A stretch of DNA of 64,000 nucleotides from assembly GCF_030867095.1 (NCBI RefSeq), contig NC_081831.1, positions 64,680,716-64,744,715 on the forward strand. The letters are read 5' to 3'. Under the pieces are notes generated by a model. The model saw only the letters and a program-made list of their open reading frames with translations, made no database searches and was not told where the DNA came from. Within the stretch, counting starts at the first letter, position 1. Every line of letters begins with the position of its first letter. Position numbers and translations under genes: made by a program. Of this stretch, positions 1 through 64,000 are shown piece after piece. The stretch comes from Alligator mississippiensis. Taxonomy: Eukaryota > Chordata > Crocodylia > Alligatoridae.

Positions 1-1057
1 TTGTCTATGCGTATACTCTGTCTACTCCTGCTCACAAGCATCTGACTCCTTTTGCTCCCCTGTGAAAGAGGCAAGGACAAGGTTTTGGCAGACGTTTGCC
101 AGCGATGCCTGTGCCCTCTCCCATTTCTTCAGTAACCAGCTGTCTTCGGAGGCATTGCCACAGGATTGCAGATGCTGACATCCACCACATTCTCTATGTG
201 GGGATGGATTTAGGGACCGGACAGTGTGAGCATTCCTTCAGATAAACTTCTCTTCAGCAACTGGTCTAGTCCAAGGCAGTATCTCAGTGATGCTTCCAAG
301 CAGCAGGCTAGCACTTAGATGGCAGACCTCAAGAGAGCTTATTTGTGGGGCTGGACTCACTAGGTAGTGCTCTTTTTTTTGTTGTTGGCACCAAGTCTTT
401 TCTGGTCAATCTTATACTATAAAGGATTATTTAATTCCAAGCCTTACTAATAGGAAACCTCAGTTTCCCTGGTAGCAACCACTGATCTTACCATAAAAAA
501 GTTAGGCCTAGTAGGGATGTCTCTGAGTCTCCAAGGCTGAACTGTACCAGGCTGTGGGCTGATCAAAAGGGGAGGGCTTCAAATGACCTTTGTTGTGGTC
601 TCTGGTTTAGAGTGCTGCAGTGGGGGAAGGGGAATTGAGGGTGTGTTTTTTCTCAGCGGAGAAAGCTACTGTTCTTCTGACCTGGAGTGACTCTCAAAGG
701 GCAAGAGCTGGGGAGCAGCCTGTGTAGCCCCAACTTTAGTATCCTGAGTCAGTGACTGCAGCATCCTCTGCTGATACCTGGCCCAGTGCAACCATGTTTA
801 CGTCATGCCATACACAGGGAGAGGGAGAAGGTTTCTTGGAAAAGAGGCGGGGTGGATTAGCGGTGACTGCAAACCATCCTTTCCCGACTTCCCAGCACCT
901 CTGTGCTACTGGGATGTCTCTCATCCAAAGAGAGACCCAGCCCAAGCCTGCTTAGCTGGCAGGCTCTGATGAATGTTACCCATGTCAGATGCAGAGAAGC
1001 ACCTTTCCTGGGCTGGGTGGTACCCTTTGGACAAACAGGTATGCTCTCTTGCTGCAG
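1..1057. other. 5' window edge, FIP1L2 intron or upstream exons not recognised
   Basis: This stretch precedes the first FIP1 exon I can support. Since that exon begins in phase 1, earlier coding exons must lie upstream, mostly outside the window. A pyrimidine tract followed by AG near 645-655 could be a splice acceptor, but no reading frame after it resembles the proline-rich middle of FIP1 proteins. I see no repeat that I can name. Confidence 0.4.
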
Positions 1058-1256
1058 ATTCTGGTTTCATCAGCTACCCGCCCATCTCAACGTCCCACAC
1101 ACCCTGGGTGACAACAGTGGACAAGGGCACGAGCAGTTCCAGTAGCAGCCACTGGGAATACTCGGGCTCAAGACGTGAGAGGGAAAGGGACCGTGAACGC
1201 GAGAGAGAGCGGGAGAGAGACCGTGACAGGACTCCGACCACGAGTGAATACAACAA
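1058..1256 (+). CDS. FIP1L2: FIP1L2 exon with Arg-Glu/Arg-Asp repeats
   Basis: The acceptor is a short pyrimidine tract ending CTGCAG before 1058; the donor is GTAAGA at 1257. The exon starts in phase 1 and ends in phase 2. It encodes a Ser/Thr/Pro segment, a run of six serines, and then the charged RE/RD repeat typical of FIP1 C-termini. The donor itself supplies an in-frame TAA, so retaining this intron would truncate the protein at once. Confidence 0.78.
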
Positions 1257-2314
1257 GTAAGAACTGTGCTCCATTGGACTCTTCCTGACAGCCTCCCAGC
1301 CAGGGGTGAGGCTCTGCCTACTGAGGGCAGAGTGGGTGTTACCCTGTATGCCACACTGATCATTGCCACTTTAAATAATGTGGGACTCCCAACTTGCAAC
1401 TCTGATCCTTGCTGGGAATAGGCAAAGGACAAGCCCAGGAGTTGAGACTCCTGGGTTCTTTCCCCTTCAACCCTTAACTTTCAACTTTAATCTTTTCAAG
1501 ACACTGCCTCAGTTACTTTGCCATTAATAGCATTCAAATCCAATTAGGTACCTCCCTGGTAAAGGTCTGTGCAGGTTCTGGAGGTTTTGTATCAATGCTA
1601 GCATCCATTGCAGTTCTGTATGCTTAAGATAACACAAGGGAAGAACTGCTGTATTTTCTTGAATTTAAGATGGTGTCCCCTGTCCCTTCTGCCTCTCAGT
1701 CGGCATTGGGGGTGGGGGGGCCTTGTCTTAAATTCACACATGAAACAGGGGGAGGAGGCAGGCAGGTGAGGGCCAGAGTTGGGCACACAGCAGCCTCCTG
1801 CCCCTCACCCTGCTGGCCTTCTGTAGCTTCACCCCCCTGCCCACATTACTGTCAGGCACAGCTTAGCTCTAGCTTAGGTTGGATTCCCTCCCAGGCACTG
1901 ATCACATAAAAACTGTGTTCCCTGCACAGTGAAGCCTCAGGCAGTACAGCTGCGTTGGCACTGCCTGACCAGTCAGCACCACCAACGCTGCTGTGCGGCC
2001 CACTAAAGGCTGAGCTTCCGTGCACTGTGCCTTGGGATGGGGGCAGAGCCCAAGCAGCATCTGGCAGTAAGGGAGGAAAGAGGCAAAGCCTGCAGGGGGG
2101 AGAGGCAGAGATGGGGAGGGGCAAAGGCTGTGGGGAGCTGGAGTTGTGGGGTGCCAGTGTCAGGGAGGATGGGAAGGCTGCAGGGGGGAAAAGTGGGGAA
2201 AGGACAGAGGGCAAGGAGGCCACCTGATTCCACTCCCCATCCTCCTTGCTGTAGCAGTAGGAGGGTGAGGAATTTAAGACAGCCCTCTGATAATTGGATC
2301 CTATACCTGGAAAG

Positions 2315-2358
<44 letters not shown>

Positions 2359-5300
2359 TGGGGGGGGGGTTAATAACAAATTTATAAATTATCTGTATGT
2401 AGAATCTAACTATTGGGGGATCACCTTAAATTGAGGGTCAATTTAGATTTAAGTAAATACAGTACCAAACATAACCCTTACTGCTTAGCAAACTGGAGCC
2501 CCACTGTAAAAGCACAGAGGTGAGGAGTGCCTTTCACCATGAATAAGCCATAGAGTCGAAACCCTATCAATGCCTGGCATTTCTGAGCAGAGGACCAGAA
2601 CCTGATGTGATTTTTAAAGGTGGTAGGAGCAGTGTGGCGGGTATGTACCAGCCTTCATGTCTGCTAGGGAAAACGAAACCATCAGAGTTTCAGAGTTGGT
2701 AGGGTCGGAAGGGACCTGAGGAGATCATCTAGTCTGACCCTCTGCCACGGCAGGAAAGAGTACTGGGGTCAAATGACCCCGGCCAGATGTTTGTCCAGCC
2801 ATCTTTTAAAGACCCCCAGGGTAGGAGCCAGCACCACTTCTTTTGGAAGTTGGTTCCAGGTCCTAGCCGCCCTGACAGTGAAATAACGCTTCCTAATGTC
2901 TAGCCTGAAACTACCCTCCGCTAGCTTGTGTCTGTTGTTTCTTGTAATTCCTGGGACTGCTCAGGAACAGGGACTCTCCCAATGCCTGCTGGTCCCCCTT
3001 GACTAGTTTGTAGACTGCCACTAGATCCCCCCGCAGCCTTCTCTTCTGGAGGCTGAACAGGTTCAGGTCCCTCAGCCTCTCCTCGTAGGGCCTGCCCTGC
3101 TGACCCCTGATTATGTGGGTGGCCCTCCTCTGGACCCTCTCCATATTGGCCACATCCCTCTTGAAGTGCGGCACCCAGAACTGGATGCAGTACTCCAGCT
3201 GTGGCCTGACCAGTGTCGCATAGAGGGGGAGGATCACCTCCTTGGACCTGCTTGAGATGCATCTATGGATGCACGACAAGGTATGGTTGGCCTTCCTGAC
3301 CGCATCCCCACACTGTCGGCCCATGTTCATTGTGGCATCAATGATGACTCCACGATCCTTTTCTGACTCAACACTGGTGAGAAGGGAGTTCCCCAGCCTG
3401 TAGGTGTGCCGCTGGTTCTTCCTCCCCGGGTGCATTACCCTGCACTTGTCAGTGTTGAACCCCATCCTGTTCTCTTCGGCCCACCCCTGTAACCTGTCTA
3501 AATCCGCTTGCAGCCTGTTCCTTCCTACTAGCGTACCCACTTCACCCTCTTTGCAGTCCACTGCTCTACACTCTGCCTCAAGGGCTTTTGTCACGTAACT
3601 ATCGCCAGCAGCATCACTGTTCTACCAGGGTTGGGCTCCAAAATGCCAACAGCCATTGAAAACACCACCACAGAGTGTGCTTCTGCCAGAGGAGTGCTGC
3701 TTGCCTGGGAACTTCCAGGCCCTTGGGCTCAGCAAACACAAGGCCATTTTTCTTGCAACAAAGACCTTTTTAAAAAAGCTGCGAGCACCTTGGATGCGAT
3801 GGGAGAAGCGGAAGATACAGATGTGCTGCAGTACAAAAGGTTCCTAATTCCTGCAGTTCATGGGAAGCTTTGCACTGCAGCAGGGCAAGCAGGACAGGGG
3901 CAGGAGTCGGATGATCTGCCCAGATGGCATTCCATGGCATGCTGGTAGCAGTTTCATGTTCCTAAGTGTATGTGTTGGCCTCTAGGAGCTTGGCATTGAA
4001 TTTGCCGAGTCCTCTGTAGAGCCCTTTGAGGGGCTACCTCTCAGGTGATAAATCTACCTTCTGATTCTGCCTGATCACTGCTATTTTGGAAGTTTGCTTT
4101 TCTAATTCATTTCCATAATCCAGAGGTTCTCAAAACTGTGGGTTGTGACCCCCCCAGGGAGTTATGAGGAACTTAAAAGGGGGCTGCAAACCTCCCAGGG
4201 GGTACACACAGTGGCGCAGGGAAATGGTGCGTGGCGACAGCACGGAGTGGTGGATGGTGGCAGCAGCTGCTATGTGCAAGTTCCCTGTCCACCACCGCTG
4301 CCATCCAGCACTCAGGGCCACGGTATCACAAAGTTCGAGAACCCCTGCCATAAGCCTTAAAGCAGCCTTTTGGGATTTGTCTCCCACCATGAGATGTGGG
4401 AACTACTTTTTGGACTAGAGGTCAGTGGTTTTTATGGGGAAAAAACAACTGTAAGGCAGGCGGGGAAGGAGGGAACAGTGTGTCTGAATTTTTTTTGGAT
4501 CCCCATGTGCTTTAATTTAATAAAGGGGCAAGTTTCCTTAGGTTGGAGGAAAGGCATAGAGGATCAGCTTCTTCTTTACCTTGCTCACTCATTACAGCTT
4601 GCATGCAGGCCTGGATTATGACAAGGTGGTGCCCTAAACTAGGTATAGAGGATCAGCTTCTTCTTTACCTTGCTCACTCATTACAGCTTGCATGCAGGCC
4701 TGGATTATGACAAGGTGGTGCCCTAAACTAGGGGTTCCCAACCTTTCTATGCTGCGGCCTGGCAAACTGTGGACCAGCAGTGGCCATAACCCAGTAAACT
4801 GCGGACCACCATGCAGAGCCCTGTGGCCAGAGTTTCTGGCCGGAACACAGATAAAGATACCTCCACCCCCCCCAGGCAGGGGGGTGGGCCCAAGCCTCAA
4901 TCGCAGCTACTGTGGGTCTTGCGGAAGGAGTCGCATCCTCTCTGCCTGCCTCTGTGGGGCCGCAGTTTACTGGGCCATGGTCACTTCCGGTCCAGCAGCC
5001 AACGCTTAGAGGTCCCTCATAATGTGAGGCCCTAAACTGCAGCTTTCTTAGCTTGTGCCTAAATCTGGCACTGCTTGCGTGGTTTGTGTTTCTTAAATAC
5101 TGGGGAGGGGGGTGCAAGGGAATAGTTCCTGCAGCAAAATGGAAGAAGCTTTATCATGGGTGTTACTTAAAACACGGCTGAGCAGTAACACAGTAAAGGC
5201 AAGAGTCTAGAAGCGCACTCCCTTCTTGAACAGTGGTGGCACTGTGTATCACCAATATGTCCCAGAGACCATGAGGGCAAAGGCCTGGGGCCACTGTCTC

Positions 5301-8300
5301 CTGCCATATGTCCAGTGCTAATCATTTGTCTTCTGTTGCATGGGTTTTTTCTAGAAGCCTGACAAGCAATTCTGTTTTGTGACACGGCTGAACACACGTC
5401 TGTGTTGGTATAGGAGGGGCTGTAGCTGGGCTCTGTGTGGCAGAGGAATTGGGATTGTAGCAGGGGGTGGTAGAGGGATTGGGGCAAAGTGGCAGTGTGA
5501 ATGGGGAGAGGATACAGTTTATTTCCTGGCTTATGGCATGAATGTCGTTTGGAGTGTGAGAGCTTATATCTGTGAATTCTGTCATCGTGCCCGAGTTCTG
5601 ACCAGTGAAAAATCCAAAACTCATGGTCATGAGGTGGCTCTTCTTTTAACTAGGGGTCTGGTTTATGCCAGTGGGAAATGATTCTCAGTTTAGGAGCAAT
5701 GTAACCTGTGGGTATTTCCCCCAAGAGGGGGGTGTTTTTCCTGGGAGGAGGGAAATGGCTGGTTGGCAGATATTTCCACCTAGGAACACTTACTAGCATG
5801 AGGCCCTTTGAGAATCTGAGGTTTTTATCTGTAGCCATTGATCCCAAGCATGCTGTAGAAGAAGGCAGGCATGAGCATCAATGAAGGACATATCCTCTGC
5901 CTTACTGTCACTTTCTCCGCCCCAAAGTGATGACGAACGATATCGCTACTACAGTCGAGAACGGAGCTATGACTTTGAGCGGGATTACCGTCGCAGCCGA
6001 GACCGCAGCCGGGAGCGGGAGGATCGCCATCGTGAGCGCCGGCACCGAGATAAGGAGGAGAGCAGCAAACACAAGTCTTCAAGACGGTAAGAGTCCTCCT
6101 TGGTGGAGCTGCTGGGAGCTGATGTTGGCCCAAGATAGGACAGCTAAGGCTTCAGAGCAGACAGGAACTCTATCTGTACTAGCACAGAGATGGACAGTGT
6201 CCAGTGCATCGTGCTTCAGAGGAAGGCAGCTCCATCAGTGATGCTCCTGGCCAGAAGCTGGATCTTTCTGTTACGGAGGGAGCTGCTTTGTTTTTGTAGG
6301 TTCTTTGTGGGGGCAACTAATGGGATCTCAACACTGTTCCAGATCACACTGTTTGGCCCCCAGCAAGATCTGACCAACAGTGGATTTAGCACCAGAAGAC
6401 CCTAAGAAAACCTGTAATGCTTTAGCTACCCTAGGAAAGCATAGCTTTGTTCTGCTAGAAGCCTCAGCCCCAAGATTCAGCTTCGTTGTGCAGAAAATGA
6501 AGCTGTCTCAGTTCCCAAGTGGGGTGCAATGCAGTGACTACTGAGCCACTGCCCTAGTCGCATGATCAGAGTCCATTCCAAGCTGTCTGTCATTCTGGGC
6601 CTAAACCGACAATGCTCTGACACTGATGTCACTAGTTTGAACATCAATATAAATTCCACCAGGATCCATAGTAGACAGATGAGCAGCTAGTTGGGGTAGT
6701 TTTACACAGTAAGTGCTATTACAGTGCCTCACCACTAGGTGGCAGGAAGTAGTGAATAATAGCCTACTTGCTTTTGAGCAAATGGCAACCCAAGGATAGG
6801 CCACAGACAGGACACATGCACCAGTAGAGTTTTCTTGTTTTGTTTTATTTTACCCTTGATTTCTCCTAGGATAGTTCTGTGCCAGGTTTGGATAAGTATC
6901 AGTGCAGGTTATATGTTATACCACCTTTTTTACATGCTGGTATGAAGTCCTTTGTGATGTTGCCCGAGTTGCTTTGTGCTTCAGTTTACCTACTAATACG
7001 CTGTAGATGAGGATGCCTTAGATAAAATGTCATTCCTGGAGCAGATCTGGATGTCCATGACTCCTAACTTGATTTAAAGCAAAACTGACAATTTGCTAGT
7101 CTTTAATTGATCCTTCCCACAATAGCATATCTCCCAACACATTTACAAACTAGTCAGAGGGGACCAGCAAGCATTGGGGGAGTCCCTGTTCCCTCCCGAG
7201 CACTCCCAGGAGTGACAAGAAATAACGGTCACAAGCTGGCAGAGGGTAGATTTAGACTACATATCAGGAGGCGCTACTTCACAGTCAGGGTGGCCAGGAT
7301 CTGGAACCAACTTCCAAGAGAAGTGGTGCTGGCTCCTACCCTGGGGGTCTTTAAGAGGAGGCTAGATGAACACCTTGCTGGGGTCGTTTGACCCTAGTAC
7401 TTTTTCCTGCCATGGCAGGGGGTCAGACTTGATGATCTGCTCAGGTCCCTTCCGACCCTACCAACTATGGAACACAAGGCCCAGGCTAGAGTTCAGACAC
7501 CAATTCAGAATTGATACACTACAAAACTTAGATAACAGGGTGATGGTCATCCTCCTGACAACCTGGGTAGACTTCCAGGGTTTCAGTGCTTCAAACTATT
7601 TTCTTATTGGAGGAGGGAGAAGAATATTGTCAGCTTAATATGTAACTGATGCCCTTGCTTGGAGAGTTGGATTGAGAAGGTTCTTAATAGTGTCTGGAGA
7701 CAGAGGTGACTTCTTATCCTTTAGGATGTGCATTCATTTCTGCCAGGGAGTTCTGACTGCTGTATGCCTGAAGAAGAAGTGATGGAATCACCCAGAAGGG
7801 GCAGTGGAAGTAAACTGAAGCTGATAGTTTTTAATAGCAACGCTCGGATGATTTTTATGAATGGGTATTTCTTAGCTTTCATAAAAATGGCTTCCTAGTT
7901 CTAGAGAAACACAGTGGCATAATAGAAATACAGGACATCACCTGGTTGTCCAGGCTGTCTGGAATCCACTGAGACTAGGCCAGAAGCTATTCGAGGGAGA
8001 CGCTGGGGAACTCAGCCACAAAGTGCTGGGCGAAGGAAGCCATGTGGAGATTTTTTCCTTTGGCCCGCTCTAATGGCAAACAAAAGAAATGCTCCTTTTA
8101 TCCTTCAGCCCAGAATACTTGGACAAGACGTGCCCATTAACCCCCATGGTAGAATTCATGGTGGCTTTTAAAAAGTGGCTCATATTATAATTATTACATT
8201 TCAGAGCCTAGTGCTTGAGGTCTCACCTTAGTGCCACTTGTGTTGGGAGGAGGTATGTGCTGCAGTCCCCCAACTGGCTTTCAGTGGGTTGCCCCAGTCC

Positions 8301-9922
8301 TAGAGAAAATCTGACCTGTTTCTTGGAAAAAGCCCCTTATTTAAGTTTCCCAAGTATTTAAGAGAAAGGGTAGTCAGATAGTACAAGCTAGAAGGAGTGG
8401 GTCCTAGTTCTGGCCATTAATGGTCAGTTCCAGTATGGACAGTACCTCGCCTGTGAGTTGTTTGGCAGGCTCTTGTCAGTGTCTAGGAAATGCTTTAAGA
8501 TGCTCAGAGTGGTAGTATTTGGCCATTAACATGCCAAGAATATTTGTTTGGCTTATGATTATCCCATTAGTGAAAAAGAAGGTTAGAAACAGATTTACAG
8601 CCTGTGGGTTTTCATCCAGGGCTTTAGCAGCTTGGCAAGATGAGCACCTGGGCTGCTAGCCTAGGATGTCAGTTGTAATAAGACATGCATGTCACACCTC
8701 ATAAACAAATGTTTAAATCTCATTTGCCTTCTCCCACAACTACAATCCTACTGCATTTTGACCCTCACCCAGTAAATCCAAAGAGTTCAATTTGGGCACG
8801 TCTGCACCACCAGTCCTGGACCGGGACCGCCACAGTAAAGTATGCCATGCCCACCTAGCCACGACTTCTTGTTTTCGGAAGCAGTGCATATTTCAGTAGT
8901 GCTGGACAGATGCCAGCAAGCACATCCCCTCCAGGAGCCTGGCTTGCCTCCTGCCATTAAGGCAGCTACGTTACATCCATTTCAGGAGGTGGCACATTTG
9001 GAGTGGGTGTCTCACTTCCCTGTGGTGGTCCTTGTGCTGAGAGAGATGTTTCCATTGTGTTCTGTATTTCAAATCTGCCTATAGAGACACTTGAAGTAGG
9101 AAAGAACCACCCAACCCTATTTCCTGCAGACTAAGAGCCCAGGGAGGCAAAGTTCAATCCTGGTACAAAGCCAGGTTTCCCTCCTTAGTAGGCTGAGGTA
9201 GAAATGGGACCTTTCATCTCTAGGAAGCCAATGCTTCTGGGCAGCTGGATTAGTTTCTTCCTTTTCAGTCTGAGATAAAATATCATAGGTAGACTTTTCC
9301 AAGGGGTCTTAAACCTTTAACTTTGCAGACTGACCACTAAGCAGAAGTAGTGCACAGTATGCACTCTCTCTGCTTCCAGTAATTACTGCCAGCTCCAGCA
9401 GGAGGAGGGAAGCCAAATTAGTCCTAAAGGAAACTTCTATAAACCATTCCTTCTTCAGTCTCCCTCAAACACGTGGTACCTGCCCGTTATGTGATGGTGC
9501 AGTGTGGCATGATAGATGCATTGTTACACATATAGGGTGATCTGCATAACCTACCCCCAGTTCTGACACTCATGAGTAATGAGACCACCCCAAGCAAGGG
9601 GTGGGAGAAGTTTGGTCACATGGTGAAGAGGGGGTGTACAATTTCTTTCCTGTTTTATTCCAGATTTCACACAGGGCACCCATACTGGCACCTCTGGATT
9701 TTATTTTAATCTTCTTCTGTGGCAATCAAGTGTGCTGACACTTGTCTCTGGTTTCTTTACCCTCCCCTTTTTTTTCACTCCCACTACAGTAAGCAGCATG
9801 AAAGTGAAGAGGGTGAAAGTCACCGGCGCCACAAGCACAAAAAGAACAAGCGTAGCAAAGAGGAGAAGGAGACCAGTGAAGATGGTGTCCCAGAGGGGGA
9901 CGAACAGGATGCCAAGGAGTAG
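1058..9922 (+). CDS. FIP1L2: FIP1-family pre-mRNA 3'-end-processing factor, last three coding exons (probable FIP1L2)
   Basis: This is the C-terminal part of a FIP1 homologue, a subunit of the nuclear cleavage and polyadenylation factor CPSF. In the known family it binds U-rich RNA and recruits poly(A) polymerase. Joining 1058-1256, 5928-6086 and 9790-9922 gives one open frame. It starts with a W-V-T-T-V-D / H-W-E-Y stretch like the W...VD...QWDYY segment of FIP1L1. An Arg-Glu/Arg-Asp repeat follows, then DDERYRYYSRE, RHRERRHRDKEE and HESEEGESHRRHKHKK, all close to the FIP1L1 C-terminus. All splice sites are GT-AG. It is tail to tail with an LNX gene. Several positions differ from FIP1L1 as I remember it, and the neighbour looks like LNX3, so I favour the paralogue FIP1L2. 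FIP1L1 itself is the alternative. The N-terminal Fip1 motif lies outside the window. Confidence 0.8.
2316..2357. repeat. (GT)n microsatellite
   Basis: About 20 uninterrupted GT dinucleotides followed by a run of G. It lies in the FIP1L2 intron and is likely length-polymorphic. Confidence 0.95.
2690..3605 (-). mobile_element. CR1 LINE, 3' fragment with reverse-transcriptase C-terminus
   Basis: The - strand encodes about 227 residues of CR1-type ORF2 3' coding, with segments such as LVRPQLEYCIQFWVPHFKRD and RRLRGDLVAVYKLVKGD. The CR1 3' end is at about 2690, where the text reads as the complement of a 'GGTCCCTTCCGACCC' type terminus. The 5' end is truncated, as usual for CR1. It is non-autonomous and sits antisense to FIP1L2. 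Confidence 0.93.
4121..4347. mobile_element. hAT-type non-autonomous DNA element
   Basis: The ends are inverted (CAGAGGTTCTCAAA on the left, TTCGAGAACCCCTG on the right) and flanked by 8-bp duplications, CCATAATC at 4113-4120 and CCATAAGC at 4348-4355 (7 of 8 match). An 8-bp target duplication with a CAG-type terminus is the hAT signature. No transposase is encoded. Confidence 0.85.
4552..4732. repeat. Tandem duplication, 89-bp unit, two copies
   Basis: A segment beginning near 4555 and containing ATAGAGGATCAGC recurs exactly 89 bp later. I see one mismatch across the unit. The second copy ends where the hAT-like element starting at 4729 is inserted. Confidence 0.93.
4729..5029. mobile_element. 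Probable hAT-type element with degraded right end
   Basis: The left end (TAGGGGTTCCCAACC) and the body (GGACCAGCAGTGGCCAT, TCACTTCCGGTCCAGCAGCC) match the better-preserved element at 63557-63808. An 8-bp direct repeat CCCTAAAC occurs at 4721-4728 and 5030-5037, as expected for a target duplication. The right inverted end is no longer recognisable, so the right boundary rests on the direct repeat alone. Confidence 0.65.
5928..6086 (+). CDS. FIP1L2: FIP1L2 penultimate coding exon
   Basis: The acceptor is a pyrimidine tract ending CCCAAAG; the donor is GTAAGAG. The exon completes an AAT codon and then encodes DDERYRYYSRERSYDFERD, an RS/RE block, and RHRERRHRDKEESSKHKSS. This matches the FIP1L1 segment SDEERYRYRE...RHRERRHREKEE, but has a longer RS-rich insert. 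It ends in phase 2. Confidence 0.88.
6087..9789 (+). other. FIP1L2: FIP1L2 last intron
   Basis: A 3.7-kb intron bounded by GTAAGAG and a T-rich tract ending CACTACAG. Apart from a CR1 3' fragment at about 7137-7475 it is unremarkable unique-looking sequence. I see no further exon. Confidence 0.7.
7137..7475 (+). mobile_element. CR1 LINE, short 3' fragment
   Basis: It reads in the sense direction through the CR1 ORF2 tail (ARIWNQLPREVV, LGVFKRRLDEHLAG) into the 3' end, with GGTCAGACTTGATGATCTGC and CTTCCGACCCTACC. The 5' part is truncated. It is the same subfamily as the copy at 63341-63530. Confidence 0.92.
9790..9922 (+). CDS. FIP1L2: FIP1L2 terminal coding exon
   Basis: The acceptor CACTACAG ends at 9789. 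The exon completes an Arg codon and encodes KQHESEEGESHRRHKHKK, a Lys/Arg-rich nuclear-localisation-like stretch, and an acidic tail ending DEQDAKE before TAG at 9920-9922. The HESEEG.SHRRHKHKK core is the most conserved part of the FIP1L1 C-terminus. Confidence 0.92.
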
Positions 9923-10888
9923 AAGACCCACGGCCGGCCGTCGGGAGGGACTTGCTCCTCTGTCACCAATGCGGCGTCTGCATTGTTTTTTTTACTATAT
10001 TCCGAGGGAAGCAGAGAGGACTCTGGCCAGCTATTGAAGCATGTCATGACAACTCGAGCCTACGGGATGCACATGCAGTTAGACTTTTTTGATATGGGAC
10101 AAAAGTACGGCAGTAATAGCATACGAAGCACTGAGCTACTCTACTTGTCAATGTTCTTTCATCGTATCAGATCCTATGGTTTCTGATGGAAGATGGCTTC
10201 AGCTGAAACTAACGCATTTATGTGATAGGCTTTTTTCTTTTCTTGCAACCATCGTTCCTTTTTTTAAGAAGTAGGACAGTAACTGCAACTTGAAACTTCT
10301 TGTCCAAAGAAAAGTGTGATTTTAGGTCCTCTTGAGAGTCAGCTTAGAGTCTGACTTCTATTAGTAAAGTCCCATCCCCCGAGTCAATTTCTTTATAGCT
10401 ACTAAAGTATCTATAATTTCTTTGTGGCAGGATTGGCAGCATGCGGGGAGGAACTACTTCATTGGTTGGTTAGTTTGAACCTGCTTTGGTCTAATGGCTC
10501 TTAAAAGCTGTTAGGTGTGTTTACAAAGGGCATTCAAAGACTTCAAATCCAGCTTCTTTTTTTTGTTTTTTTTTGGGGGGGGGGTTTTTTAAAGTCCATT
10601 GCAAGCCTAGTTCTACCATGTCACACCTGTAAATGGGAAGTCCCATTCTGTGGAAGACTGTAGTGACAGCATGAGTTTCTTTTTGATTAGAATTGGTTAA
10701 CTTTACCTCTTTTTTTTGTGGGGGGTGGTGGGAGGGGTAACAATTTAAGATGACTTATCTAGCACGTTAGGGAACATGAAGCCTCATCCAGCAGTCTGCC
10801 ATTGTTGGATTGGCTTACATATATTCAGACATCACCAACACTCCTGTGCAATGTATCTTCCCCCTCCTCCCCGCACCATAGATTTCAG

Positions 10889-10894
10889 AATAAA
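10889..10894 (+). terminator. FIP1L2: Poly(A) signal AATAAA, proximal candidate
   Basis: AATAAA lies 967 bp after the stop codon. GT- and T-rich sequence follows within about 30 bases (TTTGGTTTTGATTTAG), fitting a downstream element. Confidence 0.5.
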
Positions 10895-11290
10895 TGCAGT
10901 CAAATTCCACATTTGGTTTTGATTTAGTTTTTTGGGGGTCTTTTTAAATAGAAAAAATTTTCAGTGGAAAAGGGGTGGGACTCTGGGGTTTTTTGGTACA
11001 TCTTATTAAACAGAACACTGCACTTCTGTTTGTGTGAATTGCAGGCATTTCATTTTTAAGTACCTTCCATTTGTATTAACTGTTATTTAAGAGTGTCTAC
11101 AATCCCTTCCTCAAAATAAGCTAGTTCTGAAATTTTACCTTTTTTTTTTTTTATCGTATTCATGCAAGTCTGAGTATTGTGCAAAGCTTACAACCTTTGA
11201 AACGTGAGCCAGTAGAGCATTGTGATATTGGTTTATATACTATGACCATGCATTTGATGGGTCAATAAGTACAAAACCTACAAGGAGGAG

Positions 11291-11296
11291 AATAAA
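11291..11296 (+). terminator. FIP1L2: Poly(A) signal AATAAA, distal candidate
   Basis: AATAAA followed by a T-rich stretch and GGTAAATGTGACC. It lies about 1.37 kb after the stop codon. Confidence 0.5.
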
Positions 11297-12809
11297 GCAA
11301 TTTTTTGGTAAATGTGACCTTTTAAAACTTTCTTAAATATATTCTCATTGTCTTGAAGCAGCAGAGGCCTGTATGCAATGAATTCTGAGACCACGGTCCA
11401 AGGGGAAAGGCTAAAACCACATTTCACTGTTTTATTTTGTTGTTTCACCCTTTTAAGTGCCCTATGCAGCCATTTCTCAACTTTAACAGACCAATTTGTT
11501 TGATATTTTTACCAGGAGCCAGACCATGGCAATAGTGACCAGCTGTTCTGATGATGTCTGCAAAGATTTGGCATCTGTTCAGTTAAGGTAATAGGGCCAT
11601 AAATATTATTGCAATTGGCTCCTCTGGCAAGGCAGGCCAGGACATGGCTGAGAAGGAATGTAGGGAAAGACTTTTTCAGTAGCATTATTCCTGACTAAAA
11701 TCGTTTTCCAGCCATGTTCGTTTGGCAGCTGTTTGTGAGCCCAAGAGGAATTTGCTTTTGGAACATGGAATTAAAAAAAAAAACAAAAAAGTGGGGATGG
11801 AGGGCAAGTTTAGAAGGATCAAAGAAGGATTCAAAATGTCTTGCATTCATTGAAGTTTGTATTATCTGGGAATACCTGAAAACCATGTCTTAGCAACCAG
11901 TGCTGCATACCTGATAGTGTGTACCCTTCAGTTCTCAGATCTCAGCAGGGGGGAATTCCAAGTTGCTTGCTCCCTCAACAACTTTGATATTTTACAGCTC
12001 TGTTTGATTGTTTCTCATAATACTGTATCTGACAGACAGGACAGGTGAGTGCTATGCCATGGCTCAAGATCCCAGGCCTCATCCTTGCATTCACCAGTGG
12101 TAATAAGGCTGGAATCTTACCCTTGTTTCAGAATCTTCCTTTAGCTGTCATCACACCCTCCTGTCCCTGCATTCAGACTGTGCAGTGACTCTTTGGGGAT
12201 GAATGGGCTGCTGTGTGATTTTTTTACAGGGGTCTGGCCCACTTTCCCCTCACCTTCCTGCAGGTGCAGGTCATGTCTGTGCACATACTGAATTCCTTCT
12301 CCACACACCTGCTTCATCATGGTTACTTAGTATACAGGGAAAGAGATATGAAATCTTGTTACAGCACCAGTCTTCACACTCCTGTATCTGTTGATCTTTC
12401 CTGCCTGCTTCTAGCTGTTACTATTAGTGGATCTACAGTATCGGTTGGCAATGAGAGGCAGAGGCTTAGATTTGTCTTATCTGTAATAACTTGGCAATGG
12501 GGAAGGAAACTCTGGCTTATAGCTAGAGGATATTTTACTGGAGAAATGTTTTTGCTACAAGTGAGCTATTTGTTCAGAAGCAGTTTGCACCTGTTTTTGC
12601 AAACATTTTCTAGAAATTTTCAGCGCTTTGACCAGCTTTAGCTGGATGCAGTCCCGGTGCCAAGGACAATCCCATTGTGAAACTGGTAGAAGGCAATTGT
12701 TGGGTCCACTATATACAACTAGGGGTATAGCACATACAGGGCTAAGTACATACCATAAACAAAAGGATGAGTTTAACACTTATACAAATTGGATACTTAT
12801 GCAAATTCT

Positions 12810-13905
12810 TATAGATTTATAGATGGTTGGGTTGGAAGGGACCTTATCAGATGAAATCGAGTCCAACCCCCTGCCCTGAGCAGGAAAGAGCACTGGGGTC
12901 AGACAGCCTCAGCCAGGTGCATGTCTAACCTCCTCTTGAAGACCCCCAAGTTAGGGGAGAGCACCACCTCCCTTGGAAGCCCATTCCAGATTCTGGCAAC
13001 CCTTACCATAAAGAGATTCTTCCTAATGTCTAACCTAAGTCTGCTGTCCATCAGTTTGTGACTGTTGTTCCTAGTTACTCAAAGGGGTGCCCTGGTAAAC
13101 AGAGCATCTCCTATTCCTTGCTCTTCTCCCTGATGAATTTGTAGGCAGCCACAAAATCACCTCTTAGCCTTCTCTTGTGGAGGCTGAAGAGAGCCAGGGC
13201 CCTCCATCTCTCCTCATAGGGCCTTGCCTGCAGGTCCCTAACCATACAAGTGTCCCTCCTCTGGACCCTCTTAAGGTTGTCCACATCCCTCTTGAAGTGC
13301 AACGCCCAAAACTGAATGCAGTACTCCAACTGTGGCCTGACCAATGCTGCATAGATTGGAAATATCACCTCCCTGAACCTGTGCGTCATGCACCTGCTAT
13401 TGCATGATAAAGTGCAGTTAGCTTTACTGATTGCTTTGTCACATGAACATGAGTTGTCAATCTTGGTGTCAACAATGAGATCCTTTTGTGGTGCTGAGAA
13501 GGTCAGCCCCTAGCCTGTACGCATGCTGGTGATTCCCTCTCCCTAGGTGTAGCACCTTGTACTTGTCCTTGTTGAACTGCATCCTGTTCTGTTCTGCTCA
13601 CTTTTCCTACCTGTCCAGGTCCACTTGGATTCCTTCCCTACCCTCTAGTGTGTTAACTTTACCCCATAATTTAATATCATCTGCAAATTTGGACAGAGTG
13701 CTTCCCACGCCCTCATCAAAGTCACTGATGAAGACCTTGAACAGCACAGGTCCAAGGACCAAGCCTTGTGGGACTCCACTGCCCAGATCTTTCCAAGTCA
13801 ATACCAACCTATCCACCAACACTCTCTGGGTGTGACCCCCTAAGCCCATTTGCCACCCACCTGACAGTGTAATCATCTGCATCACAGCCACTCAGTTTCT
13901 CTGTG
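12810..13905 (-). mobile_element. CR1 LINE, 3' fragment with RT core
   Basis: The - strand encodes SGVPQGLVLGPVLF, then FADDIKLWG, a variant of the YADD reverse-transcriptase catalytic motif, and further 3' RRLRGDFVAAYKFI. The frame is broken between 13389 and 13607. The 3' end at about 12810 has the CR1 form GGTTGGAAGGGACC seen in complement. It is a dead, 5'-truncated copy. Confidence 0.92.
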
Positions 13906-13979
13906 AGAATAGGATACTAGTCATAGTAAAATGCAGAAGTTTGATTCTGGGTATGCAAAGAGCTAGGAAAGGCTTACAG

Positions 13980-14379
13980 CAATGGTGCCCAACCTTTTCA
14001 GGCTAAATGAGTAGTGCCAGATTAATCCATGGGCTGGATCTGGTCCAGGGGTCTCATCTGGTGTGCAGTGCTGGACCAGCTAGGGCTCAGTGCAGCTGTA
14101 CATGAATAACCTGGCTGGGGCCTGATGTCATGCAGCTGCATCAGACCCTGGTTCAAACCAGTTCCATGGGAACAGGGCCCAATCCCTAAGTATTGAGGCA
14201 GTCCAGCCAGGGCTGATCCAATCACCATAATTTGGCAGCAGGTGAACAGTAACAGTGGTAATAGCCACTGCCAAACTTCCAAATCTGTGGAAGGATTATG
14301 TGACTTTACAGGCCACCGGCTAGATTTTATGATTTTGCAGGCCATATCTGGCCCATAGGCCAGAGGTTGATAGCCCCTG
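13980..14379. mobile_element. hAT-type non-autonomous element
   Basis: The left end CAATGGTGCCCAACC and right end GGTTGATAGCCCCTG are imperfect inverted repeats. The flanking 8-mers GCTTACAG and TGGGACAG share only their last four bases. The body repeats phrases found in related copies, such as ATCTGGCCCATAGGCC. Confidence 0.6.
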
Positions 14380-15291
14380 TGGGACAGGTCCCTTGTGACT
14401 CGCATTTCCCTGTTTGCAGCATGAGACCTATAACCTAAGGCTGGTGGAGTTGACCTATATGAGATGCTTTGATATCCTTAGAGGATGATACCACAGCAGT
14501 GAATGGCTAAAGGTGCTGATTAGGGAGTGTTTCTAAGACAGCTGCATTGCACTAATCGTTACAAAAGGCTGAAGTAAATAAAGCAGCAGGTTCAACCCGT
14601 CTTCAGCTAGTTCAACTCCTTACAGGAGAGAAACCAGGTTTTCCTCTTGCTGGTAGTATAGGACATTCCTGTCTGGGTCTGGCAATGGTGGACTATTTTG
14701 GACTGATGAACAGAACACACGCAGGCCAGCTGTCTCTGCTAGTCATATTAAAATAATTTATAAAGGCATCCAAACAATTCAACACTTAAACAAGATTCAG
14801 CAAATCCTTGTGATGCAAACAATATGTAGTTGCTTAGATTTTTTGGTGATGCTAAAGGCACCTTGAAACGAGATGGAGCAATAGTAAAACCATGCTGCCT
14901 TTTTACAGCATCCCCTTCATTTAAAAATACATCCAACTGCCCTCTGCATTGCTGCTTACAAGGCAAAAAAATGTTGCAACAACAGGAGATTATTTTCAGC
15001 AATAAATGCCCACCTTTTAAGTACCCAGCCAATAGATATTTGGACTATCTAGTGCTCCCTGCAGAACTTGCTTTAAGTAACTTTTGTACGGAAGAGACAA
15101 AAATTAAGTTCTGCGTTTTCTTCACTTCAGAGGGAGGCTGATTGATTTGTTTTACCACAAACACCTGGCTGACTTCTGAATTATTTTAATCTTGCAATTG
15201 CTGAAGAATGTCAGGAATCAGTGTCTAAAGGTCCAGCTAGTCTAAGAAAACTCCTGTAGTCCAAATCCATAGGAATGGATATTGGCTAAAC

Positions 15292-15547
15292 CAGTGATTC
15301 TCAACCAGGGTGCCAAGGCACCTAGGGTGTGCTATGAGATCCTTTGAAAGGTGCTACAGAAAGCGTGAAGAGATAAGCAGACAATGGCAGGCTCCGGCTC
15401 TCTTTGCCTAGCCATTCCCCTGCCTCCACTGGCCCAGCCCCTCTGCAAGGAGGTAAGTGCTATAATTTAGTTTTTGAAACGGGGTGCTGCTCAATTTGCA
15501 AAAGTAATGGAGGGGAACCTTAAGTCTAAAGAGGCTGAGAACTGCTG
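15292..15547. mobile_element. hAT-type non-autonomous element
   Basis: The ends are CAGTGATTCTCAACC and, in complement, CAGCAGTTCTCAGCC. The flanking 8-mers GGCTAAAC (15284-15291) and AGCTAAAC (15548-15555) match at 7 of 8. No coding content. Confidence 0.85.
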
Positions 15548-16555
15548 AGCTAAACAATGTTTCATGAGCACTAGAACCTAAACTATTTGTTTTGAAAAGG
15601 CTTTGATAAGAGTCCTTACATACAGCTTGTAGCTAACAGCCATAAGACAGCAAAGTCACATTGTGTGTAAACCATTCACAATTTACAGCAGAACAGAGTT
15701 CTGTTCCTTGCTAATAGCAAACTGAAAAGTTCATCCCGCACTGCTCTTATTTTACAGAATGGACCCCTCTAGTCCGCTGCACTTAAAGAACTGGACAAGG
15801 AAATTGAGTTGTTCTGCTTTCTGCTATAGCCCAAGCCACTCCTGACAGCTAGAGAAATCATAACATGTCTTGTTTTAAATTGAGCCTGATGTAAGAGACC
15901 CTCAGTCATTTTTACTAATGATTAAGCTTCCATAGAAAAATGAGAAATTCCTATATATCCTGAATGTTTCAAATAGTCTATTATTAACGTGTCATAGCCA
16001 GAATAAAGCCTTGGCTTTCTACCTTGTGTTTTATAATTCTGCTTTATAGTGCATCAATCTGCCCAAACCAGCTCCTCTGTCATTTTGGAAGTAGGTTTTT
16101 CAGCATTCACTGGGTAAAAGTGTAGCTGGAGATGCTGGTACAAAGTGTGAGCATGCTCTACTTGACTCAGGGAAAATGAGTTGAATAGGAGAGGCAGCTA
16201 ACCATCTCCTTCAGCCTACTGGGAAACTAAGGTCAAGGAACACAATTACCTCCTCAGGGCAGATGTTTCTTGGGAGCAAACTGGTCCATTTAATGTAGAC
16301 AGCCGTGTATCTACATGACCAATCCTGGTGGGTTCATTAGTCACTATCAAGGAGAGAGAAGTTGCAGGAGTTCTTGAATTTGAATCCCTTCAGCTGACAC
16401 TAGGATGGGGATTTTCACACAAGTCAATGCAGTATGTTAGGGTGGCTCAGTAATTCAATTTACCTAGCACCAGAAGGGTTATATCTTACTAACTCATGTG
16501 CTAGAAATGTGAACACCATTAGCTATGAACCATTTCATTGGTCCATGTCCTTATT

Positions 16556-16561
16556 TTTATT
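16556..16561 (-). terminator. LNX3: Candidate LNX3 poly(A) signal
   Basis: TTTATT on the + strand gives AATAAA on the - strand about 490 bp after the LNX3 stop codon. There is no independent support, and other sites further on are possible. Confidence 0.3.
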
Positions 16562-17052
16562 AGCAACTTTTAAAAACAAAGACAATGACTTGAATAAAGT
16601 GTCCAAGAATGCCAGCCAGCCAGCAAATGTTAGCTTGCTAGGTTACTTGATTTTTCTTATGGACACTAGTTTGACCAGGAATTAAAACATCACCTGAAAA
16701 AAGTTGACAACTATAGCTCAAGACGCAGATGGACAATTCCTCTTGGATCGTGGGAAAAATAACTGTCCCTACAATTATGATGAGTTCTAATCAGTACAAG
16801 AAGCTAGTGAAGATACAGCTCCAAGCTGCTAGCATATTGTACCTTAAAAAAAATCAGATGCATCCACAAGTTGCATTAACTTTCTGAACGGTATGGAAAT
16901 GTTTTCTTCAAAGAGGAAGTGAAAGTCTAGTGCACACCGTGCCAGGAGTTCGTGGTTTCCTTAGTAAGTGTCACATGATGGGCTGTCAGATCAAGCAAAC
17001 TAGCATCAGAGGGGCTCACAGATTTCGTGAATACACATTTTTGTTTTGGTGT

Positions 17053-17188
17053 TTACACAAGACTTCCAGGCCAGGACACCACAGTAAGAATGACTTTGTT
17101 CCTTTGTTCTTTCAGCATGGGGATCAGCTCTGAATTGCTCATTCCTATGGCAGGTACTGCATTTACTGCCACAATTTCATCTCCACAC
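17053..17188 (-). CDS. LNX3: LNX3 exon 10, end of PDZ4 and stop
   Basis: The acceptor on the - strand is a T/C-rich tract ending TGCCTAG at 17189-17190. The exon completes a Lys codon, then encodes [18 protein letters not shown] and [18 protein letters not shown], ending GSLV and TAA (17053-17055). The -SLV end matches LNX2 and has the form of a C-terminal PDZ-binding motif. Confidence 0.92.
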
Positions 17189-20100
17189 CTAGGCAGAAAA
17201 GAGAAGGCACTGCTGTCAGGATGCAACTTGTCTAGTTCATTACTTGTAGCTCTACAGTGCCTACAAACCTCAAGTGAGACACGGGTCTCTTTCTTAGTGT
17301 GAGGCACTGTAGGCAGCGGTAGTCCCTTTCACACCAGAAAAAGGTTGAAGGAAGGAAATAACATGCAAGCAGAATGAACAATGTGATTGGTCTACAAGTC
17401 TCATACTACTGCAACTACTTTTTTCTTGTCTAAACATACAGGGGTAAAGGGGACATGGGAAAAAGAGAAGGGACATGCAGGATACTGGAAGCAAGTGAGG
17501 AAAGGCGTAGTTGAGAGTTCAAGCAAGCAGCCATTCAGCTGAGGGGGAGACAGACTGGAGCATTGGCAGCGATGGATTCAGTCTGTCAAGTCCCTTCTGC
17601 AACTGTTTCTCTAGCAATAGCAGAGGTGAAGTGCTAGTTTCAACACAACTTGGGTTTGAATCTGCCTCAGCTGCCAGGATGGGACACACCCAAACTGTTT
17701 AACAGCATGGGGAGTAACTGCCTTGGCAGCAGCACTGCTGAGAAACCCAATGTGAGTCAGCAACAGACTGCTGCAGGCAGAAAAGCAAATGCAACTTAGT
17801 ATTAACAGAAGTGTTGCAGGCAAAACATGGGAGGGGATTAGGACTCCCCTAGTCAGTGCTGGCTGGGTCTTGGCTCACCTGTTCTGTCCTGTTTGGGACA
17901 CTACTTTAAGAAGGATGTAGAGAAACAGGAGAGGATTCAGAGGCAAGCAATGGAAGTGGAAAGGGGATAGGAATGCAAGGCAGATAAGGAAAGATTGCAG
18001 GAGCTGGGTTGGGTGCACTTAGGTTGGACAAAAGCAGAGTAAGGGGACAGTTCTCTAATATTTGAAAGGCTGCCAAAAAAAGAACAGGAAGAAAAATAGT
18101 CCTGTCAGTAAAGCAGATTCAGATTAAACCTCAGGAAAAAAAAAAGACTTCCTAACTGGAGAGTAATGGAACAAACTGCCTAGACAGGTTGTAGAGTCTT
18201 CCTTGTTAGGAGGTTGGGGGTTTTCTTGAAGAGGCTGGATATCACCGTATGCAGAAGCTGGATATGCATCTGCCTGGGATGGTTTGGAAATAATCACTTC
18301 ACCATGCCTTCCAGCCCTACGTTTCCAAAGAGTGTGAAGGCCCTTATGAGCTATGGAGTAGGCAGAGTACAGAATAGCCTACAGCAAAAGCATCTTTCAG
18401 GAAAATGAATTCCTCCTAGCTTGCCTGAGAAGGAATGAGCTAAGGCACAGCATCAGTTCCTTGACAACTGTTTGGAAATTTGTCTTCTAGGGAACAGAGC
18501 CAGGTCCCCATCCTTACACTATCCTTAGCAGGGACGCTGAAAGGGCAACACTGACCTCTGCATTATTGTAAGTGGAGTGGAAGATTCTGCAAAGAAGCTT
18601 TACAGGAAAAGATGGTCATAGGTCACTCTTCCCATTTCCCACTCGGTGCACTAACTTTGTCGTCTAGACAAGCCAAAAGCTGCTACACCCCTCTTGCAAG
18701 TACTCTGGCACAGAGGTCTCATCACTGGGAACCTTCTTGGGAGAGAAGGATGTTCAGGGTGACCCTGCTCCATCCTGTTATTCCTCATTATAAGTTTTAA
18801 CACTCCTCAGAGTATCTTAACTCATTCTCTCCCATGTGGTAGCTACATCCTTGCAGAGATGAAGCGTCAAATCTACTAATGACAAGGCACTGAAAAGTCT
18901 GATTTTTATGCTTCAGAGCACTAAGAGCTGGGAGTGAAAGGTACTTGGATAAGTCCCTATATTTTGTTCTGGCTCATTTGAATTAGATAAAAAGCAAGAT
19001 ACCTCAAAAAAAATCAAATCAAAACACTATGTGCTGCAAAGCTCAGTGCCTCTGAACTGGATACCAGTAATTAAAGAGAGAACCATACATACTTCAGTCT
19101 CCTGTCTCGGAAAGCAGGCGTTCCAGGCACAATGGTTTTAATGAAGAACGGCTGGCTTCCTTTGCTTTCTTCAAAGCCTCCAACAATGCTGAATCCCCAG
19201 CTTTCTGAATTACTCTTACGCAGGATAATATCTTGACAACAGTGGAGGTTACTGGAAAGAGAAGCAGAGAGTGGCTTTCTCAGTTTCCACACATAATTGC
19301 AATAGATCTATCCAGATTACCTGTATGTGGGGGAATGGGCAATATACCACAGTTTGTGAAGGGAAGGAAGCCAAGTGGGGGGGTGGGGAGAGGGGTCAAG
19401 GTTGTCAATGGGGGGTTGCCTTAAAGAATCATTCAAAAAAAAAAAAAAAAAATGAAAGGATTGTAAACACAATTGCTGCAGCCCCTGCGGTTAACCTGGA
19501 ATCACATTTCTGCTTTTGTATTGTCACTACTTGGTACAATGGCTGCATTCAGGCACCAGGTCTCACTGATGAAAAGTAAACGTTGAATTAGGTAAGGCAA
19601 CCAGCCTTCAATCAAAACAACTGAATCCATCAGGGTTTGCTCAAAGGGTTTGTTCATGAAAAACATCTCTTGTTGTACTCTGTGCTTTTTGGAATGTTAT
19701 AATCCCGTGACAAAGAGAGAGAGATTGTTTATAAGACAGTAGATCCAAAACAGCATGGCGGATCTCTCTCAACATCTAGAAGGCTTAAAAATCTTGAGCG
19801 TGTTACTGTAATGCAATGCTCAGCCTGCTAGTTGAAGAAGGTGGGGAGGGAGTGAAACGTGTAATTGTCCACGTCACCTGCCTCTCCCGGTGCCCAGCGT
19901 TAGTGCGGGCAGCTTGCTGTTGGCTTGCCATGAGGCAGCACCTTCCCTTCTTCCTCCTCCCCCTCTTCCCAGCACCAATGCCACCAGGCTAAGTGTTCCC
20001 ACCAGCCATGGCTTGATGCTGCAGGAGGAAACCAGTGGGGTGGTGTAGTGCAATGCTCCCAGGCCATGCAGCAGTGGAGCCATCAGCACCCCATCGAGTC

Positions 20101-23100
20101 AGGCAGAGCCAGTGCTAGATCCTCCTGTGCAGCACCCTCCGCATCCTGTGCCACCTTACACGGTTTTTCTTCCACTTGTGCTGGGCCACACACTGCCCAC
20201 CCCATAGCAGCATCCTGGTGACCTGGCTCCAGCTTTCCATACCTCTCCTCTCCCTCAAACTGTTGCCATCTTCAGCTGTGGACAGAAACACCACAGGGGG
20301 AGGGGCTACTGCATCCTGGGATACTGAAGGACTTCAGCTTGGGTGATGCAGCTGTGGGGAGTGGCCACACGGTAATGGAAGAGGAGCAAGGTTGTGCAGA
20401 TCACCTTGGAGTGGTGTAGCTTTGAGCCATACAACAAATGCTTTAAGCCACTTAAAAGTGTTTGTGTAGCAAATCCATGGGTTAAGAGCTCCAGGAGCCT
20501 AAAATTACTGTGTAACAAGGCTCATAGTCAGCAGTGCTAGTCTGAAGTCAGGCAGGAAGCAGGACAGTGTCATAGCACCTGACGAAGTAGACTGGCATCT
20601 ACAAAAGCTTATGCATTTTTTATCGAGTTGGGCCCTAAGGTTTCACCCTGTCCTGGCTTCTGCTGTGCTTATAAAGTAAATATTCACACTAACATGTAAC
20701 TGCTGCAACCAGACCCAGCTCTAGTTTTCTAAGAAAAGTACTCCAACTGGTTTTGGTACCTCCATAGTTATGTTGTGCTGTTTTGGGTGAGCAAGATAAT
20801 TTACAGCAGAAGAGCTGAAAATGAAGTACAACTGATAATAGACAGCAACATACAGCTACACCATAGCCAAAGATAGTGAATGTGCTAGGCACAATTTAAG
20901 CCTGAGCTTCATATGGAAGGTACAGTTCTTATGTGGTAGTGGGCTCTTTAATGTGCATTAGCTTAATTTTAATGTATATTAAAGTCACTAAAAACGCACA
21001 CTTTAGTTAGTGCACATTAAAATAGGCTAATGTGCATTAAGCATCACTTAAACCATGCTCTTTAGTTAATAGACATTTTTCTAGTACTTCAGGGTGCCTG
21101 TAGACGTGTTGGAAGGTTGCTCCAATGCACTGTAATAACAATTAATTGGGCATTTATACACATACCTTTTTGTCCCACGACATGCCAAAGATCTGTCACT
21201 TCACGCGAGCTGCATGTGAACTGATGCACACCTTCCTGCGCCACATGCAGTTGTATGAGTGGTGAAAAAAGCACACACAAAATGGTGCGGTGCGCTTTTC
21301 AACCAAAGCACCTCCGATGTATTTTAGTTCAAAAGCGCACCATTGCCATTTTCTCAGTGCTGACACACAATTTGCCACTTATACAACTGCAAGCGTTGCA
21401 GCACCTGGCGCTGCAGTGCTTACATGTATAAAAATGCCCGCTGGGTCTGCTGGAGTGCAGTAAATAGCACATCTTGTGCACCAGCATCCCCACACTTCAA
21501 TATGGCAGTGGGGGTGCTTTAACAAAAGCTTTTTGAATGAGCTTAGTTCAAGCACCCTTGCTGCCACTTTGAAGCACAGGGACACTAATACATGAAACTG
21601 CGGCACTTTAACTTGAGTGGCTCTCTAAGCTACTCTAATTAAAGCACCCTGCCCCCTACCCCTGAAGCATGTGTAAAACTGCCCTCATAATGAAGGTACT
21701 AGATTTAATGGACATTAATTGAAGTGCATTAATGCACATGTAGAGGTGCCCACTGACTGCAAGTTGTTACATCTACTAATCCTAGTATATACCAAAGGCC
21801 AGTCAGTTCTCTATAGCAAGCAGTTTTGCCTATGCAATTTTTTGGGGATGCTGGGGAAAGCTTAGAACATTTTCCATGAAGGCTGCCAGGTAGATTTATG
21901 ATTTTGACAGAAACTTTGTTACTTTTGAGTGTTCACATTTTCTTTGAAGAAAAGTGTGGTGTGCTGTCCAAGTCAGGGGCAGGGATAGGGTTCTCTTAGT
22001 TCCTGAAGCTGAATGTTGAAACAGCTCAGATTTCATGGAGGTGGGTACTGTGTGACCACCCCAGAAGAAAAATGTAATACTGCAGCAAAAAAAAAAAGGA
22101 GTTAAGTGGACAACAAAAATACCCACAGCTATATTAGGATTGTGTGCATGGGACATCCAGTGCCATACTCCAAATAACCAATCACTATGTGCCTGAGATT
22201 AGGGGGACAACACTATGTTATAGCATAACTATCCATTGGCTAAGAATCTTAAGAGCCTCAACAGGAACACTGATCTGATCCATGATTTATGCTAAATCCT
22301 GTGTTCTCAAAAATTCATATCCTGTTTTAAAAACCAGAACTTGTTCTAACTGTGATGAGTAGGCTAGCCATGACATTTGGGCTATCCCCTATTTTAACTT
22401 CCCTTCTTAGGCAGGAGAGAGAGGTTTATATCTCATCTGAAAGACACTTCAAGCAGTACCGTATCAGCACAGTGTGAACACCCAAGTCCAATAGGATGGA
22501 ACGTAGCAACTTTTAATCTTTCAAACCAGTGGTCAGTAGACGGTATGCTGCCAGGTGAGCCAGGCTGACAAATGCCAGATGACACAAGCAGTAGACCACA
22601 AGTACAAAAGCTTAGTATACAAAGGCTGAAATTCAGCATCATGGACAGAAGCGTTGAAAAGGACAGAAAATGCCCCTAGAGAGCCTTGAGCACAACCTCT
22701 TCGGATTCTGCTTTTTCGTCAAACAACTGCTCTCTCAGGGTAGCTACACACACACATGGCCTACTTCCAACAAATGCGAGAGATTAAGTAGCACAGGAGC
22801 CATCTGTTGGATCATGTATACCTGGGGGGGAAATAGCACGTGATACCAAACCACTGAAAAACATTTTAACTGTTGGTGAACACTGCAAGAGGGCTACACT
22901 GAATAACGGGGACATCTCAGTCCAATGATTCTCCAACAGGGGAAAATAAACTTATGCTGCACATACTGGTCAATACGTTTAAGATTACAAACACTTGTGC
23001 TCAGTAGAGGATAGCACTAAGCACAATAAGCCAATAAAAGAAGAACAGAAGCAATGGCTAGAGTAGAAGATACAATTCAGATGACTCCTTATTTCACTGG

Positions 23101-26100
23101 GAAGGACTGGAAGTGATCATCTGGAACACCGTGCAAGAGGCAGAGACCCCCAAACTGCTCTCTAAGTATCTAAAGAGCTGTCATAAAGGAAAAACCCCTT
23201 CTCTCACTGCAGAGAGCAGGACATTGAGCTGGGATAGGGTTGATAGAGGTGATACAGAAAGGGGAGTTCTGGCTGTCCACTAAGAGGGTGTGATGGGTGG
23301 AATTATGCTTACTGTCCCCAGGTTGCAGAACAGAATGGAGGGTGTTCAACATTTCCCAGTACTTCTGGGCTTTGCTGGTTGCTACATGGGACCAGGAAGG
23401 ATACACTCCCCCCTCCAACCCACTCCACCTTTCTGTTGCTGCATCTATCAGAGTTTGTTTGGGTTTTTTCCTTTTTTTTTTTTCACCTCCCTAAGATGCA
23501 CTGGTGTTGACCGGAGTCAAGACTGGGGATTTTGACTGGGGTGTGCCAATGCTCGTGCTGGGACTAAAACCCAGAGGCTCTTAGCTAGAGGGTCTTTCCA
23601 CTCCTCTCAGGGCATGACTGATTGCCACATTTGGGGTCAAGAATGAATTTTAATCCATGCTCCATGGTCAGACTGACATGGGCTGTGGTGGGTGGGGGTG
23701 GCCTACTTGTATTTCTCAAGAAGAGTTTAACAACTCTTGCAGCAGCAGGACACTGACCACCATTGTCCCCCTGTTTTACCTGTGGCAGGTTACAGTGCTA
23801 TGCCTTCTAGTTGTGTGACAAGGGTGATGTGTGTGGTTTTTAATAATAGGTTAGACAGGTATTTGTATGGGATGATTTGAACAGAAAAGCATTTAGCCCC
23901 CACAGTCTATACCAGAACCTGCCTCAGGCAGGGGCTTGAACTAGACCTCCAGAGGTCACTCCTGGCCCTATTTTTCTACGATTTTAAAATGAGGATCTTT
24001 TTATAATCAACTTTCATGCTGAATAAATTGGAGACTTAACTTTTGAACACAACTCTTAGTCTCTTGTTACACGAGGGTGTGAGTGAAACCACAAGCCCAA
24101 AGATATGTCCAGCAAGGGAATGATGTGGACAATGTTGGCTTAAGGCCCAAACTTGAAACTAAGGAAGATGACTGGAAAGCAAGAAACCCAACATCATGGA
24201 GACAGAACTCAGGAAAAAGCAAGAGCCTCCGTAGCTGGGAAATCTTCTGCAACTGTATCCTTCACCTTCATCCTCCCCTGTGTGCAAGACTGGGCATGCA
24301 AACAGTTGTTTCCCCGTAGTGCTGTGCCCAGTATGGCTCCTCTGGAGAAACTGTTAGGATTTGGGAGTCAAAGCCCAGCCTCCTGTATGAGCATGAGTTG
24401 ATTTGGTGCAGCAGAGGCTACTTAGTCTCAGAACTTTAAAGAACGGGGTTGGTTTTAGGGAAGGGGTGAAAAGATATTAGTAGGGCTTTGCTGAGCACGC
24501 TGCCTTCAGCGAGCTGCTCTTGTTGGGCTTGTTAGCTTGGTGTTTACAGGTTGCTAAACTGGAGGAAGGGAAGGTAGTCAGAGGCTTTGTTTGGTTGGTT
24601 GCACCAGGATACAAGCCTATAAATCACCTGAAACGCCTGGCTAGAGGCTCTCTTTCTTTGTTTCTTTTTTTTCAGCCTGTGCCTCCTGCAAGCTCCCTTT
24701 TCAGCAGCTTGGATTTTAGCCCTGCCACAGCCCACACTGCCCCTCTGGGTGAACTTATTTTGATTTGACCTTTGAACAAATCACCAAGCTAGTGGAGCAC
24801 CACCTGCGTCTCTCTGGAAAGGAGATGAAAGTTCAAACCTTAAAGGGTCCCCTCTCAAATCTGCCACCTGGACCTCAGCAGCATAGTTCCTACTGCCTTT
24901 GGCACCAGCACATGGCAAGTCTCTATCCCAGTGCTCTTTGGCAGGGAAACTAATTATTAGCCTCATTTGTCCTAATATTACAAATTATATCGCCGAGACT
25001 AACAAGAGACAGAAATCCAGAGGAAGGCTTGTCTCTGCACAAAATGACAAACTAGCAGTGTCAGAGCACTGATCTCCATCAGACAGCTCAGAGCAACCAG
25101 AGTGCCTCGGCTTCATGATGTTTCAGGGTGAATTGTTTGCAGCGTGCACACTGCCATCAAAACATCCAGTGCAACAAAATAACCCCTGTACAAAACATGT
25201 GCTTGCTTTTGTCCCCATCTCCTGCAGCAGATGCAGTTGGAGAAAGCATTCAGTGAACTCTGGCAATATTCCCAAATGATGGGGGTCAGAAATACCAAAG
25301 GGTGGGGGAGTTTCTTAAGTTAATTTGTTTTACAAAGACCACACAGACAAGTAAGGATTCCTCTTGCTTTCTGTTAAGAGGGCTGCTGGCAAGTTTGATT
25401 TTGTTCAGAGTTAACTGATGATTCACTTTACCGAAGTGTCAGTTCAGGCAAAAGAGAGACAAACCAAACAAACATACCTAGGTAGTCCAAGCCACATGGT
25501 CCAAAGGGGAGACCAGCTGAATCCTTGTTCCCTTATCTCAGAGGATGAGTCTGTGGGTTCTGGTACAAGGATCTCCAGGGCTTTCAGTACCAGTACATGG
25601 GAAGCAGCACTGGATTTAAGTGCTGGCACAGCTTCATAGTAGTTCATATGAGTCAAATCAATGCCATTTATACTCAAGAGCACATCTCCTGTTGATGACA
25701 CGAATAGATTAGGGGGAGTTAGTCAAATGAATTTACTAACCTTCCATGATGGTTAGTAAATGCACATCTGCCCCAGGTCCTCACGCAGGACCTGCTGCCA
25801 ACTTACACTTATACTCTAAATCTCATTCACTGAGTGAAGGTAAAGAGCAGGGTACGGAGGCTGTGGAAAGCTACCTTACCTCTCTTGATCCTGCCATCTC
25901 TGAAGAGGCATCCAATGGGCTGCACACTTGTCACATAAACAGGCAGTTTGTTCTTATTATCCCTTCCACCTCCAATAGTTATTCCCAAAGATTCCTTTGG
26001 TTCCTTTTTTAGGGTAACAGTCTTTTCCTGGCTAGCATATCCCTGAGGTAGCTCCTACAAAGTGAGGAAAATGTACACATGGTTTCATCAATCCACAGAC

Positions 26101-29100
26101 CCTACAGACACCCCAACTTTGGAGCAGGGTTAGAACAGCCTATAAATTCAATGCTGGAGAAAGCCCCAACACGATTGGAGAGCAAAGCTCTCTGCACAGA
26201 ACAGGCAAAGGCTATCATAGAGTCACCAAGATGATTCAGCCATAAGTCTAAGGAATTGTCTCCACATCCATTCAACCCTTTATTCCTACTAGAAGCTCGC
26301 TACTGGGAGAAAATGGAGACTCAAAGTGGAAAGAAACTAACATCTGTCACAAGGTCTATCGAACGTATAAAGTGCTACCAGCTTTTGATCATGTCTTTAA
26401 TTGGGATGGATTTCAACTAGTGACACACCAAGTGAAGTTGAACTCCCAGATCTCATTACCAATCCTAAACACTTATTGCTTGTGCGTCTCATGTGAACTT
26501 TAGAATTTATTCAGTCAGAGCTCAGATCTGCGAGCCTTCTGTTTTGCCAGACTCAATATACCATAAGGCACATCATGGAAAGAAAGGTGGAGACTTATTT
26601 TTTATATTTGGCATTCCTGCATGGGATAAAAGGACAGTTTCTACTGACTTTAACTGTTTTAAATGACAGCTAAAGGAAGGGATTTTTTAAAACAGCTTAG
26701 CATTGCCCTAAATCTGCTTTCCTTCAACTGTGAAGTCAGCTGCAAAACTCCCACTGACTTTGATTAGGCCATTGGCAAGTTATTTTGAAAATCCTCCCTC
26801 CAACACTTGCTAAAAAGCACAGCGCTTGCTTTATGGATCTTAGAGTAAGCAAGGGTTTTTAGTGCGTGCATGTGTGCATTGGGGAAATGGAAGGAAGATA
26901 CTAGAACACAATTTATACAGCAAAGAACTACTAGACTCAAATTTCTTCAGGTAGCCACCAATTCAGATCCTGTAAACTCAGAAACTTAACACAACAGGCT
27001 GGGCAGTGTTTCAGGAAAAACATCTTTATACAGATGGCAGTTTTAAATAATGAACAAACTGTCAGAGGCAGCAACAAAACAGCCAACCTGTTCAAGCTCT
27101 AAGTTTTCTAAAATAGGGAACAGGAAGGTAAAAAACTAGGGCTGTCAAACAATTAAAAAATGTGATTGCAATTAAAAAAGTCACAATTAATCGTGATTTT
27201 AATCGCACAGCTAAAAACTCAAAATTATATGTAGAAAAACTCAAAATGATGCAGGTACTTTGTATGGTTGGAGGTCAGGGGGGTTTAGAGCCTGAGGAGG
27301 AGGGTTGCCCACAGGGGGGTCTAGAGCTTGGGGAAGAGAGACCCCCACACACTTGCAGGATGCCCAATCTGAGTGGGGTTTCTGTGGAGCTGCCCCAAGC
27401 CTGGAGCTTGCCCCCAACCCCAGTGGTGGCCTCACCCTGCCATAACCCCAGCAGTGGTGGCTGCAGACCGGGCTGTGGGCAGCTGCTCCAGCCCTGCCCC
27501 AGCCTGAGCCTGAACTTCTCTGTTTACTTGCTCAGCAGGTGCCAGGTGGTCCCAGCCCACCCTGGTCTCAAGGATGCCAGGCAACCCCGCTGCAGCCCAG
27601 TGCCACCTTCCCCGAACCCCCAGTGTTGCCAGCCTGACTGCTCGGGGCCCTGGATGGGGGTTGTGGGTATGTGCATGGGTGTGCCCCCCTCCCCACCTTC
27701 CTGCTGCAGCTGCCCAGACCCCACATCCAGGCTGCCTTATGGCTTTTACTGCCACCGCTGCTCCATGGGGTGGCCCAGAGGCAGCAGTGACAGCAGCAGG
27801 GCAGGGCAGCCCGGATGCAGGCTCCAAAACCACATGCATGATTAACGTGTTAATTGGTTCTTGTGTTAATTGTGCACATTAATGGCGAATAATTGACAGC
27901 ACTATAAAAAGCAAATTACGTTGGTGGAGTAAAGCTGCAAAAGTATCATGCTTCAGCTTTGGTGGTTGAGCTTTCACTGCAGGCCACAAGGCTACCTAAT
28001 CCCAAATGGTGGTGGTTGTTTCTCCATTTCACTGTATAGTTTGAGGGGAGAGCAGTCCTACAGACAGGGAAGTGCACTGAGTGATAATTGTACTGGCTTT
28101 GGTGCTGTTAAATATCCAGAGGTCCCTTCCAAAAACTGAGATGACCTTGCAGTCTTGGCCAACAATTTTTCTTCCCTTAAAATAGGCTTCCATCTCAATG
28201 TCCACATGAGGGTTACTGCAGTACTCGCTAGGTACTGGATATTCCATGCACTTGTACACAACTCACTGCACTGCCAGTCACCAACACCTACTGTTTGCAA
28301 CACTTGAAGAAGGAAAAGTGCCCTGGAACCAAACTCTGCTCCTCATACAGCTGTAGTAAGCTTCATATTTCCAGTGTGCTCATGGAAAATGAATAGACCT
28401 GAGAAACAAGCCATTGGACCTACAGAAAACACTAATTACAGCAGCACTTACCTTCTGGTAGCTAGGTTTGCGGCGGTAGTAAGTTTGCTCAGGCCTCCTC
28501 CGATGGTGCACTGGGCTCTCTCCATTGCTGCTGCTGCTGCTGCTGGGTGTGCTGCCATCATCAACAGTATCTACCAGCTGTGTGCCAGATTGCCGGAGGA
28601 CCACAAAGTTCACTCTTGTCTCACTGGCCTGCCAGAAAAGCAAAAGGGATAAGTTTGAAACTTTTGCAGTGTCCCTGGAGAATCAAGTCTCTCTATGGGT
28701 GTGGCAGGGCACTGCTGGTGCCTGCCACTTTAAGGACTCAGCCAGCCAGCTGGCAGGTGCTTGATTGCCGCAGCCATTGTAGATCTCTGGCCAACTATAT
28801 AAAAACAGAGCAGTTCAGTGCTGGCAGGCCAGGCAGAGACATTGCCTGGCTGCAGGGCTGCTTGGTACATCCTTGGAGGTAAGAGCAGGAGTTGTAGGGC
28901 ATGGTCAAGAGGCTCCTGGTCCTGGGCAGGACCTAAAATTGCACCTTGCCAGGAGCGGGTGGCCTGGTGGGGCTCTCAGTGGTGCAGGAGCCCCCAGGAA
29001 ATGCCAGGCCAGTTACTACCTTGCTAAAAGGCAGGTTGGGGCACCTTAATAACCCCAGCTTCCACAATCGGGTGGGTTACCTGCTAGTAGGGTCTGGAAG

Positions 29101-32100
29101 GTGGACCCCGGAGAGAGAGGGAACACACCTGCAAGGGGGAACAGCTCAGGGAGCTAGGCAGCCCGAACGAAGGAGGAGTAGGCTGCCTGAGTGGAGGGAT
29201 CCAGGTGGGGTCCATGCTGGAGGATTCTGGGGCCCAGAGTGGGGCCAGTGAGATTAACAACTAGTGGATGCCATCTGCTTGGGCTGCGGTGTAGGGGAGG
29301 AACGGAGCCGCAGATAGCGTCCCCTGGCATTGAGGCAAAAAGATGGGCAGCCTCCCACCTAATTAACATCTTAATTTAATTATCATCAAGGCAAGGCGGG
29401 TGGTTGACCCAGAAACAGGTGGGTGCGCCAAAGGCAAATCAGCCCCAAGAAGGCCCCCGTTACGGTGGGCCATGGAGAGGTGGAAGCTGGTAACTTCTAG
29501 TGACTGCTGTGACAGCAGTATGACTGAGACTTTGTGCCACTGAAACATGCATGTAACAAGTGTACACCTCCTCCAGGCCCAAGCAAACCCACAACAGAAG
29601 GTAACTGAAAGTCAGGTGTCGGTGATGGAGATGACTCTCCTGACCAGACTTGACTTTCTACACACTTCCCAGGCTCCAGTATCACGTATAAGTTCAAGAT
29701 ACTCAAGTGATATGAGTATCACTTATAAGTTCAGCCTCCAATCTCAAGAGGAACTGAAGCCTTACCCTTTAAGCCAGTGATTCTCAAGCAGGGTCCTTGA
29801 AATCCTTTCAAGGGTGCCACACAATGTTAGCACTATTACATGTACATGATTCACATGATAAACCCAGAGATTTCAACTAGGAATCCATAGTGTTAAAAAC
29901 ATTCTGTCCTGTTGTGATCTTCCTGGGTTCTTTGCAACAGAAAAAATGCTCTATTATTTCTCCATATTCCAAAAACAAACGAGTGAAAACCAAGGAGCTA
30001 GCAATACCCAAGTCTAATGAGGGGTACCTCAACACTTAAGAGGTTGTGAGCCACAGGTGTTCTTTGTGGTTTTTCTTCGAACACCCACCTATCTGCTGCA
30101 ACAGCTGAGACTAGGTAAAAGAATTCCAGTTACTACTCTTGTTTAATGTGTGGTCCTACTTAGTAGTTCTGGTGCCAGAGCATATTCTTGATGTTGCTGT
30201 AACAGAAGCAAATCTTATGACCTCCTGTAAGGACTAACAGTTTGGAATTTCTACTTGAATAACAGAGTCCTGATATCCCAGAGAAATCTTGAACAACCAT
30301 ACTTCCAGAGTTGCTTCAGAAGGCACAGCTGTAAAATTCATTAGTTACATTCTAGAAATGGTCTTCTTCACAAGCTGCAATATTGCATGGGGATTCTCAC
30401 ACCTTCATCCTCAAGAAGCCAAGTTATTTATACATGCAACATGGATGTACATAGTACCTTAAAGAAGGAATCCTTTCCCCAAAGAATGTGCCATATGAAG
30501 TGCAGCAAGTTTTAACTGAAAATTAAATTAGATCCCAGAAAAGCTGAGCTATCTAAAAAATTCTATAGGATATCCCTTTAAGGTCAATCCTGATTTGGAT
30601 CCAGTTAGCCCACTGAAGTCATTTAGGGACTCTTCTCACTGCTTTTAGTGGGAGCTAGATAAAGTCCCATACCTGAGATTTAAATCTGCACCGAGGAGTC
30701 ACAGTTTAAACTCTTGTCATGAGTTCAACAAACCTACTGGATTTGTGATCTATATGTAATGGTCTTAGAACCAGTGCTTTGACACTTGCTGACTTTAACA
30801 GCATGATCTCAGGCCTTGCAGTTAGTCCTGCATCTCAGTACATCTTTTTTGCCCCCTTCTGAAATACAGTTTGCTCGGGAAATTTTAAAACCAGCTTCAC
30901 AAATATAAACATCAGTTCATATTGCTTCTGTTCTGTGCTGTGAGCCTCGGAGACCTCTCTTTGCAGATCATTCTCTCCATCACATATCAAGCAGCGACAG
31001 AGGCTTCATTTCACAACCCTGGCCCTTCTCCATCACATTCATATGCACTGTGTCTAGACAGTCTATCTGCAGAAAAGCTACACATAACCCTTCAGAAAAG
31101 CTACGCATAACCCTTTACAAAGAGACCAGGTCACCATAGGTACACTAAACCACCATAGACAACTGACTCATCACAACTCTGTCAGAGCTGACTCAGGGTA
31201 GGTTCCCACCCTGTGTTTTTATCAATGTTAGAACATGGTAATCCCTACATCTGCAGGGAAGCCACTCTCCCAAAAATAGTTACTTAAGAGTATCCAGGTT
31301 GCTCAAGCATTTTTCATTAGCCCCTGGGTGAGAAACAAAGTGTTGTACTGGTGGTGCAGATAGTCACAGAGTTATGAGACCAACCACTCCTCCACGCTGT
31401 AAATTACCTGGATTATCTGTGCAGCAGTCTCGGGTGTTCCTTGCCTCAGGTCCTGGCCGTTTATAGAAAGGACTCTGTCGTTCCGACTCAGCTTCCCGTT
31501 TTTGGCTGCCAAGCCTCCATCCAGCAAATCTAGAATAAAAATCCCCGGCTCATCTGTCTTCCTAATCAGTTTGATTCCCAGGGGCTCTGATCGGTCTCTC
31601 TTCATCAGGGTAACATGAATCACTTCCCGGTTTACAGCAGGGCTGGAGTCCTGCTGGACAGTCCTGGGGGAAAACCCCTTCTCCTGTAGGATCACCAAGT
31701 GGAGAACTGAACCTGGATGGCGCAGCAAAGAGACCGCTTGGCAGTGAGTCACATTGCTGATGTTGATGCCGTTCACCTACGGGAGAGAACCCATTGTTTG
31801 GGATCTATACACAACCTGTGAGACAGTCCTACATGGCTAGTAGCATACAGAGTGCATGTAATCCTCCACGGTAGAAGAGCCATCCTATGCACTATGCACT
31901 CTGGTGTGCAATCAGCTACTCTTGATGCAAGTGCAGAAGACAGAATTCTCTAATGGGGAATGCAAAAGATCAGCAGCAGGTGGGGCAAGATACAGTAGCT
32001 GCAACAAGACAGCCCCCAGACAGAGGACAGAAATCAGAGAATAGAAAACATCACAGCTAACTCCAAGCCATTGCATAAATGGTCTCTACCTTGTACCTTC

Positions 32101-35100
32101 TGGTGCTTGGGCCACAGTAAAAGACTTAGGGTACAAAACATCCATCCTCACCCCATTTCCCTTGAGAGACTACTCTACAGTCTGGAAAATGAATAGGATC
32201 TTCAGGATCGTCTTAAGATTGTTTTGGGTAATTATTCTTCCTTCTATTCTGGGTTCTATTCTGTTGCCACTTAGCTTGAACGTGGGGTTCAAGGAGACAT
32301 GGGTGGCATCCTCGTTGTACTCCAAGACCCAGCGCAAGCTGGGCTGACAGAGTACGAGATGTTGAATAATTTAATTAACTGTCCAGGGAAGACGAGGAGG
32401 TACACAACCCTCGGTCAGACAAGATGGAAGTTATGTTGGTTGGCTGGGGTAGGGAAGCGACTTGATTATGTCTGTCACTCTCAGTGCACTCAGCCAGTCA
32501 TTGCTCAATTTGTAATCCAACACACACTGATTATATTTCCACTGGTTGTCAGGGAATCAACTAGTAGCAACAGCAATGTTGGCTGGGAACAAGGTAATAG
32601 CAGTTTCCTTTGCATGCAGGCTTTACTAGCATACTACTTGCCTGCTACCTCAATTAGACTACTTCAATGCACACTGTGTAGAGCTTTTTATTTATTTAGA
32701 AGCTGGTATAGAATGTGACAACTTATTTGTTCAGCAGGTTATAGAGCCATGTGCTTGTGTGTCCTATGCTCTATTCTGGCTGCCTACTAGATTCAACTTG
32801 TATTTATTTGTGATGATAATGTGACTTGTAGGTGAAACCCAGCATAAATTAAATACGTCACAAGGTTTTAAATAGCTTATGATGAATCTGCTTGAGAGAA
32901 TGCAGCTGCAGCAATACTGCATGGAGAAAGACAAGGTGAGGCCTTCTAGCTGGGCTGCCCTTTGTTTGAGGGAGCTGGAGTTGTTGGAAGAGAATTCTCA
33001 CTCGTGAGGAGTCTTTCTACTTCATAATCCACTTCCCCACCCTGATCTAAAACACCCTACAACTATCTAATGCACACAGCCAAAAATATCTAGAATAATA
33101 TTTTAAACTACTTTAAGTTTGATGAATCAGAAATATTTCTCCAACAACGGGGAGTAAAGTGAGTTTTGGATAGAAGTAGGGATTTTTAAGTAAATGGGAT
33201 GAAAATAAAAGGACTGCTCTTCTGAATTGTACCCCTTTTGAACCACACTAAGTAAATCCTCATTCCTACATTTGCACCCTTAAGTGTCTAGTCAGGTCAA
33301 AAATAAGAACAAAGACAAAACTTAAACCGATCCAACCTCTCAAGGGGTAGAAACATGCTCAGGTTCTATTTTATAAATGTACTTGGTGCATCTTGGTTCC
33401 CTGGTTCCGGTAACCTCAAAAGCAGTTCAACACTGTCAGAGAACCTGTTCTTGTGGAATTTGTGACCTGACAAAGCAAGAAGGGTCACTGAGTAATGAGA
33501 CAGCTTTTTCTTGTAAGACTGCAGCCCAGCAAAGAAGAGCCAAGTTTCATGGAGCAACTTTGGCTTTCACAACCACATTTTCTCAGCTTTGCCAAGTGCT
33601 GTGTGTAAGCTTCTCTTAGATCAGGGGTGTCAAACATAAGGCCTGGGGCCAAGATGCATCATCCAGCTCCCAGTGCTGGCCCTGGGTCTCAAGTAGACCC
33701 ACATGCCACAAGTGCATGCTGGACTGGCCTTGGGCACAGGGCCTGGGAGATGCAACTTGGGTCCCAGAGTAGGTGCGTGTGGCAATCCTGCTCCCAACCT
33801 CTCCATCCCCACCTCCCCAATGCTGGATCCAATGCCCTCTCTGGCTGGTCCAGAACGCAAGCCATACGTCATGCCCACTCCAGCAGGTCCAGGGCAGGCA
33901 CCGTGTGTACCACAGGTCCTAGATGGGATGCTACATCTGGCACAGTCCAGCTAGATCAGATGCTGGATCCAGCATGCTGGGCATGGGGGTCTGAGGGTTC
34001 CCCACATGCCAGATCCAGGACCAAATCTAGCAGGTCTGGGACTGTGCCACATGTGGTGCCTGCTCTAGACTGGCTGGAGCAGTCACTACATGCGGGTTAC
34101 ATTGCAGACTGGCCAGAGCAAGCACTCCTGGTCTCAGACCAGCTGAAACAGGTGCCAGGGCACTGGATTGGGCAGGCTGGGGAGCAGGAATCCTACTATC
34201 AACAGACAAGCCTACCTCGAGAATGTGGTCTCCAGGTGCTATTCGTCCATCCGTAGCAACAACAGAATCCCGAAGGATTTCCTGAACCACAATGTTCCCC
34301 AGAGGGGTATCTTTACCCCCAACTATCCTCATTCCAAGTTCTTCCTCTGGGTCTTCTCGTTGAATTTCAATGGTGCTGGTTTCGGCCACAAGGCTAGCTC
34401 TCTGAGGCAGGTCTGGTTGTGACAATTGGAGAAAAGAAACAATATGAATGTACATAATACTTCTGAGTCTATTCATATAATTTCACGTAATTCAGGATTT
34501 TCAATGCTGTTAGGACTTGCTTTGCTTACATGCTCAAAGATGGTTGTGGGGAAGCAGACAAGGGAGTAGGCAGAGGGCATTTAGAAGAAAGGATAGTTAA
34601 TAAGCTAGTTTCCTAGTGTTCCCCTACCACTTGCCAACTTGTGCTCCCTTGCTACAAAGACAATTGCCACAAGGTGCAGCAAGACTGGGAACATAGCTTT
34701 TGCAAAAAGATATGTAAATTGCCATTTTGAGATGTTTCTTCTTCATGTCAGCTGGGTTACCAAAAATCTAATTGATTAGGCCTAGCAGCCAAAAGGTCCC
34801 AAATTCCATGCTCAGGCCATTAGAGAAAGGGACTTGGTGTCTCAGTCTCAGGGGAAAGGAAGCAGTCTGGAAGCTCAGCGCTCCTGAGTTTATAATCAGA
34901 GATCTGACAGTGCATTGGCATATGATTTTAGGCATGTAATTTAATCTCCCTGCTTCAACTTGCCTTTCCTTTCTCTCTAAAATGGGAGTAACATGTACTG
35001 CTTCATAGGAGTACTGAGGATTCTGATGATGAAAATTGTTAGGTCTCCCTGCATTTTGGCAAATTAGGTTGAAGCCATCATCACGGCAGTGTGCGTGCAC

Positions 35101-38100
35101 AAGCCAGACGTTTTGTATGTAGCAATGAAAGCAATCTCAATGGCAGTCAAGTACAGCTGTAGTTCTCTCACACAATGGTGTGAACAGGGAGCCTTGGGTA
35201 TACTTGGGGAAACTCCAACATAGAGCCAAACTAACCTACATGTTACCTAGGTTAGTCAGCAGACATATTCCCACTTCCCCTCTTTGCCCAGCCCAATCTT
35301 GCCTAGGCACAAACATAAGTTTAAGAAAAGGATTCTGAAATGTGCTGTCAAGCGTTGTAGAGGTTTAGTCAAGCAGTGCTGTTTTTAAGCTGAGATAGTT
35401 ACTGGCAGCACAACAAGCCTTCTCCTCCAGTGATTAACCCAAGCATTAATATAGGCCATAAACTTCTGTTTGTTATCAGTAGAGAAGAAATATTAATTAA
35501 TAAATCTGTAATAAATAGACAATTGCCTCTCCAAAGGGGCAAACATAATATCAAGATGAGATTGGAGCCAATTCCTTGTACTAACTGTTTGGCCTGTTTA
35601 AATGCTTAGTGGCCGTTAGGGAGAGGCATGCACTTTGTGTCCTTGCAGTACAGCAAGGGGGTGATTTCTGAGCTTCTAACCTGTCGTTTTAATTGGTGCA
35701 GAGTACGTGGCTTATGCACGGATAACTGTGGGCTAGGGGGCTGAATTTCCCTAGTGTCAAAATGGGATAACCTGAAAAGCTTTGATGGGAGCATTGTCTA
35801 AGTTGCTCTAGCATCCTGCAGCACTCCACTCCCCACACCTGCTCTCCAGCACACTCAGCTGTCTCTGAGTCCCTGTCTTGGCTGATCATGCCAGAGAGTG
35901 CACGCGCATGCATGTGTATATACAATGGAGTGCAGAACTGTAGGATGCTAAAGGACCAGCAAGCCCTTATTATATTCCCTGGCTGGAGACTGAAGGTGTC
36001 TGAAAATGGGACAAAATAGTTCATTTGAAGAAATGAATGGGATGCCTGGGACAGGTGCTTTTAAAACAGGACTGTCCTGGTGACAGTAGGGCATATACCA
36101 CCCTACCTTGGGCCTGCAAAATGATTTTGCTGTACACACACCTCTCTCTAATGGAGAAACAGGGGATAAGGAATATTACTACTGTTAGTGCCAATGGCCC
36201 AAGACGTGGAGCTGAAAGACCAAGCATGTGTGCATAGAGAAACTCTCAGTACCAGCCAGCTTGGTGACAAGCTCATTGGAAGAAAAACATCTGAAACGGA
36301 ATTGGATTTCATACCATGCAAAGCCACGCAAGCAAGACATTATAAATATTTGCAGAGAAAGTCCCACCTTCTTCACCCTCCTCAAATGCTGGATTAACCA
36401 GTCCAGGCTCCGCTGTCCCTAGAGATACAACAGCTGCCATAGAGCTTTCTGCCACCAATGATGACCCTCCATTTGAGAGATCTGGCTCTTTGGCAGCACT
36501 TGTGTCCACACTGATAACAGGCTCTTCCTTCCCTTTGGAGTGGGGATTCTTTCTTCTTTCTAGTTCAGATCTGTATTTCTTGAAGCCAAGACACCTAGAG
36601 AGGGATTGGAGATCAGCCATTCAACACAAGCCATGACAATCGCTGGTTACACTATAAACCTATCACACAAGTGTGTGTGTGTTGGGGGGGGGAGGGTGAC
36701 GTGACGTGACAGTGTTTCCAGACACAAGCTGGAAGTTGTGTCAGCCACTCAATTTGCAACAGTTGGTGCGAACAGAGATTCTTTCACACTGGGGCCTCAA
36801 ATTGATACTGAAAAGACAGAGGTGTGGAAAATTGGAAAGCAGATTTCCTCATCAAATTGTTTTAATAAATCTGAGAAAGGGACAGTAGAAAGGGGCGTTC
36901 TTCTTTTCAAATATTTACCATCCTAGCCCTACGGCTCCCAGTGAAGGCGAGAATACATTTTCCAAGGATAAGCAAATACTTACATTGGCTCCAAAAGAGC
37001 AGAAGGATTAAGTGCATGAATTATACCTTTGAGTAACAGTAGTCATGATTCTGACATTCAAGGCTTCACTGGAAACTACAGTTTCTACCAAACCCAAAAC
37101 ACACAAGAGGACTGAGTTTGCAGAGACTGATCTGTGGCAGGATGCTGTGTCAGGGGGATGGGGGGGATACAGGTGATACTGCCTGCCACCCCACCTCCTC
37201 TCTGGGGTACAGCCGTGGCGTGAGGAGAGTGGAGGCAGAAGCTATGGCAGCAAGGTAGAGCTGCGGCCCAGCCCACAAGCAGCTGGCAGTGGGAGAAGGC
37301 GAGAGCAGTGTGCCCCACCTCGCCTCCCATCGGTGAACTCCTTGCACTGCTGGTGGCATGGCTGGCATAGGGGGGTCCGGTGGCAGTGGCAGTAATGAGC
37401 CTCACCCCCCTGCTCTGCCCTCCCATGCAGAGTCCTGCCTGCAGGGCCACGGAGGTGGCTTCTGCCTGTGCCAGTCCAGCCAACCTGCAGCCCCATGCCC
37501 TCTGTGGGTGCACAGATCTGGGGGGGCAACATGCCTTCCCATGCCCCACCCTACTCACCACACACACCCCCTACCCCACACAGTGGCTTTGGGGTGAGGG
37601 GCATTGGCAGGGTCAGGGGACTGTTATCTACTTAAACTGTTTACTGGCTCGGGACTGGCCATCGATGTTTACAAATGGGTCCTGGTACAATGAAAGTTGA
37701 GAACCACAGACCTAAAGAACCTTTTTAAAATCCTCTTTATTCACAGAGAGGCCAAAGATTGCTTGAGCAAGGCTATCTTCCTCAAGTGCCTGAAAGTAGA
37801 GCCTCCAAATAAGCGAGTCATACTAAGCCTGCAGCTTGAAAAAGCTTGCTCCGGTTCTGCTGTCCTCATGTTATAGCAAACAGGATATCTCTTGCCCTTT
37901 TATAAGCACAGAGCTCAATACAAAACAAAAGGCAAACCCAGCCCGCAGCCACACAACAGCCAAGCCATCGAAACAGTACGGAAGCAGCAGGTGCTGGAGA
38001 ACAAACTGCTGTTACCAGCCTCGATAAGAAACAGGGTTGCACGGGTGAATTCAGAAGCATCTGATTCTGTTTACTGCTCATCTGATGAAAAGTCGCTAGG

Positions 38101-41100
38101 AAGGCCGGCTGGCAAAAGCCTCAATAGTAGCTTTTCCATTCTGACCTGTTAAACTGGCCTGTGCTGCCTAGCCCAGCCGTGCTGCCCTTTGCAATGATGC
38201 AATAAATGAGTCTTCAGACAGCTCCACCACATATTTCTTCCTCACTCTGACCTTTGAGTTTCGGCTCCTTCCTCTTGTTTGTTAAAGTCCAAACCACAAT
38301 GCAACTCAAGTCTAACCGTGAGCTAGGACTGCATTTAAAGAGAGCCTTGCAGGGAACAGCTAACCACTGCAGAAGGTGTTGGTGGCTTAGCAGAAGACTC
38401 TCCTCCGAGTCAGTGATATCATTATGTCAGTGCCCAACATAATGATATCCTCCCAAATAACCAAGTATCCTGTATCATTCAGGGCATGATCACTGTAGAG
38501 GTGTTTACTGAAGTATCCTGCTCTCATTCCACTTTGCATATTGCATTCTGGCTCCTTCAGTTGCTTCGGAGTTTCACCTCTGCTCATATTTCTTCCTGGT
38601 TGCTCTATTCCCCTGTGCAAGGTGGCCTACGGACTCCTCCCTGAAGTAAAAGCCAATCAAGCTGCTCATTTGCATGCACTTTATATAAACCCAGTTTCCA
38701 ACACACGTTTTCTAACAAACTGTACGTGCAGGAATAGCCCTATCGGCCATTTTATTATGACTAATGTTTAGGCATCTGATCTACTGCACTCGTAATACTT
38801 CTGAAGCCAGACTGCAGAGACCTGCATTCACATCCTTTCTCCTCCACTCAGGGTCAGACAAATAAATCTCCATATTTGGGGTCAGGGAAAAATTTTACCC
38901 CATGGTCAGATTGTGGGGGGTTTTGCCTTCCTCTGCAGCCTCCTATTCCTCCTCCCTCTCTTCCTGGGATCTCTTGAGCATACATTAACAACCTTTTCAG
39001 AAAAAGGACATTGTGTTGTGTCAGGGTTGACTAGTTTTGCTAAGGGGTTAGACAATGGATTTGTATCGGATGATGTGGATAGGGATGATCATGCCTCATG
39101 CAGGGGGTTGGACAAGATAACCTATGGAGGTCCCTTTCAGCCCTTCTCTATGATCTGTGATCTTACAAAGTGCAAAGACAAAGGTCAGGAGTTTCTAGGG
39201 CGTCATGGCTCTCTCAAATGCACAGTGGTAACTTAGGACAAGATCCGTAAGGGCACTGTATGCAGCTAAATGTGGACTTAGGTAGAATCTAGACACTTAA
39301 GTCCACAAAGCAATCCATGGGCTGCCAAACCCATTAGGCACCAAATTCACTCTACATTTTACTCCTGACAGTTTATTTGACATCTCAAACTTTAACCCCT
39401 GCCTGTGTGAAGGAGCACCCTGTTTTGAGCAGCTGAGCACCGAACTCCACGCACAGAAGTCCAAAACTGAGATGGATCAGATCATAGGCAGTTCTCTGAG
39501 TTACTTAAAAAAAAAATAAAAAAAATATATCTAATGACTCATACAAAATGCATCAAAAACAGGGCTCAGAACCCAGGTCCTCCTTCTTCTAGCCTTAACT
39601 CTTGGCCAACCAACAGACTCCCTCAAGCTTGTTTTTATTCTGGCCATCGGACTTTTGCACCTTTGGTAGATAAAGAGACTAGATTTGGATACCTCTTACG
39701 CAGCTAAAGGAAGGCACAAGCAGTCCTAGTCCTGCAGAAGCAAAGGACAGGTACTGCTTTATAAATTCTGAAATCTCAAGTTGTTGGTGTTTAAACATCT
39801 GGAGAGAGCACTTTAATAGGCACTATAGATTCTAGGGATAAACACTGAAGTCCTTGATGACTGGATAAAACTGTAGCTGTCATAGCTACAAGGGTCCAGG
39901 GAATATACAAGCAGCAAGATTTTCTGGTAATAGCCCCTTTACTTTATAGTTGGGAGAGGTATTAGCCAAGCTTTCAGGCACAAAATGTCCTTCTGCAGGC
40001 TTATGCAAGAAACCAAACATCATCTTCTAAAACTCTCCCTCCCTCCTACCCTCAGTGACACTACACAACTAAGCAGGAGGATGTCAGAAGAACTGAGAAG
40101 TCACCTCCTCTGGAGCAGGGCAGGCAAAAGGGATTAGCTTAAATAAGAAATTACTATATATATTCAAAAAATCCAAAAGAAACAAACCTAGAGACATACT
40201 TACTGCTATACAGCAGAGTCAAAACTACCATATTAAAAAAAAAAGGCTTGGATAAGATGGGAAGGATTTGCCTAGCACAGTCACTACCTTACAAGGCTCC
40301 CATTTTTTTCCCCCTTTGGTATTGTTATAGACCAACATGATGTTTCAAATCTACCGTGTTACCTGCTAACAGAATACGCTGCCACCACAACTCTGCCTTT
40401 GTTTACGGGAAGGCTTGTACCCGGCTCCGTTCAGAACAATCATTAACAAGGAACAAAGGTTACTTCCAACAGCAGGGAAAGAACCCTTTGTTGTGCACGC
40501 TTTTCTAAAACCACAAAGTTTTGTCTGCTATGAGCCAAGCTACTTGGCAGTGAAAACACCATACACCTGTGCTGAGAAATCCAATGAAAAGTCAAATTCT
40601 CTTTCCCTGAAAAAGAGTCGCTTCTATCCCCAGGAAAGAGGGAGGGAAGACGAGAGAATTATAAATAGGTGGCTTTAGTGACTGCATAATGAGCAGGTTG
40701 GAGGGACTTTCCGTCTTGAGTTCAGACTTGTGCATTGCACATCTTACTTGGACCAGTTCAACTTACAGAATTACCCAACCCCTTTTCTTCCTTCTCCAAG
40801 ACAATACTCAGGAGACTGCCACTGTGAATCTGGTATGTTTATAACAACTTCCAAGGCAGCCAGTGCCCAAGATCTGCGCTATAAAAGGATCCCTGTGTTC
40901 ACCCACACTTAACAGTACATTCAGTTGCTTCTGGCTACATCTTCAACAAATAGTTCAACCTTCTTATCCTTGATACAGTCACTAGCCTCCCAAACTATGC
41001 TTCCTAATTACTTAGTCAACACCAGAGACCCGGTTTTCCCTGATAAAAAAGTTGCAAATTCTCTGATTAAAACCCCCAAACCTGTGATTAAAATAAAAGG

Positions 41101-42611
41101 CCACTATATGTATATGTACACCCACAGCCCCCTGCCTGCCCCAGCTGCCAGGGACCCAGGTCTCCCTGGCCCCCAGCAGCGGACGAGCCCTGGCTGCTGC
41201 CCACAGGAGGCAGCAGCTGCTGCAGTGGAGCAGAGCATGGAGTCTGCCCCCACCCCACCCCCCGGGCTTGGGTAGGGGGTGCTCCCGTGCCCCCAGGTCT
41301 GTGCGTGAGGCAGGCTGCCCGCTGTGACGCAGGCTCCCCACCCTGCTCCCCTCCCCCAGGGCCTCTGCAGCCCAGCAGGTGCAACCCAGCGCTGCAGGGC
41401 AGAGCAGGGCCAGGCAGGGAAGCTCCTTGCCACTGCAAGCTCTGCGCTGCCCTGGCAACACGTCCCCTGCCTGCACAGCGGCAGCGGTGTGGGGTTGTGC
41501 CCTTTGCTGCTGCCACACGGGCAGGGGAAATGTCACCAGGACAGCACGGAGCATGCACAGATCTGGGGGGCACAGGTCCCCCATCTCGGGAGTGCACACA
41601 GCGGTGGGGAGCCAGCCCACCCGTGGCCCTGTCCCACTCGCCGCTGGGGCCCTGTGGCCACGCTTCCAGCCACAAACCCCCAAGCCCCTCACACCCCCTG
41701 GCCGAGCAGCTGCCCCAGCCCTGCTGAACTTATTCTCTCCCTCCTTATAGGTGCCTCAATTCCCCCCCCGCCACCACCAGACCTACGTGCAGGAGCTGCT
41801 CCCCAGGCTACCTGGTGGCCATGTGCATATACATGCACATGGTGCCCCCTGTCAGACTGCCCTCCTCCCGCTCCCCCAGCCCACTGCAGGCTGCAACTCT
41901 ACCAGCCTGTAGAGAGCTCTTTGCAAAACTGCAATATCCACGGGTTTCTGTGTTAAAATGAAACATCTGCATTTTCTTCAGGTAAAGGTGGAAATCCACA
42001 TTTTTCTCCAGTCTTCCATGGGAAACAGAAAACCCAGATCCCTGGTCATCACCCTCCTCACTTTCGGACCCCTCCCTCTTTCATTTCCATCTGGTGCTCC
42101 CATTTTAATTTAGCTTATTAACTCTTTCGAGAACTAGTCTCTCTCTGTCTCCACTAAAAACTGTAATGTGGGAGTCATTTATATAAGCAATTGGTGGTAA
42201 CATTACATAAACACACATGCACCTGTTCTGTAGATGAGCTTCTAGCTGACACCTCTGCATGGTCTCCTGGCATAGCGTGTGGAAAGGACAGAGGACAATC
42301 AGCTTATCCAACAGGTTCCTTACTAGAAGGCTGGACTTTCGACAATGCTGGAAGCACAGTTTTTTGCGATCCATGGGGCAAAAATTACGCTCCTGCATGA
42401 AGTTCTCAAGGCACCTGAAACAGTACGTGTGTCCACACGGGGTATCCATAGGGTGAAGCAAAGGCTGAAGGCAGATATGGCAAATCAATTCATCATCCAC
42501 TTCATCCTGGAAATTATAAAGATGATTTTCTGATAACAGGTGAAACTGGCCACATTCAGGACAAAGTTCACTCATTTTGGAGACCTGTTCTTCTGCTGTA
42601 GGGTCAGCCAT
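17053..42611 (-). CDS. LNX3: LNX-family RING/PDZ E3 ubiquitin ligase, complete coding region (probable LNX3)
   Basis: Nine coding exons join in consistent phase to 2,040 nt, 679 residues plus stop; human LNX2 is about 690. Order: C-x2-C pair (17, 20); RING with C44, C47, C59, H61, C64, C67, C78 and D81; TRAF-like zinc finger (about 108-131); NPAF (197-200); PDZ1 (about 218-303), PDZ2 (about 322-408), PDZ3 (about 463-550), PDZ4 (about 588-672); C-terminus WPGSLV. All RING ligands are present, so it should be an active ligase. LNX1 and LNX2 bind and ubiquitinate NUMB through the NPxY/F and PDZ1 regions. NPAF, the WPGSLV end, and PDZ segments such as [18 protein letters not shown] resemble LNX2 more than LNX1. 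The FIP1 neighbour is wrong for LNX2 but right for LNX1, so the third paralogue LNX3 fits best. It is a cytosolic scaffold with no signal peptide or membrane segment. Confidence 0.87.
17189..19092 (-). other. LNX3: LNX3 intron 9
   Basis: The donor is GTATGT at 19092 downward. The intron holds an old CR1-like fragment at about 17885-18330 and otherwise unique-looking sequence. Confidence 0.7.
17885..18330 (+). mobile_element. Old CR1-like LINE fragment
   Basis: It resembles CR1 3' coding and terminus in the + direction: AAGAAGGATGTAGAGAAACAGG, TGGAACAAACTGCCTAGACAGG and TTGAAGAGGCTGGATATCACC correspond to degraded ORF2 phrases near the CR1 end. It is strongly diverged with frameshifts. Confidence 0.6.
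19093..19251 (-). CDS. LNX3: LNX3 exon 9, first half of PDZ4
   Basis: The acceptor is a pyrimidine tract ending TTTCCAG; the donor is GTATGT. It encodes [28 protein letters not shown], and [19 protein letters not shown]. The SWGF loop is the PDZ carboxylate-binding motif. The corresponding LNX2 text is [19 protein letters not shown]. Confidence 0.93.
20520..20660 (+). mobile_element. SINE-like repeat fragment
   Basis: It contains AGCACCTGACGAAGTAGACT and CTACAAAAGCTTATGC. This is the 'CTGACGAAGT...GAAAGCTTATGC' text common in repetitive sequences of turtles and crocodilians. I cannot name the family precisely. Confidence 0.5.
20935..21755. mobile_element. Candidate TIR-bounded DNA element
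   Basis: The left end has GTAGTGGGCTCTTTAATGTGC with ATTAGCTTAATTTTAATG. The right end has GCATTAATGCACATGTAGAG and GTGCCCACTGAC, roughly its inverse. Inside are several further inverted ATGTGCATTA units near 20950-21040. No transposase is seen and the boundaries are approximate. Confidence 0.45.
23590..23990 (+). mobile_element. CR1 LINE, 3' fragment
   Basis: The 3' end reads TAGGTTAGACAGGTATTTG, GCCTCAGGCAGGGGCTTGAA and CCAGAGGTCACTCCTGGCCC, the usual CR1 terminal text. It is a 5'-truncated old copy of the same type as 38830-39170. Confidence 0.8.
25478..25688 (-). CDS. LNX3: LNX3 exon 8, end of PDZ3 and linker
   Basis: The acceptor ends CATCAACAG; the donor is GTATGTT. It encodes [38 protein letters not shown], and the linker with [16 protein letters not shown]2 has [20 protein letters not shown] and SWSPSWVMWLGLP at these places. 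It ends in phase 2. Confidence 0.93.
25689..25879 (-). other. LNX3: LNX3 intron 7
   Basis: A compact 191-bp intron with donor GTAAGG and acceptor CATCAACAG, the shortest in the gene. It has no repeats. Confidence 0.9.
25880..26054 (-). CDS. LNX3: LNX3 exon 7, first half of PDZ3
   Basis: The + strand here lies inside an unrelated open frame, so the exon has to be read from the other strand. The acceptor ends CTTTGTAG and the donor is GTAAGG. It encodes [38 protein letters not shown], and [20 protein letters not shown], then one base of a Gly codon. Its length (175 bp) gives exactly the phase exon 8 needs. SLGI is the PDZ3 binding-loop motif. Confidence 0.93.
26055..28451 (-). other. LNX3: LNX3 intron 6
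   Basis: A 2.4-kb intron with donor GTAAGTGC. It contains the 768-bp hAT-type element at 27137-27904; the remainder shows no named feature. Confidence 0.75.
27137..27904. mobile_element. hAT-type non-autonomous element, 768 bp, GC-rich core
   Basis: The termini are TAGGGCTGTCAA and, in complement, TAGTGCTGTCAA. The flanks are TAAAAAAC (27129-27136) and TAAAAAGC (27905-27912), an 8-bp duplication matching at 7 of 8. The subterminal arms are AT-rich with repeated ATTAATCG-like words, and the core is very GC-rich. Open frames in the core are compositional and show no transposase motif. Confidence 0.85.
28452..28628 (-). CDS. LNX3: LNX3 exon 6, end of PDZ2 and serine-rich linker
   Basis: The acceptor ends TTTTCTGGCAG; the donor is GTAAGTGC. 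It encodes [13 protein letters not shown], closing PDZ2, then a linker with six serines written almost entirely as AGC, then [23 protein letters not shown]2 has a serine-histidine linker at the same place. The exon is 59 codons, phase 0 at both ends. Confidence 0.9.
28526..28546. repeat. LNX3: Coding (GCT)n/(AGC)n trinucleotide repeat
   Basis: Uninterrupted TGC units on the + strand, AGC on the coding strand, encode the polyserine of the PDZ2-PDZ3 linker. Length variation here would stay in frame. Confidence 0.85.
28700..29547 (+). mobile_element. Candidate solo LTR
   Basis: It begins TGTGGCAGGGCACTGC and may end ACTGAAACA, so it has TG...CA form. A TATA-like CTATATAAAAACAG at about 28794 is followed by G/C-rich transcribed-looking sequence. 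No primer-binding site, polypurine tract or internal coding region follows, and I could not find a target duplication. It could instead be another GC-rich repeat. Confidence 0.4.
29775..30056. mobile_element. Probable old hAT-type element
   Basis: The left end CAGTGATTCTCAAGC matches the element at 15292. The right end GGTTGTGAGCCACAG is its imperfect inverse (11 of 15). No convincing flanking duplication. Confidence 0.45.
31408..31776 (-). CDS. LNX3: LNX3 exon 5, end of PDZ1 and most of PDZ2
   Basis: The acceptor ends CTCCCGTAG; the donor is GTAATT. It encodes [11 protein letters not shown], closing PDZ1, a linker, and PDZ2 with [40 protein letters not shown] and [17 protein letters not shown]2 has HKRDSGEQLGIKLVRRTDE here, while LNX1 has a different KSSPEEQ opening. 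Exactly 123 codons, phase 0 both ends. Confidence 0.94.
31777..34215 (-). other. LNX3: LNX3 intron 4
   Basis: A 2.4-kb intron. From 33622 to about 34190, within roughly 25 bp of the exon 4 donor, it is filled by a repeat. The rest (31780-33620) is unremarkable. Confidence 0.7.
33622..34190. mobile_element. hAT-like GC-rich repeat next to a splice donor
   Basis: It starts CAGGGGTGTCAAACAT, the same end as the element at 60210, and continues as GC-rich degenerate repeats of GGTCCTG/GCATGCTGG type words. The right end is not clear; exon 4 begins at 34216. Confidence 0.5.
34216..34412 (-). CDS. LNX3: LNX3 exon 4, first half of PDZ1
   Basis: The acceptor ends GTCACAACCAG; the donor is GTAGGC. 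It encodes [59 protein letters not shown] and PGDHILE. ELGM is the PDZ1 carboxylate-binding loop. TIEI and NIVVQE resemble LNX2 (TIEI, NIVIQE) rather than LNX1 (SIKI, HIIIQH). Confidence 0.93.
34413..36367 (-). other. LNX3: LNX3 intron 3
   Basis: A 1.95-kb intron with donor GTGGGA. It holds one arm of the large inverted repeat (35225-35766). The rest has no named element. Confidence 0.75.
35225..35766 (+). repeat. Inverted repeat arm A, about 542 bp
   Basis: It is nearly identical, in reverse complement, to 43383-43926. The only clear difference is a block of about 12 bp near 35387-35396, where arm B has a second GTGCTGTTTTT unit. It contains AATAAA twice near 35500 but no coding. The family is unknown to me and could be an LTR or another young repeat. 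Confidence 0.93.
36368..36594 (-). CDS. LNX3: LNX3 exon 3, linker with NPAF motif
   Basis: The acceptor ends CTCTCTAG; the donor is GTGGGA. It joins exon 2 as [17 protein letters not shown], parallel to LNX2 NRCPGASHRRVALERRK. After a low-complexity Ser/Ala stretch it has [14 protein letters not shown], parallel to LNX2 EPGLDNPAFEES. NPAF is the NUMB-PTB-binding motif; LNX1 carries NPAY. Confidence 0.93.
37130..37700. mobile_element. GC-rich interspersed repeat, hAT-like right end
   Basis: An abrupt change from AT-rich to GC-rich sequence with lost CpGs. The right end reads AAAGTTGAGAACCACAG, the inverse of the CTGTGGTTCTCAAC type hAT terminus. The left end is not identified. It resembles the cores of the elements at 27137 and 41022. 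Confidence 0.45.
38830..39170 (+). mobile_element. CR1 LINE, 3' fragment
   Basis: It ends with GCAGGGGGTTGGACAAGATA, GGAGGTCCCTTTCAGCCC and TCTATGATCTGTGATCT, the CR1 3' text. The upstream part GGGGTCAGGGAAAAATTTTACC belongs to the same fragment. Confidence 0.85.
39870..40010 (+). mobile_element. SINE-like repeat fragment
   Basis: It has GTAGCTGTCATAGCTACAAG, GGTCCAGGGAATATACAAGC and TTTCAGGCACAAAATGTCC. These words recur at 53425, 60062 and 60755, so this is an interspersed family. I cannot assign it a name. Confidence 0.55.
41022..42045. mobile_element. Candidate TIR-bounded GC-rich element, about 1 kb
   Basis: The left end is CCAGAGACCCGGTTTTCCC; the right end in complement is CCAGGGATCTGGGTTTTCTG. 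AT-rich subterminal arms surround a GC-rich core (41130-41900) whose several long open frames are compositional. The architecture parallels the 27137-27904 element. No clean target duplication. Confidence 0.5.
42223..42611 (-). CDS. LNX3: LNX3 exon 2, coding part: start codon, RING and zinc finger
   Basis: I start at the ATG at 42611 ([16 protein letters not shown]) because it has A at -3 and G at +4. An in-frame ATG at 42623 has a poor context and would add four residues. It encodes [45 protein letters not shown] and [10 protein letters not shown]. The RING has C3HC3 ligands plus Asp as in other LNX and TRAF proteins. Confidence 0.93.
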
Positions 42612-42693
42612 GATGTCCAGCATAAAGCAGCGGTGAGGCAGGAGAAACAAGTCTGCCAATTTAAAGAGCGGAACCGGTGATCTTACAGGATTC
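42612..42693 (-). other. LNX3: LNX3 exon 2, 5' UTR part
   Basis: The acceptor is a long CT tract (TCTCTCTCTCCCTTTCTC) ending TTAAAG at 42694. The exon therefore has about 82 nt of leader before the chosen ATG, including the weaker in-frame ATG at 42623. Confidence 0.8.
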
Positions 42694-43219
42694 CTTTAAT
42701 GAGAAAGGGAGAGAGAGACTTAATCAGTCAGCTATCTAAGATGCAAGCTTAAAAGGCCAATGTCTATCTAGTTAATTAAAAATAAATGTAATATCAAGTT
42801 GTACATCTGTCCCAAGTTCCCCTGCCAATTTCTGTGACGCCCCCTTCCTCCGTAACTATGGGAAAGACCTACTCAGATAATAAGAGAACAGAAGGCTCTG
42901 ACACAGCAAAGCGCTCGAGCGCGTATTTAAGAACTTTGCTGAATTGAAACCCGAACGACTACACAAGGAAAATGCGAACACCGACTAGATACCATTCTGT
43001 CAGATGCATCAACTCAACAGACTTTACATATACTGTATATTAGTTATAATGAGTGTTGCTGGCCATAACGCAGGACTATGAAAGGTAAAGAGCTGAGACA
43101 GTAACTTAAGAGCGACCATTTTCTTGTCTGGCATTCTGGATGCCACTGAACATACTTGTTTTAAACGGCAGGTCTGGGAGGTACTGGGGTGAGGAAAAGA
43201 AGAGTAAAAGGAAAAATAT

Positions 43220-44110
43220 TTCCTTCCTGCTAGTTCTGCTGCCTTCTGACGAGATGCAGGGCTCGCGGTGGCGGCAGCGTTCCCCCATGCTGCCCCCGTG
43301 GCGCGCCCCACAGCTGACGTCACTGCCGGGCTCGCAATGGGGACAACGCTGGCCCGCTGAAAGAGTCCTGCAGCTCACAAGGCCCATTTTGACACTAGGG
43401 AAATTCAGCCCCCTAGCCCACAGTTATCCGTGCATAAGCCACGTACTCTGCACCAATTAAAACGACAGGTTAGAAGCTCAGAAATCACCCCCTTGCTGTA
43501 CTGCAAGGACACAAAGTGCATGCCTCTCCCTAACGGCCACTAAGCATTTAAACAGGCCAAACAGTTAGTACAAGGAATTGGCTCCAATCTCATCTTGATA
43601 TTATGTTTGCCCCTTTGGAGAGGCAATTGTCTATTTATTACAGATTTATTAATTAATATTTCTTCTCTACTGATAACAAACAGAAGTTTATGGCCTATAT
43701 TAATGCTTGGGTTAATCACTGGAGGAGAAGGCTTGTTGTGCTGCCAGTAACTAAAAACAGCACTAAAAACAGCACTGCTTGACTAAACCTCTACAACGCT
43801 TGACAGCACATTTCAGAATCCTTTTCTTAAACTTATGTTTGTGCCTAGGCAAGATTGGGCTGGGCAAAGAGGGGAAGTGGGAATATGTCTGCTGACTAAC
43901 CTAGGTAACATGTAGGTTAGTTTGGCAGTGGCAGGTGTCCCTGCTGCCCTGGCTGCCAGCCCTGCAGCAGGGGCAGCATTCCCAGGGCTGCCCCTGCGGT
44001 GAGCCTCGCAGACCACGGGCTTGCGGTGGGGGCAGTGCGGGCAACCGCTGCAGGCAACACTGTCCCTGCTGCTAGCCCCGTCAGCTGTGGAGCTTGAAGC
44101 CACAGGAGCC
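43220..44110. mobile_element. GC-rich repeat interrupted by arm B
   Basis: The left part (43220-43382) and right part (43927-44110) are both GC-rich with shared wording such as GGCTCGC(A/G)GTGG, GGCAGCGTTCCC / GGCAGCATTCCC, and GCTTGCGGTGGGGGC. The AT-rich arm B sits between them, so arm B appears to have inserted into an older GC-rich repeat. Confidence 0.5.
43383..43926 (-). repeat. Inverted repeat arm B, about 544 bp
   Basis: The reverse complement of 35225-35766, near-identical over its length. It lies in LNX3 intron 1, upstream of exon 2. See arm A for the single block of difference. Confidence 0.93.
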
Positions 44111-44129
44111 TGGGATCATGATCCCAGGC
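44108..44129. repeat. Perfect 22-bp palindrome
   Basis: The half-site is GCCTGGGATCA, followed directly by its exact reverse complement. The right half recurs 18 bp later in a variant form (CCAGGCTGGATCCCAGG), so this lies in a locally self-complementary region at the edge of the GC-rich repeat. Confidence 0.9.
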
Positions 44130-47100
44130 TTGTTTTGGAGACCTGTCCCAGGCTGGATCCCAGGCTCCTCCTGCACCGGTGACAAAGTGCAATGGGATCC
44201 AATGTGCGATCCCACAATCACACTGCTTGCCGTGTACGTGTGGCAAGGCAGGAGGCACAACTGTGTGGATTGTGCATTAGATTCCATTGTGCTTTTACCT
44301 GCATGTGCAGTGGGGCCCTAGGAGGCCATTTTCCCCCCTCCCTCCCCTGCTAGCAACCATTAAAACCATATAGCTCATTTCATAATGTCTCCAAAGTGTT
44401 TAGTGGCATTCTTTATTCTCCTTTATTTTGAGACCAATTCAGCTAATGGGTCAAACTTTAGAAGTCACTAGAGCTGCAGCTCATCAAAACTAATGGAAAC
44501 GCACCATGTTTTAATGCTCATGTTTTAATGCTGCCCATTACAGCTACATTTGAGATTGTTCTGAGCCTGCCAACAGATTTATTGCTTGGCAAGCAAGGAT
44601 CAAGTTCTCTCTCTCTAAAGAACCGTCTGGCAATTTGCACAATACAACCAGCCATATGGTGCTGCATGAGGCTGGAATCCTATCTAATGCAATTCCTTAA
44701 AATATTTATTTAAAAATGAATAATAAGGCATGAGATTTCCAATATTAACGACAAATGCGAGGGGGAGGGGAATGAAAGAATGCAACTGGTTCTGTATTGG
44801 GAAAAGATGTCAGGAAGCGATTCCTTTCCCAGGAAGCAGGGAAAAAAATCTGAGAGGATGGGTGCTGGCCCACACCATTGCCTGGATGATGCAGCTAACA
44901 AGAAGGGTCATGCTCAGAAATGATCCACAACTGGCATCCAAAATTGGTTAGGGTTTCTTGCACACCACTCCAATTAATTGTCAAGCCTGCAAGTCAGCTA
45001 TTTGGTTAAAGGGCTAATGTATCACAAAAAATAAATAAATAAATAAAAATCAGTCTTTTTGTTCCTATTTTTACCTTGGAATGCCAACTGATTCACTTCA
45101 AAAAGGCCAGCAGCATTCCCGTCAGGGTGCCAGGTTCCTGGTAGTTGCAAGGTAGGAGTGTTTTCCTCCTCCTGCTGTATGGCAATCAGGCAGTCTCCCC
45201 CCATTGAGTAATGCTTACATGCAGTTCAAGTGTTTTGTTAAGGTCTTTTCTTTACTTTGGGAAGGGTTAAGTCACCTGAGGAGGACAACATAATTCTAGA
45301 CAAAATAAGAAGCATATTTCAGATAACAGCAGAAAGTTAACAAGATACAAGTAGATGCAGGGCAATTCAAGTCTCTGGCATTCCCACGCCCCAGCATTTT
45401 AGAAATGTTCCTTCACTTACAGCAGGCAGGCACGTATCTGAAGCAGAGGCTTTTTTGCCATAGCTTATATATCAAAGCACAACTATCTTAAGCTAAAAAG
45501 GCAGTGTTTCAGCCCAAACACAAAGGCTAACAAAACTAAATAAATACATTTCTCAAAGCTAAATAACTGTCAAATTAAACACCATTGGGGTTTGTAAGAT
45601 ACATTGTAATAGTTGCATAAAATATGTTGGTAGGTGATTAAACATTTAATTTCTCCCTGCTAGTTTTCCTGATACACTACTTGATACCAGGCCTTTCCAT
45701 TATTTATCCTACCATCTTCATTCTTTGCTCTTTGTGCTGTAAGCTTAGGAGAGGAATCCCATGTCACTTCAAGACTATCACAAGATAAAAATATCACATT
45801 ATTTCTATTCAGTTCAGATACTGAAGTGTCGTCATTTATAATCCCTGTGTTAATCTCAAACCCATGTTTTTTTTAAGGTTTCAGATTTAAAAATAGACAA
45901 GTCTGGCGTCAAGTTGCCCAAGAACACCAAGTGTTGCAACAAGATCTCTTATGTCATTGTCTCCTCAATGAAGAGGAAGTTGCTGCAAACTTCTGAGAAC
46001 TTCAACTTGACACGTTAGTGATGAAGCCTGGTCCACACCCATCAGCAAGGCAGTAGTTTGTGAACAACACTACTGAAGGCAGCAGGCTGGAACAAGCTTG
46101 CCATTTGTTCAGTGATTCAGTCAAAAAGATGTTCATTATAAGGAAAATGGCTAACAGGTTATTCAGCAGATAGGACTGAGTTTTTTGCTCCACTAAAAGT
46201 GTCTGGACAGTGGGCGATTTCAGCACGGAGAGCCTGAGTCTGCTCTTGAACTAATTTAAGTACGTTGGCTGAAATGGAGTTAATCAATGGTATAAATCAG
46301 TCAGGCTCGGTCATCTTAGATTCTGGTTCTCGAGATATAATACTCTGTAAGTATGTCTAGTCATTATGGGCTCTATCCAGTTTAAACAGTTTGCCCTATG
46401 AGCTGAGCCACCTCCATCTCACACCACTTTGTCTCGTTTCTGATACCATTCCTCCTCTTCCTTCACCCCAACAAGTCCACCTTCAGCCCCCCTTCACTTC
46501 CTTCCCAGGCTTTGACTCTTTTGTTTCTCTCAGTTTATACCTAAAGCTAGTACGTCAACCTCAGCATTACTCACATCTCTTCCTAGGACTTACTCTTCCC
46601 TCACAGCTGTCAAGTGTCTTCACCTCAACATAAGGAAAGTGTCTTATCTTTCTATATAACATATTGAGGAAACCACACAGATGCAGCTGGGTCCCAAATA
46701 TATCCACAGCTAAATTAAGGTCTAACATAGGTACTGCTGTTCTGACTGGTTTCTGACTGCTGCTAATGGTGTTCACTATGTCCTCTACTACAATTAATGT
46801 GATATTGCCCTATACACTACTAAGCAAAATCCTTCTTCTAGCTTTCCCATATTTGTCACATCTTGTGTTTTACTAGTGCATGAGGTCTCCAGGAAGGATC
46901 TTTATCTTTAAGGGATCAAATACACACTTAAAGAACTGATATTTCTATTTTCTGTCTTGTAACGAGGAGGAAAAGAAGAGTACAAGTTTTCTTTGATTAT
47001 CAGGCTGTCTGTCCCCCAGCAAAGCAAGACTATTGTTAGCAGTGCATCTGCCAGGTAACAATTCTTCCAGCATTCTGTGTACAAGACGTACACCCACTCT

Positions 47101-47421
47101 CTGGGCATATCTATAGTATTATAATGCTATTAGTCATTATGTAGTATGCCAAATATCACATAGACAATGAAACTCCAGTACTGTCTATGAGCAATTCAAT
47201 TCAAACTCCAATAAACCTTTAAACTTAACACGTGCTGACTAAATACCTCTTATGATCTGGGTGTCTACAATACTTTAAAAAGGCAGGCTAGTGTGCAACC
47301 CCTTTCCAGTGTTTTAAAGCAGACAGAACTATTCTTTATCTAAAAAGAAACCACAGTAATCATGGTAAAAACATCCACAGTGGTTGTTCATGAAGTATCC
47401 AGATATTAAAGCATCGTTGTA

Positions 47422-48011
47422 TGCAACCTGTTACCCAGATTACAGGTAACCTTGTGGGTAGGTTACAGATAAAAAGCAGAAACAGGTCCACAGCCTAACA
47501 TTTTATTTGCTGCCACTCTAAAACACAAAACCAAACATTTATCCCAAAGTCTATCTGGCTACTTATGACAGCACAACGTAGATTCTCACCTATACCAGCT
47601 GGGGAGACTTGAGAGATGGGAGGAGGGTGGCATACAGATTGGCTGCAGGTCTCGAATTTCCCTAGTTTTCCAAATTTTCCTCCAACCTATGCCTAAAAAT
47701 GTATAGATGGCTAGTTCTAATATTCTAATAAAAGATCTTTGATTGGTTTTATTTAAATGTCTTTGTTTCAATGAAACACTGACTTTTCCAGTATAACCCA
47801 TGCTCCTCATATATAGCTCAACCATAGGTTAATTTACAGGACCAGAAGGGCAAAATACACATCTATCAACCGTGTTTATACGGCCTCATTTATCATGGTA
47901 TGAGCACCTGTCAATCACCAAATGATACTGCAGTCCTAATCACAACATCTCTGTGAGATGGTTACTTCTTACAAGTTACAAGGTTACCTGTAATCTGGAT
48001 AACTGGTTGCA
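47422..48011. mobile_element. Candidate MITE with 34-bp terminal inverted repeats
   Basis: 47422-47455 and 47978-48011 are inverted copies matching at 32 of 34 (starting TGCAACC, ending GGTAACCTTGT). The 522-bp interior is AT-rich with no coding. The left flank is TA and the right flank AA, so a TA-target (mariner-like) origin is possible but not shown. Confidence 0.7.
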
Positions 48012-48029
48012 AATAATGATCCTTTAAGT

Positions 48030-48144
48030 CAGCAGTTCCCAAGCTGTGGGTCACGACCTCAAATGGGGTCACAACATCAGCAGATGGGATTGTGGGGGTG
48101 GGAGGCTGTGGGGCCACAAATGGGGAAAAGTTTGGGAAGCACTA
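48030..48144. mobile_element. Short hAT-type element
   Basis: The ends are CAGCAGTTCCCAAGC and, in complement, TAGTGCTTCCCAAAC. The flanks CTTTAAGT (48022-48029) and CTTTAAGC (48145-48152) match at 7 of 8. Only 115 bp long. Confidence 0.85.
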
Positions 48145-48164
48145 CTTTAAGCACTGCTCTATGC

Positions 48165-48275
48165 TATAGATGCAGAAGTCAGGCAAAGAAAGGCTACATG
48201 GCTTGCCCAAGGTCAAACAGGAAGCCTGTAGCAGAGAAAGGAGTGGGGCCCATCTCTTTCAAGATCCAGGTCTGA
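48165..48275 (+). mobile_element. MIR-like SINE fragment
   Basis: It contains GGCTACATGGCTTGCCCAAG, GTCAAACAGGAAGCCTGTAG and CAGAGAAAGGAGTGG. This is close to the conserved MIR core (TTGCCCAAGGTCAC...CAG.AAG) shared by amniotes. Confidence 0.75.
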
Positions 48276-51200
48276 GAATCTATCCAACCCCCTCCCCCCC
48301 AATAATTGCTGCATAACTATGCTCTTTAGAGCAAGCACACACATGGTGAGGCTCTACACCACCTTATATTGTGAAATTAAGGAATGTATTGTATTGTTCA
48401 TCTTCAGTGAGATAAAGCCATAAAACAGAAGTGAATTACTTTAGAGTTATACCTACATAATGTCTATACCATTTTACACTTCAGAATTCTCCCACTGAGG
48501 GAAGGGCAGACAGAATGATGACTTTATAAGATTAAATTACAGTACTTTTTATATGATGAGAAAATATTTTGGTAGCTTTGAAGTATTATGGTGCTGTGTA
48601 CCTACAGGGATGTGCTTACATGTATATTGATTGGCGTCATGGAAAGCCCCAAGCTAAACATTAATTTGGGGATATCTAACTACACACAACATATGCCTCA
48701 ATTACATAAACGGTGGAATACTTTACTGCACTAATTATGCCACTGATTATGTTTCTGAGTACGTTTCCCCTGGGAGACTGGAAATACAGCATTCCAAACG
48801 AGAGCTACAACAATTAATCCAGTTCCTTGGGTGGACCCAAGGAAAACCAAAACATGATGGGTTGGTTGTAATCGTGGATATGTGTATGAAGTTTTTGGAA
48901 AGCTCAGATTTTTACTGTCTGTTCATGTCAGAGGCAAGGAAAGCACCATGTGCAACTAAAAATAACGAACCCAGTGCCCCAAATGGGACTGTACAAAAGG
49001 GTGGAAAAAAGATAGTTATGAAATCAGTTTGTACAAAAATCTTTTTAAAAAGATGAATATGGTGGGGGGAGAGGGGAAATCAGAACTATACACATTTTCA
49101 CACTTAGCACAAATGTAGCAAATACCTCTCTCCATTTCAAATGACATTTTCACATTCAGAAAAAGGGACTGGTTTCATGTAAAATGCAGTTATCACTCAG
49201 GACTGAATGTTTTAAATATTGTGGCTAAGCTATATCATAACCCTGGCTAAGTTATAGTTGTCCTGTTCAGGGGAATTTAAAAAATAAGTTTGGTCAGCCA
49301 GGAGTCAGGACTGAGGATCAAACCCAAGACCAGTTTCTCCATTAATTCCAGCATTCTGTTGCTCTTGAATATTCTCTGGTTGATACTGCCAGAGGTTAAA
49401 CTACCAGAAGTAAATGCACAAGGCAAAATTGCTGTAAGTTGTGTGTGTTTGTAGAGCTAAATAAAAGGTGACCTTTCGATAATTAACATCTCCTTCATAC
49501 CATCTGACTAGATGACTGGGCTGCTCTGTTTTGAGTCTGGGTGTTCCAATCAGAGAAATCAAAGTTAGCATTAGTATGCTAGCTTAAAGGGACACTGTCC
49601 ATTTAACAATCTGACATCTGTCCCAACATTTTTTATCACCTACATAACTACTAGGATTTCAGTAAATAAATGGGATTTACAAAAAAATAATTTTCCCTAG
49701 CTTCTCAATCTATTCATTTAGCAGAACTTTGGGTATGCTCATTTTCTGCTGTTCGGGAATCTTTCACACAGCAACAAGTAATTATTTTCTCTACCAGACT
49801 ATTAAGAAAATGCAATTGAAATACAATAAAAATGATGGGGAAAAATAGGAACACATGTAATACCTACAAGCACTATTCTCTTATACTTAAAATCTGTTGA
49901 GACTTCAGAATTAGTGTGTCCATTAAACATAATTCTCCAGTGTGTTAGCCTGGTATGACTGGCTAATGCAAACAGAAGAGTTTACAGGAACAAAGTTGGA
50001 AAGCAAGGGTCTGACAGGTTAGAGTAGAAGGCAAGGTAGATTTGCCATAGTCCAAACTGGGACCCCAGTTCATGATTACACACAAATGCTTTGCACAGAA
50101 TAAGGATGGAATTAAGTACATGCTAAAGGTGGAGGTGTAGGCTTCTTCCCTACTTTAATTATATAAATCCAGCAAACTGGTTAGAAATATGTGAAGGGAA
50201 TGAAAGTAAGCCAAAGGGATGATTTTTTTTCCTTTCACGTGCTCTGATGTTATAGTACATGTAGTTCTACTGATTCAGTGAAGTTACTCCTCACTTACAC
50301 CAATGCAAGTGAAAGGTGAATTACATCTTATCTACAATACTGAATAGTTAAGTCATTTACGTGAGCATCTCACCAGCCAGTATTATGCCAATTTTATAAA
50401 ATTCAGTACATTCCCTTAGGCAGTTCCAAAGAACAAAAAATGGGGACCCAATCTGGCTCAGCACGGTTGTAGCACGGCCAAAGTAACTCCCTTGACTTCA
50501 CTGGTTTTAGGCAGTAATGGCATTCATGTAACAGACCAGAAACTGGCTCAGGCTCCTTCAATGCCCGGTGTTATAAAAGTGCTGAAACTGTGTCACCGCT
50601 TCTGTTGTATACGTCCTCCTCCCACATTTAGACTGTTCAATGAATATTCTCCCTAGAACGAGCTGTGCAACATGAACCCCCCCAAATGACGCATGGTTTT
50701 GTTCAATGTGAGTTGCACGCTTTTTTTTTTTTTTTATGGCCTGTAACAAATTTAAAATCTTTGCAAAAGAAAGACCTCTTTGACTTGTAGGACTGGATTC
50801 TATATAAATGATTAGTGCCTCTGCCTTCCTAGAGAAGAAACAAACTGGAGATGGCAGATAATGGAAGGCTTAGAAGCTGGCAACTGCACTTTGTTTCTTT
50901 CGTTGCCATGGTTTTCTTAATGTCCGGTTCTTGGACTAGTTAACGGCACTGAGGCACAATAACTGGAACCAGACAATCCAGTGACCTAACATTCTAAAGC
51001 AGGACACGACACCTGATTTTCATCTTAATTGAGTCAATCGAGTTACAGTGACGTCTACATGCTCCCAGTTTACATCCATGTAATACCCTACCTTCAAATT
51101 AATGTTGTCTGGGAAATGTACCCAGATGGATCCCCTCCCATTTCAGCTTTTCACAGAGAGAAATACATACTTACACACATCTAAATACATTCACCCCAAA

Positions 51201-53424
51201 AATGTAATAGGTTCCTCATGGGCCTAATTCAACAGAATTCCTTTGTAGTATAAAAGCATTAGAAGGTAAGGATGGGTGGGAATGTAGTTTAACTTGTGAC
51301 AACTTTAATTCGGTGGATGTGCAGAATGAATGCAAGTTAAATGCCAGCTAAATAGAAGTGGGTATAAGTGTAGCAGGAAAACCTGCTAGCAGGTTGTTGT
51401 ATCATAGTCCCACTTTACACCAAAGCACCTTGTCCTATGTCCTGCTTTGGTACTTTTTCTGCTGGGCCCACCCCGACTGTCCCCCTCAGCACGCAAGGTA
51501 CTTATGTTCATACCAATGAAATACCATATTTGTGTAGCCCCTTAAAAATAAAACTGATGTCACTGCTCAGTTTGGCCCAGAGACTCCAGTAGGGATTCCA
51601 TCCGGTGACAGCAGATGCAAGCCGTCTTGTGTGTAAGAGTTAGCTTTTCTATTCCATCTGCTAATCTTTTCTCCTCACTCTCCTGGAAATTAAACATCAC
51701 CTGAGGCTGCCATTCCAACCTTAAATTGATGTTTGTGCAAGTAAGTGGTTTTGTACAGGGGGAAAAGAAAAGGAATCCAATGGTGTAATTTTAGGATCAA
51801 GGGTCTAATCTGTGATTAATAATTAAGGCTTTTCCTGCAATTAAAGCACAAAAGGCCAAACCCCACACAAAGGGAGACTAGAAGATCTGAAGTTAAGACT
51901 CACACTTCATCCAAGTAACTGGCAGAGTAGCTACCTTCCAAGGATCTGGCATGCTTTTGAGAAGAGGTGGAGACCATGTCTCCCAGCTGTATAGGAACAA
52001 CAGGCATTCCTAATGCACAACATCCTGTGCGTCTGTCCACAAATCCCTTCCTTGCTTATAAGAGGAAGATAATTCACAGTCAGTGCCACAGTTGGTAGGA
52101 TCATGCATAACATGCAGTGTGCTGAGGCAGGTCTCTGGCATGTGCCTTCTTCATACCAGTCCAACTTTATACGGTTTTTCCCCAGGTGACTGCAATAGTT
52201 CTAAGTTCAGATCTGGGTGCTCCCTATTCAATCCAGGTGAGAAGAAAGCATTGCTTTCCATTTACATAATTATTCTTGAGGCCTGCATGACCTCCTCATA
52301 TTATACAACTGTACTGGAAGTTAGGTAACTTCTTAATAAAACGCATCATTTAAAAATCCTTAACTATGGTTCTGGGTGAGGGGGTAGTTAGAGAAAGCAG
52401 CACAGTAAAGATCAAGAAGGCAATTCCCATCCTGGTTTAAAAGAATTTTTCATTACCGAGAACTTTAAAAAGAGCCCATCAAACCATTAATCTATGCCCA
52501 ATCATTATCTAATGTTGCTTCTGCTGATTATATGGCAATTCTGTAATCAACTCCTTGCATCTTATAGGGAAATTCTAATAGAATTTAATAGGGTTGATAG
52601 CGCTTGATAGCTTAATTAAAAAAAAAAAAATCTATTTTCTGTAGGCTTTTTAAAATAGAAATCCTGTAATACTATCCTATAGGAAAGTAAAGGATACAGC
52701 TTAAACTACCAATAGAAAGTTTATTTCCTATAGCACTTTTCCCATAGGGTTTCATTTATCAGCACAAGTGAGCCAGCCATGAAATTGCATGGATTGTCTC
52801 TGCCCTAGCTTTGAATACGATGCACATGAAGAGAAATTTACCCAGCACAGCATTATGAAACACATTCCAACTAATTTTATGGCTGTGTGTAGAGATGTCA
52901 CCTGCTAGATTATCCTACAGTAAAGTCATAAAGCAGTGAAGGAAGTTGAAAGTAAAATTCTGGTTTGGCTGCACCCATGCAAAATCTTGATTATCATCAG
53001 AGAACCAGCAGTTTGACCAAAGGTACATTCAGTGCATCTTGGATACATTAAGGACCAAATCCAAACTCAAAACAAATAGCCAAATAATAACCCAAGAATG
53101 CATGATACAGCTGACAAAAGAGGTTACGAAGGTATCCTCTAGGCTCCCTCCAGCCAAGGTGCTCTTTTCATCAAATCAATCCTTCGGGCTGCTCTAATGC
53201 ATACTGCTGTCAATGGCAATGGTTAGTTGTGCCTAATTGATAAAACCACTGATGGAGGATTTATATCACCTGCTAATGCTCCTACATCTAGGTTGTTTCA
53301 TCAGGGTTAGGGCTTCTGGAAGTGAAGGCCTGTGCCTGTGGTGTAAAGCAGCTGGAGAAAAATTCAGAGCTATCATTTTCAAGTCACCTAAAATCTATCT
53401 ATCTAAAAAGATTTTGGTAGCATT

Positions 53425-53530
53425 GAAGTGATGCTGTAGCTGTGATGGTCCAGGAAATAAGTAAGAGGCAAGAGTCTGTGTGAGAGTTTCTATAAAAGAT
53501 AACACCTGCAACAACTTCTCTAACTAAAAA
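53425..53530 (+). mobile_element. SINE-like repeat fragment
   Basis: GATGCTGTAGCTGTGATGGT and CCAGGAAATAAGTAAGAGGC match the start of the family seen at 39870 and 60755. Confidence 0.5.
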
Positions 53531-56500
53531 TGTTACATTTCAAAACTCTTCCCTGTTCTTGAGGTTCTCTAATGTCTTCTCTAAATCTGAAGAAAAAATT
53601 ATTGTAAACTACCCTGACTCTATTTATATGCTACTCTCTTCAAAAAAGAAGGGGGAAACAAGCAGCTTTTGTTTTAAAAAACCAAAATCCTAATACAGTA
53701 GGTACAGAAAAGACCTCCAGATGATCTAAACTGCCTTCCCTTGCATATTTACAGGCTGAAGAGCACAATAGTTACTTGCTTAAATACGCCGGGTCCTATT
53801 CTGTTCCCAGGTACACCTCTGCAATCCCACCAACTTCAGTATGGCTGCATCTATACCTGAACTTGCTCCTACAAGGTAAGAATTTTCTTGTTTCTTACTG
53901 ACGTGTCAGTTCATGCACACATGAGCACAGACACCCCCTACCTTAAGTTTTCTCTTACTATGTTATTTCAGCTGTAAATGTTCTTGATCTTATCCTAACT
54001 TAAAGCTGTGCCAGGTGATATCAGAAACAGCTTTTCTTAGAAGCATTGTTATCCTACACTGTGTGCACATATTTACACTTTAAACCAAATATTTATCTTT
54101 AATTTCTCCTCCTTAAAAACACTATAGGGCTTTCCTACCAGTTAAATGGTGGAATGATCATCCTGGAGACCAAAGTCGTCTCTTTACCCAAAACTCAGGG
54201 CAGAAACAGCATTAGCTTCCAGACCTTCACCTGCCAATGTGCTGCAAAGCCCAACTCACTAGAGCAGATGCCAGGATGAGCGGATAAACTTTCTTTAGGT
54301 CTACTCAGTCATTCATGACCCTTTCTACTAGGACTGCTAATCAAGTAGCCAAATGGTGACAACTGTCTTTATGGGGTTTTGGTCAGAGACTCTTGTCCAT
54401 TAAATTTATTTCAGCTAGGACACAGAATGGACATCAGATGGTAACTTGGAATCCAGGTAATGATTTAAACAAGAGTTTTCTTGGACTAAAGTTCACAAGG
54501 CAGGCACTGACTTCGGTATTTCTGTACAAAGAACTAATACCAAACCTCTCCTTTTATCTGTTATTAAGATGCAACCTTTTTAATGTGTAAGAGCCTCTTA
54601 CAACCTGGCCTGATGTCATTTGATCAGGTTCACATAATCACTGAAGATGATTTGAAGTCTAGCAAACAAATTTAACTCCAAACACAAAAAGGAGCTCAAC
54701 ATTACTTTTTCCAAAAACTGAAAAAAACTACACTAGCCCATTTAAAGAACAATCAGCCAGCCACAGTTTGCTTTTAAATGACAAGCCTGCTCTAGAGGTC
54801 AGGACAAACAGGTCTCAAATGGACATGCAATATCTTGATCTGAGACAGTAAAGCTGACTGGGACATTCTGGATCACATAGACAGTTCCTTGTTTGGACCC
54901 TGATCCTACAAATGTCTTCCCTGGGCAGTTCCTCAAGGTTACAAATACAGAAGCCCACTGAACTCAGCAGAGCTCTGCACAGGTACATGGGGCCCTTGCA
55001 GAGCCAGCTGCAAAATCAAGGACTCTGAAATCAAGCTTTGGTTCACTTCCAATTTTTTTTCCATGCTTCACCTTCATTTATTTTCTAAATATTGCCCCCA
55101 ATCCTCTCTCAGCCACATTAGCAATGCCTTCTATTCATGACTTCATAGATCTTCCCTAGCACCTGTTTCATATCTAGTGCTTTCATGCTTGTTGACTCTG
55201 GTCATTCCCCTAGCCCTCCTTTGAATTACTTGAACATTTACAGTATGAAAAGAAAACTTGCCAAATATTTCCATATTTTTGTGAACTGAGACAAAACTTC
55301 CTGTGCCAAACTTCAATCTAGGGTAACACTTGTTTTATCAGTTAGAAACCCCAGAACATAAGCTGATGCGGGGCTGTCAAAAGTTAAGTAGCTCTTCCTG
55401 CACAGACGCAACAATAAGTAGATGAGAGAAAAAAGTCAAATGAGGATTTTGTTGTTGTTTTGTTTTTTACAATATTTGGGCAACACATAAGCACACCTGA
55501 GAGACCACAGCTGCAAACTCTTTGGCAAAGCAGAGAAATCAGAATAAAATTATGCCTTAATTTTCTGCAGTTCCCATCTCAAAAACAAAACAAAAAAACA
55601 AAAAAAAAACCAAACAAAAAAAAATGCAGCTATTAGACCAGCTGAAAGAAAAGATACTAGAGTTCTGTGAAAATCCACAACAATAGTAAACACATTACAA
55701 ACTACAGACATTTCAAATCATTTTTACAACCTGCTATTAAAACAAAATGAGAACTCTACTACCTTAAATTTGTAAACGTTTACTTTATATTTAGGAAACT
55801 TAGCAAACTACTCAGTCTTGTATGCCCCACAATTTTTAATACCACTGGAACCATTATAGTATCAAAACATTTAGTTTTAAGCCACTGAGCTCTTCATTTT
55901 AATAATAAGTTGCACAGAATGCATCTTAATCCATTTCATCAAGTTACTCATGAACATTGTGATTAAGAGTCTGAAATTAGAGAGGCCTCATGTTATCAGG
56001 CTTATTTGAGGCAAAATTAAAAACTTTATCTAGCCAACTTTCAAGAGCGTTTTTTCCTCCCCACCCTTCGGTTCTCATTTTTAGGTGTATTTTTAACTCT
56101 TCTACTCTCCATCTGTTTGAAGCTAAAAATCCATTTTCCTTACAGGCTGTCCCTCGTTATATCCAGTGGGTCTAATTCTCCACCCCATTACACTGGTTTT
56201 ATGCCACTGTAACTGCATTAGTTTCAGCTGAGTTATTTGTGTGCAATGGAGTGGAGAAACTGATTCATTGTGTACATGGACACGTGTGTATAGATGGGGT
56301 TTGCTTTTTCCTTATTGTAGGACTGTTTATTAACTTTGACGCAGCACAGAACTTGCAGCTCAAGGGAATATGGGACCTTGAGCTACTTTTGTGACATTCT
56401 GAACTTTTCCAGGACCTGCAGAGACTACAGCATGTTTATGCAACCCTAAATTATGGCAGGCTTTCCTAGGCTGTCCAGCATCTCCACAGCACTCCACTCT

Positions 56501-57100
56501 CTAGCCCTGCTCCTGGCTTATCCCTACATGAGGGCTTGTTGAAAATCCTTGAAAGGTTATTTTAAGGCTGTTTTATAGCCTCTGCACCAGGGAAATCCTC
56601 CCACAACTGGATACATGATGGTGCTTTATGCAGCTGTGGTCCTCCTACCTGACAGAAAGGGCCAGAATGAGGGAGGGTGTGAAAATCTCACCCATATTTC
56701 TAGCTTGTTTGTTTAAATAATGCCAAATACTTCACTTTATCTTGCCGAGACAAGCAGTTATCACAAAGAAATGCACAACCGAAACACAGCAAGATTATTC
56801 CAACTAAACAACCACCCTTAGACATCTTACACTAAACCCTTCCTGAAAAACACTTTTGATCTCCACAGATATAAAGTATTCTTTCTCGACTTCAAAACTC
56901 CTCTAAAGTGACTACACAATCATGTTGCCATCTCCCAATTTATTTATAGGCTCTTCTATGATGCATATCTCCACAGCATCTGAAAATGCCATCCTCACAG
57001 CCTTGCTCTAGGGTAAGGCAGCATTTTGGTAGCAGCTACTTGTCCTGAGTTCAGTGGGGTTAGCACAGACCCAAGCAGTAATTTTCACTTTGCTTTAGAG

Positions 57101-57166
57101 CAGTGGTTTGCAAACTTCTAAGACTCAAAGCACCCGTCATGAGGCCCCCCCTCAGAAAGCGCTGGC

Positions 57167-57200
<34 letters not shown>
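57101..57200. mobile_element. hAT-like left end with poly(A) run
   Basis: CAGTGGTTTGCAAACTT is a typical hAT-type left terminus. It is followed by about 29 A residues (57170-57199), after which no matching right end is seen. A deleted remnant. Confidence 0.5.
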
Positions 57201-57201
<1 letters not shown>

Positions 57202-57378
57202 GAAAATTAACTACAGAAACAAAATGGAGCAATCCTTCTGTAGCAAAGAACTACAGCCCCCCCAACATTTGGTTAATAACTTGATGCTATTGGGTGCCTG
57301 TACATGCGAGGGGGATTTAGTCCTTGGATTTGTGTTGGAAATCTCTGGGTAGATCTCGTGAATCACCTTTGCACACCC

Positions 57379-57925
57379 TAACAGTGATAACACTGCATGG
57401 TACCCTTAAAAGGAGCTCAAGATCTCCCCTAGTAATGCTAGCATGGTGTGTCACCCTTCAAAGGATCTCAAGGCCCTCTGGGGTGCCACAGGCCCCCTGG
57501 TGCCACCCTTCAAAGGATCTCAAGGCCCTCTGGGGTGCCACCCTTCAAAAGATGTCAGGGTCTCCCCAGCAGTGCACAGCACTTTTAAAAGGAGAGACCC
57601 TTGAGACCCCCCCCCCCCCGGGGGACTGCAGGTCTTCAGTGGCACCCTGAAAAGGATCTCAACCCCCCCCCCCAAGCAGTGCGAACATTGTGTCACCCCA
57701 CAACACCCCAAAACGTATCTCAAGGTCTCTCCAGCAGTGCTAACATTGCGGGGCACCCTTAGAAGGAGCTCGAGCCCCTCGGGGAGCTCCATGAAAAGGA
57801 CCCCCCCCCCCCAGTGCTAGCATTGCACAGCACCTTTAAGAAGAGCTCAAGGTCCCCCGGGGTGCTGCAGGTCTCCGGCGACGCCCTGAAAAGGATCCCG
57901 CTGCCTCCGGGGTGCCGCAGCCCGG
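57379..57925. repeat. LNX3: Degenerate minisatellite beside the LNX3 promoter
   Basis: About nine or ten imperfect units of roughly 40-70 bp share the core CACCCTTMAAAGGATCTCAAGG with linkers like AGCAGTGCTAACATTG, plus runs of 9-14 C. It begins about 150 bp from the exon 1 donor in intron 1 and merges into the CpG island. On the transcribed strand it is G-rich. Confidence 0.85.
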
Positions 57926-58700
57926 GCAGGCGCAGGCCCCGAGGAGAGGCGGTGCGGTGCGGGTGCGGGGAAGCCGTCCCGGCTGCTGCCGGAGTCCCCG
58001 GGGAGCGGCGCGGGGCGGCGCGGGGCGGGACTCCCCGCCCGCACACGTCACCCGCAGCCCGCTCCCGCCCCGCTCACCTGCTCCCCGGCGCCTCCACCCG
58101 CCGGGGCCGCGTGTCCCCGGGGAGGAGGGGGGGCTGCAGGCGCCCCTCGCTCGCAAGCAGGTCCCCCCGGGAGCTCACCTGGGCTGGGGGTCGGCTCGGC
58201 GGCTCCTCCGGCAAGTTTCCGGGCGGAGGAAGAAAGTCGAAACCAGCGCGAGGGGGAGGAGGCAGCGCAGCCGCCCAGGTGCCTGCCCGAGCCCGCCCGT
58301 CCGCACCTGGCGCCGGGGCCCCCCGCCCCGGGCAGCGGCACCTGGCACCCGCCCCGCTCCCGGCACCGGGCACCTTTGTGCCCCCCGCCTCGCCTCGCCT
58401 CGCCTCGCCCGGGGTCCCCAGCCCCTGCCCCAGTGCCCGGGGAGGGGGCACCAGGTCCTGCTCAGTGCCGCCTGGCGCACGTCCACCTGCGCTGGGGCTG
58501 CCCTGGTCAGTCCTGTACCGAGGCAGCGGTCCCGGGGAGCAGCACAAGCCCCAGGCCGCGGAGGTCCCAAGCCCAAGCCGGGTCCGAGCTCAGGGATGCA
58601 CCGAGGCCCAAGCCAGGGGGTGGGAGGAGGTGGCTGGGCCAGCACTCCTGCTGCAGGCCTGGTCGGCCGCTCTGTGTCCCTCCCGTCCCTTGGCAGATGG
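57840..58700 (-). promoter_or_regulatory. LNX3: CpG-island promoter of LNX3
   Basis: The window's only dense, undecayed CpG cluster, with many GGGGCGGGG/CCCCGCCC boxes, a (CGCCT)4 run at 58386-58409 and no TATA box. It lies 15 kb upstream of the LNX3 start codon and contains two strong - strand splice donors. A divergent + strand transcript is possible but no + gene was found. Confidence 0.75.
58078..58300 (-). other. LNX3: LNX3 non-coding exon 1 (inferred)
   Basis: On the - strand, GGGGAGCAG|GTGAGCGG gives a near-consensus donor with the exon ending at 58078. A second good donor, AGCCCAG|GTGAGCTC, would end the exon at 58179. The transcription start is not visible, so the upper boundary is a guess. 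Confidence 0.5.
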
Positions 58701-60061
58701 CGAGCAGATGGATGGGGATGGCCTGTATTTCATCCGAACCCCATCCCTGTTTGTTTACTGAGGTGAGCCTATGCAAATGTCAAGCTGTCAAGTCTCCCGT
58801 TTCCGTCCCTCCAGAGGTTTCCTCTGCACTTAACAGAGGATGTCGTCACACTTCTGTCTTGCCAGCAAATGTTTTGCCCCTTTTCTAAGGGACGGGAAGA
58901 GGATAGATCACAAACCCTGTTAGACTATATGCATAAATTTGAACTTCCACTGCCAGTAGTCAATAATTGACCCACCAGTACCGGGCAGGTTGAGAAGCCT
59001 GTTGTCGGATTATCCTTGTGGTAACAAAGCCCACGTGCATCTCAGGCCAGCTTCTATAAATCTGGTCAAAGGTAAATAAAAATTGTCTCTATTTTAATTG
59101 TATCCCTCTCCCCTTCCTTTTCATATTGCTTATCTTCTTAGGGCCCTGTCCATTCAATGGCCCTGCCCTTTTAGCATTCAAAATTCAGCACATGTCAAGT
59201 ACCTAACATCTTTGCAGGACTGGGACCTTTGACTGCATGCTTATTGGTGTCAGGACTGTGTGTGTAGAGCATTTAGTACAGTTTAAGTGCCACCAGAATG
59301 AAAAATAATTCATCAAATGGGGGACACTACAGATTATTCAGGTGCCTACTACTGACCCAATTAACTGCCATCTAATTCCTAAATTTGACTCAGATAATTA
59401 GACTATGAATAGTAAAAAATAATTAGCTATTCTAAATGGGGATTCTTTTTTTTTTTTTAATTTGTAGAAAAAAACAGTAACAATTCAAACAATGTCACCC
59501 AGATCTTATGCTGCATTGTGTCTCAATGCAAATATTAAAATGTTTTGCAAATGCTAGCCATAGTCCTCATTCTTCAGCTCTAAGGAAACCGTACCTTTGT
59601 TAACGACAGTGGATATGCTCATATAGACAGGGTTCGGGGGTCTTAAGCACTGTGTCCTGACATGACAGAGGAATTCAAGACATGTTGGCAATACTAAGGC
59701 TCTGTCTGCACTAAGACTGAAAAACTGGCACTAAATTTGCTAGAGTAAACCCAGCCGAAGAAACTCATACTTTAATCACCATGACTACAAGTGTGCTGTG
59801 GTCGTGTCTATGGCTTTACCTTAATTATGATAGGAAGGAAGAAGGCCCTGGAAGAACTTTTGCTACAAAGGAAAGGGATATCCTCCTTATTAAGGCAGGA
59901 TGCACAATTCAAATGTTATTGAAGGCCCTTGCAAGGTACTTTCCACTAGGCAGGGTCACCATTAGCAGGATTCACTCTGATTGTGTCACCCTGCAGCATG
60001 TAAAAAAAATGGGAAGCGGTATTGAGCCATGATTGCATACTGCCATGTAAGAGGCAATGGG

Positions 60062-60160
60062 TTTTTGGGGTGATATCTTTTATTGGACCAACAGTATAGT
60101 TGGGAGAGATCTTAGATAAGTGTTCAGGCATAAGTGCCCTTCCTCAGGCCTGGGCTACAT
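60062..60160 (+). mobile_element. SINE-like repeat fragment
   Basis: It contains GGGGTGATATCTTTTATTGG, ACCAACAGTATAGTTGGGAG and CAGGCATAAGTGCCCTTCC, the tail text of the same family as 39870-40010. This wording is common in crocodilian and turtle interspersed repeats. Confidence 0.6.
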
Positions 60161-60209
60161 CTCTTTGTTCAGTTGATAAGTATGTACTGTTTAAATTGAT
60201 CCCTAATGG

Positions 60210-60506
60210 CAGGGGTGTCAAATATGTGGCTTGTAGACTGGATCTGGCCCTTGGAGCTCAGTTGTCTGGTCTGCGGGGCTCCCAGAGGGTCTGGGAATTT
60301 AGGAGTGGAACAAGCGAGAGCAGGGCCTACAGCTGAAATCCAGGGTATAGAGCCCTGTTGGGACACATATCAGCAGCGGGAAGTGAGTGATGACAACCCC
60401 TATGGCTGTGACTGCCATATACCCTGACAGGACCACTGCCTACCCTGCTGCCAATGCTGCTGGATCCACATCCAGCCCAGGGGCCCCAGTAACTTTGAAA
60501 CCCTTG
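60210..60506. mobile_element. hAT-type non-autonomous element
   Basis: The left end is CAGGGGTGTCAAATATG; the right end in complement is CAAGGGTTTCAAA. The flanking 8-mers CCTAATGG and CTTTGTGG match at 5 of 8, so the copy is old. Confidence 0.7.
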
Positions 60507-60754
60507 CTTTGTGGAGTAGGTTAACTAAAAAATGTTTCTCAGTTTTTCTGGGGTTCTCTATAGTTGTGCTGTATAGTTGGAATTGTGTGCATTAGCCAGA
60601 TGGTAAGTCCTCTGGGGATGATGTTACAAAATTATGTCTCTTGCACAAGCTTGGAAAGAAGATGTCACTATGCAGGCTGGTTTCTTTTTTCTTTATGTTG
60701 TGGATTTTCCATTGTAAATGCCAAATGTCAATATCTTCCACGTTGTGGTAGTGT

Positions 60755-60870
60755 TGGAGTGATGCGGTAGCTATGATGGTCCAGGAAATATACCACCTGA
60801 GGGAAAGCTGTAAAGCTCTCCCAACAATGTAGTTGGTCCAAGAAAATATATCATCCCAAAAATCCTTGCC
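60755..60870 (+). mobile_element. SINE-like repeat fragment
   Basis: GATGCGGTAGCTATGATGGT and CCAGGAAATATACCACCTG are the family head. AGTTGGTCCAAGAAAATATA is the tail segment in the opposite sense to the copy at 60062, suggesting internal self-complementarity. Confidence 0.55.
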
Positions 60871-61311
60871 TCGCATGTTTCCTGAACCATCTCTCCACCA
60901 CTACTAGTGCAGTGTAAGCCAGAAAGAGATGCAGGTGCTGCAGAGACACAGGGCCTCTGTATGGATTATCCTGGTTTTCATGGACCTTGGGCAATTTCTG
61001 CAGTTGTTTGAAGATAGGCTTGGAAATTTAGGAAAAAGAAATCCCTTGGAAATTCCAAGTGGAAGCAAATCTTTAGAATCAGCCCATTAGAAATCTCCCT
61101 TAGTGGACACTCCCCAAAGATTTTAATCATCTACCAGGGCCCATTTTCCATAAATTGGACAATCTTGGCCATATATAATTAAGATGTGGTGAAAGTTAAT
61201 TATATAATTGTACTGGAATGTTGTTTGGTTTAGCTTTGCAAAAGAGGAGTCATACTGAGTCATGACTGCTAATAGTCTCAGTCTGTTCACTGTAGGCTAA
61301 AGGTCTTGTCA

Positions 61312-61582
61312 CTCTAGCTATGTTTTCACTGCAGAGTTAACATCAGTGTGGGTAACTCAAATTAACACCTCTCAAGTCAGCTCAGCTTGGGTGAGAGTAG
61401 CTAAACTATAAAATGGAAAACTTGATAGAGTGTTTATGTTAACGGGTGATGAGTTGTTTGTACTTGACCTGTAGCGGTAACCTATGATGGGCCAGTTAAC
61501 AGGAGGTGAAAGTTAAGCAGTTTTGTGCCTGGTAACTCTGAAGTTACAATTTGAGTTAAACCTTCGGTGAAGACAAGCTCTG
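61312..61582. mobile_element. Candidate TIR-bounded DNA element
   Basis: The left end is CTCTAGCTATGTTTTCACTG; the right end in complement is CAGAGCTTGTCTTCACCG. This 'GCTTGTCTTCAC' terminus is frequent in reptile repeats. A lone similar end (GCTCTGTCTGCAC) is at about 59699. Confidence 0.55.
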
Positions 61583-61899
61583 TATTGCCTAGCTGTTCTG
61601 TTCCTGTCTCAATCGGGTTAAAATATTTTTTCCATTAGCATTGCTGGCTGCCCCTCACAGTCATTGGTCTTTATTTCTTTCTACCATCAACTTTCTTTAA
61701 AAAAAAAGTTCTTATACTAAATAATGTTATTTCTAGTTAGACTAGCTTATCTTCGCTTCTTTGATGTATCTTCCTTTTTTCAGAGAAAATCGAATGATTT
61801 TCATTTGAATTCTTATCTGCTCTGACTGCTGATTCCCTTATTTTAAGTCATAATCCCCTGTTAATGATGTCACAGTCATGACAAGAGAAACAGAAAGGC

Positions 61900-62600
61900 C
61901 ACGTCCACCCAAGCAGGGGCATGCCTTTGCAGCAACATAAATAATAGTGGCACAGATTTGTGCAGCTACTTTGTGCTGCAATGCATGCCCCTGCTCATGC
62001 AGTTTGCAGCAGGACACATTGTCCCACTCCTCCCTGTGCTGCAGGGGGGCTGGCTAGGGTACACGATGCCTCGGCATGGGGCTACCCAGCTGGCCTCAGC
62101 CATCCGGGGAGTGGCACATGGAGAAGTACCCATCTTGAGGCACACTGCACCCCAGCGAGCCAGGGAGCAGCTGGCTGGGGTGCAGGGTACCTTGAGACGG
62201 GGGCTCTGCAGCACATGGAGACAGGGGAGTAGGCAGCTCTGGGCTGCCTGCTCCTCCACCTTTGCCAGGTGTAGCTCTCTGGCTGGCTGGGGCACAGGGT
62301 GCCTCAGTGTTGGGGCTCCACAGTGTACAGCGATGGGGGAGCAAGCAGTCCTGGGCTGCCCACCCCCTGTCTCTGCATTTGTCCCAGCACATGGTACTTC
62401 GGCATGCTTTGCGCCACCTTTTATTTGGTGGGGGGGGTTGCTACCAGTAAATCCCAGAAGCAAATTTTGCCCCAGTGCTGTAAATTAGCAGCATGGGACA
62501 GAGTTTAACATGTAACACATGCAGTTTGTGGCACTGCAAAGAGATTTGTGCCACAAACCACGTGCCTGCACATTGGGATCTGGCCCAAGGGTGTGAACCA
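61900..62600. mobile_element. GC-rich interspersed repeat
   Basis: A GC-rich core (61970-62440) bounded by similar words on both sides: ACGTCCACCCAAGCAGGGGC, and CACGTGCCTGCACATTGGG in the opposite sense. It gives overlapping open frames on both strands that look compositional. The class is unknown. Confidence 0.4.
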
Positions 62601-63340
62601 AAGTCAGTCCTGGTACATGACTACCTGCTTACACCTGGACTGAGTTTGGCAAATATAAGAACAAAATATATTTTGTTGGAAGTACAATATGTTTAATAAA
62701 CATGCAGGTAGAGAAAATATTTCACAAGGAGATATAAAAAACACATTTGTAAATTCCAAAAAAGGAAATGAAATAGGTAGGCACATTGCAATTGAAGTAA
62801 ACAACAGATTGAAGGGAGAAGCAAAATCAAATCACACAAAAACTTAAAGGTCAGTTTAATATTGTTAATGTAAATGCAAAGCCTTGTTAACCTAAAGTTT
62901 TCCTTGTACAACAAATATATGGCAAGGTCCTCATTTGGGTTCCAACCTTGAAGCTTCAGCACAAAGAAACTCAAACATCCATCCTACACAGCAAGAATGT
63001 AAGTAACCTTCAAAGATAAATGATTCTCACAAGTAAGGAGAGGGCGTCATCTCAGCAAACTATGATTAGATAGGTATGGAATCTCTTTTGCGGGAAGTTG
63101 TGAAAACAATTCCAGAAGAAAGCTCACATGCATGTGGACACTGCTGATTTTGGTGACTCCAGTCATGTAAATTCTGGTCACATTAGTTCTTACAGCTGCC
63201 ACTGCAGCTCTGTTTGTTATGCCCTCTTTTAATATGGGATTGACATATTATTATCCCTTTGTATGATGCATACACAGGTTCTATGAAACACATCAATTTC
63301 TAGGGAATGGAAATGGTGGAAGACCCAAATCTTGAAACAT

Positions 63341-63530
63341 TTGCGTGGCTAGGATCTGGAACCAACTTCCAAGCAAAGTGGTGCTGGCTCCTACCCTGGG
63401 GGTCTTTAAGAGGAGGTTAGACAAACACCTTGCTGGAATTGTTTGACCCCAGTACTTTTTCTTGCCATGGCAAGGGGTTGGACTTGATGATCTGCTCAGG
63501 TCCCTTCCAACCCTACCAACTATGAAACTA
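63341..63530 (+). mobile_element. CR1 LINE, 3' end fragment
   Basis: It reads AGGATCTGGAACCAACTTCC, GGGGGTCTTTAAGAGGAGG and TTGGACTTGATGATCTGCTC, almost the same as 7295-7475. 5'-truncated. Confidence 0.92.
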
Positions 63531-63556
63531 TAAGTAGATTAGACAATATGCTAGAA

Positions 63557-63808
63557 CAGTGGTTCCCAACCTTTTTAGATCACGGACTGGCAAACCACTG
63601 ACCAGAAGTGACCATGGACCAGCAAACTGTGGACCAGCATACTGCAGAGTAGAAGTGACTATACTGAGTACAAAAAAAAGATTAGCCGCTGATCCGCAGT
63701 ATGGTGGTCACTTCCGGACTTCTGGTCCAGCAGCCAACCCTCCTGCGGACTGGCAACCAACCCTTCGTAACCTAGTACCAGCCACGGCCCAGGGGTTGGG
63801 AACCTCTG
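63557..63808. mobile_element. hAT-type non-autonomous element, best preserved
   Basis: The ends are CAGTGGTTCCCAACC and, in complement, CAGAGGTTCCCAACC. The flanks TGCTAGAA (63549-63556) and TACTAGAA (63809-63816) match at 7 of 8. It shares its body with the copy at 4729-5029. Confidence 0.92.
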
Positions 63809-64000
63809 TACTAGAAAATCTAACACTGGCCATTGATGACTTGATCTGTCTTTCCTATGATATTCTTTATAGTCCATTAATCATTCGTAGTGTCAGAGTA
63901 TTTGGATGGATAGGTCTTTAAAATGTTTTCATTATAAATAAGTAGAATGACCCTCTCTTTATAAATAAATACGTTTGTGGTGGATAAAAAAAGACATCTG

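Follow-up and report, generated by a model that had tools for sequence, protein, structure and literature searches.

Among non-coding RNA loci assembled from defunct protein genes, the X-inactivation centre is the textbook example. Does the alligator keep a protein-coding version of this locus, and which members of the FIP1 and LNX families occupy it? These questions are raised by 64,000 nucleotides of Alligator mississippiensis DNA (NC_081831.1, 64,680,716 to 64,744,715), which we call the window; it lies on a chromosome-scale contig (C8) of an assembly of 2.35 Gb in 195 contigs. We conclude that the window almost certainly holds the 3′ end of FIP1L2 and the complete coding part of LNX3 (LNX2b) in convergent orientation, within an unbroken coding block, probably CDX4-CHIC1-FIP1L2-LNX3-RASL11C-USPL. 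Both this gene family and its connection with Xist had been described before. The alligator block is likewise known in kind, the chicken and frog locus having been published, and is a well-preserved further example.

A tail-to-tail pair of coding genes

Nine LNX coding exons lie on the minus strand of the window, from 42623 down to 17053 (64.7233-64.6978 Mb of the contig), and join in one frame of 683 codons plus a stop with no break. Each of the eight introns has an AG acceptor and a GT donor, at exon borders picked by hand to fit. A deposited alligator protein matches the product at 100% identity across all 683 amino acids and, therefore, the exon model is not a product of chance. The nine in-phase exons of the original prediction are thus real, and its figure of 679 residues holds as a count from the second ATG (the inner MADP); the full model begins at MLDIMADP and has 683.

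Coding exon 1 (42223..42623), recognized by its match to the solved structure 5din, contains the start and a zinc finger-RING-zinc finger module. In the gene model, exon 2 (36368..36594) encodes a linker with the NPAF motif, exon 3 (34216..34412) the first half of PDZ1, exon 4 (31408..31776) the second half of PDZ1 and most of PDZ2, and exon 5 (28452..28628) the end of PDZ2 and a serine linker. PDZ3 is split between exons 6 (25880..26054) and 7 (25478..25688) and PDZ4 between exons 8 (19093..19251) and 9 (17053..17188), the last of which ends in WPGSLV directly before the stop. Pfam finds PDZ in four stretches of the protein and RING above its cut-off. The nearest solved structures are the RING modules of LNX2 (5din, E = 6.2e-56) and LNX1 (5h7r, E = 4.7e-48), and the zinc fingers on either side of the RING are assigned by their match to these two. 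The Cys/His columns of the module, some of which would bind zinc, are invariant between the window protein and approximate sequences of human LNX1 and LNX2.

The gene could be a rightly named LNX3 that has decayed or fallen silent. However, all nine coding exons are unbroken, and the protein retains 83-86% identity to its bird and turtle orthologues, rising to 87-94% in the PDZ domains. We take this conservation as a sign of long purifying selection and regard a dead or silent copy as very unlikely.

The pair had been predicted to extend to 58300. LNX coding sequence ends at 42623, and beyond it, out to 58300, we found a CpG island alone. This island (about 57751..58500; GC 0.75-0.80, CpG o/e 0.75-0.77) is the single stretch to pass thresholds of GC >0.55 and CpG o/e >0.65 in 500-base windows, and it may be the LNX3 promoter or a candidate non-coding exon 1.

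The FIP1 gene enters the window on the plus strand. Its third-from-last coding exon (1058..1256), rich in serine and RERD, has AG/GT borders, is in phase with the next exon and matches region 377-425 of an approximate FIP1L1 query (E = 3e-12). The second-last (5928..6086; DDERYRYY...RRHRDKEE) also has AG/GT borders and is in phase, and the last (9790..9922; KQHESEEGESHRRHKHKK...DAKE and the stop) matches the C-terminus of the approximate FIP1L1 query (E = 1.4e-8). From its stop at 9922 the rest of the gene extends left beyond the window; on the contig it runs from about 64.648 Mb to 64.6906 Mb on the plus strand, the first exon being matched weakly (E = 0.025), with both the Fip1 core and the FIP1 C-terminal region matched. 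As predicted, then, a FIP1 C-terminus faces a complete LNX gene tail to tail, the two stops being 7130 bases apart. The interval (9923..17052) presumably comprises the 3′ UTRs and a spacer, with 10 poly(A) hexamers on the plus strand and 5 on the minus strand.

Repeats also occur in the window. An inverted repeat of about 543 bases (35225-35766 and 43383-43926), with arms identical save for a few bases near position 165, flanks the RING and NPAF exons and may reflect a mobile element or a duplication. Fragments of the reverse-transcriptase type found in LINEs lie in several copies on both strands (2686-3621, 7107-7473, 12855-13509 and 63293-63538) and are, by their motifs, presumably CR1-like. 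An 89-base tandem duplication, 99% identical, occupies 4552-4729.

Paralogue identity and neighbouring genes

We placed the LNX protein in an unrooted IQ-TREE phylogeny of 35 rows, built under a mixture model without an outgroup. The rows were hand-picked for vertebrate spread (20 from the best 120 of 1258 matches and 15 from the best 120 of 1921), and those of LNX1 are all mammalian. Three groups, each on one side of a branch, emerge: LNX1 (7 rows, support 100/100), LNX2 (8 rows, 100/99) and a third group of 20 rows that includes the window protein (100/100). The third group takes in sharks, gar, amphibians, reptiles, birds, echidna, koala and Tasmanian devil, and three of its rows (coelacanth, Heptranchias and gar) are named LNX2b at source. 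Identity of the window protein reaches 86% with a turtle protein, 83% with an eagle protein and 82% with tuatara LNX3, compared with 56-57% for LNX2 (57% for that of Alligator sinensis) and 50-51% for two LNX1 rows. A tree of LNX1, LNX2 and LNX3 had been proposed as the check on the LNX3 assignment, and it sets the protein outside both LNX1 and LNX2 with 100/100 support.

For the FIP1 gene, we combined a 494-residue composite of exon translations from the alligator's own genome, which is incomplete, with 28 of the best 120 listed proteins. Fourteen FIP1L1 rows fall on one side of this tree at 100/100 and the window gene falls with the other 14; its best identity, 96% over 475 columns, is with a painted turtle protein. 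By this placement, away from FIP1L1, the gene is FIP1L2.

The regions at 64.590-64.682 and 64.743-64.843 Mb were searched by tblastn with approximate human queries. The FIP1 side holds CDX-type first exons at 64,552,480 and 64,582,632 of the contig. These tandem CDX4-like exons, 30 kb apart, are both open, with 92% identity in protein and 84.7% in DNA over 785 bases, and a homeodomain end piece follows them at about 64,591,375; CDX4 seems to be duplicated in the alligator. A CHIC gene on the same side (64.617-64.638 Mb, plus strand) has four exons that are 90, 85, 80 and 75% identical to an approximate CHIC2 query. Its C-terminus (QKLLEW, CETSNMM, KYPIFRPD) presumably fits CHIC1 over CHIC2. 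Beyond LNX3 lie a RASL11 gene (64.8057-64.7955 Mb, minus strand; best exon E = 6e-41) and, in the next 10 kb past 64.843 Mb, three plus-strand exons of a USP46-like gene with 81-89% identity. An approximate WASF3 query detected no WASF-like gene in 64.590-64.843 Mb (E ≤ 0.01); over the following 10 kb it gave no hit at E ≤ 1 and one match at chance level (E = 4.0).

The locus therefore presents the family order CDX-CHIC-FIP1-LNX-RASL11-USP46-type. Chicken and Xenopus Lnx3 are reportedly part of a proto-X-inactivation centre, as Duret is said to have described in 2006. Elisaphenko 2008 (PMC2430539) gives the order CDX4-CHIC1-FIP1L2-LNX3-RASL11C-USPL for chicken and Xenopus. At the level of gene families, this agrees with the order and convergent orientation that had been predicted, and the proposed check of the flanks returned CDX-family and CHIC genes on the FIP1 side and RASL11 and USP46-like genes on the other. 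By family match and place, we infer that the outer neighbours are CDX4, CHIC1, RASL11C and USPL.

One part of the prediction was wrong, namely that a FIP1 neighbour cannot fit an LNX1 locus: at human 4q12, FIP1L1 and LNX1 are likewise convergent neighbours. The window gene might thus be LNX1 beside FIP1L1 in a paralogous cluster, and two paralogous clusters are described in PMC5577775. It is the tree together with gene order that decides identity. The LNX tree sets the window protein apart from the seven LNX1 rows, one of them marsupial; the FIP1 gene is off the FIP1L1 side of its own tree; and a CHIC gene and CDX-family exons occur together on the FIP1 side. On these grounds we consider LNX1 a very improbable identity.

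Still less credible is that the gene is LNX2, as its deposited name says. In the database the protein carries a name of the type "ligand of Numb protein X 2" or "LNX2-like", and among the named rows in the best 120 of 1258 matches, LNX3 of sauropsids and amphibians is mostly labelled LNX2 or LNX2-like. The protein is also nearer to LNX2 than to LNX1, and NPAF and WPGSLV are common to most LNX2 rows. However, Alligator sinensis and Crocodylus porosus have separate LNX2 proteins, which the tree puts in the LNX2 clade, apart from the window protein, and an LNX2-like exon occurs elsewhere in the alligator's own genome, on another contig (C1, 428.268 Mb), 0.33 Mb from a CDX-family exon at 427.939 Mb. 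By eye, this exon seems to have the same borders as LNX3 coding exon 4. The two motifs, present as predicted, fail as marks of the paralogue. Mammalian LNX2 rows have NPAF (6/6) and WPGSLV (5/6), in contrast to NPAY and WPGSLI in both crocodilian LNX2 proteins, while echidna LNX3 has NPAY and one opossum LNX1 has NPAF. They were dropped as a diagnosis.

Membership of the third clade and the gene order therefore identify the window gene as LNX3, or better LNX2b, the name proposed in PMC3162930, where LNX3 is called confusing as it also denotes PDZRN3. The tree shows the database name, LNX2, to be misleading for the alligator protein, and it hides alligator LNX3 from work on the origin of Xist.

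LNX3 exons and Xist

In PMC2430539, LNX3 exons are described as similar to XIST, with chicken exon 4 resembling XIST exon 4, and chicken Lnx3 has two 5′ UTR exons and exon numbers up to 11. Nine coding exons plus two 5′ UTR exons make eleven, so that alligator coding exons 1, 2, 3 and 9 would correspond to chicken exons 3, 4, 5 and 11; this chicken numbering is inferred. By clade and order, the alligator gene is the same gene as the one behind the predicted "forerunner" of the X-inactivation centre. It is a living relative of the Xist precursor and not the precursor itself.

XIST exon 4 folds, according to PMC12101419. The NPAF exon, the putative source of XIST exon 4, can form a long hairpin, and the locus might conceivably already make an Xist-like regulatory RNA in reptiles. 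A 101-base part of the exon, chosen afterwards, gives z = -2.15 in sense (5/200 shuffles as low) and z = -4.0 in antisense (0/200). Over the whole exon, however, z is 0.80 and 90 of 200 synonymous-codon shuffles fold as low. For the best 101-base window, synonymous shuffles are as low in 59/150 cases in sense and 4/150 in antisense; in antisense none of the eight other exons falls as low, but five of them are also at or below 24/150. On the sense strand it is the RING exon that ranks lowest (3/150). In addition, the residues encoded by one arm of the hairpin differ in birds, lizards and marsupials. Rfam gave 12 matches over the window at E ≤ 5 and one over 36300-36700 at E ≤ 10, no Xist family among them. 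With the sense strand inside the range of synonymous shuffles and the antisense low in many exons, we judged an Xist-like hairpin in the NPAF exon not shown, and an Xist-like RNA from this locus is extremely unlikely.

The open-access literature yielded no paper joining Xist, the exon 4 hairpin and Lnx3, nothing relevant on alligator LNX3 and, among the matches listed, none linking crocodilians to the X-inactivation center, Xist or Lnx3. The accepted account of the origin of Xist is unchanged by the alligator locus. Its value lies in the good preservation of this crocodilian copy and in what it suggests about how old the tie to FIP1L2 is: alongside chicken, the block can serve as another proxy for the ancestral sequence when pieces of Xist are traced to LNX3.

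Age of the linkage and comparison with known systems

To date the pairing, we compared 37 LNX rows and 36 FIP1 rows, each from best-120 lists, with 26 species in both; FIP1 and LNX3 rows on contigs equal in size to the base were counted as sharing a contig. This held in 25 of the 26 species, or 25 of 27 once coelacanth is counted, where linkage means the same contig and adjacency would be a stronger claim. The exceptions are Cetorhinus, whose listed FIP1 rows are named FIP1 rather than FIP1-like and fall outside the tree, and coelacanth, whose LNX2b contig has 46,623,732 bases and whose only listed FIP1 row, FIP1L1 by the tree, is on a contig of 432,068,277 bases. Of the 25 linked species, the tree covers ten, all on its FIP1L2 side (two sharks, gar, bowfin, lungfish, axolotl, caecilian, echidna and two squamates). 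Both sharks have a second FIP1, on another contig, that groups with FIP1L1.

PMC2430539 has Fip1l2 inserted in an ancestral amphibian. The shared contig seen in sharks, gar, bowfin and lungfish speaks against this, and PMC5577775 reports an LNX3/USPL/WAVE1 cluster in gar and coelacanth. We think it likely that the FIP1L2-LNX3 pairing is ancestral to jawed vertebrates and not a tetrapod novelty, that teleosts lost or moved FIP1L2, and that the alligator block has stayed unbroken. If so, the published insertion would be wrong, and the linkage in sharks and gar would point to an earlier origin of the pair.

Alligator LNX3 is most likely a RING E3 ubiquitin ligase, judging by its relatives. Its zinc finger-RING-zinc finger module would transfer ubiquitin, and NPAF and the four PDZ domains would choose the substrates, which may be Numb or membrane or transcription proteins. 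In eutherians, by the published account, this gene is no longer in frame and supplied parts of Xist. A review, PMC7373230, states that LNX1 and LNX2 bind Numb via NPAY/F and that in zebrafish Bozozok is ubiquitinated and cdx4 repressed by Lnx2b. One of the genes under Lnx2b control in zebrafish is therefore a former neighbour on the chromosome, a noteworthy coincidence.

Among known systems, the closest is Lnx3 of chicken and Xenopus, which in PMC2430539 is the same gene in the same order, and the nine coding and two 5′ UTR exons would fit its 11. The alligator differs from this proto-X-inactivation centre in its crocodilian lineage and its doubled CDX4-like exon 1, and no WAVE4 turned up across 64.590-64.843 Mb and the next 10 kb. 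Zebrafish Lnx2b, or Lnx-like, has a RING, NPAF and four PDZ domains according to PMC7373230, as does alligator LNX3; fish LNX2b rows share the third clade with the alligator, zebrafish itself being outside the tree. Fish Lnx2b is also linked to Cdx4/Chic1 in PMC2430539. Its function has been tested in zebrafish (Bozozok turnover and cdx4 repression), whereas that of the alligator protein is predicted. LNX1 and LNX2 have the same domain plan as LNX3, with matching RING modules (5h7r and 5din), but differ from it in identity (50-51% and 56-57%, respectively) and clade, and the alligator's own LNX2 is on another contig. Finally, eutherian XIST is non-coding, unlike alligator LNX3, with no Xist family matched by Rfam in the window at E ≤ 5. 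In PMC2430539, it is nevertheless flanked by CDX4/CHIC1 and by RASL11C and USPL remnants, neighbours from the same families as in the alligator block.
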